Of a stretch of 64,000 nucleotides of DNA, positions 1 to 64,000 are shown piece by piece. Positions within the stretch are counted from its first letter, which is position 1. Every line of letters starts with the position of its first letter. The position numbers and the translations under genes are program-made. Source of the DNA: Bacillota bacterium (lineage in GTDB: Bacteria > Bacillota_A > Clostridia > Christensenellales > Aristaeellaceae); the NCBI GenBank assembly GCA_023421735.1, contig JAEZSP010000070.1:124001-188000 (forward strand). The letters run 5' to 3'. A model generated the notes under the pieces. That model was not told the DNA's origin and made no database searches. It was given only the letters and a program-made list of their open reading frames with translations.

Positions 1-83
1 TCCAGCTTCTGATCATCGCATGTCTGTACATCGCGGCCGATCTTTGGGAGCGCAAAAAAATGGGCACCGCGGACGAGGAATGA
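1..83 (+). CDS. C-terminal end of a membrane protein, probably YeeE/YedE family (partial)
   Basis: An open frame enters from the left edge and stops with TGA at 81-83. The 26 visible residues start with a hydrophobic stretch (QLLIIACLYIAADLW) and end in a short charged tail, as expected for the last membrane helix and cytosolic tail of a transporter. The family is inferred from context: the next genes are TusA, a second YeeE/YedE-type protein and an FAD oxidoreductase, an arrangement in which YeeE/YedE proteins commonly flank TusA. Nothing in the short fragment itself is diagnostic. Confidence 0.5.
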   Translation, partial: QLLIIACLYIAADLWERKKMGTADEE

Positions 84-128
84 CCCGTCCGGCTGTCAAT
101 ATAGACACATTTCAAGGAGGATATGACA

Positions 129-350
129 ATGGCTGAGTTTGAACTCGATTGCTTGGGCGAGGCGTGCCCGGTTCCTTTGATGAAGGCAGAAAAGAAGATG
201 GCGACCCTGAAATCCGGCGACGTGCTTGTCGTGCACATCGACCACAGCTGTGCTATGAAGAACGTGCCCGAATGGGCGCGCAAGCAGGGCTGGAACGTCG
301 AAGTGGAAGAGGTAGACGACGGCGAGTGGGATGTCATCATCGAAAAGTGA
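129..350 (+). CDS. TusA-family sulfurtransferase
   Basis: A 73-residue protein with the TusA/SirA signature: a Cys in the CPVP motif near the N-terminus (LGEACPVPLMKAEKKM) followed by a short beta-alpha fold. TusA-like proteins carry a persulfide on this Cys and pass sulfur to partner enzymes. The ATG at 129 is preferred over the one at 123, because the AAGGAGG at 114-120 lies 8 nt from the former and only 2 nt from the latter. It sits between two probable YeeE/YedE permeases and upstream of a dithiol flavoprotein, so it probably receives sulfur (or selenium) species imported by those permeases. Confidence 0.9.
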   Translation: MAEFELDCLGEACPVPLMKAEKKMATLKSGDVLVVHIDHSCAMKNVPEWARKQGWNVEVEEVDDGEWDVIIEK

Positions 351-395
351 CAAACCCCGCGGCCTGACCCCTCATGAAAGGAAGGTAGTTTAGCT

Positions 396-944
396 GTGAA
401 GCAGTTCTGGGAGAAGATCAGCAAAAACCGTTATTATAAGATGGTTTTTAAAAATCCCTTCACTTACATCACCGGTGCCGTGCTTCTCGCACTCATGCAA
501 ATCGCCTTATTCGCCTATTCCGGCAACCCCTGGGGCGTGTCCGGAACGCTCGCAAATTGGGGCGCGTGGATCTATCAGCTGTTTGGCGGAAGCGTGGACA
601 AGTGGTACTACTTTTCCTCCTCGGGGGCTCAGGCCACCCTGGACGCCGGCATTCTGAACCACACCGGGAGCATGCTGAACTTCGGCATCATCTTTGGCGC
701 GCTCGTGGCGACGCTTCTCGCGTCCCAGTTCAAGTTCAAGAAAATCAAGTCCATCAAGCAGGTCGTCGCGGCGGTATTGGGCGGCCTCCTCATGGGCTAC
801 GGCGCTCGGCTGGCCGGCGGCTGCAACATCGGCGCGCTGTTCAGCGGCATTGCTTCCCTGTCCCTTTCGGGCTGGGTCTTCGCGCTGTTCCTCTTGATCG
901 GCGCATTCTTCGGGAGCAAGCTCCTGGCGAAATTCTTCATGTAA
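396..944 (+). CDS. YeeE/YedE-family inner membrane protein (half-size)
   Basis: A 182-residue hydrophobic protein with about four to five membrane segments. It ends in the typical YeeE/YedE block with a conserved Cys (GARLAGGCNIGALFSG), followed by one last helix. Characterised family members such as the thiosulfate transporter TsuA are about twice this size, so this is a half-length unit that probably works with the membrane protein ending at 83. The start is a GTG at 396 with a GAAAGGAAGG-like site upstream. It lies 45 nt after tusA and 19 nt before the flavoprotein gene, in one operon. Thiosulfate or a related sulfur or selenium compound is the likely substrate, by family only. Confidence 0.85.
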   Translation: MKQFWEKISKNRYYKMVFKNPFTYITGAVLLALMQIALFAYSGNPWGVSGTLANWGAWIYQLFGGSVDKWYYFSSSGAQATLDAGILNHTGSMLNFGIIFGALVATLLASQFKFKKIKSIKQVVAAVLGGLLMGYGARLAGGCNIGALFSGIASLSLSGWVFALFLLIGAFFGSKLLAKFFM

Positions 945-963
945 CAGGAAGGATCACAGATTC

Positions 964-2205
964 ATGCAGAAAAAGGTTGAGAATTACGACGTCGTCATCA
1001 TCGGCGGCGGCGCTGCGGGGCTCACCGCAGGCATTTATTGCGGCCGCGCAAGGCTGAAGACACTCATCATCGAAAAAGCTCTTGTGGGCGGGCTTGCCAC
1101 CTACACGAACGAGATTGAAAATTATCCCGGCTTCCCCGAGGGGAACACCGGTCTGGGCCTGATGGAGCTTTTCCACAAGCAGGCGAAAAAGTTCGGCGTC
1201 GACTTTAAACTGACTGACGTGAAAAAAGTTTCCCTCGAGGGCGAGGACAAAGTGGTCGAAACGTTCCGCAACGAATTCCACGCGAAGGTCGTCATCATTG
1301 CTTCCGGCGGAAAGCCGCGCCTCACAGGTGCGGAAAACGAAGCGAAGTACCTTTACGACAAGGGCATTTCCTTCTGCGCAACCTGCGATGCGGCTGCCAA
1401 CACAGGGAAGACCGTCATGGTCATCGGAAGCGGCGACGCGGCGATCGAAGAGGGCATGTTTCTCACGAAATTTGCCAAGAAGGTCATCGTTTCGGTGCTG
1501 CACGACGAAGGCATCATGGACTGTAACGAGATCGCCAAGGCAGAGGCGCTCAAGAACGAGAAGATGGAGTTCCTATGGAACACCACGGTCGCCGAATTCC
1601 GGGGCGACGACGAGCATCTGCGCTCAATCGGGCTCAAGAATTCAAAGACCGGAGAAATTCAGGACGTGCCGGTCGATACCTGTTTCGTCTTCATCGGTTA
1701 TTTGCCGAACACGGAGCTTTTCAAGGGCATGATCGACATGAACCGCGGGGGCTACGTGATCACCAACGAGCGCATGGAGACGAAAATCCCCGGCGTCTTC
1801 TGTGCGGGCGACGTGCGCGACAAGTTCCTCAAACAGGTCGCAACCGCAGTGGGCGACGGTGCCATCGCCGGATACGCCGCTGAGAAGTACATCGCCGAGA
1901 GCGAAATCTTTAAAAGCCAGATCATGGGCGAGGATACGCGCCTGGTCTACGTCTATAACGCCGCCGTCGCGGGCGACCGCGAAGTGCTCGGTGAAATGGA
2001 AAAATATGGCCAGGATCACTGCACGCTCAAGCTCATCAAGGCGGATGTCTATAAGTCAAACGGCATTGCCCAGCGCCTGAACGTGGCGGAAACGCCCTGC
2101 GTAGCCGTCATCTCGGGCAACAAGATCGTGGGCTGCCTGTCCTGCGATTCGATCTGTTGCGACGCCATCGACGCGCTGGTTGCGCAGTGCGACTGCGGCT
2201 GCTGA
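964..2205 (+). CDS. Thioredoxin-reductase-like FAD-dependent disulfide oxidoreductase with C-terminal extension
   Basis: A 413-residue flavoprotein. The FAD-binding GGGAAG motif is at residues 14-19, the redox pair CATC at 138-141, the second nucleotide-binding motif GSGDAA at 155-160, and the FAD-closing GDV near 282. Standard thioredoxin reductases end at about 310 residues. Here roughly 90 more residues follow, with several cysteines (C379, C391, C394, C398, C399) and a tail reading CDCGC. The extension could be a thioredoxin-fold or redox relay module that receives electrons from the reductase part. Co-transcription with TusA and YeeE/YedE suggests it reduces persulfides or imported sulfur compounds; this role is inferred. 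Confidence 0.88.
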   Translation: MQKKVENYDVVIIGGGAAGLTAGIYCGRARLKTLIIEKALVGGLATYTNEIENYPGFPEGNTGLGLMELFHKQAKKFGVDFKLTDVKKVSLEGEDKVVETFRNEFHAKVVIIASGGKPRLTGAENEAKYLYDKGISFCATCDAAANTGKTVMVIGSGDAAIEEGMFLTKFAKKVIVSVLHDEGIMDCNEIAKAEALKNEKMEFLWNTTVAEFRGDDEHLRSIGLKNSKTGEIQDVPVDTCFVFIGYLPNTELFKGMIDMNRGGYVITNERMETKIPGVFCAGDVRDKFLKQVATAVGDGAIAGYAAEKYIAESEIFKSQIMGEDTRLVYVYNAAVAGDREVLGEMEKYGQDHCTLKLIKADVYKSNGIAQRLNVAETPCVAVISGNKIVGCLSCDSICCDAIDALVAQCDCGC

Positions 2206-2220
2206 GCGATTTCTACATTT

Positions 2221-2256
2221 TCGCCACCGGAATGCACATTCCGGTGGCGATTTTTC
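2221..2256 (+). terminator. Intrinsic terminator of the sulfur operon
   Basis: A perfect 14-bp stem (2221-2234 with 2237-2250) around a CA turn is followed directly by a run of T. It lies 15 nt after the flavoprotein stop codon. Confidence 0.92.
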
Positions 2257-2320
2257 TTTTGGCTGTGCGCTTTTTATGATACAATTCCTGATGAACGGAA
2301 ATCCACAAAGGGGGATGTCC

Positions 2321-2938
2321 ATGCTGATCTTCGATTTGGACGGCACATTATACCAGACGCACAAAACGTGTCTACCCGTATTGGCAGACATGTGCGCCGC
2401 GCATCATCTGGTCATAGGACCTTCCGACGAAGCGTACCTCATGTACACGAATGTCGCAGCCTTCCTGGAGCGGATCGCCCCCGGCATGCCCAAAGCGGAT
2501 CGCATTTTCTTTGAACGCGACATGACCGCCCGCGTGATCGATGAGATCGGCAAAGGCGGCATGCTTTACGACGGTGTGGCGGATCTGCTCACCCGGTTCA
2601 AGATGAGCGGGCGCGTGCTCGCGCTTTGCAGCATGGCAGGCGCGGCATACGTAAACGCCGTTCTTGTGCGTTGCAAGATCGCATCCTTTTTCGATTTTGT
2701 CTGTGCGCGCCGGGATGGAGAGACGAAATCGCAGATGGTTCAGGCGCTGATTGGCACATCCGGCGCATCCAAATCCGCGTGCGTCATGATCGGCGACAGC
2801 ATATCCGACCTGACGGCGGCGCGGGATCATGCCATCCGCTTCATCGGCGTCGGCTATGGATACGGGAAAAAAGACATTCAGGGGCATCCCATCGCGGAGA
2901 ACGTTTGGGACCTCGGGCGACTCATTGACAGCCTCTGA
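2321..2938 (+). CDS. HAD-superfamily hydrolase (phosphoglycolate-phosphatase-like)
   Basis: A 205-residue protein opening with the HAD motif I DxDGT (FDLDGTLYQT, nucleophile Asp5). It has a motif II Ser in LCSMAG and a motif IV GDSISD near residue 160; a cap domain is inserted after motif I. Such enzymes hydrolyse small phosphoesters; the substrate cannot be told from sequence. The ATG at 2321 is chosen because it is about 7 nt from the AAAGGGGG site at 2307-2314. An in-frame ATG at 2315 is too close to that site. The gene stands alone between the upstream terminator and the RmlB-like gene. Confidence 0.85.
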   Translation: MLIFDLDGTLYQTHKTCLPVLADMCAAHHLVIGPSDEAYLMYTNVAAFLERIAPGMPKADRIFFERDMTARVIDEIGKGGMLYDGVADLLTRFKMSGRVLALCSMAGAAYVNAVLVRCKIASFFDFVCARRDGETKSQMVQALIGTSGASKSACVMIGDSISDLTAARDHAIRFIGVGYGYGKKDIQGHPIAENVWDLGRLIDSL

Positions 2939-2995
2939 TTCTCACAGGCATCTGTTGCGCAGCGAATAAACAAGCCCGGAAGGGAGAGCATCTCT

Positions 2996-3985
2996 ATGAA
3001 ACTGTTGATTACCGGAGGCGCAGGTTTCATCGGCTCGCATTTTATTTACCATGAACTCGAAACGCACCCGGAGGACGACGTCGTTTGTTTCGATGCACTG
3101 ACGTATGCGGGCAATCTCGCATCGCTTGCGGCCGCGCGGGAATATCCACGCTACCGCTTCATTCATGGTGACATCTGCGACGCCGCATGCGTCAACCGCG
3201 TTTTTCGGGAAGAGCGCCCGGATGCGGTCGTCCATTTTGCCGCAGAGACCCACATCGACCGCTCCATCGCCGCGCCAGGCATCTTCCTTCATACAAACGC
3301 GGTGGGCACACAGGTGTTGCTGGACGCGTGCCGCCGCCTTGACGTCAAGCGCTTTCATCTTATTTCAACCGATGAAGTGTACGGCGAATTGCCGCTCGAC
3401 CACCCTGCGGATCCCTTCATTGAGGAAAGCCCGCTGCGCGCCTCCAATCCCTATGCAGTGAGCAAAGCCTCTGCGGATCTCCTTGTGCAGGCATATGACC
3501 GCACGTATCAACTGCCGGTTTCGATCACACGCGCGTCCAATAACTATGGCCCCTTTCAGCACCCGGAAAAGCTGATCCCACTGACGATCCTGCGCGCGCT
3601 GGCAAACGAGAGGATTCCCGTTTATGGGAACGGAGAAAACGTGCGCGGCTGGCTCTTCGTGCGCGATCATTGCGAAGCCATCGACCGGGTGGTGCGCAGG
3701 GGTGTACCCGGAAGCATCTACAACGTGTGCGGGCACGATGCGTGCACAAATATCGACGTCGTTCGTGCGATCCTTTCAGAACTCGGAAAGCCCGAAGCCC
3801 TGATCGAATACATGCCCGCTCGCCCGGGATACGGCGGGCGTCACGCCGTCGATTCTTCGCACATAAAGGCCGATCTGGCCTGGTCCCCCACCGTCTCGTT
3901 CGAACAGGGTCTCACGCGCACGGTGCGCTGGTACAAAGACCACGAGGATTGGTGGCAAGCTGCCTACGTCCGGATGAGCCGATAA
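2996..3985 (+). CDS. dTDP-glucose 4,6-dehydratase (RmlB-like extended SDR)
   Basis: A 329-residue NAD-dependent sugar-nucleotide dehydratase. It has the GGAGFIGSH Rossmann motif at residues 7-15, the catalytic STDEVYG block near residue 123 and the YAVSK Tyr/Lys pair near residue 156. The family converts dTDP-D-glucose to the 4-keto-6-deoxy sugar in rhamnose and related pathways. AGGGAG at about 2981 is suitably spaced from the ATG. Notably, no rmlA, rmlC, rmlD or glycosyltransferase lies nearby, so the rest of the pathway must be elsewhere, or the substrate differs from that of RmlB. Confidence 0.85.
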   Translation: MKLLITGGAGFIGSHFIYHELETHPEDDVVCFDALTYAGNLASLAAAREYPRYRFIHGDICDAACVNRVFREERPDAVVHFAAETHIDRSIAAPGIFLHTNAVGTQVLLDACRRLDVKRFHLISTDEVYGELPLDHPADPFIEESPLRASNPYAVSKASADLLVQAYDRTYQLPVSITRASNNYGPFQHPEKLIPLTILRALANERIPVYGNGENVRGWLFVRDHCEAIDRVVRRGVPGSIYNVCGHDACTNIDVVRAILSELGKPEALIEYMPARPGYGGRHAVDSSHIKADLAWSPTVSFEQGLTRTVRWYKDHEDWWQAAYVRMSR

Positions 3986-4010
3986 CCGCGCCCGACATCA
4001 CGATTTCCCA

Positions 4011-4044
4011 GCGCCGCAAAACAGGATGAGACGCGGCGCCTTTT
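4011..4044 (+). terminator. Probable intrinsic terminator after the RmlB-like gene
   Basis: GCGCCGC at 4011-4017 pairs with GCGGCGC at 4033-4039 over a 15-nt loop, followed by CTTTTC. The rest of the 302-bp gap 3986-4287 holds the promoter at 4202-4230 and otherwise nothing recognisable. Confidence 0.6.
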
Positions 4045-4201
4045 CTGCGCGCGTCCGTGCGGCATCCGCATTTTTTTCGGCGGTGACATGATCGCTGCGC
4101 CCGCCGCATTCACCCCCTGTCCGGGCGAAAAACCTCGCGCGCCCATGTTCTTTAAAAACGCGCACTAAGGTTCATTTAACAGACCGTTTCCCCCAGCACT
4201 G

Positions 4202-4230
4202 TTGTACATTTCCTTGATATAGATTATAAT
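4202..4230 (+). promoter_or_regulatory. Sigma-A-like promoter for the Na/Pi cotransporter gene
   Basis: A weak -35 (TTGTAC, 4202-4207) lies 17 bp from a perfect -10 (TATAAT, 4225-4230). It is 58 nt upstream of the ATG at 4288. Confidence 0.6.
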
Positions 4231-4287
4231 ATTCCTTGACAATTCGCCTAGAAGGGCGGAAATCCACGAGAAGCATAGGGGAGTCAC

Positions 4288-5907
4288 ATGAGTTTACTGA
4301 TGATGTTCTCGCTGCTCGGCGGCCTCGGGCTGTTCCTATACGGCATGAAGATGATGTCCGACAGCCTCGAAACGATGGCCGGAGACCGGATGCGACGCGT
4401 CCTCGAGATGTTAACCAACAAGCGCTTAAAGGCGATCGCGGTTGGCGCGGGCGTCACCGCACTGGTCCAGAGTTCTTCCGCAACGACGGTCATGGTCGTC
4501 GGCTTCGTCAATGCCGGACTCATGACGCTCCTTCAAGCGACGGGCGTCATCATGGGCGCAAACATCGGCACCACGATCACCGCCCAGCTCATCGCATTCA
4601 AACTTTCGGACATTGCACCTTTCATCCTTTTCCTCGGCGTGGTCCTGTCGCTGTTTATCAAGCAAAGAAAACTGAATCGCATCGGTGGAATCGTCCTTGG
4701 GTTCGGCATGCTCTTTGTCGGTCTTGCGTTGATGTCCACGGCAATGACGCCTCTGCGCGACAACGAGACGTTCCGAGAAATGATGGTCAGCTTCCGCTCT
4801 CCGGTCATTGGCGTTCTGGTCGGTGCGGGCGTCACCGCAATCATCCAGAGTTCATCGGCTTCCATCGGCATTTTGCAGGCGCTCGCGCTGATGGGCCTTG
4901 TCCAACTCGATTCCGCTGTGTACATCGTGCTCGGTCAGAACATCGGCACCTGCATCACCGCCGTGCTCGCCGCCATCGGTACCTCGACCAATTCCAAGCG
5001 CACGGCCGGCATCCACCTGATCTTTAACGTGGTCGGCACGATGATTTACCTGGCGGTTCTCTGGATTTTCCCGAGCATCATCCAGGACATCCAGTCCCTC
5101 TCCCCCGACAACGTTTCCCGCCAGATCGCAAACTTCCATACGATCTTCAATGTCTCGATCACCATTCTCTTCTTCCCCCTGGCTGGCTTGATGGTAAAAC
5201 TCGTTTCGCTCATCATTCCGGACCGGAAAAAGCCCGGGCAGATCGAAAAAAAGCTTCTCTATCTCGACGAGCGCATCGCCCAGACCCCGACCATCGCGCT
5301 GACGCAGACGATGAAGGAGCTTGGACGTATGGGCGCGATCACGATGGAAAACTTCACCGGCGCGCTCGATGCCTTCTTTACCCTTGACGAAGTGAAGGTG
5401 CGCAAAGTCGTCGAACTCGAAAAGACGATCGACTTCTTGAGCGACAACATTACAAAGTACATGATTGTCTTCCGGGGCGCGGAACTTCCTGACGACGACC
5501 TTCAAACGCTGGGCGGCCTCCACCACGTCATCATCGATCTTGAACGAATCGGCGACCGTGCGGAGAATATTGCGGAAGCTGCGATCGGCCTCATTGACGT
5601 CAAAGAGCGCATGACCCCCGAGGCGCTGGACGAACTCAAGCTGATATCAGACAAGACGGTGGCGCTGTTCAACCTCAGCCTCGAAATCTTCAATACCCGC
5701 AATCTCTCGCTCATCCCCAAAACGGCAAGCATGAAGCACGAAATCGAAGCCATGCTCAAGGAATACACGGACAATCACATTCAAAGGCTTCAGGAAGAGC
5801 TCTGCATGCCGCACACGGGGATCGTGTTCACCAATATGCTCGCCTCGCTCGAGCGCATTGCCAGCCACTCGATCAACATCGTACATTCTGTCAATCAGGA
5901 ATCCTAA
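4288..5907 (+). CDS. Na+/phosphate cotransporter (NptA/PhoU fusion)
   Basis: A 539-residue protein with two inverted membrane repeats, each carrying the Na/Pi QSSSA signature (GVTALVQSSSATT near residue 55 and GVTAIIQSSSASI near 185). Hydrophobic segments run to about residue 315, followed by a helical cytosolic PhoU-like domain from about 340 to the end. This is the usual bacterial type II Na/Pi architecture: sodium-driven phosphate uptake or export with a regulatory tail. GGGGAG precedes the ATG. It is monocistronic, with its own promoter and terminator. Confidence 0.92.
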   Translation: MSLLMMFSLLGGLGLFLYGMKMMSDSLETMAGDRMRRVLEMLTNKRLKAIAVGAGVTALVQSSSATTVMVVGFVNAGLMTLLQATGVIMGANIGTTITAQLIAFKLSDIAPFILFLGVVLSLFIKQRKLNRIGGIVLGFGMLFVGLALMSTAMTPLRDNETFREMMVSFRSPVIGVLVGAGVTAIIQSSSASIGILQALALMGLVQLDSAVYIVLGQNIGTCITAVLAAIGTSTNSKRTAGIHLIFNVVGTMIYLAVLWIFPSIIQDIQSLSPDNVSRQIANFHTIFNVSITILFFPLAGLMVKLVSLIIPDRKKPGQIEKKLLYLDERIAQTPTIALTQTMKELGRMGAITMENFTGALDAFFTLDEVKVRKVVELEKTIDFLSDNITKYMIVFRGAELPDDDLQTLGGLHHVIIDLERIGDRAENIAEAAIGLIDVKERMTPEALDELKLISDKTVALFNLSLEIFNTRNLSLIPKTASMKHEIEAMLKEYTDNHIQRLQEELCMPHTGIVFTNMLASLERIASHSINIVHSVNQES

Positions 5908-5920
5908 AAATCAAGTGCCT

Positions 5921-5946
5921 GCCGCCTCGCATGAGGCGGCTTTTTT
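5921..5946 (+). terminator. Intrinsic terminator of the Na/Pi gene
   Basis: GCCGCCTC / GAGGCGGC stem (5921-5928 with 5933-5940), GCAT loop, then six T. Confidence 0.93.
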
Positions 5947-5948
5947 CG

Positions 5949-5977
5949 TTTACATTTCATTCCAATCCTATTATAAT
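5949..5977 (+). promoter_or_regulatory. Promoter of the small protein-GNAT-SDR operon
   Basis: TTTACA (5949-5954), 17-bp spacer, TATAAT (5972-5977), immediately after the preceding terminator. The leader to the first start codon at 6099 is about 115 nt; no known riboswitch structure was recognised in it. Confidence 0.72.
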
Positions 5978-6098
5978 AATTAACAGCAGGAGCATGAACA
6001 TGTAAAAGGTGAAAATCGGCTCGTCGGTGCCGGCAAGGGCATGCGCTTCACTTCGTACTGCGCGAAAAAAGGCTGTGCTCCTCGCAGGAGGCGCACCG

Positions 6099-6263
6099 AT
6101 GAAGATTCCGGATTTGCGCGATAAAGCGGAAAGACCGCGGTATGACACCGCGTGCACAGACCCATGCGCGGCAAAGAACATGCTCCAGCCCAGCGATTCA
6201 AAGGGCAATCCGTTCATCCCGAATGCGGTCTACGACAAAATTAAGGCGAGGTGGCAACCGTGA
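6099..6263 (+). CDS. Small hypothetical protein (54 aa)
   Basis: A short frame with a clear AGGAGG at 6086-6091, 7 nt before ATG 6099. The product is hydrophilic and basic, with two cysteines in TACTDPC and no membrane segment. The family is not recognised. Its TGA (6261-6263) overlaps the GTG start of the acetyltransferase gene (6260-6262), which supports real translation and coupling. A longer in-frame start at 6009 lacks a ribosome binding site. Confidence 0.6.
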   Translation: MKIPDLRDKAERPRYDTACTDPCAAKNMLQPSDSKGNPFIPNAVYDKIKARWQP

Positions 6264-6826
6264 ACCAGCTCTTCATGCGATTGACAGAGGATTCGCATGC
6301 GCGCATCGCGCAAACGCACAGCATCGTGGATATTTCCTGCCCTGATTTTACGGCAGAACAGTACGCCACCGGCTGGATTGCCTGCTGTAAATCGCTCAAC
6401 GGCAGCCTCTGGCCACGGACGCGATTTGAGCGCGACATGCGCGGCGACCCTATGATCCGGGAAGACGGCATTCTCTTTTCCGTACTGGACGGCGTACTTG
6501 CCTCCACCGCATCGGTTCAATTCGGTCGCATCTGCCCATACGTGGGCTGGGATTACGACAAATCCGCGACGCTCCACATGGTCGGGACGCGGGAAGGCTT
6601 CTCCAGGCGCGGCGCGGGTCTGAACGTGTGCGCGGCTGCGGTTGAATATGCCCTTGCGCACGGTGCAAATGCCGTCTATCTCACGACGGATGAATTTCGC
6701 ATTTCTGCAATCAAAATATACTTAAAGCTCGGCTTTCTTCCCGTCCTGTACGACGACGAGCAGGCGACCCGCTGGCGCGCGGTCGGCAAAACGCTCGCGC
6801 GGGAGATCGCCTGCATGATTCCATAA
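6260..6826 (+). CDS. GNAT-family N-acetyltransferase
   Basis: About 188 residues, with a C-terminal GNAT core: an acetyl-CoA loop region ([12 protein letters not shown] near residue 112) followed by the typical end [20 protein letters not shown]. The acceptor is unknown. The GTG at 6260 overlaps the upstream TGA and has GAGGTGG just before it; a GTG at 6251 is also in frame. Eleven nt separate it from the SDR gene, so the three genes form an operon. Confidence 0.75.
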
Positions 6827-6837
6827 GGAGGATTGAC

Positions 6838-7548
6838 ATGGATTTTCATCATAAAGTAGCCGTCGTGACCGGCGGCGCGCGCGGAATTGGGAGAGCCATC
6901 GCGGACGCATTCGTTGCGCGCGGTGCGAAGGTATGTACGATTGATCTTTTGCCAAACGACTATTTTGTCGGCGACCTCGCAGATGAACGGACGCTTGCTG
7001 CATTTGCAGAAAAGGTCATGAAGGAGCATGGCGCGATCGACTACCTTGTCAACAACGCCATGCTCTCAAAAGGCGGGCTCGACCGCTGCTCTTTCGACGA
7101 CTTCAATTACGCGCTGAAGGTCGGCGTCACAGCGCCATTTTACCTCACAAAACTGTTCGCCGATTCGTTTCATCCCGGCGGGGCAGTCGTGAATATCTCC
7201 TCGACCCGCTCTCTCATGAGCCAGCCGAACACCGAAAGTTATTCCGCCGCAAAGGGCGGAATCACCGCGCTCACCCACGCCCTGGCAATCACGCTCTCCG
7301 GCAAGGTGCGCGTAAACGCAGTCGCGCCCGGTTGGATCGACAACACAGGTTCGACCTTCTCCGCTGCCGATGCCCGCCAACAGCCGGTTGGGCGTGTGGG
7401 TGTCCCGAACGACATTGCAAACGCCGTCCTGTTCCTCTGTTCGAATGAAAGTTCCTACATCACGGGCCAGGTGCTGCCCGTCGATGGCGGCATGACAAAG
7501 CGCATGATCTATCACGGCGACGACGGTTGGGCATACGATCCTACTTAA
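6838..7548 (+). CDS. SDR-family oxidoreductase
   Basis: A 236-residue classical short-chain dehydrogenase/reductase: cofactor loop TGGARGIG at 11-18, NNA at 72-74, and the catalytic triad Ser122, Tyr135, Lys139 (YSAAKGG). It ends in the common [11 protein letters not shown] segment. The acidic residue after beta2 (IDLL, D36) favours NAD over NADP. The substrate is not evident. AAGGAGG is 6 nt before the ATG, and a strong terminator follows. Confidence 0.88.
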
Positions 7549-7568
7549 ATCATGGCACGAAAAGAACG

Positions 7569-7606
7569 GGGGCGGTCAAAACACTGTTTTGACCGCCCCT
7601 GTTTTT
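7569..7606 (+). terminator. Intrinsic terminator after the SDR gene
   Basis: A perfect 14-bp stem (7569-7582 with 7586-7599) and three-base loop, followed by TGTTTTT. It lies between converging genes. On the minus strand the tail is CCGTTCTTTT-like, so weak bidirectional action is possible. Confidence 0.9.
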
Positions 7607-7647
7607 GAATCGGATGCCCTTGGTCTCTCCGGATTTCAAGCAATTGG

Positions 7648-8052
7648 CTAGAATGGCCAGTACCCGGCGACGATGCGCTGGATGACCGCGAAGGCGATCA
7701 GCAATACCGCCGCGCCGCTGCCCCAGCGCGCACCGATGAGAAGTTTAGCACGCGCAGAATCCGCATGTTCCACCCGATGCCACACGATCAGGAACGAAAC
7801 AATCCATACCAATACCATAAGCGCCATGCCGACGATGGTCGCCAGCCGCAGGAAACCCGAAACTTGATTGACCTCAAGCGTCATCTGAAAGACGATTTTC
7901 CGCGCCACTGCATCAATCAGCGCGCGCCCCGCCACGGCGGCAAATGCCGCCACCGCAGCATACATCAGAGCGATCCCGTACGAGAGCAAAATCTCTCCGG
8001 TGCTCTTTTCCCCCATCAGCTTGCGCGTTTCCTCGTCCAATGCCTTCTTCAT
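7648..8052 (-). CDS. Small membrane protein of unknown function
   Basis: A 134-residue protein with a charged N-terminus and three hydrophobic segments, at roughly residues 25-50, 66-92 and 110-128. The family is not recognised. The start is the ATG at 8052, because AAGGAGG lies 8 nt upstream; an in-frame GTG at 8070 would place the same site inside the gene. It follows the AraC-type regulator by 72 nt on the same strand and is probably co-transcribed with it. Confidence 0.65.
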   Translation of the reverse strand: MKKALDEETRKLMGEKSTGEILLSYGIALMYAAVAAFAAVAGRALIDAVARKIVFQMTLEVNQVSGFLRLATIVGMALMVLVWIVSFLIVWHRVEHADSARAKLLIGARWGSGAAVLLIAFAVIQRIVAGYWPF

Positions 8053-8124
8053 AGATATCGCCTCCTTCACTCTCCACGACTTATGCCGTGCGCCGCGGCG
8101 TTCGGTCGGTTGGCGATTCCCTCG

Positions 8125-9084
8125 TTAAGTTTTCCGGTTCAGATGCTGCTCAACCATTTCGTAAAATGCATCCCTCGGTTCCGCATTCTCAAGGTAGAAT
8201 TCCAACGATTGCACATACAGCGCTTGTCCGTCCACGTTCACGATGTCTGTATTGCGATACAGGGAATCACCCTCAAAGAACATGCAACGCACCATTTTTC
8301 CTCCGCGCATCAGATCAAAATACCGGAATCCGGGATACGCCGTCGAATGGATCTCCCCCGCGTATCCAAAGTATGTTTTCACCAGTTCCTGATCGTCCCA
8401 TTGGAAGGTCAAACAAATTTTCTCAAGCGCGAATTCCAGTCCGTGTGCGAAAATCATCGTCTTTCCATCCACTTTGTGCGCGATGCCCGCATCATCGAGT
8501 TCCCTCGAGAGCGCAAGCAAATGATTCCAATCCTCCTGTTCGTTCCGATCCGCAAGACGCAGATTGAACCGATTTATTTCAGGCAACATGACATTCCCTC
8601 CTTTTTTCCGGATGACATCATGATAGCCGATTCCTTCGCATTCGTCCCGTCTTTCGCAATCCGTTTTTGTCAGCTCCCCAAAGCCGCCGGTTACCTGAAC
8701 CGAAAGAACCAGCGGATGAAAATAACGGATCTGCGGATATAGCCTGCGTACCACGCCCGGCGGAACCCCGTGAAAGCGCGTGAACGCCTTTGTAAATGCC
8801 TCGGGCGTCTCATATCCATATTTGTACGCGAGGTCGATCACGCGCACACGCGAGGTGAGCAGCTCCTGCCCGGCACACGAGAGGCGCCGATGCCGTACAT
8901 ATTCCATGATGGTCATGTCGAATGCGATTTTAAAAACCGCTGAGGCGGATGCGACGGAGATATAAAAATGTTCGGCAACGGTTGTCGGACTCAACTTTTC
9001 CAACAGGCAATCCTCAATGAAGTCGATGATTTCCTGCGCAACCCCAATCGTCGCGGCATGCGTCGGCCCATGCAAATCTTGCAT
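8125..9084 (-). CDS. AraC-family transcriptional regulator
   Basis: About 319 residues. Two helix-turn-helix motifs lie in the first 110 residues; the second ends with the classic YKYGYETPEAFTKAFTRFHGVPP sequence type. A C-terminal ligand-binding domain of about 190 residues follows. Having the DNA-binding domain first is the Rob/SoxS-with-GyrI-like layout. The ATG at 9084 has AGGGGG 7 nt upstream; the ATG at 9114 has no such site. The effector is unknown. The upstream winged-helix gene lies 78 nt away on the same strand. Confidence 0.82.
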   Translation of the reverse strand: MQDLHGPTHAATIGVAQEIIDFIEDCLLEKLSPTTVAEHFYISVASASAVFKIAFDMTIMEYVRHRRLSCAGQELLTSRVRVIDLAYKYGYETPEAFTKAFTRFHGVPPGVVRRLYPQIRYFHPLVLSVQVTGGFGELTKTDCERRDECEGIGYHDVIRKKGGNVMLPEINRFNLRLADRNEQEDWNHLLALSRELDDAGIAHKVDGKTMIFAHGLEFALEKICLTFQWDDQELVKTYFGYAGEIHSTAYPGFRYFDLMRGGKMVRCMFFEGDSLYRNTDIVNVDGQALYVQSLEFYLENAEPRDAFYEMVEQHLNRKT

Positions 9085-9162
9085 CGGTCTGCCCCCTTGC
9101 GCGTTTTTTTTCATTGTAGCGCCGTCAAGGTCGGTTATCCTGTCGCGTGCGATTTAATTCTG

Positions 9163-9618
9163 TCAGGTCGAATCCCGCGTATCGCATGTGGCACTCGAAT
9201 ACGCCGTGTCAAGCATGTCATGCACGCCGGCAAGCACCATCATGACGCCAGGCACGCGATGCGACCTCACGCTGTAGACGCCGCGCTCATGTGCGTCCTC
9301 CTCCACAAGATCGGCGGCCAGGAGGGGCTTGAGGTGATGGTACGCCTGTCCGGTCGAGGAAAAGCCGCACGCTTCCACAAGCTGCGCAACCGTGTGCGGA
9401 CAGCGCAGGAGCACAAGCAGCATCCGAAGCCGATCCGGCGAGCTGATGCACGCAAGTACCTTGGGCACCATGTCGTTCTCGATGAGTCCCAAAAGGGCGT
9501 CCGTTGAAACTTCGTGCTGCACCCAGTTCGACTGCCGTCCGCCGGATGCAAACACGCCCAGATAGGTCACCGCGCCCGTATCTCCCGTCGTCTCCGCCTT
9601 CTCGCGCAGTTCCACCAT
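9163..9618 (-). CDS. Winged-helix (ArsR-like) transcriptional regulator, possibly 5'-disrupted
   Basis: A 151-residue product whose middle part is a winged helix: SSPDRLRMLLVLL, then the HTH TVAQLVEACGFSSTGQAYHHLKPL and a wing. The ATG at 9618 has AGGAG 5 nt upstream. The same frame stays open for 157 nt further upstream, and its codons read as a coiled-coil-like segment with KEIDELRREIDALK, ending at a single in-frame TGA (9775-9777). The full-length gene may therefore have started at 9798 and been truncated by a nonsense change. The visible product keeps the whole DNA-binding domain and may still work. Confidence 0.7.
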   Translation of the reverse strand: MVELREKAETTGDTGAVTYLGVFASGGRQSNWVQHEVSTDALLGLIENDMVPKVLACISSPDRLRMLLVLLRCPHTVAQLVEACGFSSTGQAYHHLKPLLAADLVEEDAHERGVYSVRSHRVPGVMMVLAGVHDMLDTAYSSATCDTRDST

Positions 9619-9798
9619 CAGATCTCCTAAGCGTGCATCGGGATGAACGTTTTCGATTGGAACAATGCCCTCATTTCGGCTGCGCTGTTCAGAGGACGGA
9701 ATTTCATCCGACCGCTCTTTTGCGCGCGTCCCCTTCAGGGCATCAATTTCCCGTCTCAGTTCGTCAATTTCCTTTCAAAAATTGCGCTCCACGTCCAT
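9619..9798 (-). pseudogene. Upstream part of the winged-helix regulator, interrupted by an in-frame TGA
   Basis: An ATG at 9798 opens MDVERNF, then TGA at 9777-9775, then KEIDELRREIDALKGTRAKE, running without further stops into the ATG at 9618. The heptad-like repeat after the stop looks like a genuine N-terminal coiled coil. A one-base change in the A5 tract at 9777-9781 does not restore the frame, so a point nonsense mutation is the simplest reading. A rare CTG start at 9759, 11 nt after GAAAGG, would be an alternative that needs no mutation. Confidence 0.5.
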
Positions 9799-9827
9799 CC
9801 CTCCGTTCAGTTTCATTTCGTTATCCC

Positions 9828-9857
9828 ATCATAACACAAGCCGATCAATTCCGTCAA
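9828..9857 (-). promoter_or_regulatory. Promoter of the winged-helix regulator gene
   Basis: On the minus strand TTGACG (9857-9852), 18-bp spacer, TATGAT (9833-9828). Transcription would begin close to 9821, giving a very short leader before the ATG at 9798. Confidence 0.62.
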
Positions 9858-9901
9858 TACGTAATTCCGTAATTATAAAGGTTATCCTTCCGTGTGCAAT
9901 G

Positions 9902-9930
9902 TTGAAATTTCGGGCAGGGTGTTATATACT
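9902..9930 (+). promoter_or_regulatory. Promoter of trkA-trkH
   Basis: TTGAAA (9902-9907), 17-bp spacer, TATACT (9925-9930), 30 nt before the trkA start. Confidence 0.75.
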
Positions 9931-9960
9931 GTACCCATTGCGGATACATGGAGGGCAAAC

Positions 9961-11319
9961 ATGAACATCGTCATCGCCGGCGCAGGGAAGGTCGGCAGCA
10001 CGCTTTCGAGCGACCTGGCGAAGGAAAATCACGACATATTGCTGATCGAGCTGACCGAATCGAAGCTCGACCAGTGCATCAATGCCTATGACATTCGGGG
10101 AATCGTCGGCAACGGCGCGACCTACGACATCCTCACGGAGGCAGGGGTCGACCGTGCGGACGTGTTCATCGCGGTCATGGGATCTGATGAAACGAATATG
10201 ATTGCCGCCATTACGGCAAAAAAGCTGGGCGCCAAAAACGTCATTGCGCGTGTGCGCAACCCGGAATACTCCGCGCAGGTGGACTTTTTGCGCGAAAGCC
10301 TCGGCATCACGCTTATGATCAATCCCGAGCATGAGGCCGCCAAGGCGATTGCGCAGATGCTTCTGTTCCCCAATGCCCTGAGCGTCGAATCCTTCGCACA
10401 CGGACGGGTGAATCTGGTCGAAGTGCTCCTGTCGGCTGAAGCGCCGATGATCGGCATGCAACTGAAAAGCCTCCGGGATAAATTCGGCCGCGTGATCATC
10501 TGCGTGGTCACGCGCGGCGAGGAAGTCATCATTCCGGACGGCGAAACGCGGTTGATGGCGGACGACCTCGTCATGGTAACGGGAACGACCCAGGACGTGC
10601 GCATGTTTTGTGACATGAGCCAGCCGAACGTTAAAAAAATCACCTCCGCATTGATCGTGGGCGGCGGGCGCGTGACCGATTACCTTCTAACCCGCCTCAT
10701 GCAGCTGCACGTGCGGGTCAAGGTCATCGAAATTAACCCCGAAAACGCCGATCGGCTCGCCTTCAAATATCCGAAGGCGGAAATCGCGCTGGGCGACGGC
10801 ACGCGGCAGGCCATGCTCAATGAGGAGCACCTGACCGAATACGACGCGCTCATTACGCTCACGGGCATCGATGAGGAAAACATACTCACATCCATTTACG
10901 CGGCCCGGTGCGGCGTGAAAAAGACGATTACGAAGGTCAACCGCACCGACCTTTTAAAAGTGCTCGATAAGGCGGGATTACAGGCCATTATAACGCCGCA
11001 GCGACTCATTGCGGACCACATCGTGCGCTTCATCCGCTCGCGCGACAATGCGCAGGGATCAAATGTCACGGCGTTTTACCGGTTAGCGGAGGATCGCGTG
11101 GAAATCTTACAGTTTGCCGTGCGCGAAACGAGCCGCGCGGGGCGAACGCTTTTGTCCAAGCTCTCGATCAAGCCGGGTGCGCTGGTGGTCTGCATCATGC
11201 GCGGCGAACAGCTGATCTTCCCGGGCGGCGTCAACAAACTCCTGCCGGGGGACGACGTAATCGTCGCAACCATCCATCAGGGCTTTCAGGATCTGGACGA
11301 CTTACTCGACGAAAGGTAG
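9961..11319 (+). CDS. trkA: Trk potassium uptake system peripheral protein TrkA
   Basis: A 452-residue cytosolic gating subunit with two RCK modules in tandem. Rossmann motif GAGKVG is at residues 6-11, and a second nucleotide-binding half begins near residue 232 (GGGRVTDYL). Each is followed by an RCK_C domain. The length matches E. coli TrkA (458). It binds NAD(H)/nucleotides and controls K+ flow through TrkH. GGAGGG lies 4-5 nt before the ATG; upstream in-frame codons have no start signal. TrkH follows after 7 nt. Confidence 0.94.
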   Translation: MNIVIAGAGKVGSTLSSDLAKENHDILLIELTESKLDQCINAYDIRGIVGNGATYDILTEAGVDRADVFIAVMGSDETNMIAAITAKKLGAKNVIARVRNPEYSAQVDFLRESLGITLMINPEHEAAKAIAQMLLFPNALSVESFAHGRVNLVEVLLSAEAPMIGMQLKSLRDKFGRVIICVVTRGEEVIIPDGETRLMADDLVMVTGTTQDVRMFCDMSQPNVKKITSALIVGGGRVTDYLLTRLMQLHVRVKVIEINPENADRLAFKYPKAEIALGDGTRQAMLNEEHLTEYDALITLTGIDEENILTSIYAARCGVKKTITKVNRTDLLKVLDKAGLQAIITPQRLIADHIVRFIRSRDNAQGSNVTAFYRLAEDRVEILQFAVRETSRAGRTLLSKLSIKPGALVVCIMRGEQLIFPGGVNKLLPGDDVIVATIHQGFQDLDDLLDER

Positions 11320-11326
11320 CCTGACG

Positions 11327-12775
11327 ATGAACCATAAAATGGTCCGCTACTCCGTTGGACGCAATCTGCAGGTGGCCGCCGTCCTCATGGCGCCGTCGCT
11401 GATGATCGCCGTGATCTACAAAGAAGGGTGGGACGGCCTCTGGCCGTTTCTGGCGGCGATCACGCTGACGGGCTGCACCGGGACCTTGCTGAGTTACAAA
11501 GTACCTACACGAAAGGAATATTACGCGCGCGAAGGCTTTGTCATCGTTGCGCTGACATGGTTTTCGATGTCGTTTTTCGGAAGCCTTCCTTTCCTCTTCA
11601 GCGGCTACATACCAAGCCCCATCGACGCCTTTTTTGAGACCGCAAGCGGGTTGACCACCACGGGAGCGTCCATCCTGCGGGACATTGAGGCACTGCCCTA
11701 TTCGCTTCTCTGGTGGCGCTCGTTCACACATCTGATCGGCGGCATGGGCATTCTCATCTTCACCATGGCTGTCATGCCCAAGATCGAATCTGACGACGTA
11801 TTCATCATGCGCGCGGAGGTTCCCGGTCCCATCTTCGGCAAGGTGCGCGCCAAGCTTGGAAGCACCGCGCGGATTCTGTACATCATCTATCTCGCCATGA
11901 CGGGCGTTCTGGTCATCCTCCTTCTCGCGGGCGGCATGCCGCTCTACGACAGCTTCATCCACGCGTTTGGCGCCGCGGGCACGGGTGGATTCAGCATCAA
12001 AGCGGCCTCCGTCGGCCAGTACAACAGCGCTTACTTCGATTATGTGCTCGGCGTTGCCATGATCCTCTTCGGCGTGAATTTTAACCTCTATTACGCGCTG
12101 CTGTTTCACCATGTCAAGGCTTTTTTCAAAAGCGAGGAACTCCACTGGTACGTCGCAATTCTCCTTGCCGCTATGGTGCTTGTGGGAATCAATGTGCGCC
12201 CGTTTTATGACTCGGTTCCCCGTCTGGTGCGAGACGTGTTTTTCACTGTTTCTTCCATCATGACGACAACGGGCTACACGACCGCAAACTTCGATCTCTG
12301 GCCCGTCTTCAGCAAGGTCATACTGCTCTTTCTCATGTTCGTGGGCGGCATGGCAGGCTCGACCGGCGGCGGTTTCAAGGTAAGCCGCGTTGCGATCTAT
12401 GTCAAGTCCGCGATCATCGAAATACGCAGAAACGTCAGCCCAAACCGCAGGCTGCCCCTTTCGTTTGAAGGAAAGCCGCTTTCGGACAGCCTCATTCGAC
12501 AGTCAAGCTTCTACATCACGACGTACATCGCAGTCTTTTTGCTGCTGACGCTCGTCACGTCGCTCTCCTCCCCCTCGTTTGTGACCGCATTCAGCGCGGT
12601 GGCCGCGACGATCAACAACATTGGCCCGGGGCTCGATGTGGTCGGTCCGGCAGGCAACTATGCGGACATGAGCAATCTGACCAAACTGGCGCTGACGGTC
12701 GGCATGATCATGGGACGCCTCGAGGTCATCCCGGTGCTGGTTCTCCTTAGCCCGCGCACATGGCGAAAGGGGTAA
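11327..12775 (+). CDS. trkH: Trk potassium channel subunit TrkH
   Basis: A 482-residue polytopic membrane protein with the four degenerate selectivity-filter loops typical of TrkH/KtrB: TTTGAS near 106, GTGGFS near 216, TTGYT near 311 and INNIGPG near 429. It forms the K+-conducting pore gated by TrkA and is encoded 7 nt downstream of it, so both are made from one transcript. GAAAGG precedes the ATG. Confidence 0.94.
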   Translation: MNHKMVRYSVGRNLQVAAVLMAPSLMIAVIYKEGWDGLWPFLAAITLTGCTGTLLSYKVPTRKEYYAREGFVIVALTWFSMSFFGSLPFLFSGYIPSPIDAFFETASGLTTTGASILRDIEALPYSLLWWRSFTHLIGGMGILIFTMAVMPKIESDDVFIMRAEVPGPIFGKVRAKLGSTARILYIIYLAMTGVLVILLLAGGMPLYDSFIHAFGAAGTGGFSIKAASVGQYNSAYFDYVLGVAMILFGVNFNLYYALLFHHVKAFFKSEELHWYVAILLAAMVLVGINVRPFYDSVPRLVRDVFFTVSSIMTTTGYTTANFDLWPVFSKVILLFLMFVGGMAGSTGGGFKVSRVAIYVKSAIIEIRRNVSPNRRLPLSFEGKPLSDSLIRQSSFYITTYIAVFLLLTLVTSLSSPSFVTAFSAVAATINNIGPGLDVVGPAGNYADMSNLTKLALTVGMIMGRLEVIPVLVLLSPRTWRKG

Positions 12776-12794
12776 ATAACTGCTTTCCCAGACG

Positions 12795-12828
12795 AAAAAC
12801 GCGACCCGCGGCTGCGGATCGCGTTTTT
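12795..12828. terminator. Bidirectional terminator between trkH and the ABC permease genes
   Basis: AAAAACGCGA (12795-12804) pairs with TCGCGTTTTT (12819-12828) around an inner CCGC/GCGG stem. Both strands carry a T run after the GC-rich stem, which suits the convergent genes on either side. Confidence 0.88.
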
Positions 12829-12835
12829 ATATCGA

Positions 12836-13624
12836 TTATACCAAATCCCGCCGCTCGAACCGCCGGAACGCACCGACCAGCAAAATCGCACTCAGCACGA
12901 GCGCATACAGCACGTAGAGCGGGCTGAGGTACGCCGTCGCGAGATCGGCAGACGTGAAATAGTTAAACGGCGAAACAAGCCGCAATGCGCCTGGGTGTTC
13001 GAGCATGTTGTACACAACGCCCAGCACGAACGCCGCGAGGAACGCGAGATTTCCGTAGAGGGCACCCTTTTCCGGCCTTCTTACAATGGTTGCGAGAAAC
13101 GCCGCTAGCGCCGCAAACAGCACCGACACGAGGAACACCGAGAGCGCACAGGCGGCAATCACGCCGGCCACATTTTCACCGCTCTTGAGCGTTGCGACCG
13201 CACCGTAGGCAAACACGGCGTTCATCCCGCAAAAGAGGAAAAGGTATGTGAACGCGGAAGCCAACTTTGCCGCGAGGATACGCGCGCGACCGCGCGGTTT
13301 TGTAAAGAGAAATTCATGCGTCTTGTCGATGGATTCGCGCGAGACGACCGCCGCGCCCAAAATCACCGCGTACACGACGGCGCAGACGAGCACGTAATAG
13401 AACAGGATCGCCGTATAGCCCGTGAGCGAATTCATGTCCACGCCCGCGACACCCATGACGGCGAGCACCACGCGCGGAAACGCCGCGAGCAGTTCGTCCA
13501 TGCCGCCGCCCGCCGAATAGCTTTCAAACTTCACAATGCCTGCGAAGCACAAAAAGAACATGCCGATCATCCAGAAGAGGAAGGCCTTGCGCCCCGCGCG
13601 CATTTCGTGCCGGTAGATATTCAT
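12836..13624 (-). CDS. ABC-2 type transporter permease (duplicate copy B)
   Basis: A 262-residue membrane protein with about six hydrophobic segments in the ABC-2 layout. A charged, conserved stretch after helix 2 (SRESIDKTHEFLFTKPRGRARIL) serves as the coupling region. It is about two-thirds identical in protein sequence to the next gene upstream and has exactly the same length, so the two arose by tandem duplication. AAAGGGG is 7 nt before the ATG. Last gene of a five-gene operon led by TetR; the exported substrate is unknown. Confidence 0.86.
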   Translation of the reverse strand: MNIYRHEMRAGRKAFLFWMIGMFFLCFAGIVKFESYSAGGGMDELLAAFPRVVLAVMGVAGVDMNSLTGYTAILFYYVLVCAVVYAVILGAAVVSRESIDKTHEFLFTKPRGRARILAAKLASAFTYLFLFCGMNAVFAYGAVATLKSGENVAGVIAACALSVFLVSVLFAALAAFLATIVRRPEKGALYGNLAFLAAFVLGVVYNMLEHPGALRLVSPFNYFTSADLATAYLSPLYVLYALVLSAILLVGAFRRFERRDLV

Positions 13625-13651
13625 CGAAACACCCCTTTCAAATGTGTAGAA

Positions 13652-14440
13652 TCACACCAAATCCCGCCGCGCAAATCGGCGGAACGCGCCGAACAGGAAG
13701 AGCGCGGTCAACGTGAGCGCGAGTAACGCATACAGCGGAGCGATGCGCGCTGCGGCAAGATCGGATGACGTGAAATAATTGAGCGGTGAAAACAGCCGCA
13801 GCGCGCCCGGATGCTCGAGCATATTGTATACCGTGCCGAGCACAAACGCCGCCAGAAAGGCGAGATTGCCGTACAGGCCACCCTTGTCGGGTCTTCGCGC
13901 GATGCTCGCCAGAAACGCGGCGAGCGCCGCAAACAGCAAACCGATGAGAAACACCGCGAACGTGCCCGCGAGAATGACCCCGGTCGCATCTTCACCAATG
14001 TCAATCGTCCGAACCGCGGCGTAGGCAAACAGGCCGCACGACAGGGAAAACAGCGCGAGGTATGAAACCGCAGCCATCCACTTCTCCCACAGGATGCGCG
14101 CGCGGGTGCGCGGCCTTGTAAAGAGAAATTCGTGCGTCCTGTCGATCCATTCGCGTGAGACGATCCCCGCGCCAAGCAGAACCGCGTAGACGGTCGCGCA
14201 GATGAGCACGTAGTAAAACAAAATTGCTGTATAGCCCGCAGGCGTCGCCATGTTCATGCCCGCGACGCCCATCACCGTGAGTACCACGCGCGGAAACGTC
14301 GCAAGCAGCTCATCCATTGCGCCGCCCGTCGCGTAACTGCTGAACTCCATGATGACCTCAAAGCACAGCAACAGCATGCCGATCATCCAGAAAAGAAATA
14401 CCTTGCGCCCTGCGCGCATTTCGCGCTTGAAAACGTTCAT
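13652..14440 (-). CDS. ABC-2 type transporter permease (duplicate copy A)
   Basis: A 262-residue paralogue of the following gene, with the same helices and the same coupling block (SREWIDRTHEFLFTRPRTRARIL). Many stretches are identical (GYTAILFYYVL, YGNLAFLAAFVLG, YNMLEHPGALRL). The start at 14440 matches the start of its twin (MNVFKREMRAGRK versus MNIYRHEMRAGRK) with a similarly placed AAAGCGG site; a longer frame to 14491 overlaps the preceding gene and is unlikely. Probably pairs with its twin or with the third permease in the exporter. Confidence 0.86.
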   Translation of the reverse strand: MNVFKREMRAGRKVFLFWMIGMLLLCFEVIMEFSSYATGGAMDELLATFPRVVLTVMGVAGMNMATPAGYTAILFYYVLICATVYAVLLGAGIVSREWIDRTHEFLFTRPRTRARILWEKWMAAVSYLALFSLSCGLFAYAAVRTIDIGEDATGVILAGTFAVFLIGLLFAALAAFLASIARRPDKGGLYGNLAFLAAFVLGTVYNMLEHPGALRLFSPLNYFTSSDLAAARIAPLYALLALTLTALFLFGAFRRFARRDLV

Positions 14441-14453
14441 TGAAGCACCGCTT

Positions 14454-15251
14454 TCAAACGGCGTGTGCGTCGCGCCGGACATACAGGACATACGCGACTG
14501 CTGTCGACACGACCGCTACCCCCGCACCCATGAGCGCGTAGCCCGCCTCATAGCCGCCCGTTTGGAACACCGTGCCGGGGGCGAAGTATTGAAGCGGCGA
14601 AAGATAGCGCAGGGAGTCCTCCTTTAAAAGGGAGGTGATGGCGATCAAAAGGAAGCCCGCGAGTCCGACCGCGGTCGCAACGCCGGAGACGGAGCGCACC
14701 TTCTTGAGAACCATTGAGAGAAGCGCGCCGATCCCGAGGAACACAAGCTGCGTGAAAAAGAGCGAGAGCGACGCAAACAGCATCGTGCCGAATGAACCCT
14801 CCACGCCGTTGACCTGCCACGTAACCGCACAGGCAACGAGGAACAGGATGTTTGAGGCGGCAAGAATCAGCAGGCAGGCAAGGAGCTTCATGGCAAAAAT
14901 CATTCCGCGGCCGACGGGCTTTGTCAGAATGAAGTCCACACACTTGAGCCGCTTTTCCCGGGCGAACGCATGCAGCGAAACCGATGCCGCCATGATCGCC
15001 CCAACGACGCCGATGTAGGTAAACACAAACTGATAGAAGCCGCCGAAGGTGAAAATCGCGTCGACCTGAACGCCAAACATCAGCGCGAAGTAGGCAGGCA
15101 GGCTTTCAAGTGCCTTCATCACGGCGTCTTTCCCCTGCATGAACATGTCGTAAAAGCCAAGCATGAGAATGAGATAGAGTGCGAGAATGCTCGCCGTCCA
15201 GACGAAGAACGACCGGAGCAGCGATTTCAGTTCAAACCGCAGGATGTTCAT
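14454..15251 (-). CDS. ABC-2 type transporter permease (third subunit)
   Basis: A 265-residue membrane protein with the same plan as the two downstream permeases, including the ...REKRLKCVDFILTKPVGRGMIF coupling region near residue 95, but clearly more distant in sequence. It starts 4 nt inside the end of the ATPase gene (ATGA overlap), which implies tight coupling with it. The operon thus offers three permeases for one ATPase. Confidence 0.86.
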   Translation of the reverse strand: MNILRFELKSLLRSFFVWTASILALYLILMLGFYDMFMQGKDAVMKALESLPAYFALMFGVQVDAIFTFGGFYQFVFTYIGVVGAIMAASVSLHAFAREKRLKCVDFILTKPVGRGMIFAMKLLACLLILAASNILFLVACAVTWQVNGVEGSFGTMLFASLSLFFTQLVFLGIGALLSMVLKKVRSVSGVATAVGLAGFLLIAITSLLKEDSLRYLSPLQYFAPGTVFQTGGYEAGYALMGAGVAVVSTAVAYVLYVRRDAHAV

Positions 15252-16144
15252 TTGCCCTCCCCCTCGTCCCCATAATAGTGCATGAAAATTTCCTCAAGTG
15301 ACGGCTCGGTGATGTCGACGTTCATGAGCGGGTACTTTCCCAGAACAGCGAGCAGTTCATTGATGTCGCCCTTATAGAGGAAGCGCGCGCCGCCGTTTTG
15401 CACCTCGATGCTCTGCGCACCGGGTATGGCGAAATCCCTGGGCACGCTGCCTTCCTTGAGGGAGAAGCGTACATCCTTGTATTGATTTGCCCTGAGCTCG
15501 TCGATGCGCTGAAGCGCAATGATTTTGCCCTCTTTGATGATGGCGACCCGCCCTGCGATGCGTTGAATCTCGCTCAAAATATGCGACGAAAACAACACCG
15601 TCGCCCCGCGCTCGTTTTCCGCACGGACGAGGTCAAAAAACGTCCTTTGCATCAGGGGATCAAGTCCGCTCGTCGGTTCGTCGAGTATAATGAGCTTCGG
15701 CGCGTGCAAAAGACCCTGTACGATGCCGACCTTTTTCTTATTGCCCAGGCTCATGTCCTCAATCTTGCGGTTCAAATCGAGCTGGAGTATGTCCGCGAGC
15801 TCCGCGATGCGCTTCGAGCAATCCTTCCTGTAAAAACTCGCGGAATAGTTCAGGAGATCCTTTGCCCGCATGTTGTCGTAGTAAAATACCTCACCGGGGA
15901 GATAGCCTACTTCCATGAGGATTTTCTCCCGGTCCTTTTCACAGTCCAGGCCAAAGATGCGCGCCTCGCCGCTCGTCTTGTAGATGAGGGCCAGAAGCGT
16001 GCGGATGGTGGTGGATTTACCCGCACCGTTGGGGCCGATGAACCCGAAGATCTCCCCCTCCTCTACCTTGAGGTTCACGTCGATGATCCCGCGCGCCTTG
16101 CCGTAATACTTGGTCAAATCCTTCGTCTCGATGACAGCGCTCAT
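15248..16144 (-). CDS. ABC transporter ATP-binding protein
   Basis: A 298-residue nucleotide-binding subunit. It has Walker A GPNGAGKST near residue 38, a degenerate signature (SLGNKKK in place of LSGGQ) near 134, and Walker B with LIILDEPTSGLD near 155, followed by the H-loop (SSHILSE). The C-terminal 80 residues form the extension seen in ABC-2 drug or lipid exporters. It drives the three permeases encoded downstream and overlaps the tetR stop codon by 4 nt. Confidence 0.92.
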   Translation of the reverse strand: MSAVIETKDLTKYYGKARGIIDVNLKVEEGEIFGFIGPNGAGKSTTIRTLLALIYKTSGEARIFGLDCEKDREKILMEVGYLPGEVFYYDNMRAKDLLNYSASFYRKDCSKRIAELADILQLDLNRKIEDMSLGNKKKVGIVQGLLHAPKLIILDEPTSGLDPLMQRTFFDLVRAENERGATVLFSSHILSEIQRIAGRVAIIKEGKIIALQRIDELRANQYKDVRFSLKEGSVPRDFAIPGAQSIEVQNGGARFLYKGDINELLAVLGKYPLMNVDITEPSLEEIFMHYYGDEGEGK

Positions 16145-16764
16145 TTGAGATACTCCTCCTTATATGACATTCTCCTGAGATAGGACGCAATTTCCATATA
16201 CTGCCCCATCATTTCGTCCAGCGATACGGACATCCCCGCCCGCTGCTGCTCCACCATGTATCCTTCCACCATCCAGACAAGCATTCGGTAGACGACCTTG
16301 AAATCCACATCCGCGCGGAATTTCGAAAAGTCGACGTTCTGAAAGTGGTTCTGGGCGATCGCCGCGATCTCTTCCCGCATGCGCCTGCCGATATCCTCCG
16401 AAACCTGCTCATCCTTTGAGCCGTATGCACGCATGATGAAATCCATTACGTGCGGATTGCGAACGAGCAGCTCGTACTTGCGCATGGCGGCATAGCGGCA
16501 ATAGTCAAAAAAATCTGTGATCGTGCCGATCTCCTCATCCAACACCCGCTCCTTGATGCGCGCGACCGCCTGCTCGAAGAGGTAATTGTAAAAAGTGCGC
16601 TTGTTTTCAAAGTAATAGAACAACAGGCCCTTGGAAATGCCCGCGCGCAGCGCAATTTCCTCGGTCGATGCGTGCCTGTAATCGCTTTTGCCAAAGACTT
16701 CAAAGCCGGCGTTGAAGATCTTCTCCCGCTTCTCATCCGGCAGTTCCAGAAACTTGGGATTCAT
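16141..16764 (-). CDS. TetR-family transcriptional repressor of the ABC exporter
   Basis: A 207-residue protein with an N-terminal TetR HTH (ASTEEIALRAGISKGLLFYYFENKR region, residues 32-57) and a helical ligand-binding domain. The ATG at 16764 has AAGGAGG 5 nt upstream. Gene order (regulator first, ATGA overlap with the ATPase) and a palindrome just upstream in its own promoter region indicate autoregulation and control of the exporter. Confidence 0.9.
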   Translation of the reverse strand: MNPKFLELPDEKREKIFNAGFEVFGKSDYRHASTEEIALRAGISKGLLFYYFENKRTFYNYLFEQAVARIKERVLDEEIGTITDFFDYCRYAAMRKYELLVRNPHVMDFIMRAYGSKDEQVSEDIGRRMREEIAAIAQNHFQNVDFSKFRADVDFKVVYRMLVWMVEGYMVEQQRAGMSVSLDEMMGQYMEIASYLRRMSYKEEYLK

Positions 16765-16776
16765 GCCTTCCTCCTT

Positions 16777-16793
16777 TTGACCGCATCGGTCAA
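16777..16793. promoter_or_regulatory. Candidate TetR operator (inverted repeat)
   Basis: TTGACC-GCATC-GGTCAA, a 17-bp inverted repeat with perfect 6-bp arms. It lies between the -10 at 16801-16806 and the tetR ribosome binding site, so a bound repressor would block initiation or early elongation. It is the only clear dyad in the 97-bp gap between tetR and the start of the ldh promoter. Confidence 0.62.
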
Positions 16794-16800
16794 TATCTGT

Positions 16801-16828
16801 ATTATAGACCATTGACTCGATTTTACAA
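16801..16828 (-). promoter_or_regulatory. Promoter of the tetR-ABC operon
   Basis: On the minus strand TTGTAA (16828-16823), 16-bp spacer, perfect TATAAT (16806-16801). Confidence 0.7.
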
Positions 16829-16860
16829 GCCCCCCCAACAGGAAAAAAGGAGAAATCCGG

Positions 16861-16889
16861 TTGCCGAATCGCGCGATTCAAGGTACAAT
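16861..16889 (+). promoter_or_regulatory. Promoter of the lactate dehydrogenase gene
   Basis: TTGCCG (16861-16866), 17-bp spacer, TACAAT (16884-16889), 25 nt before the GTG start. It is back to back with the tetR promoter. Confidence 0.62.
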
Positions 16890-16914
16890 GAGAAAAAACA
16901 CAAAGGGTGATCTT

Positions 16915-17877
16915 GTGGCAATCAGCAGAACAAAGGTCGTCATCGTCGGCGCGGGCGCGGTTGGCGCATCGGTGGCGTTTCATCTCGTGATGGGCAATGT
17001 ATGCGACGATCTCGTACTCATCGACATCAACCGCGAAAAGGCATGGGCAGAGGCGACCGACTTGCAGCATGCGTTGGGCTACAGCGGCGTGCGGATGCAC
17101 GTTTCAGATGGAGATTATACGGCTTGCGCCGATGCGGACATCGCGGTGATCGCCGCTGCAACGCCCTATCAGAAGGGACAAACGCGGCTCGACATGGCGG
17201 ATAAAGCGGCGAAAATTCTCGAGAGCGTCGTCCCAAACATCATGAAAAGCGGCTTTTCAGGCATCATCGTCGTGATTACGAATCCGGTGGACGTCATGAC
17301 TTTCCACGCGCTTCGGCTCTCAGGACTGCCCGCCGCAAAAGTCCTCGGCACCGGTACCGCGCTCGACTCCGCGCGCCTCCGGTTTTATCTTGCTGAGGTC
17401 ATGCACGTCGACCCGCTGAGCGTGAGCGCCGTTTGCATGGGCGAACATGGCGACTCGCAGTTTATCCCCTGGAGCCAGGTCACCGTCGGGGGCAAGAAAT
17501 TTCTGGACATCGTGCGCGATAACGCGGATCGGTGGAACGCGGGGGACATCGACGCCATCTCCGAAAATACCCGCATGATGGCAAACCGCATCATGCTTGC
17601 GAAGGGCGCGACCACATTCGGCATCGCCGCAACGACCGTGCAGATCGTGAAGGCCATTTTGCACGACGAAAACAAGGTCATTCCGGTTTCCGCCATGTTG
17701 TCCGGCGAATACGGCGAGCAGGGCATCTATGCGGGCGTACCCGCTGTCCTGTGCAGTTCCGGGATAAAGGAGCTGGTCGAATACCATCTCACGGACGAAG
17801 AAATGGACGCTTTCCACAAATCCGCCGAAATCATCCGCACGCACAGCAATGCGCTTGCAAAGCGTTTGCCCGATTGA
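16915..17877 (+). CDS. ldh: L-lactate dehydrogenase
   Basis: A 320-residue NAD-dependent 2-hydroxyacid dehydrogenase of the LDH/MDH family. The cofactor loop GAGAVG is at residues 12-17, the catalytic His178 is in GEHGDSQF, and a substrate-binding Arg lies in PYQKGQTRLDM. The Gln before that loop (PYQ) is the residue that favours pyruvate over oxaloacetate, so lactate dehydrogenase is preferred to malate dehydrogenase. The GTG at 16915 follows AAAGGGTGA and fits the promoter; a longer frame would start within the promoter. Regenerates NAD+ during fermentation. Confidence 0.88.
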   Translation: MAISRTKVVIVGAGAVGASVAFHLVMGNVCDDLVLIDINREKAWAEATDLQHALGYSGVRMHVSDGDYTACADADIAVIAAATPYQKGQTRLDMADKAAKILESVVPNIMKSGFSGIIVVITNPVDVMTFHALRLSGLPAAKVLGTGTALDSARLRFYLAEVMHVDPLSVSAVCMGEHGDSQFIPWSQVTVGGKKFLDIVRDNADRWNAGDIDAISENTRMMANRIMLAKGATTFGIAATTVQIVKAILHDENKVIPVSAMLSGEYGEQGIYAGVPAVLCSSGIKELVEYHLTDEEMDAFHKSAEIIRTHSNALAKRLPD

Positions 17878-18017
17878 TTGTATATCTATGCAGTTATTCG
17901 TCCAAAAAGGCGTGTTTTATCCCGTTCAAGCGCACACATGTCCGCATGATGCGGAATATCGGTGGTTGTCAGACATTATGCACAGCATAAATTGCACATT
18001 TGAAGACAGAGTGCACA

Positions 18018-18046
18018 TTGAAATGGAATAATAAGTGTGGTATCAT
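18018..18046 (+). promoter_or_regulatory. Promoter of the oligopeptide import/peptidase operon
   Basis: TTGAAA (18018-18023), 17-bp spacer, TATCAT (18041-18046), 83 nt before the binding-protein start. The rest of the 251-bp gap after ldh holds no gene. Confidence 0.7.
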
Positions 18047-18128
18047 TCAATCATTGACACAGCTCCAACGCAGGACGATTGGGCTGTGTCGTCTCAAATC
18101 AACCGGAAAAAAGATATGGAGGGCGAAC

Positions 18129-19727
18129 ATGAAGAAGTTAGCGGCGATCGTACTGACCCTTATGATGCTCACCGCCTGCGTAAGCGGAATCGCCGAATCC
18201 GGCGACACGACCGTTGTGCGAATCGGCCAGTCCTATGACCCCACCACGCTCGATTACGCGGAGGCCAATCTGGACAGCGCCTCCTTCGTGCTCGCGCACA
18301 CCTCGGAAACGCTCATGCGGGTCACCGCCGACGGTTCCTATGAATGCGCTGCCGCCGAATCCTACGATGTCAACGAAGATTCCACCGTCTGGACATTCCA
18401 TCTGCGCCAGGGCCTGACCTATTCCGACGGAACGACGCCCATCACCGCCGATGACTACTACTACGCCGCAACCCGGCTCATCGACCCCGCACAGGGCCAC
18501 GGCAATGCGTCCTTCAAATGGGTCAACGCAGACGCCTATTACGCCGGCACCGCCTCTCTTGAAGATGTGGGCGTAAAGGTCATTGACGACTACACCATCG
18601 AATATACATTCGTTCATCCCGCCTACGAAAGCTCCTTCACCACAAGCTCCATGTATGCCCCGCTCGAACAGTCCTTCGTCGAAGCGGCGGGCGAGACCTT
18701 CGGCACATCGGCCGAGACCTATCTGGGCAACGGCCCCATGATGGTCTCCGAATGGACGTCCGATGCGAGCCTCACGCTCGTGCGCAATCCCTACTATCGC
18801 GATCCCGCTTCCATCTCCATCGACGAAATCGACATCGTGACCGGCGCGGACGGCGACGTTGGAGTGGACATGATGCTCGCGGGCGAACTCGACATCGCGC
18901 CGCTCAAGACCGCGAACCAGATCATGACGTTGCAGGACAGCGGGGCAAGCATCTTCACCTTCACCAACGGCTATTACGTCCTCAACCTCAATCCCGCGGG
19001 CAAGACCGAGGAATCCGGCAAATTCCTTTCGAATGCCAACTTCAGAAAGGCGCTCTCCCTCGCCATCGACCGTGATGCGCTCCATGCCTCCGTGATGTCG
19101 TCCGTGACGCCCGCCAACCGCCTGACCGCGTCGTCCGAATTCGCCTATTCCTACAACCCGGATTACGTCGCCTGGCCGACCACGGCAGACGCAGCCACCG
19201 CCAAGGAATACCTGCAAAAGGCACTGGACGATCTGGGCATGACAGCCGATCAGATTCCGGTGATCGAGCTTCTGTGCTATGAATCCCAGGGATCCATCGA
19301 CATTCTGAGCGCCATTCAGGACATGCTGCGCACCAATCTCGGCATTGAAACGCTCATCAATCCCCAAACCATTCAGGTCATGATCTCGGACGCCATGTCC
19401 GGAAACTACGACCTGTGGCTGGGTGGCAACGGCGTCAGCATACCGGACGCGTGCGACGGCTACCTCGACGGCTTCTACTCCGTCAACTATTCCCCGCTGC
19501 GCGGCTATCAGGATCCGGACTTCGACGCGCTGTATCTGGCCACCGTATCCGCGCCCACGATCGAAGAGCGCATGACAAATTTCGCGGCGACCGAAGCCTA
19601 CTTCTGCGATCAGGTCATGAACATCGTCCTCGGCTGGCAGGATGCTTCCCTTGCCATTTCCGGCAGCTATACCGGATATTACGCGACCGACACCGGAACC
19701 CTGATCCTCCTCTCCCTCACAAAATAA
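18129..19727 (+). CDS. Oligopeptide ABC transporter substrate-binding lipoprotein (OppA/DppA-like)
   Basis: A 532-residue SBP_bac_5-type protein. The N-terminus is a lipoprotein signal (MKKLAAIVLTLMMLTAC, acylated Cys17). The mature part contains family features such as the ETLMRVTADGSYE and WTFHLRQGLTYSDGTTP segments. It would capture peptides outside the membrane and hand them to the permeases encoded next. GGAGGG is 5 nt before ATG 18129; an upstream in-frame start at 18000 lies before the promoter and is rejected. Peptide length preference cannot be read from sequence, but the peptidases downstream argue for peptides rather than nickel or sugars. Confidence 0.92.
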   Translation: MKKLAAIVLTLMMLTACVSGIAESGDTTVVRIGQSYDPTTLDYAEANLDSASFVLAHTSETLMRVTADGSYECAAAESYDVNEDSTVWTFHLRQGLTYSDGTTPITADDYYYAATRLIDPAQGHGNASFKWVNADAYYAGTASLEDVGVKVIDDYTIEYTFVHPAYESSFTTSSMYAPLEQSFVEAAGETFGTSAETYLGNGPMMVSEWTSDASLTLVRNPYYRDPASISIDEIDIVTGADGDVGVDMMLAGELDIAPLKTANQIMTLQDSGASIFTFTNGYYVLNLNPAGKTEESGKFLSNANFRKALSLAIDRDALHASVMSSVTPANRLTASSEFAYSYNPDYVAWPTTADAATAKEYLQKALDDLGMTADQIPVIELLCYESQGSIDILSAIQDMLRTNLGIETLINPQTIQVMISDAMSGNYDLWLGGNGVSIPDACDGYLDGFYSVNYSPLRGYQDPDFDALYLATVSAPTIEERMTNFAATEAYFCDQVMNIVLGWQDASLAISGSYTGYYATDTGTLILLSLTK

Positions 19728-19735
19728 GACCCATC

Positions 19736-19779
19736 GGGCGCCATCCGCCAAAAACGACGGGCGGCGCCCATTTTATTTC
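19736..19779 (+). terminator. Hairpin and T-rich tract between binding-protein and permease genes (attenuator)
   Basis: GGGCGCC (19736-19742) pairs with GGCGCCC (19763-19769), followed by ATTTTATTTCT. It lies inside the operon. A partial terminator or 3'-end stabilising hairpin here would let the binding protein be made in excess over the membrane subunits, as is usual for such importers. Confidence 0.6.
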
Positions 19780-19790
19780 TTGGAGAACAT

Positions 19791-20720
19791 ATGCAAAGAT
19801 ACATTCTCGAAAAAGTGCTCATCGCGCTTGTCACGGTGTTCGTGCTCGCCACGGCGACGTTTTTCCTCCTGCAACTCATTCCCGGAGACCCGTTTTCGAG
19901 CCTCACGGTGAAGGCGGAAGTGCAGGAGCGGCAGCGTGCATACTATGGGCTCGATAAACCGCTGGGCGTCCAGTATCTGACCTATATGAAGAACCTCGTA
20001 CAGGGCGATCTCGGCTGGTCGCTGAAAAAGACGGGGCGCTCCGTTATCGACATCATCCGGGAAGCCTTTCCCGTCTCCGCGCGGTTGGGGCTGTTTTCGC
20101 TGTTCTTCAGCGAAATCATCGGGCTCACCTTCGGCATCCTATGTGCGCAAAACAAAAACAAGTGGCCTGACTACTTCTTTATGCTGGTGGCTGTGCTCGG
20201 CATCGCCATGCCAAGCATGGTACTCGGCCCCCTGATGCGCTATCTGTTCGGCGTCAAGCTCGCCCTTTTGCCCGTTACGGGTTGGGGTTCGCTGCAAAAA
20301 ATGATCATGCCTGCCTTCGTCCTGGGGTTGGGCACCATCGCGGGCAATACCCGCGCCATGCGTGCGTCGATGCTCGGCGTGATGACACAGGACTATGTGA
20401 CGACCGCACGCGCAAAAGGGCTTTCGTCCGCGCAGGTCGTTCTTCGGCACGAATTCAAAAACTCCCTCATTCCCATCGTCACGGGCCTTGGCATGCAGAT
20501 CGCGGGGATCCTGATGGGATCGTTTGTTGTGGAGAGCATGTTTCTAATCCCCGGCCTTGGCCGCTATTTTGTCGATTCGATCACAAATTTGGATTATCCG
20601 CTCATCATGGGACTGACCATCTTCTTCGGTACGTTCCTGGTAACGTTAAACCTTCTGGTAGACGTTCTTTATGGCTTCATCGACCCGCGCATTCGGGAAA
20701 GCAAGAAGGTGAGAAAATGA
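19791..20720 (+). CDS. Peptide ABC transporter permease (OppB/DppB-like)
   Basis: A 309-residue membrane protein with six hydrophobic segments and the binding-protein-dependent transport EAA loop (RAKGLSSAQVVLRHEFKNSLIP near residue 205). The N-terminus has the OppB-type start (ILEKVLIALVTVFVLATATFFLLQLIPGDPF split across helix 1). TTGGAG precedes the ATG. Its stop overlaps the next permease start (ATGA at 20717-20720). Forms the membrane channel with the next gene product. Confidence 0.92.
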   Translation: MQRYILEKVLIALVTVFVLATATFFLLQLIPGDPFSSLTVKAEVQERQRAYYGLDKPLGVQYLTYMKNLVQGDLGWSLKKTGRSVIDIIREAFPVSARLGLFSLFFSEIIGLTFGILCAQNKNKWPDYFFMLVAVLGIAMPSMVLGPLMRYLFGVKLALLPVTGWGSLQKMIMPAFVLGLGTIAGNTRAMRASMLGVMTQDYVTTARAKGLSSAQVVLRHEFKNSLIPIVTGLGMQIAGILMGSFVVESMFLIPGLGRYFVDSITNLDYPLIMGLTIFFGTFLVTLNLLVDVLYGFIDPRIRESKKVRK

Positions 20721-21646
20721 CGCAACGAGAAACATTCGCGCCTGATGCGTTTGAGCCGGCAACCCGTGCGGCATATCAGGATCCGGCGTCGAGCCGGAAA
20801 AAGACCACCTATTGGAAGGATGTCTGGCGCAGCTTCAAAAAGAACAAGGCGGCCGTCGCGAGTCTATTTGTGGTCTCCATCCTCATTTTCTTCGTGCTGT
20901 TCGGGCCGCTGATGAACAAATTCGACTATCGGACAAATGATTATACGGCCATCAACGAGACGCCAAACGCCGTTCATTGGTTTGGAACCGATACCATGGG
21001 GCGCGACATCTGGACGCGCGTATGGCAGGGCGGGCGCATCTCGCTCTTGATCGCCGTGCTCGCAACGCTGTTTCCGGAAGGAATCGGCATGCTGATCGGC
21101 GGCATTTCCGGCTATTTCGGCGGAAAGGTCGATATGCTCATCATGCGCACGATCGACGTGCTGGTCGGCATCCCGAGTCTCATCTATATGATCCTATTGA
21201 TGCTGGTCTTCGGGAGCGGAAGTGTCATGACGCTCATCATCGCCATTTCGATCACGGGCTGGATGGGCTCTGCGCGGTCGACGCGCGGGTTGGTTTTGCA
21301 GCTGAAAAACCTCGATTTTGTCGTTGCGTCGGAAACTTTGGGCGCGCGACCGATGCACGTCATCTGGAAGCGGCTCATACCCAACACGCTTGGCATCCGC
21401 GTGGTCTCGATCACCATGTCCATCCCCGGCGCGATTTTCTACGAGGCATTTTTGAGTTACATCGGGCTTGGCGTTACCCCGCCCACGCCTAGTTGGGGCC
21501 AGCTCATCAAGGCGGCGGGCGAAAATTTTCGCTATTATCCGTATCAGTTCATCATCCCCTGCCTCATGGTGGGCATCACCATGCTGTCATTCAATCTCAT
21601 CGGCGACGGGTTGCGCGATGCGCTTGACCCGAAGCTGCGGACGTGA
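20717..21646 (+). CDS. Peptide ABC transporter permease (OppC/DppC-like)
   Basis: A 309-residue second permease. A charged cytosolic N-terminus (KKTTYWKDVWRSFKKNK) precedes the first helix, and the OppC-type motif FGTDTMGRDIWTR follows near residue 89. The EAA loop (SETLGARPMHVIWKRLIPN) is near residue 210. The start at 20717 uses the ATGA overlap; an open frame continues upstream inside the previous gene but has no supporting signal. Confidence 0.92.
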   Translation: MTQRETFAPDAFEPATRAAYQDPASSRKKTTYWKDVWRSFKKNKAAVASLFVVSILIFFVLFGPLMNKFDYRTNDYTAINETPNAVHWFGTDTMGRDIWTRVWQGGRISLLIAVLATLFPEGIGMLIGGISGYFGGKVDMLIMRTIDVLVGIPSLIYMILLMLVFGSGSVMTLIIAISITGWMGSARSTRGLVLQLKNLDFVVASETLGARPMHVIWKRLIPNTLGIRVVSITMSIPGAIFYEAFLSYIGLGVTPPTPSWGQLIKAAGENFRYYPYQFIIPCLMVGITMLSFNLIGDGLRDALDPKLRT

Positions 21647-21654
21647 GGTGCGAC

Positions 21655-22680
21655 ATGCGTGAGGTAATCCTCGAAGTCAAGGACCTTGTGGTCACTTTTG
21701 ACATGTATCAGGGCAGCGTGCAGGCCGTGCGCGGCGTGTCATGGCACCTGGGTAAAAAAGAAACCATCGGCATCGTGGGCGAATCCGGCTGCGGCAAGTC
21801 GGTTACGATCAAGACGGCACTCGGCCTGAACCCCAAAAGGAACGGCAGCGTTAAATCCGGCCAGGTGCTCCTGCAGGGAAAGGACATCCTTTCCGCAACC
21901 GATCGGGAAATCCGCGACATCATGGGCAACAAGATGTCCATCATCTTTCAGGACCCCTTCACCTACCTCAATCCCACCATGACCGTCGGAAAACAGATCA
22001 TGGAGGCCTATCTGCGCCACCACAGGGCCACAAAGGCGGAGGCACGCGCACGGGCCATTGACATGCTGCGGCTTATCTCGCTCCCGAATCCGGAAGAAAA
22101 CCTCAGGCGCTATCCGCATCAGCTTTCGGGCGGCATGCGCCAGCGCATCATGATCTCCATGGCGCTCATCTGCGGCCCTATGGTGCTCTTTGCGGACGAG
22201 CCGACCACCGCGCTCGACGTGACCATACAGGCCCAAATCGTCGACCTGATGAACTCGCTCAAGGACAAAATTGACACGTCCATCGTCCTCATCACGCACG
22301 ATATGGGCGTCGTCGCCAATATGGCCGACCGCATCTATGTGATGTACGCGGGACAAATCGTCGAGCACGGCGACGCGGACGCCATTTTCCATCACCCGCG
22401 CCACCCCTATACCTGGGGGCTGCTCGACAGCGTGCCGCGCCTGGACCGAAAGACAGCGTCGGAGCTGCACTCCATTCCCGGCATGCCCCCCGACCTGATC
22501 GCGCCGCCGCCGGGCTGCGCGTTCGCGCCGCGCTGCCGATTTGCCATGAACATCTGCTCCGCACGCACGCCGCAGAAAATCGATTTGGACGAAGCCGGTC
22601 ATTTTGCGGCTTGTTGGCTGTGCCACCCGGAGCGTGTGGCGCAATATGGTGCGGTAAGGAGGCCTGAGACGAATGGCTAA
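21655..22680 (+). CDS. Peptide ABC transporter ATP-binding protein (OppD/DppD-like)
   Basis: A 341-residue ATPase: Walker [10 protein letters not shown] near residue 42, signature LSGGMRQR near 157, Walker B LFADEPTTALD near 180, and the C-terminal oligopeptide-family segment with spaced cysteines (CAFAPRCRFAMNIC near 288). ATG 21655 is preferred over an in-frame GTG at 21643 that overlaps the upstream stop. The gene overlaps the next by 8 nt. Confidence 0.93.
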   Translation: MREVILEVKDLVVTFDMYQGSVQAVRGVSWHLGKKETIGIVGESGCGKSVTIKTALGLNPKRNGSVKSGQVLLQGKDILSATDREIRDIMGNKMSIIFQDPFTYLNPTMTVGKQIMEAYLRHHRATKAEARARAIDMLRLISLPNPEENLRRYPHQLSGGMRQRIMISMALICGPMVLFADEPTTALDVTIQAQIVDLMNSLKDKIDTSIVLITHDMGVVANMADRIYVMYAGQIVEHGDADAIFHHPRHPYTWGLLDSVPRLDRKTASELHSIPGMPPDLIAPPPGCAFAPRCRFAMNICSARTPQKIDLDEAGHFAACWLCHPERVAQYGAVRRPETNG

Positions 22681-23635
22681 ACCCCTGCTGGAACTCAAAA
22701 ACGTCTCCACGCACTTCAAGGTACCGCGCGGGACACTCAAGGCGGTCAATTCCGTCAGCCTCACGATTGAGCCCGGCGAAACGCTCGGCCTCGTGGGCGA
22801 GTCCGGATGCGGAAAATCGACGCTCGGAAAAACCATACTGCGGCTCTATCGCCCGGAAACGGGCGAGGTGCTCTTCGAAGGCGAAAACGTGTGGCAGTAT
22901 GGCAGAAAACAGCGACGCAACTACACCCAGAATGTGCAGATGATCTTTCAGGATCCCTATGCGTGCCTCGATCCGCTGTCCGTCGTTGGCGACACGGTGG
23001 CCGAGGGCATGGACATTCACAGGATGAATGAGAACCGGGCGGCGCGCGGACAGGAAATCATGCGGCTCCTTCACCAAGTTGGCCTCAACGAGAGCCATGT
23101 CGACCGCTTTCCCCATGAATTTTCAGGCGGGCAGCGGCAAAGGATCGGCATCGCGCGCGCGCTGGCGGTGAAGCCAAAGCTGATCGTGTGCGACGAGCCC
23201 ATTTCGGCGCTTGACGTTTCGATTCAGGCGCAGGTCGTGAATCTGTTAAAAAGGCTTCAACGCGAAATGGCGCTTTCCTATTTGTTTATCACGCACGATC
23301 TTTCGATGGTACGACAGATTTCAAACCGCATTGCGGTGATGTATCTGGGTTCCATCGTCGAAATTGCGGACAGCGAGGATATCTACCTCAAAAACAGACA
23401 TCCGTATACCCGCGCGCTCCTATCAGCCATTCCGATCGCCGACCCAGCCGTCGAGCGCGCGCGCGCACGAATCACGCTCACAGGCGACGTGCCGAGCCCG
23501 GTCAATCTGCCGGAGGGCTGTCATTTTGCGGGGCGATGCCCCTACGCGGACGATACCTGCCGACGCGTCGCGCCGGAACTGCGACTATTCGAGGCGGGAC
23601 ACCAGGTGGCCTGCCATAAAGCAGAATCCATGTAA
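22673..23635 (+). CDS. Peptide ABC transporter ATP-binding protein (OppF/DppF-like)
   Basis: A 320-residue partner ATPase: Walker [10 protein letters not shown] near residue 43, signature FSGGQRQR near 150, Walker [10 protein letters not shown] near 175, and a second oligopeptide-family C-terminal Cys segment ([14 protein letters not shown]). With the previous gene it completes a five-subunit peptide importer. It is followed after 12 nt by the first peptidase gene, which starts with AAGGAGG, so import and hydrolysis are probably co-expressed. Confidence 0.93.
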
Positions 23636-23647
23636 GGAGGAAGGCAT

Positions 23648-24970
23648 ATGCGCGTTTTGCCCGGAGGAGCGGACACCCTGCATGCCCAAGCCGTCCTGCC
23701 CGATTTCCGCGCGCTTTGTGAGGAAATCCTGCTCGGCGAGGATCACCCAGAGGCAAGCGTCGTCGGGTTTTCCTATCTGAAAAATGGCGGCGCGGCAAAC
23801 CGCCCCGTGCTGTTCGCATTCAACGGCGGCCCCGGCTCGTCGAGCCTGTGGCAGCACATCGGTTTTCTGGCGCCGTGGCGAGTCCATCTGACCGATCCGG
23901 TCGATCCCTCTCCCCTGCCGCCCTACGGAATCGAGGAAAACCCGCACAGCCCGCTGGACGTCTGCGATATTGTGCTCATCGACCCGCCGGGCACGGGGTA
24001 TGCCAGGCTTCTCGATCCCGCAAAGGGAGAGACGTATTTCAATGTGGACGGCGACGCGCGCGCCATCGCGCTCTTTATCAAGGATTGGCTGATCCGGCAC
24101 GATCGGGTCAATGCCCCGCGCTATCTTGCGGGCGAAAGTTACGGCACCTATCGCATGCCCTATGTCGTGCGCGAGCTGATGGGCGGGCCGATGACGGCGG
24201 GACACACGCTCGAGGGTTTCTCGGTCAACGGCCTCTTCATGCTTGGGCTTGCGTTTCTGAATGCGCCGCCCTTCCCTGCCGCCGCCATACATCTCCCCGC
24301 ATACGCATGCGTAAACCATTACCACAATCCGGCGGGGAAGCCGCCGTTGTGTGAATGGAAGGAGCAGGCTTATGCCTTCGCGGGCGAATACCTGCATGCG
24401 TTTTTCTACGGGGACGCTGCGCGGCTGGAGAGCGAATTCCGGCATTATTCGGGCGTGCCGAGCGCAGAAGTGGAACGCTTTTCCAAAGCGCTCCTTGCGG
24501 ACAGGGGGCTGGACGTCGGCATATACGACGCCCGCTACACCATGCCGCACGCGGAAATGGGCGATCCGGTTGCGGATGATCCCGCAATGGGCAAGTATAC
24601 CGTTCCATTCGTCGGCGCATGGGAAACACAAATGAAGCAAAAGCTCGGCATCGAAACGGCGCGCGATTACCGTGCGATCGATTTTACGGTCAACGGCCGC
24701 TGGCAATACGAATCCCAATTTGGCATGAAGCCGGACGAATGCCTGAAGCTCGCGCTCAGACGCAATCGGGACATGAAGGTACTGATTGGAACCGGTGTAT
24801 ACGACCTGCAAACCGACATCGGCAACGCGCGGTATGTCGCCGCGCATCTCGGTTTTTCGGATCGGGTCCTGGTGCGCGAATACGAATCCGGGCACATGCC
24901 CTACATCGGTGAAGAAAGTGCGGCGGCGCTCGCAAAGGATATCAGGAATCTGATCGGAGAGAAGCTATGA
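23648..24970 (+). CDS. Serine carboxypeptidase-like hydrolase, peptidase family S10 (copy 1)
   Basis: A 440-residue alpha/beta hydrolase with S10 hallmarks. The oxyanion segment FNGGPGSSS lies near residue 58, the nucleophile elbow GESYG holds Ser164, and a probable Asp386 (GVYD) and His416 (ESGHMP) complete the triad. S10 enzymes remove C-terminal residues from peptides. It has no signal peptide, unlike the secreted or vacuolar eukaryotic enzymes, so it should act on imported peptides in the cytosol. Its TGA overlaps the start of the S9 peptidase (ATGA). Confidence 0.87.
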   Translation: MRVLPGGADTLHAQAVLPDFRALCEEILLGEDHPEASVVGFSYLKNGGAANRPVLFAFNGGPGSSSLWQHIGFLAPWRVHLTDPVDPSPLPPYGIEENPHSPLDVCDIVLIDPPGTGYARLLDPAKGETYFNVDGDARAIALFIKDWLIRHDRVNAPRYLAGESYGTYRMPYVVRELMGGPMTAGHTLEGFSVNGLFMLGLAFLNAPPFPAAAIHLPAYACVNHYHNPAGKPPLCEWKEQAYAFAGEYLHAFFYGDAARLESEFRHYSGVPSAEVERFSKALLADRGLDVGIYDARYTMPHAEMGDPVADDPAMGKYTVPFVGAWETQMKQKLGIETARDYRAIDFTVNGRWQYESQFGMKPDECLKLALRRNRDMKVLIGTGVYDLQTDIGNARYVAAHLGFSDRVLVREYESGHMPYIGEESAAALAKDIRNLIGEKL

Positions 24971-26976
24971 AGAAAAAGCTGGATTACGAAAATCTGCGGG
25001 ACGTCGTGTGGATCTCCGACGCGCAGATGTCGCCCGACGGCGCCTACGCGGCGTATGTCCGCGCGGTTCCCGACAAAAGAACGGGAAAGAATCTGCACAC
25101 TGTGCGCGAGTTCGCAATCGATGCGCCCGCGCCCGCCCCGATTTCCCGGGAAACGAAGGCGCAGACAAAACCCGCTTATTCGCCCGACGGGCGCTTTCTC
25201 GCGTTTTTGTCAGACGACGCGCATTTTAACCGCCTGTGGGTGAAGGATCGCGCGACGGGCACGGAGTCATCCGTTCTCGCTGCGCGGTATGGCATTTCGG
25301 ATTACGCATGGAGTCCGGACGGCAAATCCATCGCATTTGTGACGAAGTTCTTCCCCGAAAAGAAGGACGAGGACATGTTTGCCGAGATGACCGATGCGGC
25401 GTACGCACGTTCTCTCGACGAAAAAAAGAACGCCCCGCGCATCGCCGAAAACCTCATCTACAAATTCGACGATTCGTTTGGCTTCATTGAAAAAAGCCGC
25501 GCGGTGATCGGCATACTGGATCTCGAAACGCACACCCATCGCGTCATTTCACCCCTCGAATTCCCCTGCTATACCCCTTCGTGGTCGGATGACGGGAAAT
25601 ACATCTTCTATTACACCCGCCCGTACACGCACGCGGAGGAAACGAACGCCGAGATCGAACGGTTTGAAGTCGCAACCGGAGCAATCGTCCGGCTCGCACA
25701 CGCGGCGCCCGTCATGATGGAACTGCCGATGCTCGACGGCGGCGACGGCACCGCGCTGTTCATCGGGTTTCACATGTACGACAAATCCTGGCAGTCGGAG
25801 CCGTATGTCGCGGCGGAAAAGGACGCGCCGGAAAAGAGCCTCTTCCCCGAAGGGGCAGAATGCCAAGGCGTCGGCGCGCTGATCTCCGGCGACAACCATA
25901 TGGGCGATGCCGGCCCGCGCTTCCGCAAGGCCAAGGATGGGAGACTTTACTTTATCGCCGTTTACAACGGGGACACCAACGTCTACCATCTTGCGGGCGA
26001 TCGCGTTAATCAAATCATGGGGGGCACGGGCTGCGTAACCGGCATGTGTGCGCCCATCAACGGGCGAATGCTGATCCTCAAGAGCAATTACGACCGCCCG
26101 CGCGAGCTTTTTCTGGTTGACATCGAGACAGGCGCGGAAAAACGTCTCACCGATGAAAATGCTTGGGTTGAAGACTACGCATTCATCAAACCCGCGCCCC
26201 TGTCGATTCCGGCCGGCGAAAGCGATCAGGTCAGCGGTTGGGTCGTCATGCCGGAGACGGAAAGCTGCCCGTGCGTGCTCGACATTCACGGCGGCCCGGA
26301 ATCCTTCTTCGCGCGCGACGGCTTCTGGTTTGAAACGCAGGTCATGGCGGCAAAGGGAATGGCGGTTGCCTATTGCGATCCGCGCGGCAGCTTTGGCTAT
26401 GGCATGGGTCACATGCGCTCGGGACTCGCGTTCGGGCAGGCCGCGGTCGACGACTTTATGGCATTTATGGATGCCGCCATCGAAAAATACCCGGCGATCG
26501 ACAGCGACCGCCTCGGCGTCACGGGCGGGAGCTATGGCGGATACATGACCAACAAGCTCACCATCGTGACCGACCGCTTCCGCGCCGCCGCCGCGCAACG
26601 CACATTCGTCGATCCTGCTACCTCCTACGGCACGGGCGACATGGGCTTTATAACCGGAAGCAAGCAGACGGATTTTAAGAAATACATGCTGGATCGCGCG
26701 CGCGACAGCATTTTGCGCGACGTTCAAAAGATCAATGCGGCGACACTGATGCTCCACGGCGAGGTCGATTACCGATGCGGTGTGGAACAGGGCGATCAGG
26801 TATTTACGCTTTTACGGGCATTGCGGCCCGAGATACCGGCACGGCTTGTCATTTTCCCGGGTGAGAATCATAACGTGTCGCGCGAAGGATTGATGCACAA
26901 TCAGATCGCGCACATGCGGGAAATGTCCGAATGGATGCTTTTGCATCTGGCAAAGGAGGCGCTGAAAAATGGATAG
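24967..26976 (+). CDS. Prolyl-oligopeptidase-family serine peptidase, S9 (copy 1)
   Basis: A 669-residue two-domain peptidase: an N-terminal beta-propeller of about 400 residues, then an alpha/beta hydrolase with nucleophile Ser522 in GGSYGGYM, Asp601 (EVDY) and His635 (ENHN). The layout is that of acylaminoacyl-peptidase and dipeptidyl-peptidase relatives, which act only on short peptides that can enter the propeller. No signal peptide. It overlaps the genes on both sides (4 and 8 nt), so it is translated with them. Confidence 0.9.
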   Translation: MKKKLDYENLRDVVWISDAQMSPDGAYAAYVRAVPDKRTGKNLHTVREFAIDAPAPAPISRETKAQTKPAYSPDGRFLAFLSDDAHFNRLWVKDRATGTESSVLAARYGISDYAWSPDGKSIAFVTKFFPEKKDEDMFAEMTDAAYARSLDEKKNAPRIAENLIYKFDDSFGFIEKSRAVIGILDLETHTHRVISPLEFPCYTPSWSDDGKYIFYYTRPYTHAEETNAEIERFEVATGAIVRLAHAAPVMMELPMLDGGDGTALFIGFHMYDKSWQSEPYVAAEKDAPEKSLFPEGAECQGVGALISGDNHMGDAGPRFRKAKDGRLYFIAVYNGDTNVYHLAGDRVNQIMGGTGCVTGMCAPINGRMLILKSNYDRPRELFLVDIETGAEKRLTDENAWVEDYAFIKPAPLSIPAGESDQVSGWVVMPETESCPCVLDIHGGPESFFARDGFWFETQVMAAKGMAVAYCDPRGSFGYGMGHMRSGLAFGQAAVDDFMAFMDAAIEKYPAIDSDRLGVTGGSYGGYMTNKLTIVTDRFRAAAAQRTFVDPATSYGTGDMGFITGSKQTDFKKYMLDRARDSILRDVQKINAATLMLHGEVDYRCGVEQGDQVFTLLRALRPEIPARLVIFPGENHNVSREGLMHNQIAHMREMSEWMLLHLAKEALKNG

Positions 26977-28843
26977 GCGAATTCCGGTCGCGGGTGATTA
27001 TGCGCGGCTCGAGCAGGTTTACGGTCTGTGCAGCGCTGCGGACGGCGCACTTGCATGGGCGGTGTACCGTTGGAGCGGCGAACAATATGAAAGCCGCGTC
27101 GAATTATTCGAAGACGGTGCGCTGACCGTTTTAAAAATGGGCGCCTACGACCATTCCCCTGTGTTCTTGCCCGACGGGCAGACGCTTGCCTTCCTCGCGG
27201 ATGGATGCCTGTACGCATACGACCGCGTCAACAAGGCGTTTTCAAAGCTCTATGCCGTCGCAGACTGGGAGGTCGTTGGCTTTGCCCTCGCCCCGGACGG
27301 CCGCACCGCAATCCGCAGCCGCCGCGAGATCAAGTCCCTCCCGCCAAAGGGCTGCGATTGGGAAATGCCCCTCGTCGCGGAGGAACTTCATTACCGGAAC
27401 GACGCCGATCACGGGTTTGCCAAGAAATACGAATACAGGCTCATCATCGACGGAACTCTCGTCCAGGAGGGACCTCAGGATTTCAAAAACCTCGTCTGGC
27501 TGGACAATGACCATATCCTCTATGCGCGGGAATCGTATACCGTGCGCGACATCGCAACCGGCGAAGAACGGGTTTTGGCAGAGGACATCAAGCCGGCCGG
27601 CATGCAACCTCTCGTTTCTGCCGACGCCGCGTACATCCTCGCAGGTGGAACGCTGAAAGAGCAGCGCGGTTCGGAGATCTCGCTGTTTCGGATCGACCTC
27701 GAAACCGGCGTGGTATCCGCATCCGACGAGGGCGCGCCCACAGGCCTTTTCCATCGTTCGTCCTGCTGGGATAACGCCCCGGGGGATTCCCCCGTCCTAT
27801 GCGCGACCGGCGACAAGGACGCCTATTACGCCATCGCCTACGCACACGCACATGTGCGCGTCTATCGCGTGAACACAGCGGGCGAGGCGCTCAAGTGGAC
27901 GCCAATTTCCGCACCGGGTGGGACATATCTCTCTGTCGCCCCCATGAAGGATGGGAAAATCGCCTGCCTTTATACGGACACAACGCATCCCACCGAGGTT
28001 TATGCGCTTGACTTGGAGAAAAAGGCGTGCATCCTCCTCGCCCGACACAACGCATGGCTGGATACGGTGACGCTTTGCCCCGCCGAACGATTTGAAACGC
28101 CCTCTATCGACGGCAAAGTCATGCTCGAAGGCTTCCTCCTGGTGCCCGCATGCGCGGACGCACCGGTGCTCCTCTGGCCGCACGGCGGTCCGGCGGGCTT
28201 CTATGCGGACGCATTCTCCCTCGAAAAACAGGTCGCCGCAGGGCGGGGCTATGCACTGGTTTTGGGAAATCCGCGCGGCAGCACGGGATATGGACCGACG
28301 TACGAGGACGAGGAAGCCGCCTATGGAGACGGCGCAATGGTCGATCTATTAACCCTCATGGATGCGGCAACCGGGGACGATGATCGGTTCAACGCAGCGC
28401 GCGTGGGCATCGCTGGCGGAAGCTATGGCGGTTACATGGCGGCACGCATGGCCGGAATGACAAAGCGATTCCGCGCTGCTGTGGTGATCAAGGCGGTCAC
28501 CAACTGGCTATTCATTCACTTCAAGTCCCAGCAGGGCGGACAGCCGGTGTTTGAGGAATACCGCGATTTTCAGGATTTCCTGGTGGACACGGTCAAACAT
28601 TCACCCATCTACACGGCGGGTGATATCGACATCCCGACGCTCATCATCCATGGCGAGAAGGATCAGATTTGTCCCATCGAAAACGCGCACCAGTTCTATG
28701 TCGCCGTGCGCGACACGCATCCCGACCTGCCCGCGCGGCTTGTCGTGATGCCCAACTGCTCGCATTCATACCATCGCGACAGCGTGCAGGACTTTGCGTA
28801 TATTCAAAACGCGGCCCTCGACTGGCTGGACGAGTACGTCTGA
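26969..28843 (+). CDS. Prolyl-oligopeptidase-family serine peptidase, S9 (copy 2)
   Basis: A 624-residue relative of the preceding gene, with a more divergent propeller. The hydrolase triad is Ser485 (GGSYGGYM), Asp565 (EKDQ) and His599 (CSHS). The segment NPRGSTGYGP before the elbow is typical of S9C enzymes. Two S9 enzymes side by side suggests different side-chain preferences, for example acyl- or dipeptide-releasing versus oligopeptide. Cytosolic, with no signal peptide. Confidence 0.9.
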   Translation: MDRRIPVAGDYARLEQVYGLCSAADGALAWAVYRWSGEQYESRVELFEDGALTVLKMGAYDHSPVFLPDGQTLAFLADGCLYAYDRVNKAFSKLYAVADWEVVGFALAPDGRTAIRSRREIKSLPPKGCDWEMPLVAEELHYRNDADHGFAKKYEYRLIIDGTLVQEGPQDFKNLVWLDNDHILYARESYTVRDIATGEERVLAEDIKPAGMQPLVSADAAYILAGGTLKEQRGSEISLFRIDLETGVVSASDEGAPTGLFHRSSCWDNAPGDSPVLCATGDKDAYYAIAYAHAHVRVYRVNTAGEALKWTPISAPGGTYLSVAPMKDGKIACLYTDTTHPTEVYALDLEKKACILLARHNAWLDTVTLCPAERFETPSIDGKVMLEGFLLVPACADAPVLLWPHGGPAGFYADAFSLEKQVAAGRGYALVLGNPRGSTGYGPTYEDEEAAYGDGAMVDLLTLMDAATGDDDRFNAARVGIAGGSYGGYMAARMAGMTKRFRAAVVIKAVTNWLFIHFKSQQGGQPVFEEYRDFQDFLVDTVKHSPIYTAGDIDIPTLIIHGEKDQICPIENAHQFYVAVRDTHPDLPARLVVMPNCSHSYHRDSVQDFAYIQNAALDWLDEYV

Positions 28844-28853
28844 CGGAGGCACC

Positions 28854-30467
28854 ATGAAATACGATCATTATTTCGATTATGAGGAAGTCACCGAGATGTG
28901 CCGCGCGCTCACGCGCGAATATCCCCATCTCACGGCATTGTCCAGCATCGGCAAAACGTATGAGGGACGCGACATCTGGGCGCTGACTTTGACCGATCCC
29001 GACACGGGCGCGCCGGAATCCAAAGCGGGCTTTCACATGAACGGCAACCTCCACGCGGTGGAGCTTACGTCGTCCATGACGGTTCTTCATACCGTCGAGC
29101 TACTGCTGTCCGGGTTCGGCAGGATTCCCGCGATCACGCGCTTCCTGCGCGATTACACGGTCTACGCCATCCCGCGCATCAACGCGGACGGCGCGGAGCT
29201 CTGCCTCAAAACCCCCGATACGGTGCGCGGCTCGGTCGAAAAATTCTACGGCGAAGAAGAGGGCCTTGTGCCGGAGGACATGGACGGCGACGGCGAGATT
29301 CTCCAAATGCGCATCCTTGATCCCGCCGGGAACTGGAAAATATCAAAATGCGATCCCCGCGTGATGGAAAAACGCGGTCCGTTTGACCAGGAAGGTCCCT
29401 TTTATCGGGTCGTGCCCGAAGGGCGTGTGCGCGGTGACGATCTGGTCTCCCTGAAAACCGCACAGCCGCAGATGGCGCTCGACCCGAACCGGGAGTTCCC
29501 CTTCGAGTGGTCGGAGAAGACCAGCTACGGGCAAAAACCCGTGTCGGGACCGGAACCGCTTCACGACAGCGAGGTTCGCGCGCTGCACGATTTCATCCTC
29601 GCGCACCCGAACATCTGTTTTGCGATGGATTTTCACACATTCGGCGGGCTGCACATCTCCCCCGCCACCTTCTGCCCGCATCTGGAATTGCCGCCGCAGG
29701 ATGCGGAAGCAATGATCACGATCGGCCGGAATCTCTCCGAGGTCACCGGATACAAGAGCGAGGGCATCTTCCCTCAGGGCGCGAAGGACATCGCGCGGGG
29801 CAGCTTTACAACCTGGCTGTACTTTGAGCGGGGCATCATGGCCTGGCTGACGGAACTGTGGAACTTCCATTGGCAGGCGGATCCGAAGCGCCCCGACGAA
29901 TGGAGCATGTTCGCCCAGGAGACGAAGGCGCAATTTGAGCGCGAGGAAACGATGGCGCTTTCGTGGGACGAGGAGAAAAACGGCGGGCGCGGGTTCGCCA
30001 TGTGGACGCCGTTTGAACATCCCCAGCTTGGTCCGGTTGAAATCGGCGGCTGGCGCGAAAAGTTCACCAAGCACAACCCGCCCGTGACGCTCATGGAAGG
30101 CGTGGTGCGCAAGGGCTGTGCGTGTATATTGGCGTCCCTCTCCGCCATGCCGCAGGTGTCCATCGAATGCCTGACAGCAACCGAAAGGGACGGCGCCTAT
30201 GAGATTGAGGCGATCATTGCAAACGCGGGCTATTTGCCCACCGCATCCACGCAGAAGGCGGTCGTGCTCGGAATCGGCGCCGACTTCACCTGTGCGCTCG
30301 AGGGCGGAGACTGCCGGACGGCGCGGTCGGTGGAACTTCAAAATTTGGACGGATATGCGAAAACGCGCGTCCGGTGGTCGGTATACGCGCAGCCCGGCGA
30401 AACGCTCCGGGTATCGGTCACGTCCGCGCGGGCTGGCAATGCATCCGCAGAACTCACGTTGAGGTAA
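28854..30467 (+). CDS. Zinc carboxypeptidase, peptidase family M14
   Basis: A 537-residue metallocarboxypeptidase. Zinc ligands His67 and Glu70 lie in GNLHAVE, a further His at 261 in MDFHTFGG, and the catalytic Glu334 in LTELWN; the N-terminus contains the family segment IGKTYEGRDIWALTL. M14 enzymes cleave single C-terminal residues. A beta-rich C-terminal domain of about 120 residues follows the catalytic part. The ATG at 28854 comes after a GGAGG-type site, 10 nt past the previous stop. No signal peptide. Confidence 0.88.
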   Translation: MKYDHYFDYEEVTEMCRALTREYPHLTALSSIGKTYEGRDIWALTLTDPDTGAPESKAGFHMNGNLHAVELTSSMTVLHTVELLLSGFGRIPAITRFLRDYTVYAIPRINADGAELCLKTPDTVRGSVEKFYGEEEGLVPEDMDGDGEILQMRILDPAGNWKISKCDPRVMEKRGPFDQEGPFYRVVPEGRVRGDDLVSLKTAQPQMALDPNREFPFEWSEKTSYGQKPVSGPEPLHDSEVRALHDFILAHPNICFAMDFHTFGGLHISPATFCPHLELPPQDAEAMITIGRNLSEVTGYKSEGIFPQGAKDIARGSFTTWLYFERGIMAWLTELWNFHWQADPKRPDEWSMFAQETKAQFEREETMALSWDEEKNGGRGFAMWTPFEHPQLGPVEIGGWREKFTKHNPPVTLMEGVVRKGCACILASLSAMPQVSIECLTATERDGAYEIEAIIANAGYLPTASTQKAVVLGIGADFTCALEGGDCRTARSVELQNLDGYAKTRVRWSVYAQPGETLRVSVTSARAGNASAELTLR

Positions 30468-30472
30468 TCAGC

Positions 30473-31864
30473 ATGGCACTTTGTTATACACAAGCCTGGT
30501 GGGGCACCGAATACAGGCGCACCGTTGCGGGAATATGGAATGGCGTTTCCTACACGACCTGCGCCGAAGACACGCGCCTCACCTCCGGCGGCGAAGATAT
30601 GTGCGCCATTTTCTCCATCGCTTACTGTGCGGCGGGGAAAAACAGGCCCGTGCTTTTCGCATTCAACGGCGGACCCGGATCGCCCAGCGCATGGCTGCAT
30701 TTTGGTCTCTTCGGTCCGCGCATCGCCGCATACGACGAGAACGGCATGCCCCCGGCCAACGCGCCCTATGCCCTGCGCGACAACCCGGATTGCCTCATTG
30801 ATCTCTGCGACATCGTGATGTACGATCCTCCCGGTGCGGGCTACAGCCGCATTTTCAACGAGAAATTCGCGGAGAAGTGCTTCGGCGACCATGCGGACGC
30901 GGACGTCGCGGCGGCATTCATCCGCGCGTGGCTCGCAAAACACGGCGGCGCAGACCGTCCGATCTATCTCTGCGGCGAGAGCTTCGGCTCCACGCGCGCA
31001 AGCCTCCTGTCCTATCGGCTGCGCGACCTCGATCTGCGCGGCGTTCTCCACATCGGCCCCGGGTACACGGGCGACGACCTCATTCCGCGCACGGTCAAGG
31101 ATCTCGTGCCCGCCGCCGCGACCAAGTGGTACTATGACGAAAATCCGGACAAGCAGCCGCTCGCACCGCTCATCGCTCAAGTGCGGGAATTTCTCGAAAA
31201 CGAATATGTGCCCGCGCTGTACCGGGGACAGCTCCTTGACCGGGAAAAACGCGCATGCATCGCGCGAAAACTCAGCGTCTACACGGGGTTACCCGCCGAC
31301 TACTACTTGAAAAACGGACTCAAGGTCGTGCGCAGCGAATTCCGGGAGATGCTGCTCGCGGAGAGAGGACTCAAACTCGGCAGTTTCGACACACGCTTCG
31401 CAATCCCGGCTTCCGAAAAGGCCGATGCCATGCTGGCGCGTTTTGACCCGTGTATGGACGCGTGTGCACAGGCGTTCTTTGGTAACGAGTTGCGCCTCGA
31501 TCCGGGACGCACGTACCGGGAAGCCTCCTTCGACCGGGACGACAGCTTCGGTTGGCCCTTTGACGCGGAAATCGACATGCAGGGACTGGGCGGTGTCTAT
31601 TCGAAGATCGATATGACCGTCTCGCAGGCGGCGGCGGCAGCGTACCGGGAAAACCCCAAACTCCGCTTCTTTTTTGCGACAGGCTACTTCGATACGGTTG
31701 CGACGGTCGAAAACACGCGCTTCGGCGTAGCGCACACAGACGTGCCGCTCGAGAACGTCACCATACGCGAATATCCATCCGGTCATGCGGTGTACGCAGA
31801 CGATATCTCCCGGCACGCGCTGGCAAATGACATCCGGACTTTCATCGGAGGAACGTTACAATGA
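30473..31864 (+). CDS. Serine carboxypeptidase-like hydrolase, peptidase family S10 (copy 2)
   Basis: A 463-residue S10 protein: FNGGPGSPS near residue 64, nucleophile Ser170 in GESFG, probable Asp407 (GYFD) and His438 (SGHAVY). It is clearly homologous to copies 1 and 3 but not a recent duplicate. GAGG at 30461-30464 is 8 nt before the ATG; an upstream open frame inside the M14 gene has no such signal. Ends in an ATGA overlap with copy 3. Confidence 0.85.
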   Translation: MALCYTQAWWGTEYRRTVAGIWNGVSYTTCAEDTRLTSGGEDMCAIFSIAYCAAGKNRPVLFAFNGGPGSPSAWLHFGLFGPRIAAYDENGMPPANAPYALRDNPDCLIDLCDIVMYDPPGAGYSRIFNEKFAEKCFGDHADADVAAAFIRAWLAKHGGADRPIYLCGESFGSTRASLLSYRLRDLDLRGVLHIGPGYTGDDLIPRTVKDLVPAAATKWYYDENPDKQPLAPLIAQVREFLENEYVPALYRGQLLDREKRACIARKLSVYTGLPADYYLKNGLKVVRSEFREMLLAERGLKLGSFDTRFAIPASEKADAMLARFDPCMDACAQAFFGNELRLDPGRTYREASFDRDDSFGWPFDAEIDMQGLGGVYSKIDMTVSQAAAAAYRENPKLRFFFATGYFDTVATVENTRFGVAHTDVPLENVTIREYPSGHAVYADDISRHALANDIRTFIGGTLQ

Positions 31865-33252
31865 GTCAAATTCACCTGCCCGAGCCCTTTTCCATCGGGG
31901 CGTTTGCCCCGGCGCGCTTTGAGGCCGCACATGAGATCAATCTGGAAACCGGGTCATGCCGGTTCCGGACGATTGCGGAGGATTGCGTGTTCACGGCGCC
32001 GGACGGCGCGCGCGAGGCATCCATCTTCTCCATCTCCTACGTCGGAACGGGCGAACGGCGCCCGGTGATGTTCATCTGGAACGGCGGGCCCGGCTCCGCA
32101 ACGTCGATGCTGCACCTCGAATGCTTTGGCCCGTGGCAGATCGCGCGCGATGAAAACGGCGCGAAGCAATATGGACTCGTCGAAGACCCATCCTGCCTTC
32201 TCGACGTATGCGATCTTGTGTTCGTCGATCCGGTCGGCGTGGGCTATTCGCGGCTCTTGGATCCCACAAAGGCGGGCAAATACGACTGCGTGGACGGGGA
32301 TGCGCGCAGCGTGGCGTTTTTTATGACCGAGTGGCTCCGGCGGCACGACCGCTGGGACAGCCCGGTTTACGTCTGCGGCGAGAGCTACGGCACCGTGCGC
32401 GCCTGCCGTGTGCTGGCGGAGCTCGGGCGCTCGCCCTATTCCGAGAGCCGGATGGTTCTGGGCATCCCGGTTGCGGGGGTAATCCTCGTCGGACTCGCAA
32501 CGGAAGAGGACAGCGACGACCCCATCGTCTATATGATGCCCGCGATGGCCGCGACCAACTGGTACCACCACCAGAAGGGAAAGGGCAAGCAGGACGACTT
32601 TGTACACGACGCATGGGAATTCGCGCGCATGCGCCTTTTGCCCGCGCTGTTTGACGGCGCCTTTTGTCCGGACGCGGAGCGCAGGGACGTGGCTGAACGC
32701 CTTCAGTACTACACGGGCGTTTCTGCGGACTACTTCATCAAGAGCAATCTGAAGATCGGTTCCCCGCGCGAATTTTTGACCCGCTGCGTGCCGGGTGATC
32801 TACTCGATCTCTACGATACGCGCATGAAAAAGCCCATCTCGGATGTGACGGGCGATCTAGACGACGGGAATGTGCCAATCAAGGTGATGAATTCCCTCCT
32901 GGCAAAAAAACTGAACGTCGATATGCCCCGCCTTTATTACACGGGAAACATCAACATCAACATTAGGTTCAACTGGACGACCGAGGAAGTCGATCCCGCG
33001 TTCAAGAAGACCCACCTTGGTTGCCTGCGCGCGGCGATGAAATCAAACCGAGACATGCGCGTGCTGTTCGCCTCCGGACTTTACGACGCGTGTACCCATG
33101 CCGGCCTGACGCGCCACGCGGTCAGCCATGCAGACCTTCCCATGGAGCGTGTGACCATGCGCGAATACAAAGGCGGACACGGGGTCTATTCTTCGCCCGC
33201 CGGCAAAGCGGCGTTCCTCGCGGATGTGCGTAAGATGATCGCAAATCGATAA
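31861..33252 (+). CDS. Serine carboxypeptidase-like hydrolase, peptidase family S10 (copy 3)
   Basis: A 463-residue S10 protein: WNGGPGSAT near residue 73, Ser175 in GESYG, probable Asp409 (GLYD) and His440 (GGHGVY). It is the last gene of the first plus-strand block. The following 85 nt hold no clear terminator before the converging regulator gene. Three S10 genes in one operon, all without secretion signals, is very unusual for a bacterium. Confidence 0.85.
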   Translation: MSQIHLPEPFSIGAFAPARFEAAHEINLETGSCRFRTIAEDCVFTAPDGAREASIFSISYVGTGERRPVMFIWNGGPGSATSMLHLECFGPWQIARDENGAKQYGLVEDPSCLLDVCDLVFVDPVGVGYSRLLDPTKAGKYDCVDGDARSVAFFMTEWLRRHDRWDSPVYVCGESYGTVRACRVLAELGRSPYSESRMVLGIPVAGVILVGLATEEDSDDPIVYMMPAMAATNWYHHQKGKGKQDDFVHDAWEFARMRLLPALFDGAFCPDAERRDVAERLQYYTGVSADYFIKSNLKIGSPREFLTRCVPGDLLDLYDTRMKKPISDVTGDLDDGNVPIKVMNSLLAKKLNVDMPRLYYTGNININIRFNWTTEEVDPAFKKTHLGCLRAAMKSNRDMRVLFASGLYDACTHAGLTRHAVSHADLPMERVTMREYKGGHGVYSSPAGKAAFLADVRKMIANR

Positions 33253-33337
33253 AAGCCGTCCATGAGAGATGCTGCGGAATGCGGCGCAACGCAGGGACCA
33301 AATGCGGTCGAGGAGTGGGTTCAATCGCGATGAAGCG

Positions 33338-34573
33338 CTAAAACTTCGTTTCCAAATAGAAGCGGCGAATGTGAATGGCAATCTGCAGGTCAAAAAGCCG
33401 TGCGGCATCATCCAGCGAAAAACCCAGGAGTGCCTCGGCCCGCGCGAGCCGCGATTGGAGCGTATTGCGGTGCAGGTACATCTCCTTTGCGGTCTTGAGC
33501 TTGTTCATCCGGCAATCGATAAAGCAGATGAGCGTATCAAAAATTTCCCCGTCGTGCGCTTCGTCATAGGCGAGGATCGCGTCCAGATAGCGCGCCGCGA
33601 ACTCCTTTGCCGCGTCCACGGCCGGAATTTCGAACAGAAGCTGGTAAAAGCCCAATTCCGCATAGGAGATCATGCGGGTCCCCGGCCGAAGCGTATTCGC
33701 CATGAGGCTGCGCCGCGCCTGTATAAACGAAGTACGGATGCCCGAAAGCGTGGGATATTTCATGCCCTTGCCAATTAGAAAATGTGCGCCGGGGTACTGG
33801 GACTCAAGATCCGCGCGTGACGCGCACAGAAAGTTTTCCACGGACGCTTCCTGCTCCGGCGCATCGACCGGAAACACGAATACGTTCTCGCTGCCGATGC
33901 CAAAGTGCCACGTGCGGTCGGTGTAGTTGGTCAAAAGGAAGTTGACCTTCATTGCCAGCATGCGGAAAAACTCGGTGTGGTTCTGGCTCAGATGATCCGT
34001 CGTGCCGAGTATGCGCTCGAAATAGTCGTCCGCATTCATGAACTGCATAATGTACACCCGGTATTGGCAATTGGGGAGATACCCGAGATACAGAGCGCGG
34101 TTGAGCGTGGCATAATCCTCCGTGTCTGCCTGCTCAAGGAAAAGCGAATACCAGAACTCCGTGCCGTCGCGCGGCATGCGACCGTTTTGAATCAGGTGGA
34201 TGATGTCCTTTGTGATGGAGTTCACATAGGCGCGCGACGTAATGGTGAACACCGGAAACCCAAGCGAATCCGCACAATGGATGAGCGCGTCGTCAATGGA
34301 TGTCTCGGTGATAAAGTGCTCGCCAACCAGAAGCAGAATCGCCGCAGCGCGGTTGGCAGCACCCTCTCGAATGAGTTCGGTCAAATCGACGCTTTCTACA
34401 AACTGGTTCGCGCCGTAATAAATCAAAAACTCGCCGCCGCTGATCCAATCGGAAATTGGCGGGCACAAAATGACGTAGGGCCACGTAACGGCGTTTGTCA
34501 GGCCCCGCGCGCCGCCCACCAACCGCATGTCGGCAAGCGACGGCAGCGTGAGCAAATCCTTGATTTCGGTCAT
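33338..34573 (-). CDS. PucR-family transcriptional regulator
   Basis: About 411 residues. It has an N-terminal PucR domain (KDLLTLPSLADMRLVGG then a ...WISGGEFLI segment), a middle region, and a C-terminal HTH_30 helix-turn-helix (LKTAKEMYLHRNTLQSRLARAEALLGF). PucR-type proteins usually activate purine or amino-acid catabolic genes in response to a metabolite. It lies inside the peptide island, facing the dipeptidase-like gene across 74 nt, so it probably controls one or both blocks. The ATG at 34573 has GGGAG 6 nt upstream and suits the promoter position; ATG 34597 would fall at or before the transcription start. Confidence 0.85.
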   Translation of the reverse strand: MTEIKDLLTLPSLADMRLVGGARGLTNAVTWPYVILCPPISDWISGGEFLIYYGANQFVESVDLTELIREGAANRAAAILLLVGEHFITETSIDDALIHCADSLGFPVFTITSRAYVNSITKDIIHLIQNGRMPRDGTEFWYSLFLEQADTEDYATLNRALYLGYLPNCQYRVYIMQFMNADDYFERILGTTDHLSQNHTEFFRMLAMKVNFLLTNYTDRTWHFGIGSENVFVFPVDAPEQEASVENFLCASRADLESQYPGAHFLIGKGMKYPTLSGIRTSFIQARRSLMANTLRPGTRMISYAELGFYQLLFEIPAVDAAKEFAARYLDAILAYDEAHDGEIFDTLICFIDCRMNKLKTAKEMYLHRNTLQSRLARAEALLGFSLDDAARLFDLQIAIHIRRFYLETKF

Positions 34574-34598
34574 GGATGTCTCCCATTGTTTTTTCATT

Positions 34599-34627
34599 AT
34601 TGTACCTTCCCGCACGAGCAAACGCAA
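34599..34627 (-). promoter_or_regulatory. Promoter of the PucR-type regulator
   Basis: On the minus strand TTGCGT (34627-34622), 17-bp spacer, TACAAT (34604-34599). It lies in the 74-bp gap shared with the divergent amidohydrolase gene, so regulator binding could affect both. Confidence 0.6.
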
Positions 34628-34647
34628 GCGGGAGAAAGTGAGCTTTT

Positions 34648-35871
34648 ATGAAGATTCTGTACGGCAGACTCATCGATTCCGTCTCCGACGCACCCATCGA
34701 AAGCGGCATGCTGGCCATCGACGGCGATACGATCGCCTACGCAGGCGTGCGCGGGGGATTCCCCGTCCCGGAGGATGCCGAAATCTGGGAGATCGAAAAC
34801 GGCACGATCCTTCCCGGCTTCATCGACGCACACGCCCACTTTGCGGGCAGCGAAAGCGTAAACAAAAGCGGCGATACGCCTTACGACCTCCTGCTCACCG
34901 CGGCATGCGACCTTTCGGATCTCGTGGACGCGGGGTTCACGGGCGCACGCGAAATGTCGGCGTTCGGCAGGCCGCTGCGGGACGCGGTCAACAAAGGCAG
35001 TCTCAAGGGGCCGCGCATCATGGTCGGCGGGAAGGTTCTGAGCATTTCCTCGGGGCATTGTGATTTCGAACCGAATCTCTCCATCGAAGAATCAAACGAA
35101 AAATCGATCATTTCTTACATCATGGACGGCCCGGAAGCCTGTCTGCGCGGCGTGCGGGAACAATTCCGCGCGGGCGCGGAGTTCATCAAAATCTGCGCGA
35201 CGGGCGGCGTTTCCTCCGCCATCGACGATTACAATGATCAGGAATTTTCCGAAGAGGAGTTAACCGTCATCATCGGCGAAGCAAAGCGCCACAACACATA
35301 TGTCGCCGCCCATTGCACGGGCACGGCGGGTACCAAGGCCGCGCTCAAAGCGGGCATCGGCTGTGTGGAGCACGGTGTAATGCTCGACGAGGAATGCTGC
35401 GAAATCATGCGGCAAAACGGCGTACCGCTCGTGACCACGCTGAGCGTCTCGCTCGGGCTTTCGGACATGAAGGGGCTGCCGGAATTCATGATGGAAAAGG
35501 CGCGCGGCATTCGCGGCTGCTCCATGCGCTCATTCCAACTCGCCCACGAATACGGCATCATGGTCGCGCTGGGCACGGACTACTCAAATTCGCCCAACAC
35601 CCCGTTTTCCGAAATCGGCAAGGAATTTTATAGCCTGACGCGCTGCGGCTATACGCCCATGGAGGCGATCAAGGCGGGGACCATCAACGGCGCAACCCTC
35701 ATGAAGCGCGCCGATAAAGTCGGCACGCTGGAAAAAGGAAAGCTCGCGGACGTAGTGCTGGTCGCGGGCGACCCCATTTCAGACATTAAACTGCTCGCGG
35801 ATTCCAAAAACGTAAAACTCGTTTTCATCGGCGGAAAAATTCAAAAGGACACAACCGGAGGCCGGATATGA
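34648..35871 (+). CDS. Amidohydrolase-family metallopeptidase (Xaa-Pro/Xaa-Lys/Arg dipeptidase-like)
   Basis: A 407-residue amidohydrolase-superfamily enzyme with a full binuclear metal site: His62 and His64 (AHAHF), probable carboxylated Lys181 (FIKICATGG), His222 (AHCTG), His242 (EHGVM) and Asp311 (LGTDYS). This residue pattern is that of the amidohydrolase dipeptidase subgroup, which cleaves Xaa-Pro or Xaa-Arg/Lys dipeptides. Its position after six peptidases favours a dipeptidase role, though other amide or lactam ring hydrolases share the fold. The ribosome binding site is weak. It overlaps the next gene by 4 nt. Confidence 0.82.
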   Translation: MKILYGRLIDSVSDAPIESGMLAIDGDTIAYAGVRGGFPVPEDAEIWEIENGTILPGFIDAHAHFAGSESVNKSGDTPYDLLLTAACDLSDLVDAGFTGAREMSAFGRPLRDAVNKGSLKGPRIMVGGKVLSISSGHCDFEPNLSIEESNEKSIISYIMDGPEACLRGVREQFRAGAEFIKICATGGVSSAIDDYNDQEFSEEELTVIIGEAKRHNTYVAAHCTGTAGTKAALKAGIGCVEHGVMLDEECCEIMRQNGVPLVTTLSVSLGLSDMKGLPEFMMEKARGIRGCSMRSFQLAHEYGIMVALGTDYSNSPNTPFSEIGKEFYSLTRCGYTPMEAIKAGTINGATLMKRADKVGTLEKGKLADVVLVAGDPISDIKLLADSKNVKLVFIGGKIQKDTTGGRI

Positions 35872-36812
35872 CAATCATCGAAGCGGATCAGGTGCGCGCG
35901 CTCCTCACGCCCGAAGTATGCATTACCCTCATGCGCGATGCGCTGACGGGACTTGAGGAAGGGCGCTATGCGCAGCCCATGCGGCTGATTACCACCATGC
36001 CCAATACGGCGAAGTTCGGATTCATGCCCGCCTATGTGGGCGACTACTTTGGCGCCAAGGTCATCTCGGCCTATGCGCCCAACATGGGCACAAAATATCC
36101 CTCCCACATCGGGTACGTAATGCTCTTTGAGTCCGCGCACTCCACGCTCGCTGGCATGATCGAGGCTGGCACGATCACCCAGATCAGAACCGGTGCGGTC
36201 AGCGCGCTGGCGACCGACCTGCTTGCGCGCAAAGACGCGCAGACCATCGCCTTGATTGGTGCGGGCGCGCAGGCAAGGTCTCATCTGGCGGCGATCCGCA
36301 CGGTGCGAAAGATCACATCTGCATCCGTGTTTGACATCAGCCCCGAAGCGGCGGCGCGCTTCAAGGCCGAAATGGAAAAAACCTACGGCATCCCGGTCGC
36401 GGTGTGCACATCCGTCGCGGATGCCGTGCGGAACGCGGAGATCATCTGCACCGTATCGCCCGGCAAGGAGCCGGTTCTGTTCCGGGATATGGTCAAGCCG
36501 GGGACGCACATCAACGCGGTGGGCACGTTCAGTCCCACGACGCGCGAAGTGTCGAGCGACCTGGTGGTCGCTTCCCGTCTCTACGCCGATCAGGTGGAAG
36601 CCATGAAAAAGGAAAGCGGCGAGTACCTCGCGCCGCTGCAGGAAGGCTTGATCGCGGAAGACCATATCGTAGGGTCCATCGGCCAGCTGGCACTGGGCAA
36701 TATTTCGGGGCGCATCGGGCGCGACGAAATCACGTTGTTTGACGCGCTGGGACTCGCCATCGAGGATGTTGCGAGTGCAAAATACGTGTACGAGGCACAC
36801 CAAGGAGCATAG
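35868..36812 (+). CDS. Ornithine cyclodeaminase/mu-crystallin family protein
   Basis: A 314-residue NAD(P)-dependent enzyme with the family cofactor motif GAGAQARSHL near residue 129 and the N-terminal substrate half (MRLITTMPN, then a conserved Lys in FGAKVISAY). Relatives convert ornithine to proline, reduce cyclic imines such as pyrroline-2-carboxylate, or dehydrogenate alanine. Here it presumably handles an amino acid or cyclic imino acid released from the imported peptides. ATGA overlap with the amidohydrolase gene. Exact substrate unknown. Confidence 0.85.
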   Translation: MTIIEADQVRALLTPEVCITLMRDALTGLEEGRYAQPMRLITTMPNTAKFGFMPAYVGDYFGAKVISAYAPNMGTKYPSHIGYVMLFESAHSTLAGMIEAGTITQIRTGAVSALATDLLARKDAQTIALIGAGAQARSHLAAIRTVRKITSASVFDISPEAAARFKAEMEKTYGIPVAVCTSVADAVRNAEIICTVSPGKEPVLFRDMVKPGTHINAVGTFSPTTREVSSDLVVASRLYADQVEAMKKESGEYLAPLQEGLIAEDHIVGSIGQLALGNISGRIGRDEITLFDALGLAIEDVASAKYVYEAHQGA

Positions 36813-36813
36813 A

Positions 36814-37995
36814 ATGCAGTCAACAGAAACGATATACGACTTCGAAACCCCCGTGCGGCGCAGACCGTCGAACATGAAATATGCCCTCACCGATCCGGCG
36901 GTTCTGCGCGCGGGCAACGAAAGCTTCGACGGCGCGGAGCCGGACTTCAAGACCGCACCCGCCATCGAGCGCGCGGTGATCGCGCTTGCAAAGAACGGAC
37001 TTTATGGTTTCACCATTCTTGACAAGGTCTATCAGGATGCAGTGTGCTGGTGGATGAAAAACAGCCGGAACGTAGAGATCAGCCCGGAATGGATCGTTCC
37101 GACGCTGGGCGTGATCCACGCGGTCGCAACCGCAATCCGTCTTTTCACGCAGGAAGGCGAGGGGATTGTGGTGCTTTCCCCCGTCTATAACCGCTTCAGT
37201 CAGGCGGCGACGCGGCTTTTGCGCACGACGACCACATGCGATCTCAAAATCGAAAAGGGACGGTATGAGATCGATTTTGCCGCGCTCGAGGATGCGCTGC
37301 GCATCGAGACCAACAAGCTGCTCGTGATTTGCAACCCGCAAAACCCCATCGGGCGGATATGGACGATGGACGAGCTGTCGCGCATCGCGGCGCTCGCCGA
37401 AAAATACGGCGTAGCGATCTTCTCGGACGAAATCTTTGCAGACAACACATACGGCGGGCGCACATGCCCCTGTTTTCTCGATGTGCCGGGCGCAAAGGCG
37501 ATCGTCGCGACATCCCTCGGAAAATCGTTCCACTTTACGGGCGTGAACCACGCAAACATACTCATCGCCGACGACGCGCTGCGCGCGCGTTTCATCGACC
37601 GCCGCACGCGCGACCATTTCGGCTCCATCGATCCCCTTGTGTACGAATCGGTCGTTGCGGCCTACACCCCCGAGGGGCTCGATTGGCTGCGCGCCGCAAA
37701 CGCCTATACGCAGGAAAACATCGCCCTCCTGAAGGCCTTTTTTGCGCGCCGCCTCCCGGACGTGCCGGTGTACGGCGGCGAGGGCGCATACCTTCTGTGG
37801 ATGGACTGGAGAAGGATGTTTGCGTCGGAGACTGCGCTCCTGGACTTTCTCTTTCACAAAGCGTATTTCCATCTCGACGCAGGCAGCCATTACGGCGCGG
37901 AACGATTTACGCGCATGTGCGTCGCCTCGCCCCGCTGGAGCATTGAAAAGGCGCTCAACACGCTCGAACGGGCACTCGATGAGGAGGACTTATGA
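36814..37995 (+). CDS. PLP-dependent aminotransferase / C-S lyase (MalY/PatB family)
   Basis: A 393-residue fold-type I PLP enzyme. An early segment (RRRPSNMKYAL) resembles MalY/PatB, the cofactor-binding CNPQNPIGR is near residue 172, and the PLP-lysine is in SLGKSFHFTG near residue 236. MalY/PatB enzymes cleave cystathionine, cysteine and S-conjugates to pyruvate, ammonia and a thiol; aminotransferase activity is also possible. AAGGAG is 9 nt before ATG 36814, which follows the previous stop by one base. Fits breakdown of sulfur amino acids from peptides. Confidence 0.84.
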   Translation: MQSTETIYDFETPVRRRPSNMKYALTDPAVLRAGNESFDGAEPDFKTAPAIERAVIALAKNGLYGFTILDKVYQDAVCWWMKNSRNVEISPEWIVPTLGVIHAVATAIRLFTQEGEGIVVLSPVYNRFSQAATRLLRTTTTCDLKIEKGRYEIDFAALEDALRIETNKLLVICNPQNPIGRIWTMDELSRIAALAEKYGVAIFSDEIFADNTYGGRTCPCFLDVPGAKAIVATSLGKSFHFTGVNHANILIADDALRARFIDRRTRDHFGSIDPLVYESVVAAYTPEGLDWLRAANAYTQENIALLKAFFARRLPDVPVYGGEGAYLLWMDWRRMFASETALLDFLFHKAYFHLDAGSHYGAERFTRMCVASPRWSIEKALNTLERALDEEDL

Positions 37996-38552
37996 GACTG
38001 GTCGTGATCTTCGGACCCCTTGCGGTCGGCAAAATGACCGTCGGTCAGGAGCTTTCGAAGCTGACGGGACTTCGGCTTTTTCACAACCACATGACGATCG
38101 ATCTGGTCGCCAATTTCTTCAGCTACGGCACAGACGAAGGCCGCAGGCTCGTGCGCCTGTTCCGACGCGAAATCTTCGAGGCGGTCGCAAAAAGCGACCT
38201 CCCCGGGATGATCTTTACCTATGTCTGGGCGTTTGATCAGCCGGAGGACAGGATTTATCTCGAAAAAATGTGCGCGCCGTTCATAGAACGCGGCGCGGAG
38301 ATCGACTATGTGGAACTCGAAGCGGACTACGGCGTGCGTCTCGCGCGCAATACCACCGAAAACCGGCTTGCCAACAAACCCACCAAGCGCGACATCGCAT
38401 GGTCGGAGAACAATTTCAAGCGCACGGAAGCGAAGTATCGCCTGAACTCACTGCCCGGCGAGGTGGATTTCCCGCATTTTATTCGCATCAACAATACGGA
38501 TTTATCGCCGCAAGAGGCCGCGCGGCAGATTCAAGAGGCCTTTTCGCTTTAA
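37992..38552 (+). CDS. P-loop NTPase/kinase-like protein
   Basis: A 186-residue protein with a Walker A at residues 8-16 (GPLAVGKMT) and the size of small-molecule kinases such as shikimate, gluconate or chloramphenicol kinases. No lid or acceptor motif that I recognise fixes the substrate. ATGA overlap with the MalY-type gene and the terminator just after it place it as the last gene of the peptide island. It may phosphorylate a product of the pathway or protect against a toxic one. Confidence 0.7.
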   Translation: MRLVVIFGPLAVGKMTVGQELSKLTGLRLFHNHMTIDLVANFFSYGTDEGRRLVRLFRREIFEAVAKSDLPGMIFTYVWAFDQPEDRIYLEKMCAPFIERGAEIDYVELEADYGVRLARNTTENRLANKPTKRDIAWSENNFKRTEAKYRLNSLPGEVDFPHFIRINNTDLSPQEAARQIQEAFSL

Positions 38553-38553
38553 G

Positions 38554-38593
38554 GCAGCCCCGCACAACGGCAGCACGCGGACGGCTGCTTTTT
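38554..38593 (+). terminator. Intrinsic terminator of the peptide island
   Basis: GCAGCC (38554-38559) with GGCTGC (38583-38588), reinforced by CCGC/GCGG inside, followed by TTTTT. The remaining 114 bp to the next gene contain nothing recognisable. Confidence 0.8.
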
Positions 38594-38707
38594 CGCCAAC
38601 TGCTCCTTGCAAAAATCGCGATTGTCATTCCGTCAACCTTCGATTTCTGCATGCCCCTGACAAAAATCCGCACGTCATCGCTCCACTTCATTTTGTGTGG
38701 TGCCACC

Positions 38708-39376
38708 TTAACGCAATTTCATTCCGTAGATTTTAAACCATCGGGTCATCTGGCCGTTTACATCTGCAAAGCGGGTTTTGACCCGTGTGCCGTCCCTCGT
38801 AACATAGGAAAGCATCGTGTAGTTTGCGTTCGCGGGTCGCGGCATAATGATTCTGTGAAAGGAACTCGTAATGGGCTGCATATGATCGATGAGCGGCGCA
38901 TAAAACACGCAGGCAACGCCCGGTCGGATGGCGATATACCAATTCCGATCCACATAAAGCCATGTCCCGTCCGCAGACTTTGCCATGCGCGCATCCGCGA
39001 GCGCGCGCTCGATGTCAATCCCGTGCCGCGCGAAAAGCGCATAGGGAGGTTGGGGTGTAATATGCCATATAAAATACATCAAACAGCCCAAAGGAACCGT
39101 CACAATTGCGGTCGCGACCAAAAACTGCCACCCACCCATCTCCCCCGACAGCCATTCAAAGATAAAAAGGCCCACCAGCACGAGATGGATTGCCAACACT
39201 TCCAGAATCGAATACCCGCATGAAATCCAGAAAAAACGCCTGCGCCGAATGTGCGCGGTTCTCGTGGGCGGCCTCCATTTGCACATGCGCCAAATCTGGC
39301 GGCGGAACGCACGCGATAGGATGAAAATGAAAAGAAAGACCAACACCAGTTGATAAAAGGCTTGCGTGTATGTCAT
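38708..39376 (-). CDS. Membrane protein of unknown function
   Basis: A 222-residue protein with three hydrophobic segments in the first 110 residues (near 8-23, 50-74 and 84-106), separated by basic loops, followed by a soluble domain of about 110 residues (WLYVDRNWYIAIRPG region). The family is not recognised. It is transcribed alone on the minus strand. The ribosome binding site before the ATG at 39376 is poor (GGGGAATTAAA), but no better start exists. Confidence 0.6.
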   Translation of the reverse strand: MTYTQAFYQLVLVFLFIFILSRAFRRQIWRMCKWRPPTRTAHIRRRRFFWISCGYSILEVLAIHLVLVGLFIFEWLSGEMGGWQFLVATAIVTVPLGCLMYFIWHITPQPPYALFARHGIDIERALADARMAKSADGTWLYVDRNWYIAIRPGVACVFYAPLIDHMQPITSSFHRIIMPRPANANYTMLSYVTRDGTRVKTRFADVNGQMTRWFKIYGMKLR

Positions 39377-39465
39377 TTTAATTCCCCTTGTTGCAGAAAT
39401 GAACGAATCTTCCGCGTGTTTGCAGAAATATTATATCACATTTTGACAAATGCAAGGAGACGCAC

Positions 39466-40386
39466 ATGCAAAATCCCGCATCTTTTGCAGAGACGGCGAT
39501 GCTCGTACAACAGGCGATCGCACAAGGCGAAACGCAGTCCATTGAGTACCTCTTCAACCGCGATCTTGTCACGCCGCAGGATGGGGAGGCTCTCCTTGAC
39601 GCCATCCCCGCTTTTGGGGTTGACGAAAACTGGCAAAAGTTATGGTGCGCTTCCACCTACGCGTTCCTTGGACGCCGGGACGGCGTCACACGCGCCCTCA
39701 CGGACGCACATGGCCCGCTTGCGGAGAAATTCCGCGCCCTTTTCGGGCTCGCGCCCTGGTATGCGCATTGGAAAACGCACACATCAACGCAGATGACGTG
39801 GCGCTACCCGCAAGACAATCTGCCCGCGTCTGTCGCGGCACAGAAAGCCGCCTTCCATGCACTTTCAGACTTTTTTGGGAAACCGCTTGACCACGATATA
39901 TTGGTCTTTCTCTGGCCCGCGCGAGACGAAGCACGCAAGAAACTCGGACGCGGGCTTGGCTTCGCAATTCCGCAATATTCCCTCATACACGCCGCGCCGG
40001 ATCAGTCGCCGGGGCACGAACTGGCGCATTTATTCGCCCACGCCGTCCCCGGCACGCGGGAAAAATCAGCATTCGTTTCAGAGGGCGTGGCGGTCATGCT
40101 CGATCAAACGGGTAAAAATCGCGTCGCAGAAGCAAAGAATGCGATGGCACGCCACGGCATCTCAGCCATTGACGTCGCCGCCCTCTGGCAGTCCTTTTCA
40201 TCTCTTCCCCATTCGGTTTCCTATCCCATCGCGGGGCTCTTTTGCGCCCGCCTGCTCGCTGCGCATGGAAAAAGCGGTATTTTCGAACTCCTCCGGCACC
40301 CGTCATATGCCGAAGCACGCGCGCATTTTGGCGGGAATTTGGTCGATTTGGTCGCCCGCGATGTCGAAAAGATGTTTCAATGGTAA
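39466..40386 (+). CDS. Putative zinc metallopeptidase (gluzincin, peptidase MA-like)
   Basis: A 306-residue protein containing HELAH at residues 184-188, the HExxH zinc motif, followed 18 residues later by a likely third ligand Glu206 in SEGVAV. This spacing and context (HELAH...SEG) resemble the peptidase MA-like gluzincins. The N-terminal 150 residues show no motif I recognise. There is no signal peptide or membrane helix, so it should be cytosolic. AAGGAG is 8 nt before the ATG. Single gene; target unknown. Confidence 0.65.
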   Translation: MQNPASFAETAMLVQQAIAQGETQSIEYLFNRDLVTPQDGEALLDAIPAFGVDENWQKLWCASTYAFLGRRDGVTRALTDAHGPLAEKFRALFGLAPWYAHWKTHTSTQMTWRYPQDNLPASVAAQKAAFHALSDFFGKPLDHDILVFLWPARDEARKKLGRGLGFAIPQYSLIHAAPDQSPGHELAHLFAHAVPGTREKSAFVSEGVAVMLDQTGKNRVAEAKNAMARHGISAIDVAALWQSFSSLPHSVSYPIAGLFCARLLAAHGKSGIFELLRHPSYAEARAHFGGNLVDLVARDVEKMFQW

Positions 40387-40465
40387 ACTTTTCCATGATT
40401 TCATACGTCATAGGAATAACCATTCGTTCATGCCGCCCGGCAGAACAAACGAAAGGAAAGTTGAT

Positions 40466-41124
40466 ATGCTGACGAGGACGAATTTGCGTACCTTCTGCGC
40501 GGTGTTCGCGCTGATTCTTCTGATCTCAGGCTTCTCCGCGTGCGCAGAGGAAGTTGTCGACTACATTGATTCCTACACGGACAATGAGACGGGTCTCATT
40601 TTCTATGAATCGGAATCCGGATATTGGGGATTCATGACTGCGGAGGGCGAAAAGCTCCTCGACCCGGTCCTCATATACCCGGGGTGGGAATGCTTTGAGG
40701 AAGGCCTTCTGGCTGCAATAAAAATCGATGAAAAGTACGGTTATTTAGATCGTGACGGCGAAATCGCAATCGACGCGGTTTACGATCGGGCGCGTGATTT
40801 CGAATACGGCCTTGCCCTCGCCATATTGGGTGATGAACAATGATCGTCCTCGTCGAATACCGCAATCTCACGAATGCCATCGGTTATTCCTTCCGGTTTT
40901 ACGTGACAGACCTCATGGGATCCGATGTGACACTGCTCAGCGTCGACGGCGTTTCACCCACGGTTGAGAACATCCGCTCCGGCGCGTATCCCCTCAACAC
41001 GCAGTTCTACGCCGTCACGCGCAAGGACGAGACAAATCTGAATGTACCGATTTTTGTCGATTGGGTCGCGTCCGATCAGGGGATGGCGCTCATCGAAAAG
41101 GCGGGATACGTCGCAGAAAAGTAA
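40466..41124 (+). pseudogene. Broken copy of the WG-repeat/solute-binding fusion gene
   Basis: The first 125 codons encode a signal peptide with a possible lipobox (SGFSAC) and WG-type repeats (GYWGFMTAEGEKLLDP; YGYLDRDGEIAIDAVYD), then stop at 40841-40843. At the same point (40840), in another frame, a 94-codon piece begins that is about 89 percent identical to the C-terminus of the intact gene at 41215-42600. Roughly 730 bp of the middle, including most of the solute-binding domain, is missing, and the two remnants are out of frame. AAAGGAAAG precedes the ATG, so a secreted 125-residue fragment may still be made. Confidence 0.75.
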
Positions 41125-41160
41125 TGCGCATTAAAACGGCGCGCGCAGGATTTTCCCTCG
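41125..41160 (+). other. Decayed copy of the terminator found after the intact paralogue
   Basis: After the stop of the broken copy, the sequence repeats the 3' flank of the intact gene (GCGCAT...AAAA...GCGCGC...GGATTTTCCCTC), but the right arm of the hairpin is degraded. The duplication therefore reaches beyond the coding region. Confidence 0.6.
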
Positions 41161-41214
41161 CATGCCTTTGTATGCCTCACTCGTTCCACATTTGAACAGC
41201 AGGAGATGAAATCG

Positions 41215-42600
41215 ATGAAAAATATACTTACATTCGCAATGGTGCTTGTTTTTCTTGTCTTCCTCGCACAGGCTGAAACACCGCCGACTTTGGACGGCTG
41301 TTACCGGGATGACAAAACGGGTCTGTACTTTTACTGGACGAAGGACGATCGCTGCGGCCTGATGAAGAAAAACGGCTTGCGTCTTCTGGAGCCCATCCTC
41401 GCAAAGCATACTCGTGTCGTCGACCCATATGTATTCGAGGAGGGGTACGCCGGTGTTCAGGGCGAAAACGGACTTTGGGGATTCATCGATACACGCGGCA
41501 ATATTGTGATCCCGTTTACATACGACAGGGTAAGCGAATTTGAGTACGGCCTCGCCAATGTATGGTCCGGCGATGAGCAATACGTGATTGACACAACCGG
41601 CGCGCGCCTCTTGACGTTGCCGCTCTCTTTTGACGTCGAAATTGTCTCGGAAAATGAGGTACATGCAGAAGATGATATAGTAGAATATTATGAACGCACG
41701 CCTGACGGATTCACCCTCGCTCAGGAGATCACCTCCTCATTTGACATCACGGAATACTACCCCAACGAGGGCGCAAAGGTGGCAACGCTCGACGAGGCGG
41801 TTCAATCGCCGCATTGGGCCTATGACGGTGCCCCGCTCCCGCGCATCGACGGCGCAACGGCGCTCTTTCCCGTGTATTCTGCGATCGTGCAGGCAATCTA
41901 TCCCGCCACAACGCGCTACGGAGATGGGATCACCTGTTCGCGCACCGACGGTGCCTACGAAAACCTGATTTCCGGCGACGCGGACGTGATCTTTGTCGCA
42001 GGGCCGTCCGACGCGCAGCTGGAAATGGCCGCAGAGGAAGGCGTGGAATTCGAAATGACGCCCATCGGACGGGAGGCGTTTGTGTTTATCGTCAACCGCG
42101 AAAATCCACTGACCGAAATCACGCTCGATGAAATTCGGGACATTTATTCTGGCAGAACCACGAATTGGGAAGCACTCGGCGTCGAAAACCTCGGCAGCAT
42201 CGTTGCCTTTCAACGACCGAAAAACAGCGGCAGTCAAACGGCGCTTGAAAAGCTCATGCAGGGCGACACCCTCATGGAGGCGCCCACGGAAGATGTGGGC
42301 GAAGACATGTTCGACATGATCGTCCTCGTCGAATACCGCAATCTCACGAATGCCATCGGCTATTCCTTCCGCTTTTACGTGACAGACCTGATGAATTCGA
42401 GCGTGACATTGCTCAGCGTCGACGGCGTTTCACCCACGGTCGAGAACATCCGCTCCGGCGCGTATCCCCTTAATACGCAGCTCTACGCCGTCACGCGCAA
42501 GGGCGAGACAAATCCGAATGTACAGGTCCTTCTCGATTGGGTCACGTCCGATCAGGGGATGGCACTCATCGAAAAGGCGGGATACGTCGCAGAAAAGTAA
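41215..42600 (+). CDS. WG-repeat protein fused to a PstS-like solute-binding domain
   Basis: A 461-residue exported protein. Residues 1-20 are a signal peptide ending LAQA. Residues about 25-130 contain WG-type repeats (GLWGFIDTRGNIVIPFTYDRV). From about 205 to the end a periplasmic-binding-protein fold of the phosphate-binding type follows (DGATALFPVYSAIVQ; ISGDADVIFVAGPS; LTEITLDEIRDIYSGRTTNW). The start ATG 41215 is 9 nt from AGGAG; ATG 41206 touches that site. The fusion suggests a surface sensor or scavenger of an oxyanion or small ligand; no permease genes adjoin it. Confidence 0.8.
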   Translation: MKNILTFAMVLVFLVFLAQAETPPTLDGCYRDDKTGLYFYWTKDDRCGLMKKNGLRLLEPILAKHTRVVDPYVFEEGYAGVQGENGLWGFIDTRGNIVIPFTYDRVSEFEYGLANVWSGDEQYVIDTTGARLLTLPLSFDVEIVSENEVHAEDDIVEYYERTPDGFTLAQEITSSFDITEYYPNEGAKVATLDEAVQSPHWAYDGAPLPRIDGATALFPVYSAIVQAIYPATTRYGDGITCSRTDGAYENLISGDADVIFVAGPSDAQLEMAAEEGVEFEMTPIGREAFVFIVNRENPLTEITLDEIRDIYSGRTTNWEALGVENLGSIVAFQRPKNSGSQTALEKLMQGDTLMEAPTEDVGEDMFDMIVLVEYRNLTNAIGYSFRFYVTDLMNSSVTLLSVDGVSPTVENIRSGAYPLNTQLYAVTRKGETNPNVQVLLDWVTSDQGMALIEKAGYVAEK

Positions 42601-42608
42601 CGCGCATC

Positions 42609-42654
42609 AAAAAAGCGCGCAGAGGATTTTCCCTCCGCGCGCCGTTCTTTTTTT
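42609..42654. terminator. Bidirectional terminator between the WG/PBP gene and the FGGY kinase gene
   Basis: GCGCGC-A-GAGG (42615-42625) pairs with CCTC-C-GCGCGC (42632-42642). Seven T follow on the plus strand and six T on the minus strand, fitting the convergent neighbours. Confidence 0.85.
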
Positions 42655-44248
42655 ACCGAAGCGCTTCGATTGCCGCGCGTTCGATGCCACAGCCCTTTTC
42701 AAAGCGCGCGTGGAATGCCTTGAACCCTTCGACGTCCGCAGGATCCGGCTCCATACGCGTGCCCGCGCTGCCCGCGAACACGCGGGATTCGAGGAAGTCG
42801 CCCAGTGCCTCGCCGGGATTCTTTTCCATCAGATACGCTGCGAGCACCGCAATGCCCCATGCGCCGCCCTCGCCCGCCGTCTCCATGACGGACACCGGGG
42901 TTTCGAGCGCCGCCGCGAGCATCCGCTGGCCCACTTCCTTTGTCTTGAAAAAGCCGCCGTGCCCGAAAATCTTGTCGATGGAAACGCGCTCGCCCGCGAG
43001 TATGTTCATGCCGCTTTTCAGGGTGCCGAGCGCGGCAAACACCAATGCGCGCGCGAAATTTGCCAGGTCGAACTTGCTTTCCGGCATGCGGGCAAACAAC
43101 GGGCGACCCTCTTCGAAGCCCAGGATGTGCTCGCCCGAGAAAAAGTTGTAGGAGAGAAGTCCGCCGCAGTCCGGGTCCCCCGCGAGCGCCGCATTGTAAA
43201 GCGCATCGTAGAGTTGGGACTTTTTCGCCGTCATGCCCATGGCCGAGACAAATTCGCCGAACACGCGCACCCACGCATCGATGTCGGACGTACAGTTGTT
43301 GCAATGCACCATTGCGACCGGCGCGCCGGACGGCGTCGTCACGATATCGATCTCGGGGTAAACTTTCGAAAGCGCCTTTTCGAGCACGATCATGCCAAAG
43401 ATCGAAGTGCCTGCCGAGACATTTCCAGTGCGCGGGGAAACCGCGTTCGTCGCCACCATGCCCGTACCTGCGTCGCCTTCCGGGGGGCAAAGCGGGAAAC
43501 CCGGCTCCAAATCGCCCGTCGGATCGAGGCGCAGCGCGCCCGCCTTTGTCATAACGCCCGCCTGTTCGCCGGCGGACAGCACGCGCGGAAGGATGTCCTT
43601 CAGCCTCCAGGAATAGCCCATTTCCGCTGAAAGCGCATCGAATGTTTTCAGCATCGCCGCGTCGTAGTCCCCGTCCGCACCGATGGGGAACATGCCGGAT
43701 GCTTCGCCGACGCCCATGACTTTCTCGCCCGTCAATTGATCATGTACGTAGCCCGCAAGCGTCGTCAATTGTGCGATGTCCCCCACATGCGCCTCATTTT
43801 TTAGCATCGCCTGATAAAGATGCGCGACGCTCCACCGCTGCGGGATATTGAAACCAAACGCCCGCGTGAGTTTTTCCGCCGCCTCGCCGGTCATCGTGTT
43901 GCGCCATGTGCGAAATGCCGCGAGCTGGTTTCCGTCCTTGTCGAAGGGCAAATACCCGTGCATCATGGCGGAGACGCCCATGGCAGCAAAGCGCGTGAGC
44001 CGCGCGCCCGTCTTTTCGTGCACATCCGCCTTGAGCTTTTGATAGCAGTCGCGCAGGCCCGTCCACACGTCGTCCATCGAATACGTCCACACGCCGTCGA
44101 TCAGTTGATTTTCCCAGTCATGACCGCCCGACGCGATGGGCGCGCAGTCCGGTCCCACCAGAACCGCCTTGATGCGCGTCGATCCCAGTTCGATCCCGAG
44201 ATATGCCTTTCCGTCCTCAATCAGCCGCTTTGTTTCGTCCATTCCCAT
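42653..44248 (-). CDS. FGGY-family carbohydrate kinase (xylulokinase-like)
   Basis: A 531-residue sugar kinase. The N-terminal phosphate loop is [14 protein letters not shown] near residue 18, and a second ATPase-type segment ([13 protein letters not shown]) lies near residue 270. This longer FGGY subtype (about 530 residues, versus 484 for E. coli xylulokinase) is common in Clostridia, and the exact sugar is uncertain: xylulose, ribulose and similar sugars are possible. AGGAGGGG is 5 nt before ATG 44248. Single gene with its own promoter and terminator. Confidence 0.85.
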
Positions 44249-44281
44249 GTGATCCCCTCCTGCGTGGCATTTGCTGTCATC

Positions 44282-44310
44282 AGTATACCGCAACAAGAAA
44301 AAGTTGGCAA
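44282..44310 (-). promoter_or_regulatory. Promoter of the FGGY kinase gene
   Basis: On the minus strand TTGCCA (44310-44305), 17-bp spacer, TATACT (44287-44282). Confidence 0.72.
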
Positions 44311-44378
44311 GGCGCGCTTTCATAGCATTCCCAAATCCGGGCATATGCTAATGGAGAAACAAGCGTAGGAGGTGCCGC

Positions 44379-45320
44379 ATGGTCGTCGTTGTGCTGCTCT
44401 TTTTCATCGGTCTCGCCTGTCTGGTCAAGGGTGGCGACCTGTTCGTCGATCAGGCGGTATTTTTCGCCCGCAAACTCCGCGTTTCGGAAATCATGATCGG
44501 CGCAACCATCGTCTCCATCGGAACGACGCTCCCTGAGGTGACGGTCTCCGCGCTCGCATCCGCAAACGGCATCCCGGACATCGCCTGCGGCAACGCCATC
44601 GGTTCCGTGATCTGCAACACCGGGCTGATCGCGGGCATTTTACTCATGCTCAGACCCACGCACCCCGCGCGCGGGGAACTCGCAACCGGTTCGGTCTTCT
44701 TCTTCACGGCGGCAACGGCATTTGCCGTCATCACCGCGCGCTTTGGGATTCTCTCGCGCTGGGCGGGCGCTCTTCTGCTCGCCCTCTTTCTCACCGATAT
44801 GCTCTTCGCATCCCGCCGGGCGCTGCGCCTGTCGCAGGCGCAGGCGGATTCGGATGTGAGCAGCAAGGAGGGATCTTCACTCCGGCACGCCCTGCTCATG
44901 GCGCTCGCCGCGTTTTTGATCTTTCTCGGTTCCCGGCTTTTGATCGCAAACGGCATGGAGATCGCACGGGCGCTGCACGTTCCGGAGCGAATCATTGCCC
45001 TGACATTCATCGCGCTGGGCACGTCGCTTCCCGAGCTCGCAACTGCGGTCGTCGCCATCGTGCGCGGACATGGGGCCCTCTCCCTCGGGAATATCATCGG
45101 CGCGAACTTCTTTAACATTGCCTTGGTGCTCGGGCTCTCCGCCACCATTGCACCCATTCCCGCACCGGTCGCATCGCTTGCGGGAGACGTGCGCGCGCTG
45201 TTCATTCCCATGCTGCTATTGACGCTTCCGACCTTCATCCGCGGAAAGACCATGCGGCTACAAGGCGTGCTGCTCGTGGGACTCTACGGATTTTACTGCT
45301 GGAAGCTGTTTCAGGGTTAA
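44379..45320 (+). CDS. Calcium/sodium antiporter (CaCA family, YrbG-like)
   Basis: A 313-residue membrane protein built of two homologous halves. Each holds an ion-binding alpha-repeat: GATIVSIGTTLPEVTVSALA near residue 46 and TFIALGTSLPELATAVVAI near residue 210. About ten hydrophobic segments are visible, with a charged loop between the halves. It exchanges Na+ for Ca2+ (or another cation) across the membrane. AGGAGGT is 5 nt before the ATG. Confidence 0.92.
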   Translation: MVVVVLLFFIGLACLVKGGDLFVDQAVFFARKLRVSEIMIGATIVSIGTTLPEVTVSALASANGIPDIACGNAIGSVICNTGLIAGILLMLRPTHPARGELATGSVFFFTAATAFAVITARFGILSRWAGALLLALFLTDMLFASRRALRLSQAQADSDVSSKEGSSLRHALLMALAAFLIFLGSRLLIANGMEIARALHVPERIIALTFIALGTSLPELATAVVAIVRGHGALSLGNIIGANFFNIALVLGLSATIAPIPAPVASLAGDVRALFIPMLLLTLPTFIRGKTMRLQGVLLVGLYGFYCWKLFQG

Positions 45321-45327
45321 AATCCGG

Positions 45328-45356
45328 TTGACACACAGCCGGATCAATGTTACATT
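45328..45356 (+). promoter_or_regulatory. Promoter of the kinase-fusion/acetyltransferase-fusion pair, with overlapping dyad
   Basis: TTGACA (45328-45333, perfect -35), 17-bp spacer, TACATT (45351-45356). An inverted repeat, ATCCGG (45322-45327) and CCGGAT (45339-45344), brackets the -35 box and could be an operator. Confidence 0.72.
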
Positions 45357-45383
45357 TCATTCATCAGATACAAGGAGTGCGCT

Positions 45384-47087
45384 ATGATTTCGATTCGCGA
45401 GAAAACACCCATTGACAAGGGCTGGTCGGCAGACAAAAAGTACAAAATCATCGATGAATCCGGTACGCCATACCTCCTGCGCATCTCGCCGCCGGAACAG
45501 GCCGCGCGGAAAAAGGCGCAGTTTGAAATGATGCAAAAGGTCGCGGCGCTGGGCGTGCCGATGTGCGCGCCGGTGTCGTTTTTCGTCTCGGACGAGGGTG
45601 CGTGCCAGATTCTCACTTGGGTCGAAGGCGCGGACGCAGAGGATGCTGTCCCCCGCCTTTCGGCCACGGAGCAGTACGTTTTTGGGCTGCGCGCCGGGAA
45701 AATGCTGAAAACCATCCACAAAATCCCCGCGCCAGGCGATCAGGAATGTTGGGAAACCAGGATGAACCGCAAGATGGATCGCAAGATCGCCCTGTACCGC
45801 GCATGTCCGATTCGGTTTGACAAAGCGGAACGCCTCATCACCTACCTCCAAGAAAACAGGCACCTGCTCGCAAATCGTCCGCAGGTGTACCAGCACGGCG
45901 ATTTTCACATCGGGAATCTGATGATCGCGGACGGCAAGCCCGTCGTCATCGATTTTGACCGCGACGATTACGGCGACCCGTGGGAAGAATTCAACCGCAT
46001 CGTATGGTGCGCGCAGAAAAGCCCCATGATGGCGACCGGCATGATCGACGGCTACTTTGACGGGAAGCCGCCTGCTCAATTCTGGCAGCTTCTCACGCTC
46101 TACATCGCCTCAAACACGCTCTCCTCCGTGCCGTGGGCAATTCCCTTTGGTGAAAAGGAAGTCGACACGATGCTGCATCAGGCGCACACGGTGCTCGACT
46201 GGTATGCGGATATGACGCGCACGGTGCCAACTTGGTACCAGCCGGATATTTTATTGAGCTGGTGCGACGGCGTCCCATTGCGGCTCAAGGCCCCTTTTGA
46301 TTTGCGCTTTCTCGACCGCTATGGCAGGGCGTTCACCGTCTTTGACGATCAGGATTCGGGGAATCTCTGCTTCGGCGTGGAAAAAGACGGCAAACGTCTC
46401 TTTGTCAAGTTCGCGGGCGCGCCGACCGCGCAATACGACGGCACTGCGGAAGACGCCATCTTGCGCCTCAAGGCGACGACAGCCATTTACAGCGCGCTCG
46501 CGCACAAAAATCTCGTGCGGCTGATCGCCGCGGAAGAGGTCGGCGGCGGCTACGCGGCTGTGTTTGAATGGGCAGACGGCGACTGCATGGGCAAGCAATA
46601 CCCCGCGTCGCGGGCGCGCTTTCTGGCGCTTCCCCTGACGGACAAGCTGTGCGTCTACCGCGACGTGCTCGCGTTCCACGCGTTCGTCGCCGCGCAGGAC
46701 TGGGTCGCGATCGATTTCTACGACGGGAGCGTGCTCTACGACGCCGCGCGTCAAAAAACAATCCTGTGCGACATTGACGTCTATGCAAAGACGCCGGTCA
46801 TCAACGATCGGGGGCGCATGTGGGGTTCCTCGCGCTTCATGTCACCCGAGGAATTTGAATTGGGCGCGATGATCGACGAAATTTCCAACGTATTTACAAT
46901 GGGACAGATGGCATTCCAACTCTTTTCAGAGGGAGACAAGTCGCTCGAAGCTTGGCCGCTTTCATCTGCGGCACACGCGGCGGTTTGCAAGGCCACGAGC
47001 CCTGTGCGCACGGACAGACAAAAGACGATCAACGAATTGATCGCAGAATGGGAGGAAGCATGCCGGTCATTCAATCACACGATATAA
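45384..47087 (+). CDS. Two-kinase fusion: aminoglycoside phosphotransferase (APH)-like domain plus degenerate protein-kinase-like domain
   Basis: A 567-residue protein. Residues about 5-280 form an APH-fold phosphotransferase with the Brenner motif HGDFHIGN (171-178) and the metal-binding IDFD (189-192). Residues about 295-560 look like a eukaryotic-type kinase: a VAIK-like Lys342 (LFVKFAG), a hinge (AVFEWADGD), DFYDGSVLYD near 444 where HRDLKPxN is expected, CDID near 462 in place of DFG, and GSSRFMSPEE like the APE loop. The HRD His and Arg are missing, so the second domain may be regulatory or act by a modified mechanism. GGAG-type site before the ATG. Overlaps the next gene by 28 nt. Confidence 0.78.
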   Translation: MISIREKTPIDKGWSADKKYKIIDESGTPYLLRISPPEQAARKKAQFEMMQKVAALGVPMCAPVSFFVSDEGACQILTWVEGADAEDAVPRLSATEQYVFGLRAGKMLKTIHKIPAPGDQECWETRMNRKMDRKIALYRACPIRFDKAERLITYLQENRHLLANRPQVYQHGDFHIGNLMIADGKPVVIDFDRDDYGDPWEEFNRIVWCAQKSPMMATGMIDGYFDGKPPAQFWQLLTLYIASNTLSSVPWAIPFGEKEVDTMLHQAHTVLDWYADMTRTVPTWYQPDILLSWCDGVPLRLKAPFDLRFLDRYGRAFTVFDDQDSGNLCFGVEKDGKRLFVKFAGAPTAQYDGTAEDAILRLKATTAIYSALAHKNLVRLIAAEEVGGGYAAVFEWADGDCMGKQYPASRARFLALPLTDKLCVYRDVLAFHAFVAAQDWVAIDFYDGSVLYDAARQKTILCDIDVYAKTPVINDRGRMWGSSRFMSPEEFELGAMIDEISNVFTMGQMAFQLFSEGDKSLEAWPLSSAAHAAVCKATSPVRTDRQKTINELIAEWEEACRSFNHTI

Positions 47088-48454
47088 CACTTTACGGCGG
47101 CAACGACAATTACGACGTGGTTCTGCGCCCCTTGACGGACGCAGACCTGCCCTACCTTTATAAATGGAATGCAGATCCGGACGTAACCTATTTCACCGAA
47201 AGCGCAATCGGGCTCAAGTACGACGAAAAAACCGTCCGCGGAATTTACGGCGGCGTGTCGCAGGCTGCGCTGTGCTTCGCCGTGGAGGCGAACGGCGTCA
47301 CAGTCGGCGATTGCTGGCTCCAAATCATGAATATCGCGGACGTACGGGCAATGTATCCCCCGGAGACGGACATCCGCCGCATCGACATGTGCATCGGTGA
47401 AAAGGAGTACTGGAACAAGGGCATCGGCTCGACGTTTATCCGCATGTTGATCGACTACGCCTTCGCAGGGGAACACGTGGACGTTCTGCATTGCTTCTGC
47501 GAGGATTACAACGTGCGCAGTGAGCGGATGTGGCAGAAAAACGGATACAAACTGGTCAAAAAAGAGCCGGCATGGCATAACTGCATCGGCAAATACCAGC
47601 TCCACTACGCGCTGACCCGGCAGGAATACGTCGAGAACAATCGGACGCGCGTCCCGGCAAGCAAGGTCATCCCCCTACCCCTTTCGGCGCTTCAGCCATC
47701 GCAGCTCTATCTGAGCGAAGGAAAGCTTCGGCTTTGCCGCGAATGGTTTGACAGAGGCAGCGAAATCGACCCCATTCCGGTTCGGCAATTCATGAATCGT
47801 TCTCTGATGCTCGACGGCCACACGCGCGCGGCCGTGGCGCTGGAACGCGGCATGGATACCATCCCATGCTCGATCGACGCGGGCGATTGGGACATGGCTG
47901 CCTATGCCGAAAGCCTGGACGCGTGCATTGCACAGGGCGTGACGTCCGTTTCCGCGCTCGCGGAACGGATCGTCTCCCCGCGGGAAAACGAAGTGCTCTG
48001 GCGCAAGCGCTGCATGGAAAAATACGATAAACCGCCCTACATATACCTGAAAAAGCAGGAGGAAGCGCTCTTCTGGACGGAAACGCCCGTTTCGGAGGAT
48101 CAATGGGACATCCGCCTGGCTGCACAGGATGATCTCGCACTGTTCAACCGCCATCTCGCGCTGTGCGAACAAGGCCCGCTTGCGCAGGGCCTGCCGGATT
48201 ATTTCCTCCTGTTTGCAGACGGGGAGCCGGTCGCTCGCACGTGCATTGAGAAAATTGGCAGCACGCTATGGGAGCTTTCCGACGTACGCGTCGCAAAGCC
48301 GTGGCGCGAAAAGGGCTATGGACGGGCAATCTGCGCGCATGTGCTGAACCGCATCCTCGCTGCCGGACACATCGCAACTTGCCGTACCATGCCGTACAAC
48401 GCGGGCATGAACGCAATCCTGAAAAACCTCGGGTTTGCGCCGCTCTACGAATAA
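47060..48454 (+). CDS. GNAT - ParB/sulfiredoxin-like - GNAT three-domain protein
   Basis: A 464-residue protein. Residues about 18-195 are a RimJ/AAC(6')-type acetyltransferase (LRPLTDADLPYLYKWNADPDV start; YWNKGIGSTFIRMLIDYAF acetyl-CoA loop). Residues about 205-290 resemble a ParB/Srx nuclease-like domain (PLSALQPSQLYLSEGKL...PIPVRQFMNRSLMLDGHTRAAVAL). Residues about 360-464 form a second GNAT (VAKPWREKGYGRAICAHVL). GGAGG is 4 nt before ATG 47060, inside the 3' end of the kinase fusion, so expression is coupled. The function of this combination is unknown; small-molecule or tRNA/nucleotide-like substrates are possible. Confidence 0.75.
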   Translation: MPVIQSHDITLYGGNDNYDVVLRPLTDADLPYLYKWNADPDVTYFTESAIGLKYDEKTVRGIYGGVSQAALCFAVEANGVTVGDCWLQIMNIADVRAMYPPETDIRRIDMCIGEKEYWNKGIGSTFIRMLIDYAFAGEHVDVLHCFCEDYNVRSERMWQKNGYKLVKKEPAWHNCIGKYQLHYALTRQEYVENNRTRVPASKVIPLPLSALQPSQLYLSEGKLRLCREWFDRGSEIDPIPVRQFMNRSLMLDGHTRAAVALERGMDTIPCSIDAGDWDMAAYAESLDACIAQGVTSVSALAERIVSPRENEVLWRKRCMEKYDKPPYIYLKKQEEALFWTETPVSEDQWDIRLAAQDDLALFNRHLALCEQGPLAQGLPDYFLLFADGEPVARTCIEKIGSTLWELSDVRVAKPWREKGYGRAICAHVLNRILAAGHIATCRTMPYNAGMNAILKNLGFAPLYE

Positions 48455-48469
48455 AACGATCTGATCCCG

Positions 48470-49684
48470 TCAAGAAGCCGCGCGCTCGGCGTGCGTCAAT
48501 TTCCGGCAGAACGGGATCAACACGATGGCCGCTGTGAGCAGTAGGATTCCGAAGAAGAAAAAGACGTTTCGCATGCCGACGATGTCGCTGATAAAACCGC
48601 CCAGAAGCGAACCGAGCACCTTCGCGATGCCGAACGAGGTCAGCGTTAAAAGCGTTTGTGCGGAGCTCGACAGCTCCGGCGCGATGATCTTGCCGATGTA
48701 GAGTACGGGAAAAAACTCGAAACACGCCATCGCGGTCACCGCCGGAATCTGCGCGACGAGGATCAACTGCCAACTGCCGATGTCATGCGCGACGACAAAG
48801 CCCAGCCAGCGAACGCCGTTGACCGCAAAGCCGATGAGCAGCCACTGCCAAATCGTAAAGCGCCGCATGAGCCGCGTTGCAAACAGGAGCATCGGAATTT
48901 CGAGACAGACGGAAACCCAGGTGATGACGGAGGTCACAATATTGCTCACGCCCATCTCTTCGAGGTATGCGCCGTAAAACGTCATGTAAAACATGGTCGA
49001 ACAGGTTCCGATGAGCACGAGCGCAAGCACCGCGACGATGCGTTTGTCTGCAAGCGCCTTGACAGGCGAAATCCGAACCCCGCCAAACTGCCGTCCCCGG
49101 ACGTTTGGCAGCGCAAGCGCAACAGCCGCTGCCGCGAGCAGCGCAATCGCAAAATAGGTATACAGGTACCTGAGCGAATACATGCAGATAAAGCCAATGG
49201 CGAGCACGCCCACTTGATAGCCAATGGTGCCCATCATGCGGATCGGACCGAACGACTTGCCCCGCTCATTCGTGTAATCGAGCGCGATGGAGGTAGCCGT
49301 CGGGTTCGCCGCCTGCCCAAAAAAGGCGTTCAATATCAGGATGATGAGAAGCGGCATGAACTGCGTGGCTTCCGGAAGCAGCCTGCCCGTTTCAGGATCG
49401 GCGTGCGAAAAATCCGACGCACCGTCAACGAAGAACAATAGCACGGCTGAGAGCGCAAGCATGACCGAAACGATGGCCTTTTTGAGCCGCATGCGGTCGG
49501 AAAGCGCGCCCCACATGGGCATGAAGCACATCGCGATCAGTGCGGGAAGGGATGTCAATAGCGCGATCTGCGACCCGCTCATGCCAATCTGCGCAAAATA
49601 CTTGGATGCGAAGGTCGAAAAACCGAGTCCGATGAAGTAGACTGTGTAAAATGCCGATAATGTAACCATGCCGCGATTTTCCAT
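48470..49684 (-). CDS. Major facilitator superfamily transporter
   Basis: A 404-residue membrane protein with about twelve hydrophobic segments and an MFS loop 2-3 motif (GALSDRMRLKKAIV near residue 60). It resembles the LacY/nucleoside-H+ symporter branch (MFS_1-like). GGAGG is 6 nt before the ATG. The substrate is not predictable. It converges on the acetyltransferase fusion gene with only 15 nt between them. Confidence 0.87.
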   Translation of the reverse strand: MENRGMVTLSAFYTVYFIGLGFSTFASKYFAQIGMSGSQIALLTSLPALIAMCFMPMWGALSDRMRLKKAIVSVMLALSAVLLFFVDGASDFSHADPETGRLLPEATQFMPLLIILILNAFFGQAANPTATSIALDYTNERGKSFGPIRMMGTIGYQVGVLAIGFICMYSLRYLYTYFAIALLAAAAVALALPNVRGRQFGGVRISPVKALADKRIVAVLALVLIGTCSTMFYMTFYGAYLEEMGVSNIVTSVITWVSVCLEIPMLLFATRLMRRFTIWQWLLIGFAVNGVRWLGFVVAHDIGSWQLILVAQIPAVTAMACFEFFPVLYIGKIIAPELSSSAQTLLTLTSFGIAKVLGSLLGGFISDIVGMRNVFFFFGILLLTAAIVLIPFCRKLTHAERAAS

Positions 49685-49733
49685 GTATGTCCTCCGAACC
49701 CGTGTGCGTCATACGCATGATTGCGCTGAAAGA

Positions 49734-49756
49734 GCCCGATTCGGCAGGAATCGGGC
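49734..49756 (-). terminator. Hairpin between a small minus-strand frame and the MFS gene
   Basis: A perfect 9-bp stem GCCCGATTC/GAATCGGGC with a 5-nt loop. Read on the minus strand it is followed by TCTTTC, a weak U-tract, so it may be a leaky terminator. Confidence 0.5.
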
Positions 49757-49771
49757 CCGCTGCGCGAAGCT

Positions 49772-49918
49772 TCAATCTATTTCCCGGCCGACGGCATCCG
49801 GCACCTTTTTCCTTGCGTTCCGGAGGCCGCCGAAGCACGCTGCGATGCGCTCGCCCTTGCGCGCACACAGCCCGAGTTGAAACCGCTTTGCCGTCTGCCT
49901 GACAATGAACAAATCCAT
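49772..49918 (-). CDS. Small hypothetical basic protein (48 aa)
   Basis: An ATG at 49918 lies 8 nt after GAGGAGG, a strong site, and opens 48 codons to TGA at 49774-49772. The product is basic and hydrophilic, with two cysteines. The family is not recognised. It sits just upstream of a stem-loop and the MFS gene on the same strand. A longer frame from ATG 49925 in another phase runs into the MFS gene and is less likely because that ATG is only 1-2 nt from the same site. Confidence 0.42.
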   Translation of the reverse strand: MDLFIVRQTAKRFQLGLCARKGERIAACFGGLRNARKKVPDAVGREID

Positions 49919-50019
49919 ACGGCATGCCTCCTCTTTCGTTATGTGCGTGTTTATTTTAACATCCCATCCTTTGGATTACAAGCAAATGACGTCATTTCCA
50001 TCAGAAAAGGCAATTCCTA

Positions 50020-50862
50020 TCACTTGACAAGTATCTTGCAGAAATTTTTGAGCTTTTCGCGCGTTCCGCCATTGAGCGCGCGGTCAACCGCGCGGGTGGT
50101 GAGTTCGGTCACGACTGATTTGGGAGCGCGCAACGTGGGAATCGGTGCGCCGCAGTCATCGAACAGGAATGCCTCCGGCATATGCGCCTGGGTGCCCGAC
50201 GCCTGTTTGACAAACACGCGCCGTTCGGGATGGTCGAGAAGCGCACCGATCAAATCATCGGAGACCACGTAATTGACTGCGGATTCGGCGAGCCTGCCGG
50301 CCTCCTCTTCCGACAGTGCACTGCGCGCAAAACCCTGTGAATTGAAGGCCACGGCGCGCGCATCAGGATTTTCCGAGACTGCGCGCGCATACATGGCGTT
50401 GTGCCCACCCTTCGAGTGCCCGGTAAAGATCACGTTGCCCGTCCGGTGCTGTTCGGCGATCTTGCGGATGTCCGGATATTGCACCGAGCCCGCAAACGGT
50501 TCGCAGAAATTGTCCGTCCAATCGATGTTCGTGGGCACGCACTTGCCGCGCGATTCCGAGCCGCGCATGGCGACAATCGTCTCGTCGCCATCCTCGAATG
50601 TATAGGCGACGAAGCCATCGTCCGTGTTGTCGTTCACGTAACCGGTGAGCACGGCTGTCGAATTTCGCATTTCGCGCGCCGCCGCGCGGGACGCATCGTT
50701 CATCTCAATGCAATCGAGCGCACCCGCCGCATCCATGCGCAAAATGGTATCCGCCAATGCCGAGACCGGGACCTTGCCGCCCCGGGCGAGCAACGCCTGA
50801 TATAAGGCAGGTAAATCTATGTAGGAAAGCCACGAAAGATATAAAAGTTCCTTTGCCGTCAT
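50020..50862 (-). CDS. Mbeg1-like (DUF2974) alpha/beta hydrolase
   Basis: A 280-residue lipase-fold protein with a GHSKGG nucleophile elbow near residue 150, preceded by a strand ending VIFTGHS, and the family start (TAKELLYLSWLSYIDLPAL). Homologues are often annotated as DUF2974/Mbeg1-like lipases of unknown substrate. There is no signal peptide. GGGAG is 9 nt before the ATG. Its -10 (TATAAT on the minus strand, 50884-50879) faces the promoter of the flavoprotein gene. Confidence 0.82.
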   Translation of the reverse strand: MTAKELLYLSWLSYIDLPALYQALLARGGKVPVSALADTILRMDAAGALDCIEMNDASRAAAREMRNSTAVLTGYVNDNTDDGFVAYTFEDGDETIVAMRGSESRGKCVPTNIDWTDNFCEPFAGSVQYPDIRKIAEQHRTGNVIFTGHSKGGHNAMYARAVSENPDARAVAFNSQGFARSALSEEEAGRLAESAVNYVVSDDLIGALLDHPERRVFVKQASGTQAHMPEAFLFDDCGAPIPTLRAPKSVVTELTTRAVDRALNGGTREKLKNFCKILVK

Positions 50863-50896
50863 AAAAAATCACTCCCACATTATAGAATGCGGGCGC

Positions 50897-50925
50897 TTGC
50901 GAAACGGGCAATCGTTCGATATAAT
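50897..50925 (+). promoter_or_regulatory. Promoter of the iron-sulfur flavoprotein gene
   Basis: TTGCGA (50897-50902), 17-bp spacer, perfect TATAAT (50920-50925). A minus-strand -10 (ATTATA as read on plus, 50879-50884) for the hydrolase gene lies 13 bp to the left. Confidence 0.7.
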
Positions 50926-50948
50926 CAGAAGAAAAGGAGGCCGATAAA

Positions 50949-51527
50949 ATGGATAAATTGGTATTGGCAATCAACGGCAGTCCACGCAAAAACGGGAACA
51001 CCCACCGCGCACTCGAAATTACAGGGGATCGGCTCACGGCCCAGGGCATCCGGGTGGAGCACATCCAACTGGGCGGCATGCGCGTGCGCGGCTGCCAGGC
51101 GTGCGGCTGGTGCCGCAAAAACCCGGAGAAGCGCTGCGCGTTCGATGACGACGGAATGAACGAGATTCTCGCGCGCGTCTGGACGGCAGACGGTCTTTTG
51201 ATCGGCTCCCCCACCTATTACAGCAACCTGACGACCGAAACAAAGGCGTTCATCGACCGATGCGGCTATGTCTCCGGCGCAAACGGCGGACTTCTGAAGG
51301 GCAAGATCGGCGCACCGATCGTCTCGGTGCGCCGCGCGGGCGGGAACATCACCTATGCGGCGATTAATTTCCTCTTCGCCATCTCTCAGATGCCCATTGC
51401 CACATCGAGCTATTGGAACATGACGCTTTCGCGCGACATCGGCGACATCGAAAACGATCCGGAGGGCATCCGCACGTTCGAAACACTCGGCGACAACATG
51501 GCGGAACTGATCTACAAGCTGCGTTAG
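50949..51527 (+). CDS. Flavodoxin-family NAD(P)H-dependent reductase with iron-sulfur motif
   Basis: A 192-residue flavodoxin-fold protein: the FMN phosphate loop INGSPRKNGNT is at residues 8-18. A compact cysteine cluster CxxCxxCx7C (CQACGWC...C) near residue 55 resembles that of iron-sulfur flavoproteins, and GSPTYYSNLT is near residue 86. Such proteins move electrons from NAD(P)H or ferredoxin to small acceptors in anaerobes. AAGGAGG is suitably placed before the ATG. Confidence 0.86.
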   Translation: MDKLVLAINGSPRKNGNTHRALEITGDRLTAQGIRVEHIQLGGMRVRGCQACGWCRKNPEKRCAFDDDGMNEILARVWTADGLLIGSPTYYSNLTTETKAFIDRCGYVSGANGGLLKGKIGAPIVSVRRAGGNITYAAINFLFAISQMPIATSSYWNMTLSRDIGDIENDPEGIRTFETLGDNMAELIYKLR

Positions 51528-51633
51528 TGCGCCACCCATGACAGAAGTCGTGGAATTCGGTGCATCCGTTTTGCCCTGCAGTCAGGAGCGGGTTAGATGC
51601 GTCGATCACACGGTTTCTGTCACGGATGGCGTA

Positions 51634-52017
51634 TTAATACAGGTTCTCAATCGTAAACGCCTCATGATTCTGTAAGTGACCCAGCGTCTCTCCAAGAAGC
51701 GCCAATTCCTGATACGTATCGTCCAAATCTCCCAATTCGAGGCTTACCTGCGCGGCGACGATATGCAGATATGCGTCGTGCAGGTCGTTATGAGAGGCAA
51801 GAAGCTCGATGATCTTCAACTTTTCCTTAAATAGATTCGCGAGTTCGACCGTCTTCTCGATGGCGCCGTCCTTGTCCTTCGCGTCGACCAGCTCAATCGC
51901 CTCCATGCGAAGGTTGTCCATCGTCTCCAGCGACCGATGCTGGAAAAACAGCGAAAACAGGCACAGCGCAAGCGAGCAGACGAGTACCGTGCACATCGCG
52001 ATAAACGTCCCCCGCAT
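51634..52017 (-). CDS. DUF4363-family protein
   Basis: A 127-residue protein with one N-terminal membrane anchor (residues 7-26) and a long helical soluble part. It has the size and position of DUF4363 proteins, which accompany DUF421 (YetF) in Bacillota. Its ATG overlaps the DUF421 stop by one base (TAATG), so the two are translated together. Function unknown; the pair is linked with the cell envelope or sporulation in relatives. Confidence 0.78.
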   Translation of the reverse strand: MRGTFIAMCTVLVCSLALCLFSLFFQHRSLETMDNLRMEAIELVDAKDKDGAIEKTVELANLFKEKLKIIELLASHNDLHDAYLHIVAAQVSLELGDLDDTYQELALLGETLGHLQNHEAFTIENLY

Positions 52018-52736
52018 TACCAGATAATCTCCGCGGGCGAGAAGACCTGCAAATGTTCCATGCCGCCGCCTTTTCTCTGCGCCGTCAGCGCGCCCTTTGT
52101 GTTGACAAACGCAAAGTAGGTGCTCTCGATGTCAAGCCCCACGTGCGCAAGCTGTTCTTTCAACCAATTGTTGTCCTTTCCGCACTGATTCAGATTGTTC
52201 TTCTGCGCGCGGCCATCCATGACCAGGATGAGCGGGAGACCCTCGTAACCGGCATCGATCCCCATTTCGGACGCGGTCGGCGGTCGCACGCTCGCACGCG
52301 GAAAGGCGGAAATCCTGCCGTTGGCCTCGACAATGGCGGTTCCAACCTCGGCAGGATCCAAAAGCCCGTCGCCACGCAAGCCTTCAAGGAGATCGGACAG
52401 GCTGATACACAGGCGTTCAAGCTCCTTTTCGTCGATGACGCCCTTGGATATGACGATTGCCGGCTTGCCGGATATGATCGCGCGCGCCTTATCCGACTTC
52501 ATGTCGATGAGCGTGATTGCACAGTGGACGACAAACATCGCAGCAACCGGCAAAAGCCCTTGCAAAAGAGGCGTCGATACACTCTCCATCGGCGTCGCAA
52601 TGATGTCTGCAATGAGGATGGTCATTGCAAACTCGTAGGGTTGGAACTGACCCAACTGCCGCCTGCCCAACCCGCGCATCACGACGATCATGACGATATA
52701 GAGAATCATCGCCCGCAGGAACAGCGTAAGCATCAA
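52017..52736 (-). CDS. DUF421-family membrane protein (YetF-like)
   Basis: A 239-residue protein with three N-terminal membrane helices (MRGLGRRQLGQFQPYEFAMTILIADI block at about 20-45) and a cytosolic C-terminal part with the family segment KPAIVISKGVIDEKELERLCISLSDLLEGLR. AAGGGG lies 8 nt before the ATG. First gene of the DUF421-DUF4363 pair. Confidence 0.9.
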   Translation of the reverse strand: MMLTLFLRAMILYIVMIVVMRGLGRRQLGQFQPYEFAMTILIADIIATPMESVSTPLLQGLLPVAAMFVVHCAITLIDMKSDKARAIISGKPAIVISKGVIDEKELERLCISLSDLLEGLRGDGLLDPAEVGTAIVEANGRISAFPRASVRPPTASEMGIDAGYEGLPLILVMDGRAQKNNLNQCGKDNNWLKEQLAHVGLDIESTYFAFVNTKGALTAQRKGGGMEHLQVFSPAEIIW

Positions 52737-52813
52737 AAGAACCCCTTTACACGTCTAATAAAGGTATGATCCCCCCAAACGAGCGAAAAAATTCTCGCAT
52801 TGGTTGATATTAC

Positions 52814-52842
52814 TTGCATCAAACGGTGTAAAGTATTATCAT
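52814..52842 (+). promoter_or_regulatory. Promoter of the zinc-ribbon/CapA pair
   Basis: TTGCAT (52814-52819), 17-bp spacer, TATCAT (52837-52842), 38 nt before the ATG at 52880. Confidence 0.6.
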
Positions 52843-52879
52843 TAACTTGTACTAGTCTATCGATGAAAGGAGCGTTCCC

Positions 52880-53416
52880 ATGAGTATTTTTGATCATGCC
52901 TCGAAAAAGGTCACCCAGACCGTTCGGGAACTCCAGAAAAAGACAAACGATACGATGGCGATCAAGCGCATCGAATCGCAGATTCGGGACGCGGAATCCG
53001 AGATTCAGGGGCTTTACACGGCCATCGGACAGGCGGCCTATGCGGCACACGCAGAAGACAAGCCCTTTGAGGGCGGCGACGAGTTCTATGCAGGCATTGA
53101 CGCACTGAATGCGCGCATTGCGGACTTCCATAAGGAACTTGACAAGCTCAACGACGTCAAGCGTTGTACAGAATGCGGCGCGCAGGTGCAGCGCCTTGCG
53201 AAGTTCTGCCCGCAGTGCGGCGCAAAGCTGGAAATTGAGGTAGAGGTAGAGGAAGAGGAGATCGGCGAAGAGGTTCCCGAGATCGAAATCTGCCCCAATT
53301 GCGGCACAGAGCGCAAGGATCAATCGCGCTTTTGCGAAAGCTGCGGTCATGAATTTGAAACGGCGGCAGGGGTAGCCGAGGAAGACGACGAAGAACCGGA
53401 GATTGAAGAGGACTAA
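52880..53416 (+). CDS. Double zinc-ribbon protein with coiled coil
   Basis: A 178-residue protein. Residues 10-95 are helical and probably coiled coil (MAIKRIESQIRDAESEIQ; ADFHKELDKLN). Two zinc ribbons follow: CTECG...CPQCG near 97-115 and CPNCG...CESCG near 138-157. The linkers and C-terminus are very acidic (runs of Glu and Asp). Function unknown; such proteins usually mediate protein contacts. GAAAGGAG is before the ATG. It is 35 nt upstream of the CapA-like gene. Confidence 0.78.
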   Translation: MSIFDHASKKVTQTVRELQKKTNDTMAIKRIESQIRDAESEIQGLYTAIGQAAYAAHAEDKPFEGGDEFYAGIDALNARIADFHKELDKLNDVKRCTECGAQVQRLAKFCPQCGAKLEIEVEVEEEEIGEEVPEIEICPNCGTERKDQSRFCESCGHEFETAAGVAEEDDEEPEIEED

Positions 53417-53451
53417 TTACACCCTCGTAGACCAGACAAGGAGTCATCGGT

Positions 53452-54819
53452 TTGGCAAAAAGCAGCAAAAATCAGGGGGCGCGGGCATCGCGCAAACGGG
53501 CGCCAACGAAGCGGCGGGGCGGTACGGTCTTTGCCATCATTGTGCTCGTCGCCCTCGTTTTTCTGGCAATTTACCTCTTCTGGCGCGTGATGGCCCTCCA
53601 GAGCAGGGATACAAATCCCGCTCCAGCCGCGACATCGACGGCGCTTTCATCGGTTGTGCCCACAATGAGCGCATCACCCATTGTGACAGCTGAGCCCACG
53701 GCGGAACCTACGCGGGCCGAGAGCACGGCGTCTCCGACACCCGCAACAAATACGGATGCGTCTTCTACGAACGGCCTTCGTTCTGCGCACATCCGCGTGG
53801 TCGGCGACGTCATGTTCCACCAAACCCAGCTCGATTTTGCCAAAAAGAGCAACGGGACGTATGATTTTGACGACCAATTCGCGTACATCAAGGACTCTCT
53901 TTCCGATGCTGATTTTACAATCGCAAACCTTGAGACAACGGTCGGAAAACACAAGAACGTTGCCTATTCAGGATATCCACAGTTCAACACGCCGGAGGTC
54001 GTCCTTCAGACGCTCAAAGAAAGCGGGATCGACTTTTTTACCATGGCCAACAACCACATGCTGGACAGGTGGTTCGAAGGCCTCGTGAACGATGTCGACC
54101 TCGTGGAAGAATACGGGTTCGACCATGTGGGCGCATACCGCACAAAGAAGGAACGGAACACCCCCGTCGTCTATGAGGTGAACGGCATCAAGATCGGCTT
54201 TGTCGCCTATACGCACGCGACAAACAACATGGAGAATCATTCCAATGAGGCCGCTGTGGAATACGGCGTTCCCTACCTCTATCAGGCAGATATTGCGGGC
54301 GACATCAAAAAGCTGCGGGACGCGGGCGCTGAAGTGGTCATCGCGCTTCCGCATTGGGGCACAGAAAATGTGAATACCCCCGACGAGACACAGCGTCAGT
54401 ACGCCAAAAAACTCGCGAGCGCTGGCGCGGACATCATCCTCGGCAGCCATTCCCATATGGTGCAACCCATGGAACTCGTAGAAGGCACCGACGCAAACGG
54501 GATTGATCGGCAGGTATTCATCATCTACTCCATGGGCAATTTCATCAGCTCCATGACCACAAAGTACACCGATTGCGGGATCATCCTCGACTTTACGATT
54601 CAGGAACAGACAGACGGCACCTTCCGCGTGGAGGACATCGGTTATGTGCCGGTCTACGTCTGGAAACAAAATGGCGTATTTGCCGTGATTTCATCTGCCA
54701 AATATCTGGACAAGAAGCCAGATGGGATGAACAGCAGCCAATATACCCAGATGGTGAAGACATACCACCAGATGGTTGACCGTCTCGGAACAGACGGTTT
54801 CACCGTTCTAACAGAGTAG
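53452..54819 (+). CDS. CapA-family poly-gamma-glutamate-synthesis-type protein (metallophosphatase fold)
   Basis: A 455-residue membrane-anchored protein starting with TTG at 53452, 8 nt after AAGGAG. It has a basic N-terminus, one membrane helix at about 26-45, then a Ser/Thr/Ala/Pro-rich linker to about residue 110. The PGA_cap domain follows: VVGDVMFH near 119, the NHMLD metal-site segment near 201, LPHWGTE near 300 and GSHSHMVQP near 338. Family members are calcineurin-like and act in capsule assembly or cell-wall processing. No capB or capC is nearby, so a stand-alone extracellular phosphoesterase or esterase role is more likely. Confidence 0.87.
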   Translation: MAKSSKNQGARASRKRAPTKRRGGTVFAIIVLVALVFLAIYLFWRVMALQSRDTNPAPAATSTALSSVVPTMSASPIVTAEPTAEPTRAESTASPTPATNTDASSTNGLRSAHIRVVGDVMFHQTQLDFAKKSNGTYDFDDQFAYIKDSLSDADFTIANLETTVGKHKNVAYSGYPQFNTPEVVLQTLKESGIDFFTMANNHMLDRWFEGLVNDVDLVEEYGFDHVGAYRTKKERNTPVVYEVNGIKIGFVAYTHATNNMENHSNEAAVEYGVPYLYQADIAGDIKKLRDAGAEVVIALPHWGTENVNTPDETQRQYAKKLASAGADIILGSHSHMVQPMELVEGTDANGIDRQVFIIYSMGNFISSMTTKYTDCGIILDFTIQEQTDGTFRVEDIGYVPVYVWKQNGVFAVISSAKYLDKKPDGMNSSQYTQMVKTYHQMVDRLGTDGFTVLTE

Positions 54820-54834
54820 CAGAAAAACGAACGT

Positions 54835-54865
54835 CCGCATCCCGCAACGGGATGCGGGTTTTTTT
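54835..54865 (+). terminator. Intrinsic terminator after the CapA-like gene
   Basis: A 10-bp perfect stem CCGCATCCCG/CGGGATGCGG with CAA loop, then G and seven T. The 146 bp from here to the next gene contain no feature I can support. Confidence 0.93.
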
Positions 54866-55011
54866 ATCGATTGATATGACTTTGTATCCTTTCCAAAAAA
54901 CACATCGTGCCATCATAAAATTGAGTTCCTTTGAGCCGCCTGGTTCCTGGCTCCCAATCATGCTACGCTCCTCTCTTTGCACCGAAGCAAATCGGGAACT
55001 GTAAACCCCTT

Positions 55012-55755
55012 TCATTTCATCCAGCCCATCAATGTGTGCGCGTCCCGCAACAACGATTCGTCGGAATCATTCTCGACGAATTCAATGAGCACACAGGCAT
55101 CATTGACACCCGCAATGACCTTTTTCCACATTGCCGCGCCCAGTGCAAGCGGCAAGCGTTCGATGCCACGTGCGCCGTGCCGCCACGTAAACGCGTGAAC
55201 GTGCATCAGGCGCGCGCGAACGGCATCCAACGCGCGAAGGCGATCATCCTCGCGCCAATCCCAACGGGGTTGCCAATAAAACCGAAGATTTTCGATTTCC
55301 CGCGTCTCATCCAGCAGGCGGAAAACGGACGCGATGTCGTCCGTCAGTGTGCCGCCATGAAATTCCGGCGCGACCACGATCCCTCGCTTTTCCGCCTGCG
55401 CGCAGATCGCAAAAAGCGCCCCGACGAGCGCCGCGCGTTCGGATTCGGTCGTCTCGCACGAACCTTTTTGCCCGAGCCAAATGCGAATCGCAGGCGCGCC
55501 GAGCGCGGACGCCGCGTCGAGATTCCGTAAAAACGCATCGCTTCCCGTGCCGAGCCGATAATAACTCCCGTAAGCGCAGATTTCGAGGCCCGCGTCGCGG
55601 CTCATGCCGGCGACCTCATACGCACTTTTCACGTCCGGCACGTGAACATCGCCGCCCCATTCGACCGCCCTCAGTCCCGCGCGCACGCACAGCGCACAGA
55701 TTTCACGCGGTTTTTTGTCTCGAAACGTGATCGAAACCAGTCCCGGTATCGGCAT
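55012..55755 (-). CDS. TIM-barrel sugar phosphate isomerase/epimerase-like protein
   Basis: A 247-residue AP-endonuclease-2/xylose-isomerase-like TIM barrel: the N-terminal strand GLVSITFRDKKPREICALC, a metal-ligand-type Glu in GIVVAPEFHGGTLTD near residue 130, and His-containing strands (LMHVHAF). Enzymes of this family isomerise or epimerise sugars and inositols. It is the third gene of a minus-strand operon after a nucleosidase and a 2-hydroxyacid dehydrogenase, 9 nt from the latter, so a sugar-derived substrate is plausible. Confidence 0.82.
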   Translation of the reverse strand: MPIPGLVSITFRDKKPREICALCVRAGLRAVEWGGDVHVPDVKSAYEVAGMSRDAGLEICAYGSYYRLGTGSDAFLRNLDAASALGAPAIRIWLGQKGSCETTESERAALVGALFAICAQAEKRGIVVAPEFHGGTLTDDIASVFRLLDETREIENLRFYWQPRWDWREDDRLRALDAVRARLMHVHAFTWRHGARGIERLPLALGAAMWKKVIAGVNDACVLIEFVENDSDESLLRDAHTLMGWMK

Positions 55756-55764
55756 ACAGACCTC

Positions 55765-56739
55765 CTACGCCATCGTCTCGAGCATGGAAAGCGTCACTTC
55801 GTGGGCGGGATACTTCCCCGCGAGAAATTGCGCACACGCATCCGTCATGTATTCCGCCATCCTGCGCACCTCGTTCCCCATCGAGCCCGCAATGTGCGGA
55901 GTGAGAAAGCAGTTCGGCAAAAAATGGAGCGGACTTTGATCGGCGTGCGCCTCGTCGCGCAGGACGTCCAGCAGCGCGGTCACACCCGGCTTTTCGTGCA
56001 GCATGTCCGCGAGATCGGATTCGTCGAGTTGCGCGCCGCGTCCGGTGTTGATAAACGTCGCATGATCGCGCATGGAGAAGAAATGCGCGCGCCGGATGAT
56101 TCCCTGCGTGCTCGGCAGATTCGGAAGGTGATTCGATACGACATCGCAGTCTTCAAAAATCTCCTTCATGGTTGCCCGCCGTGCGCCAAGGCCCGTGATA
56201 ACATCGTCCCCGACATACGGATCGTAGATCAGCACCTGGCACGCGAACGCGCGCAGACGATCTGCGACCAGCCGCCCGATGGCGCCGCAACCGAGCAGGC
56301 CAATTTTTACGTCGTACATGCCGGGGTGTGCGGCGGCGATTGCGGCGGCACGCGCGCGCGACTCGCGCATGGCGGCCTGCGCGCCAAACATGCCCTTTGT
56401 GGCAAGCAAAATCTGCGCGAGGGCATACTCCGCCACCGGAACGGCATTCGCATGCCACGCGCTGAACACCCGCACCCCGCTTTCGAGAAACGGCCGCGCA
56501 AATCCCTGCACAGACCCTGCCGCATAAAAGACCGCCCGCAAGCTCGGAAACCTGCGCGCAATTTCATCCGCACCCGGCGCGGGCATGCCCCATGTGGAAA
56601 AAATCAACGCGGCATCCGGCGCATCGGCAAGCACATACGCGCGCGGTTCAAGCCCAACCATCTCCTTCAGCCGCGCGAGCTGGTCAGGTCCATACACGCG
56701 CGCCCACGCATCCGTTTCGCAAAGCAAAATCGCCTTCAT
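55765..56739 (-). CDS. D-isomer-specific 2-hydroxyacid dehydrogenase (NAD-binding)
   Basis: A 324-residue dehydrogenase with a Rossmann motif IGLLGCGAIGRLVADRLRAF near residue 145, the family NTGRGAQLDESDL segment with the catalytic Arg region near 235, and a C-terminal catalytic His in LTPHIAGS near 285. The substrate 2-hydroxyacid is not identifiable. The ATG at 56739 overlaps the nucleosidase stop by 4 nt and has GAGGGG upstream; a longer frame to 56946 lies inside that gene. Confidence 0.87.
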   Translation of the reverse strand: MKAILLCETDAWARVYGPDQLARLKEMVGLEPRAYVLADAPDAALIFSTWGMPAPGADEIARRFPSLRAVFYAAGSVQGFARPFLESGVRVFSAWHANAVPVAEYALAQILLATKGMFGAQAAMRESRARAAAIAAAHPGMYDVKIGLLGCGAIGRLVADRLRAFACQVLIYDPYVGDDVITGLGARRATMKEIFEDCDVVSNHLPNLPSTQGIIRRAHFFSMRDHATFINTGRGAQLDESDLADMLHEKPGVTALLDVLRDEAHADQSPLHFLPNCFLTPHIAGSMGNEVRRMAEYMTDACAQFLAGKYPAHEVTLSMLETMA

Positions 56740-57446
56740 ACAAACCCCTCCCCCAGCCGCTCGATGTAACGGAGAACGAACTTCTGCGCCGCAACCTCTG
56801 CCGTTCGGTAAAGCGCCTCGTCGTCGGCTTGCCCCGTCAACTCGTTGTTCGAGATCGCGCGAATGCCGATCACCGGCACGCCGCCCGCCGCGCAGGCCCG
56901 ATAAACCGCCGCAGATTCCATGTCTTCGCACAAATGCCCATGCCATGCAACCAGCTGGTCGATCCTGTCCACCTCGCGCGAAAACACGTCGCCCGCGCCG
57001 AGTGTGCCGCAGATGACGCGGCCCTCGTCGTATGGCATTTCCACAGCAAGCGCAACAAGCCGCGCATCGGCGTGTGGGAGCTGCGGCTCACGTTTGCCAA
57101 AGTGCCAGGCGAGTGCGTCGCTACCCATGCCTGCGCCCCGCGGCAATGTGCGCAGCTTATTGATATACGCGCTGTCGCGCCCGACGACGAGATCGCACAC
57201 GCGCATCTCCCGCGTCGCGCCGCCCGCCGCACCCTGATTGACGATGCACATCGGCGCGTACATGCGGATCGCCTCCATTGTAGAAATCGCCGCATTCATA
57301 ATGCCGACGCGCGTGTGCGAAATGACGCGCTCCCCCACTTCGTAAAACGCGTAACCGGCATGCTCGACCCACTTCCCACCCGGATGCGCCTCGACGAGTA
57401 GGTCTATCTCGCTCTCCATCGCGCCTTGTACCACGATTTTTGCCAT
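56736..57446 (-). CDS. Nucleoside phosphorylase/MTA-SAH nucleosidase family protein with Asn at the catalytic acid position
   Basis: A 236-residue member of the PNP/UDP-1 superfamily: AMESEIDLL start, VGIMNAAI near residue 50, NQGAAGG near 70, and the ribose-binding DMESAAVY near 175. In 5'-methylthioadenosine nucleosidases the base is protonated by the Asp of RAISD; here the sequence reads RAISNN. Trimeric purine nucleoside phosphorylases use an Asn for 6-oxopurines, so a different base specificity is possible. ATG 57446 has GGGGAGG 6 nt upstream. First gene of the nucleosidase-dehydrogenase-isomerase operon. Confidence 0.82.
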   Translation of the reverse strand: MAKIVVQGAMESEIDLLVEAHPGGKWVEHAGYAFYEVGERVISHTRVGIMNAAISTMEAIRMYAPMCIVNQGAAGGATREMRVCDLVVGRDSAYINKLRTLPRGAGMGSDALAWHFGKREPQLPHADARLVALAVEMPYDEGRVICGTLGAGDVFSREVDRIDQLVAWHGHLCEDMESAAVYRACAAGGVPVIGIRAISNNELTGQADDEALYRTAEVAAQKFVLRYIERLGEGFV

Positions 57447-57507
57447 ATAATACCTCCCCTGCACGCCCTTCCATTCTATCCGGATCGGGGAATGATGTCA
57501 ATGTGAA

Positions 57508-57536
57508 TTGACAAGCGAAAGGGGATATGGTAAACT
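57508..57536 (+). promoter_or_regulatory. Promoter of the P-type ATPase gene
   Basis: Consensus TTGACA (57508-57513), 17-bp spacer, TAAACT (57531-57536). The leader to the ATG at 57657 is about 115 nt; apart from a weak GC-rich dyad near 57608-57630 no known riboswitch was recognised. Confidence 0.78.
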
Positions 57537-57656
57537 TACCCTATTCTTACAGGAAGGTCATTTGCGCGTCAGTTCTGCTAAAATGATTTGTTTGAATGCA
57601 CGAGACTCATATGCAGCGGCGCTGTACATGGGTCTTTTTTACAAGGAGGATTTCGG

Positions 57657-60287
57657 ATGAACGACTACGATAGGGACGCGGCGGCGGTTCTCGAATCGCT
57701 GAAATCAACGCCGGACGGCCTCTCCGGTGCGGAAGCCAAAAGGCGGCTCGCAGAGAGCGGCCCCAACAAGCTCGCAGAGGGCAAGAAGACGACGCTATTG
57801 CAGCGTTTTATCAGACAGTTCGCAGACCCCATGATCTGGGTGCTGCTCGCGGCCGCGGCGCTGAGCGCCATCACGGCAAGCTACTCGGGTGAATCGCACG
57901 CGGACGTGTTCATCATCCTCTCGGTCGTTCTCCTCAACGCCGTCATGGGCGTCGCACAGGAGAGTAAGGCCGAGGAGGCCATCGCGGCGCTCAAGGTCAT
58001 GACCGCAGCGACGTCCAAGGTTCTGCGCGACGGCCAGATCTCAACCATCCGCGCGGAGGAAATCGTGCCCGGCGACGTGATTGTGCTTGAAGCGGGCGAT
58101 GCCGTGCCCGCAGATGCGCGCATCATCGAAGCGGCGTCCATGAAGATCGAGGAGGCCGCGCTCACGGGCGAGAGCGTGCCCGTCGAAAAGACCGCAGACG
58201 CGTTCCCGGCGGGCATGGAGCTCTCCCTGGGTGACCGGGCAAACATGGCGTACATGGGCTCGGTCGTGGTCTACGGACGCGGCAAAGCAGTCGCCACGGG
58301 CACGGGCATGGCGACCGAAATGGGCAAGATTGCGGGCGCACTCACGCAGGTCGAGGATGAAAAAACGCCGCTTCAGAAAAAGCTATCGGCGCTCAGCCGC
58401 GTTCTGACCTATGTCGTGCTCGCCATCAGCATCGTCATCTTCATCATCGGCATCCTGCGCGCCGGTTCGTTCTCCGCATCGGTGGTGCTTGATACATTCG
58501 TCATGGCGGTCAGCCTCGCCGTCGCCGCCATTCCGGAAGGCCTCGCCGCCGTGGTGACCATCGTTTTGTCGATCGGCGTTACCCGCATGAGCAAGCGAAA
58601 TGCGGTGATCCGCCGTCTGACCGCCGTCGAGACGCTCGGCTGCGCGCAGGTAATCTGCTCCGACAAGACGGGCACGCTCACGCAAAACCGCATGACCGTG
58701 GTTGAAGAGTGGACGCCCGACAGCGCGCTCCTTTCCCGTGCCATGGCGCTTGCCTCCGACGCGGAACTGGGCGACGACGGGCGGGCGGTCGGCGAGCCAA
58801 CGGAGTGCGCGCTTGTGGAGTATGCGGCGAAAAACAGCCTCCCCAAGCCCGATCTCAAGGCCGCCTATCCGCGCGCGGCGGAGGCCCCCTTTGACAGCAT
58901 GCGCAAGATGATGTCCACCGTGCACACGCACGGGGACGGATTTGTCCAGTATACAAAGGGTGCGCCGGACGAGATTCTGGCGCGCTGCGCGTCGTATCTG
59001 ACCGAATCGGGTGCGAAACCCATGACCGAGGAAAAACGCCGGGACATCATGGCGCAAAATAAGGCCATGGCGGATCGCGCGCTGCGCGTGCTGGCAGCCG
59101 CGCAACGCGAACACGAGGCGCTTCCGGCGGACGCCGGACCGGATGCACTGGAGCACGACATGGTCTTTGTTGGACTCGTGGGCATGATCGACCCGGTGCG
59201 TCCGGAGGTCAAGGCCGCGGTCGACAAGTGCTTTTCCGCGGGCATTGCGGTCGTCATGATTACGGGCGATCACATCGACACGGCAGTCGCCATTGCGAAG
59301 GAACTTGGCGTCATCAAGGACGCGCGTCAGGCCATCATGGGGCATGCGCTCGATTCAATGAGCGATGCGGATCTGGAAAAGGCCATCGATCATTACCGCG
59401 TCTATGCGCGCGTGCAGCCCGAGCACAAGGTACGAATCGTGAATGCCTGGAAAAAGCGCGGCAAGGTGACCGCCATGACGGGAGACGGCGTGAACGACGC
59501 GCCGAGCATCAAGGCGGCGGACATTGGAATTGGCATGGGCATCACCGGAACCGACGTCACAAAGAACGTCGCAGACATGATCCTCGCGGACGACAACTTC
59601 GCAACCATCGTCGCGGCCGTGGAAGAGGGACGCACGATCTACGCAAACATCAAAAAGGCCGTGCAATTCCTTCTCTCCTCGAATCTTTCCGAGGTCGTGG
59701 CAATCTTTGCGGCGACGATGCTGGGATTCATGATTCTGAAACCTGCGCACATATTGTGGATCAACCTCATCACGGACTCACTTCCCGCACTCGCGCTCGG
59801 GCTCGAAAAGGGCGAAGCGGGCGCTATGAAAAAACCCCCGCGCGATCCGTCGGAGGGCATCTTCTCGGGCGGGGTCGGGTTCGACATCGCCTATCAGGGT
59901 TTCCTTGTCGCGCTTCTCACGCTGGCTGCGTACTTCATCGGCCACCGTGTCGAGTCCGGCATCTGGGAAATCGCAAACAGCCCGGACGGCATGACCATGG
60001 CGTTTCTCACCATGTCCATGGCGGAAGCCTTCCAGGCGCTCAACATGCGCTCCCAGCGCGGTTCGCTGTTTCAGATTCCCACGCCCAACTGGTACCTCGT
60101 CGGCGCGTGCCTGATCGCATTGGTGCTCACGGCGGCGGTCATCTACGTGCCCTTCCTGGAGGCCGCGTTTGGATTTACCGAGATCAGCCTCACGGAATAC
60201 GCCATTGCCCTTGGCCTCGCGGTGTCCATCGTCCCCTTGGTCGAAATTGTGAAGTTTGTGCAGAGAAGACTTCAAAAAAGGCCTTAG
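57657..60287 (+). CDS. Cation-transporting P-type ATPase (P2A, SERCA-like calcium pump)
   Basis: An 876-residue pump in the P2 order: cation_ATPase_N domain (residues 5-70), A domain with TGES near 165, the M4 motif AIPEGLAAV near 295 (PEGL is the calcium-ATPase form), the phosphorylated Asp336 in CSDKTGTLT, GDGVNDAPS near 610, and six C-terminal helices with cation_ATPase_C. It exports Ca2+, or possibly Mn2+, using ATP. AAGGAGG is 7 nt before ATG 57657. Single gene with strong promoter and terminator. Confidence 0.93.
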   Translation: MNDYDRDAAAVLESLKSTPDGLSGAEAKRRLAESGPNKLAEGKKTTLLQRFIRQFADPMIWVLLAAAALSAITASYSGESHADVFIILSVVLLNAVMGVAQESKAEEAIAALKVMTAATSKVLRDGQISTIRAEEIVPGDVIVLEAGDAVPADARIIEAASMKIEEAALTGESVPVEKTADAFPAGMELSLGDRANMAYMGSVVVYGRGKAVATGTGMATEMGKIAGALTQVEDEKTPLQKKLSALSRVLTYVVLAISIVIFIIGILRAGSFSASVVLDTFVMAVSLAVAAIPEGLAAVVTIVLSIGVTRMSKRNAVIRRLTAVETLGCAQVICSDKTGTLTQNRMTVVEEWTPDSALLSRAMALASDAELGDDGRAVGEPTECALVEYAAKNSLPKPDLKAAYPRAAEAPFDSMRKMMSTVHTHGDGFVQYTKGAPDEILARCASYLTESGAKPMTEEKRRDIMAQNKAMADRALRVLAAAQREHEALPADAGPDALEHDMVFVGLVGMIDPVRPEVKAAVDKCFSAGIAVVMITGDHIDTAVAIAKELGVIKDARQAIMGHALDSMSDADLEKAIDHYRVYARVQPEHKVRIVNAWKKRGKVTAMTGDGVNDAPSIKAADIGIGMGITGTDVTKNVADMILADDNFATIVAAVEEGRTIYANIKKAVQFLLSSNLSEVVAIFAATMLGFMILKPAHILWINLITDSLPALALGLEKGEAGAMKKPPRDPSEGIFSGGVGFDIAYQGFLVALLTLAAYFIGHRVESGIWEIANSPDGMTMAFLTMSMAEAFQALNMRSQRGSLFQIPTPNWYLVGACLIALVLTAAVIYVPFLEAAFGFTEISLTEYAIALGLAVSIVPLVEIVKFVQRRLQKRP

Positions 60288-60290
60288 TCG

Positions 60291-60323
60291 AAGGGCCCGC
60301 AGCGCTGCGGGCCCTTGCTTTTT
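60291..60323 (+). terminator. Intrinsic terminator of the P-type ATPase gene
   Basis: A 26-bp perfect dyad (60291-60316; stem AAGGGCCCGC/GCGGGCCCTT with AGCGCT turn) followed by GCTTTTT, 3 nt after the stop. Confidence 0.92.
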
Positions 60324-60366
60324 ATTGGTTTCGCATCGTCTGGATTTGCATATTTTGGGAATCGCG

Positions 60367-61182
60367 TCACACATTCCCCGCGTAGACGTACCGCAATCTC
60401 CGCTGCGCAGCCGCAGCCAGCCGTTCGATCGTCTTGCCGGGCGTGGGCGGCGCGCTTTCCCGGAACATGGGAAAATAGCGCGTGATGTGCAGCGGAATTT
60501 CCGGATCAATGGAGGCGATCCAATCCGCCTCCTGTTCCATCTCACATTCCGCGTCATTTCTGCCCGGCACGATGAGCGTCGTCAGCTCCACATGACACGC
60601 TTCGGCGGCGCGCCGGATCAACCGCCTGACCGCATCAAAATCTCCCCCGAGCCACTCATAATACGCCTTTGAAAACCCCTTGAGATCGACGTTCATGGCG
60701 TCGATGTGCGGGAGAATTTCCTCGAGCACCGGCAGATTCGCCATGCCGTTTGTGACAAGCACGTTTTTCATGCCCGCTTCACGGATCCCTTTTGCGCAAT
60801 CGCGCACATACTCCCAACAGACCAGCGGCTCGTTGTACGTGTATGCGAGCCCGCTATTGTTTGGGATTGCACGTGCGCGCGCGACGAGCTTTTCCGGTGA
60901 AATCTGCGGCGCGTGCAAGTCCGGTTTTGCCATCGAGATTTCGTGATTCTGACAAAATGCGCAGCGCATGTTGCAGCCAAACCCACCCACCGAAAGAATC
61001 ATGCTGCCGGGCATGAACCGCCGGAGCGGCTTTTTTTCGATGGGATCAAGCGCGAGCGCCGAAACCCGCCCGTAGCCCACGCACTTCACAGCGCCCTCGA
61101 CGTGCGCGCGCACGCCGCACAGTCCGGTTTGACCCACCTCCAGCGCGCATGCGTGGGGGCATGTTTCGCAAACGACCTTCAC
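60367..61182 (-). CDS. amrS: AmmeMemoRadiSam system radical SAM enzyme (AmrS)
   Basis: A 271-residue radical SAM protein with the [4Fe-4S] motif CxxxCxxC at C70, C74 and C77 (GCNMRCAFCQN) and an extra Cys-rich N-terminus (C5, C8, C12, C22) typical of the AmrS/PFL-activase-like family. It uses S-adenosylmethionine for radical chemistry. It overlaps the AmrB-AmrA fusion gene by 4 nt. The reaction of the whole system is not, to my knowledge, firmly established. Confidence 0.9.
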   Translation of the reverse strand: MKVVCETCPHACALEVGQTGLCGVRAHVEGAVKCVGYGRVSALALDPIEKKPLRRFMPGSMILSVGGFGCNMRCAFCQNHEISMAKPDLHAPQISPEKLVARARAIPNNSGLAYTYNEPLVCWEYVRDCAKGIREAGMKNVLVTNGMANLPVLEEILPHIDAMNVDLKGFSKAYYEWLGGDFDAVRRLIRRAAEACHVELTTLIVPGRNDAECEMEQEADWIASIDPEIPLHITRYFPMFRESAPPTPGKTIERLAAAAQRRLRYVYAGNV

Positions 61183-62561
61183 GTATGACGCACCACCTCG
61201 AAGCGGCTGAGCATGACCTTCACGCCCGGAGAAATGCCCGCCTTTTTTCGCGCGATCTCCACCTGATCGTGCGGCGAAGAGACGCCGGGCAGATCAGGCA
61301 GGAGCAATCCGCGCCGCAAACCGTCCGACACGATCACGCCATATCGCTTCACGTCGAGTTCCGCCTCCGAACGGATGGGTTCCGGCTCGCCAAGCACGTC
61401 CACGCTGAATACGATGTCGGGCAGTTCTTCCGGCGCAACGGGATCAAAGCGCGGATCGCGCGATGCGGAAACCGCATTCCGTATGATCTCCATCGCAAGG
61501 TTTTTTTGCACCGGCTCGATGGTGCCAATGCAGCCGCGCAGTGCGCCATGCTTGTGCAGCGAGACGAAGGCGCCCGCCCGTGTGTTCAAAAGTTCCGACG
61601 GCAGATTTTTCGGCAAATCAACCACCTGGCCCTTCTTGACATACGTTTCGAGCGAAAGCCGCGCAAGGCGGACATGCGCATCCTCCCGTGCGCGCCGCGC
61701 ATCCATTTCCGCCTTCAACGCTTCCGCATACTGCGCGCCGATGTCGCGCGCAGGATCGATACCCGTAACCTCGAACGAGGCTACGGCATAGCCAACGCCA
61801 AACGGCCCCTCATAAGACAAGAGCACGGGATGCACCGCCAATCGATCGAGCGCGCCCGCCATGATCCAAATAGAACGCAGCCCGCACTCCCCAGCTGCCT
61901 CCGCAAGATCGGGATCCATGCAAAGCAATGACAGGAAATCAGCCTTTCCGAGCGCCTGGGTGGTCAACTGATCAAATTCCGGTCCTTCGAGGGAAAAGCC
62001 ATAAGGGCCGTCGGGTTTGAGCTTGTGCGATAAATCGCCGCTTGCGATCAAGACCGTGCGGCGCCCAAGCGCATTTGCCGTGCGCGCAATGAGCGTGCCG
62101 AGCCGGTAGTGCTCCATGGGCGATAAGCCCGACAGGGAGATGCGAACGACCCGATAGTCACGCAGGCATTCGTCAAGCGCCAGAATGGGCAGCATGGTCC
62201 CGTGGTCGAGCCGCGGATCTTTCTCCCCGAGCGTGCCCGCCGGGAGTTCTTCCTGCTTGCACAGGTTTTCGAGCGCACGGGTAAACTCTACGTCATAATG
62301 CGAAACGGCCTGCAGGCGCGGCGCACCAAAAGCACCGAAGTCGCCCACGGCGGATGTGCCGGGCGAGATGTGAAAATAATCGGAATAAAGTATGTTGTGC
62401 GGCGTTGTGATGACGACAGTATCGGGCCGCAGCGCGGCAGCGCGCATCATCGCCCTCTTTTCGGCATCAATCGTCTGTTGAATCCCCGTTTCCGCGCCCC
62501 GACCGATCTCCGGACGCATGATCGGCGGATGCGGAACCACAAAGGCAGCAAGAATGGACAT
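61179..62561 (-). CDS. AmmeMemoRadiSam fusion protein: Memo-like (AmrB) plus AMMECR1 (AmrA) domains
   Basis: A 460-residue fusion. Residues 1-270 are a Memo/extradiol-dioxygenase-like domain (AAFVVPHPPIM start, TPHNILYSDYF, LDHGTMLPI, ASGDLSHKL). Residues 285-460 are an AMMECR1 domain with its signature LRGCIGTIEP near residue 362. The usual separate amrB and amrA are thus one polypeptide. GGGAGGTG is upstream of ATG 62561. It forms an operon with amrS and is divergent from an Rrf2-type regulator. Confidence 0.9.
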   Translation of the reverse strand: MSILAAFVVPHPPIMRPEIGRGAETGIQQTIDAEKRAMMRAAALRPDTVVITTPHNILYSDYFHISPGTSAVGDFGAFGAPRLQAVSHYDVEFTRALENLCKQEELPAGTLGEKDPRLDHGTMLPILALDECLRDYRVVRISLSGLSPMEHYRLGTLIARTANALGRRTVLIASGDLSHKLKPDGPYGFSLEGPEFDQLTTQALGKADFLSLLCMDPDLAEAAGECGLRSIWIMAGALDRLAVHPVLLSYEGPFGVGYAVASFEVTGIDPARDIGAQYAEALKAEMDARRAREDAHVRLARLSLETYVKKGQVVDLPKNLPSELLNTRAGAFVSLHKHGALRGCIGTIEPVQKNLAMEIIRNAVSASRDPRFDPVAPEELPDIVFSVDVLGEPEPIRSEAELDVKRYGVIVSDGLRRGLLLPDLPGVSSPHDQVEIARKKAGISPGVKVMLSRFEVVRHT

Positions 62562-62590
62562 CACTGCACCTCCCATTTGCACAATCGTAT

Positions 62591-62605
62591 TCCCCAAATT
62601 GGGGA
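62591..62605. promoter_or_regulatory. Palindrome in the divergent amr / rrf2 promoter region
   Basis: TCCCCAA-A-TTGGGGA, a perfect 15-bp odd palindrome, 16 bp upstream of the rrf2 -35 and 29 bp upstream of the amr start codon on the other strand. A candidate operator for the Rrf2 regulator. Confidence 0.55.
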
Positions 62606-62620
62606 TTCGCATGTACACCA

Positions 62621-62649
62621 TTTACGAATCGATGAAAATAGAGTATAAT
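62621..62649 (+). promoter_or_regulatory. Promoter of the Rrf2-type regulator
   Basis: TTTACG (62621-62626), 17-bp spacer, perfect TATAAT (62644-62649), 33 nt before the ATG. Confidence 0.7.
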
Positions 62650-62681
62650 AAATCTAACCTACGGGACAGGAGGCATTTGCC

Positions 62682-63110
62682 ATGTTGGTATCAACGCGCG
62701 GGCGCTATGCCCTCAGAGTGTTGATCGATCTCGCAGAACACGAAAACGGCGGCTACATACCGCTGCGGGACATCGCACAACGTCAAGAAATTTCAGAAAA
62801 GTACCTGGAAAGCATCATTTCCGTTCTCACGAAGGCGGGCTATCTCGATGGGCTTCGCGGAAAAGGCGGCGGCTATCGACTTACCCGCGCTCCGGAGGAT
62901 TACACGGTCGGGGGAATTCTCAAACTCACAGAGGGATCGCTCGCACCCATCGCCTGCCTCGGAAGCGGTATGAATAAGTGCGTGCGTTCCACGGAATGCA
63001 AAACACTTCCCATGTGGGAAAAATTCCATAAAATTACAGAAGATTACTTCGAGGGCATCACCCTGCGCGAACTCACGAATCTGCCGGAGGGTGGAAACTA
63101 CGAAATCTGA
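62682..63110 (+). CDS. Rrf2-family transcriptional regulator with three conserved cysteines
   Basis: A 142-residue protein: winged HTH over residues 1-80 (RGRYALRVLIDLAEH; ISEKYLESIISVLTKAGYL; GKGGGYRLTRAPEDYTVGGIL), then cysteines C92, C100 and C106, spaced like the Fe-S ligands of IscR (Cx5-7Cx5C). It probably senses iron-sulfur status or redox state. ACAGGAGG is before the ATG. The divergent Amr genes include an Fe-S radical SAM enzyme, a plausible target; no isc or suf genes are visible in the window. Confidence 0.88.
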   Translation: MLVSTRGRYALRVLIDLAEHENGGYIPLRDIAQRQEISEKYLESIISVLTKAGYLDGLRGKGGGYRLTRAPEDYTVGGILKLTEGSLAPIACLGSGMNKCVRSTECKTLPMWEKFHKITEDYFEGITLRELTNLPEGGNYEI

Positions 63111-63258
63111 CCAGGCGTCTTTTCGAATGTCGTTCAGATCAGAGAACCTTTCCTGTCGTCTGCCTGGGGATCGATCCGCAGGCGGGCGATGCTTGGTTTT
63201 GGGGAAGAATGCCGCGAAGCTCTTTCGGCAATGTGAGGAATCCGCAGCGATCACTCAT

Positions 63259-63290
63259 AAAAACGACTGCGCGGAGATATCTCCGCGCAG
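63259..63290 (-). terminator. Intrinsic terminator of the DegV-family gene
   Basis: A 24-bp perfect palindrome (63267-63290, CTGCGCGGAGAT/ATCTCCGCGCAG). Read on the minus strand it is followed by TCGTTTTT. The rest of 63111-63258, after the regulator, shows only a short GGATCGATCC dyad near 63165-63174 with no T-run. Confidence 0.85.
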
Positions 63291-63299
63291 CATGACGTT

Positions 63300-64000
63300 C
63301 TACCGTTCGCTTCCCCAGAAAACCAGCGCAAGGATACCCGGCCCCGTATGCGCGCCGATGATGGGATTGATCTCGACCATTTCGATCTCGGCATCGGGAT
63401 ACAGTGCGGAGATGGCTGCGGCGAGCTTATTGGCATCCTCGATGGCATCCCCGTGACCAACCACGACGCGCTTTGAGAAGTTGGGGTTCCAGCCCTTCGC
63501 CATGCGCGCCAGTTGCGCCTCGATGGCTTTTTTCCGGCCACGCGGTCGCTCCACGGCCTTGAGCGCACCCTCATTGTCGACATGCAACAGGGGCTTGATT
63601 TGCAGGAGCGTGCCCATGGCGGCGGTTGCCGCGGAGACGCGCCCCCCGCGCCTTAAGTGCTCGAATGTATCGACGGTAAACCAGTGACAAACCTCGAGCC
63701 TGTGTTTTGTGATCCAGGCAGCAAGCTCGGAAAGCGTGGCGCCTTCCTTCTGCCGCCGCGCGGCCTCACACGCAAGCACGCCCTGCCCCGCGGAGGCCGC
63801 AAGCGAGTCGACGACCACGACCAGGCGCCCCGGATACGCAGCTTCAAGCTCGGCGGCGCACATCCGGGCGATCTCGATGGTGCTCGAAAGCGCAGAGGAG
63901 AGGGACAGATAAAGAACATCCCGTCCGCTTTTGAGAACCGGCTCGAAGGCGGATCGGTAGACCTCGGGATTGATCATCGAGGTCGTGGCAAACTTCCCGC
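63300..64000 (-). CDS. DegV-family fatty-acid-binding protein (partial, N-terminus beyond the right edge)
   Basis: The frame enters from the right edge and ends at TAG (63302-63300). The visible 232 residues begin in the DegV segment ...TTSMINPEVY and continue with LYLSLSSALSSTIEIA, VVDSLAASAGQG, FEHLRRGGRVSA and LLQIKPLLHVDNEG, all hallmarks of the family. DegV proteins bind long-chain fatty acids; related FakB proteins deliver them to the FakA kinase. About 50-60 N-terminal residues are probably missing. Confidence 0.9.
   Translation of the reverse strand, partial: GKFATTSMINPEVYRSAFEPVLKSGRDVLYLSLSSALSSTIEIARMCAAELEAAYPGRLVVVVDSLAASAGQGVLACEAARRQKEGATLSELAAWITKHRLEVCHWFTVDTFEHLRRGGRVSAATAAMGTLLQIKPLLHVDNEGALKAVERPRGRKKAIEAQLARMAKGWNPNFSKRVVVGHGDAIEDANKLAAAISALYPDAEIEMVEINPIIGAHTGPGILALVFWGSER

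What the first reader, a model, noticed from the sequence alone, without database searches (positions are those of the whole stretch)
18018..38593. Twenty-kilobase peptide import and complete-degradation island
A full Opp/Dpp-type importer (five genes) is followed without a visible terminator by S10, S9, S9, M14, S10 and S10 peptidases, then, past a PucR-type regulator, by a dipeptidase-like amidohydrolase, an ornithine-cyclodeaminase-family enzyme, a MalY/PatB-type lyase and a P-loop kinase-like protein. Seen directly: gene order, overlapping start/stop codons, catalytic motifs, absence of signal peptides on the hydrolases. Inferred: one pathway that takes in peptides, trims them from both ends in the cytosol and converts special residues (proline-like, sulfur-containing). 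The number of different hydrolases suggests unusual substrates, such as proline-rich, modified or antimicrobial peptides, rather than general nutrition. I know of no described system with this composition.
Basis: partly seen in the sequence, partly recalled or inferred. Interest (0 to 1): 0.8.

Follow-up and report, generated by a model that had tools for sequence, protein, structure and literature searches.

The report
Peptide-import island with sulfur-cutting enzyme
A Clostridia-like chromosome carries a 20-kilobase set of genes that takes in small peptides, chops them up inside the cell and probably cuts a carbon-sulfur bond in one of their building blocks; much of the same set, reshuffled, turns up in other Clostridia, so it looks like a real pathway that I could not find described.

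Summary
In detail: five importer genes, six peptidases, then, past a PucR-type regulator, an amidohydrolase (AHS), an OCD/mu-crystallin-family reductase (OCD), a PatB-like PLP enzyme and a P-loop protein. The gene order was not seen again, but the gene set was. Of 8 sampled genomes with a close AHS, 7 carry a complete Opp importer and a PatB-like gene beside it; 0 of 6 distant-AHS controls do, though three control contigs are short. Starting from OCD, 5 of 397 genomes matched and all 5 have a PatB-like gene within about 15 kb. The core is thus importer + amidohydrolase + PatB-like enzyme + an imine-handling enzyme (OCD, or RidA in three loci of one family). S9, S10, M14 and M61 peptidases vary; that family has none. 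Best reading: a dedicated pathway that imports peptides with an S-substituted cysteine, hydrolyses them and beta-eliminates the sulfur residue, like the scattered body-odour pathway of Staphylococcus hominis. The proline reading loses ground: no proline racemase-family gene in 7 of 7 relatives. The PatB-like proteins tested stay under the curated PatB cut-off, and the substrate is inferred. Real, conserved, new variant of a known kind.

The parts
16888..17877 (+). L-lactate dehydrogenase, immediately upstream of the importer; possible pyruvate sink, membership in the unit uncertain
   Evidence: NCBIfam L-LDH-NAD 353.2 bits, cut-off 303.55 (given as 16894-17877); an L-LDH gene also lies beside the G1016 island, L044:3655-4608. 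Start codon chosen by eye.
18018..18046 (+). promoter-like match upstream of the importer operon
   Evidence: TTGAAA-17-TATCAT, 10 of 12; 11 such sites found against 7.5 expected in the region, so weak
18129..19727 (+). Opp/Dpp-type solute-binding lipoprotein (SBP)
   Evidence: SBP_bac_5 219.1 bits (on a longer ORF); RBS and ATG, N-terminus MKKLAAIVLTLMMLTAC
19791..20720 (+). OppB-type permease
   Evidence: BPD_transp_1 143.8 bits
20717..21646 (+). OppC-type permease
   Evidence: BPD_transp_1 and OppC_N (on a longer ORF)
21643..22680 (+). OppD-type ATPase
   Evidence: ABC_tran, oligo_HPY
22673..23635 (+). OppF-type ATPase
   Evidence: ABC_tran, oligo_HPY
23648..24970 (+). S10 serine-carboxypeptidase-like protein, S10a
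   Evidence: Pfam 41.6 bits; triad; 38-41% identical S10 in the G001 and G1063 islands
24967..26976 (+). S9 peptidase (prolyl oligopeptidase/acylpeptide hydrolase type), S9a
   Evidence: Pfam 121.6 bits; triad; best PDB sequence match 8wt1
26969..28843 (+). second S9 peptidase, S9b
   Evidence: Pfam 103 bits; triad
28854..30467 (+). M14 zinc carboxypeptidase
   Evidence: Pfam 124.7 bits (on a longer ORF); aligned with carboxypeptidase T; HxxE...H...E read by eye
30473..31864 (+). S10-like protein, S10b
   Evidence: Pfam 21.1 bits, cut-off 21.9 (on a longer ORF); triad kept
31861..33252 (+). S10-like protein, S10c
   Evidence: Pfam 40.7 bits; triad; 57% identical S10 in the G1016 island
33338..34597 (-). 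PucR-type regulator, divergent from the AHS operon
   Evidence: PucR 74.3 bits, HTH_30 65.1 bits
34648..35871 (+). amidohydrolase of the dipeptidase/N-acyl-amino-acid carboxypeptidase kind (AHS)
   Evidence: Amidohydro_1 176.2 bits; metal ligands H62, H64, K181, H222, H242, D311 invariant in 11
35868..36812 (+). OCD/mu-crystallin-family NAD(P)H imine or ketimine reductase (OCD)
   Evidence: PF02423 244.2 bits; Phe221 where alanine dehydrogenase 1omo has Asp
36814..37995 (+). PatB/MalY-like PLP enzyme, putative C-S beta-lyase (PatB)
   Evidence: TIGR04350 263.6 bits, cut-off 340 (on a longer ORF); PLP lysine K237 and N174, D205, Y125 invariant in 8 island members
37992..38552 (+). small P-loop protein, role unknown, no match in the other islands at the thresholds used
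   Evidence: ORF; no Pfam match, no NCBIfam match; no blastp match
38553..38594 (+). possible terminator (GGCAGCC...GGCTGC then TTTTT)
   Evidence: read by eye; outside the stretch scanned

Best explanation
The island encodes a dedicated cytosolic catabolic pathway for peptides that carry an S-substituted cysteine or a similar thioether residue. The lipoprotein-dependent Opp-type importer brings oligopeptides in. The S10 and M14 enzymes trim from the C-terminus and the S9 enzymes from the N-terminus; relatives use an M61-like enzyme as well. The amidohydrolase splits the last dipeptide or N-acyl amino acid. The PatB-like enzyme then beta-eliminates the freed residue to a thiol plus 2-aminoacrylate/2-iminopropanoate. 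That reactive imine is handled by the OCD-family reductase (to alanine or a cyclic amino acid) or, in islands without it, hydrolysed by RidA to pyruvate, which a neighbouring lactate dehydrogenase could take up. The PucR-type protein controls at least the AHS-OCD-PatB operon. Shown here: gene content, two-run layout, conserved catalytic residues, absence of a hydrophobic N-terminus on the hydrolases, and recurrence of the core set. Inferred: substrate, order of steps, C-S lyase activity, the OCD reaction, regulation.
For: 7 of 8 genomes with a close AHS carry complete SBP-OppBCDF plus a PatB-like gene (40-60%) beside it, against 0 of 6 distant-AHS controls. The reverse search from OCD gives a PatB-like gene (36-60%) within about 15 kb in 5 of 5 matching genomes, out of 397 searched. 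RidA-type genes with the arginine needed for imine hydrolysis are in three islands of one family, all without OCD, while the seven OCD-bearing loci, window included, show no RidA on the stretches searched. RidA hydrolyses imines made by PLP enzymes and clusters with their genes (PMC4433059, abstract and passages). PatB active-site residues are kept. In homologue lists, S10c-AHS, S10c-PatB and AHS-PatB share 11, 10 and 14 contig lengths (the window's own contig left out), against chance means of 0.33-0.66.
Against: All 7 PatB-like proteins tested (window and six relatives) score below the PatB curated cut-off (263.6 for the window, 203.0-329.5 for the others, cut-off 340), so C-S lyase activity is not secured. 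No feature identifies the thioether substrate. The OCD/RidA alternation rests on few lineages (RidA in one family only), and G210 has neither. G939 has the AHS with neither importer permeases nor PatB on its 7.3-kb contig. G962 has OCD, PatB and importer but only a different amidohydrolase, and G800 has no Opp importer on the stretch fetched. The loci are related, so the independent lineages are fewer than the counts.
Confidence: 0.5

Rival explanations
1. A proline-rich or hydroxyproline-rich (collagen-type) peptide pathway: S9 enzymes and S10 cut at proline, the amidohydrolase is a Xaa-Pro dipeptidase, and the OCD-family enzyme is a delta1-pyrroline-2-carboxylate reductase.
For: AHS best NCBIfam match is Xaa-Pro dipeptidase (276.7 bits, cut-off 500) and best PDB match 2qs8, so named. 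OCD best PDB match is the pyrroline-2-carboxylate reductase 6t3e. OCD-superfamily proline-ketimine reductases lie near peptidase and transporter genes in some Bacilli (PMC4113996, passages).
Against: The curated cut-offs are not reached. The 3-hydroxyproline route needs a dehydratase of the proline racemase superfamily, and PF05544 had no match in 7 of 7 relatives (these may be incomplete, three of the seven bear OCD, and the window's own genome is not held). The PatB-like enzyme, with no obvious use for proline, accompanies OCD in 5 of 5 genomes found through OCD, and three islands without OCD keep it.
Confidence: 0.15
2. General peptide nutrition: a broad importer with a generous peptidase set, and PatB/OCD as ordinary amino-acid catabolism for cysteine, cystine and alanine.
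For: Each enzyme class is broad; Opp importers commonly take diverse peptides and amino-acid fermentation is usual in Clostridia (both recalled).
Against: The set is rare (AHS at E <= 1e-90 in 2 of 398 phylum genomes and 4 of 391 class genomes) and yet keeps PatB, an amidohydrolase and an importer together in shuffled order, which suits a specific substrate better.
Confidence: 0.25
3. The PatB-like enzyme is not a lyase but an aminotransferase or cyclising PLP enzyme that makes a cyclic ketimine, which the OCD/mu-crystallin-type reductase then reduces; the substrate would be a diamino or lanthionine-type residue.
For: OCD aligns with the ketimine reductase mu-crystallin (2i99, 4bv8) and lacks the Asp that 1omo has, in 4 of 4 island OCDs aligned. 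The GntC cyclodehydratase family is second-best for all 7 PatB-like proteins tested. OCD is accompanied by a PatB-like gene in every OCD-bearing genome examined.
Against: Three islands have RidA and no OCD, which suits release of an acyclic imine better; the PatB lyase family is the best match in each of the 7 by a wide margin.
Confidence: 0.1

Closest known systems
Staphylococcus hominis body-odour pathway (peptide transporter, dipeptidase PepV, PatB cysteine-S-conjugate lyase)
   Same: Peptide uptake, intracellular dipeptide cleavage, then a PatB-type lyase acting on the freed cysteine conjugate (PMC7385124 passages; PMC11742315 abstract and start of introduction).
   Different: [quoted passage not shown] here importer, hydrolases and a PatB-like gene form one island, with an ABC importer, an amidohydrolase, and OCD or RidA. 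The lyase activity is not shown here.
cog1228-type amidohydrolases (Xaa-Pro dipeptidase, arginine carboxypeptidase Cc2672, ochratoxinase; metallo bile-salt hydrolases are a wider relative)
   Same: Same family and metal ligands; members release a C-terminal amino acid or taurine from an amide (PMC13081902 abstract and passages). That 2qs8, 3feq and others belong to cog1228 is recalled.
   Different: Island members are separated from six distant homologues with support 1.000; below the curated Xaa-Pro dipeptidase cut-off; no hydrophobic N-terminus in the window's protein.
OCD/mu-crystallin family (ketimine reductases, pyrroline-2-carboxylate reductase, archaeal alanine dehydrogenase)
   Same: PF02423 over its cut-off; near full-length alignment.
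   Different: Lacks the Asp seen in alanine dehydrogenase 1omo; below the cut-offs of all 13 NCBIfam families listed.
Genome-neighbourhood unit of 3-hydroxyproline dehydratase with OCD-type reductase, peptidases and transporters
   Same: OCD-superfamily reductase beside peptidases and a transporter (PMC4113996 passages).
   Different: No PF05544 match in 7 of 7 relatives; a PatB-like gene is the partner instead.

Membership tests
Opp/Dpp peptide ABC importer | SBP family 5, two permeases, two ATPases with oligo_HPY domain in one run of genes | tested here: met
   permeases also
Opp/Dpp peptide ABC importer | curated NCBIfam cut-off for a named peptide importer subunit | tested here: not met
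   every hit listed for the five subunits is below its cut-off (for OppD and OppF the best 25 of 185 and 189 hits were listed), so the ligand is not assigned
Peptidase family S10 | Pfam cut-off | tested here: inconclusive
   S10a 41.6 and S10c 40.7 over 21.9; S10b 21.1 under
Peptidase family S10 | Ser-Asp-His triad | tested here: met
   S175, D409, H440 invariant in 18; that these are the triad is recalled
Peptidase family S9 | Pfam cut-off and Ser-Asp-His triad | tested here: met
Peptidase family M14 | Pfam cut-off | tested here: met
   zinc ligands read by eye
PatB C-S lyase (TIGR04350) | curated score cut-off 340 | tested here: not met
   263.6 for the window; 203.0-329.5 for six relatives; four more island PatBs not tested. 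Called PatB-like for this reason.
PatB C-S lyase (TIGR04350) | PLP-binding lysine and neighbouring PLP-contact residues | tested here: met
   K237, N174, D205, Y125 invariant in 8; roles recalled
PatB C-S lyase (TIGR04350) | C-S beta-elimination activity | not testable with these tools
   needs enzyme assay
Xaa-Pro dipeptidase (NF051886) | curated cut-off 500 | tested here: not met
   276.7 bits
Metal-dependent amidohydrolase | HxH, Lys, His, His, Asp metal ligands | tested here: met
   invariant in 11, aligned with 2qs8, 3be7 and others; the same six kinds of ligand are described for the family in PMC13081902
Ornithine cyclodeaminase proper / archaeal alanine dehydrogenase | active-site Asp (as in 1omo) | tested here: not met
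   Phe221 in the window, Phe in 4 of 4 island OCDs aligned; the role of the Asp is recalled
Hydroxyproline/proline-ketimine pathway | proline racemase-superfamily gene (PF05544) in the genome | tested here: not met
   0 of 7 relatives; 3 of 14 control genomes matched, 1 over the cut-off; the relatives' completeness is not told and the window's own genome could not be searched
RidA imine hydrolase (three relatives) | conserved arginine | tested here: met
   CAAR in 3 of 3 proteins, matched by eye to the arginine described in PMC4433059

The most novel reading that the evidence does not exclude
The islands are the first dedicated, gene-clustered pathway for catabolism of thioether-containing peptides in Clostridia, for example glutathione-derived Cys-Gly conjugates of drugs and diet or lanthionine-type peptides of competitors, coupling import, dismantling, C-S cleavage and direct imine capture by an OCD-family reductase that replaces RidA.
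Probability: 0.3. Interest if true: 0.8.

Novelty: new variant of a known kind. Interest (0 to 1): 0.58.

Why it matters
PatB-type lyases release odorous and bioactive thiols from cysteine conjugates, yet in the best-studied case they are described as standing outside any amino-acid gene cluster. A rare, reshuffled but persistent gene set that ties a PatB-like enzyme to its own importer, amidohydrolase and imine-handling enzyme would show which bacteria do this on purpose and would give a genomic marker for it. The apparent alternation between RidA and an OCD-family reductase would also suggest a new way for cells to dispose of 2-aminoacrylate.

Tried and rejected
S10 as the marker of the system: S10 profile A1 matched 10 of 398 phylum genomes. 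In the 9 besides G001 the stretches fetched held no other island gene except one ABC ATPase at 31% in L021; six of these nine contigs are under 13 kb, so absence is not proven. S10 was dropped as the core.

Close S9 homologues in genome contigs: one locus only, the Lachnospiraceae MAG that opened the comparison.

SBP ligand: the Asp that binds the peptide N-terminus in OppA (recalled) seems replaced by Ser in the window, but a DxNDP-type motif is kept in the G001 and G1063 SBPs, and the structure model was too poor to use (mean pLDDT 56.9). No conclusion drawn. The second structure job and the fold searches were not used.

Bile-salt hydrolase reading of the amidohydrolase (PMC13081902): considered because of the shared superfamily; no support beyond that.

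Literature: searches. One search (six terms, four required) found 0 papers; one search found 5, none on such an island by title and start of abstract. Only open-access papers are covered.

More relatives: order of G577 (33 genomes), order and family of G210 (8 genomes; 1 genome) and family of G577 (32 genomes) added none.

Weakness of the controls: three of the six control contigs or stretches are shorter than 17 kb (7.2, 8.6 and 16.3 kb) and three of the six hold an aminotransferase with a partial 26-31% match to PatB; one holds an ABC ATPase at 27%.

Errors of mine: the G1016 AHS was read on the wrong strand with X at stops; that tree is void for AHS and one search replaces it. In some searches the SBP and PatB references began one codon early. 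In some searches some ORFs were longer than the likely genes.

Full report
What is there. Pfam and ORF analysis confirm every gene class in the finding, with coordinates refined. Importer and peptidases form one tight run from 18129 to 33252, with gaps between -8 and +63 bases. The PucR-type gene lies on the opposite strand (33338-34597), convergent with that run and divergent from a second run AHS-OCD-PatB-P-loop protein (34648-38552), with 50 bases between the two starts. So the layout suggests two operons, with a regulator beside the second. The hydrolases have no hydrophobic N-terminus, the SBP has a lipoprotein-type one. Catalytic residues are kept in the S10, S9, amidohydrolase and PatB-like proteins. 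Terminator-like matches in the region are near the chance level (28 against 21.1, sd 5.0). The finding is a real gene set and not a reading artefact.

Where it comes from. No genome is held for the window. The closest homologues of S10c and AHS that bear a family name are from Aristaeellaceae (63% and 72%), so an Aristaeellaceae-like host is likely; this is an inference from names given by sources. The other genomes used below are unnamed except G001 (Lachnospiraceae MAG).

Does the neighbourhood recur? The S9a protein led to one Lachnospiraceae MAG locus (L001) in which the same kinds of gene stand in another order: OCD, M61-like, S10, S9, S9, AHS, SBP, OppBCDF, YheO-type regulator, PatB. I then used AHS as the probe. 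At E <= 1e-90 it matched 2 of 398 phylum genomes (7 at 1e-60), 4 of 391 class genomes, 3 of 299 family genomes and 2 of 8 genus genomes; the samples overlap and the distinct genomes are eight: G001, G1063, G1016, G939, G210, G577, G706, G637. Searches of small families and orders added none. In 7 of these 8, a complete SBP-OppBCDF importer and a PatB-like gene (40-60%) lie beside AHS. The eighth, G939, has on its 7.3-kb contig only an ABC ATPase at 30% besides AHS. As controls I fetched the six loci with more distant AHS (34-36%) from the same phylum search: 0 of 6 has importer permeases or a PatB-like gene above 31%; three of them are on short stretches (7.2, 8.6 and 16.3 kb), and three hold a partial 26-31% aminotransferase match. 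Fisher's test gives p = 0.005 with G939 counted as a failure, but the loci are related: G001/G1063 share a genus and G577/G706/G637 a family, so about four lineages are independent. The controls branch apart from the nine island and G939 AHS with support 1.000.

Independent reverse test. Starting from OCD instead, 5 of 397 genomes of G001's family matched at E <= 1e-60, with six matches: G001 and G1016 again, and three new ones, G800, G962, G1176. All five have a PatB-like gene (36-60%) within about 15 kb of an OCD. G1176 carries two OCDs, AHS (47%), importer, PatB, two S9 and an M61-like gene. G962 has OCD, importer, PatB and a different amidohydrolase. G800 has PatB, another amidohydrolase (26%), an M20 peptidase, an MFS transporter, an M61-like stretch and OCD, but no Opp importer within the fetched 34 kb. 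So the importer and the peptidases can be exchanged, while PatB with OCD, and some amidohydrolase, stay.

Close relatives. Lists of the nearest homologues of S10c, AHS and PatB share contig lengths: 11 (S10c-AHS), 10 (S10c-PatB), 15 (AHS-PatB, of which one, 344,042, is the window's own contig, leaving 14), and 3 in all three lists (8,766, 16,791 and 239,734 bases), against chance means of 0.33-0.66 with maxima of 4-6. A contig of 8.8 kb holding all three suits the S10c-to-PatB spacing in the window (6.1 kb). Contig identity is inferred from equal length; I could not open those contigs.

What varies. The G577/G706/G637 family has PatB, importer, RidA and AHS, with no S9, S10, M14 or M61 match on the stretches examined. 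S9 pairs are in G001, G1063, G1016, G210 and G1176, each with at least one M61-like gene; the M61 domain itself is weak (20.9-28.0 bits, cut-off 22, four tested). The window has M14 and no match to these M61-like or YheO-type proteins. S10 is in the G001, G1063 and G1016 islands. Regulators differ: PucR in the window, YheO-type or GntR-type in relatives.

How it probably works. PatB-like enzymes point to beta-elimination of an S-substituted cysteine. RidA in three islands, with the arginine needed for imine hydrolysis in 3 of 3 (PMC4433059, passages), fits release of 2-aminoacrylate. The islands with OCD show no RidA (window, G001, G1063, G1016, G800, G962, G1176) and the three with RidA show no OCD; G210 has neither. 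The RidA side is one family, so support is thin. OCD has Phe where alanine dehydrogenase 1omo has Asp, in 4 of 4 island members aligned, and its best PDB matches are pyrroline-2-carboxylate reductase and ketimine reductase/mu-crystallin, so an imine reductase role is likely and ornithine deamination is not. AHS has the metal site of amidohydrolases that release a C-terminal amino acid. An L-lactate dehydrogenase stands next to the importer in the window and next to the G1016 island, a plausible sink for pyruvate. These steps are inference; no activity is shown.

Against it. All 7 PatB-like proteins tested fall below the curated PatB cut-off, AHS below the Xaa-Pro dipeptidase cut-off and OCD below all listed. 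The proline rival is weakened by the absence of PF05544 in 7 of 7 relatives and by the constancy of PatB, but not closed. General nutrition remains possible.

Known relatives. The nearest known pathway is body-odour formation in Staphylococcus hominis: uptake of a Cys-Gly conjugate, dipeptidase, PatB (PMC7385124, passages; PMC11742315, abstract). Those authors report no dedicated transporter or peptidase and PatB genes outside amino-acid operons. The present islands would be a clustered, dedicated version. Searches of open-access papers found no description of it by title and start of abstract.

Noticed in passing
L001:2027-4839; L049:10791-13576; L046:5997-7298: TldD/PmbA-type metallopeptidase genes flank the island in G001 and G1063, and one lies directly beside AHS in G939; such proteins are known for processing modified peptides (recalled).
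   Followed up: partly
window 16888-17877 and L044:3655-4608: L-lactate dehydrogenase genes above the curated cut-off stand next to the island in the window and in G1016.
   Followed up: partly
window 18129-19727, residues around 430-440 of the SBP (alignment A2): The Asp that contacts the peptide N-terminus in OppA (recalled) appears to be Ser in the window's SBP and is also not seen in the G1016 and G577-family SBPs, but a D-x-N-D-P motif is kept in G001 and G1063.
   Followed up: partly
L064:8255-11678: G1176 carries a second OCD (51%) between two amidohydrolase genes (47% and 31%) divergent from the importer operon.
   Followed up: no
window 12836-16144: A minus-strand ABC-2 type transporter: ATPase and a permease gene by Pfam, followed by two further ORFs with N-termini similar to each other.
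   Followed up: no
window 45384-47087: A 567-residue ORF with an APH phosphotransferase domain in its first half and no Pfam family over its cut-off in the second.
   Followed up: no
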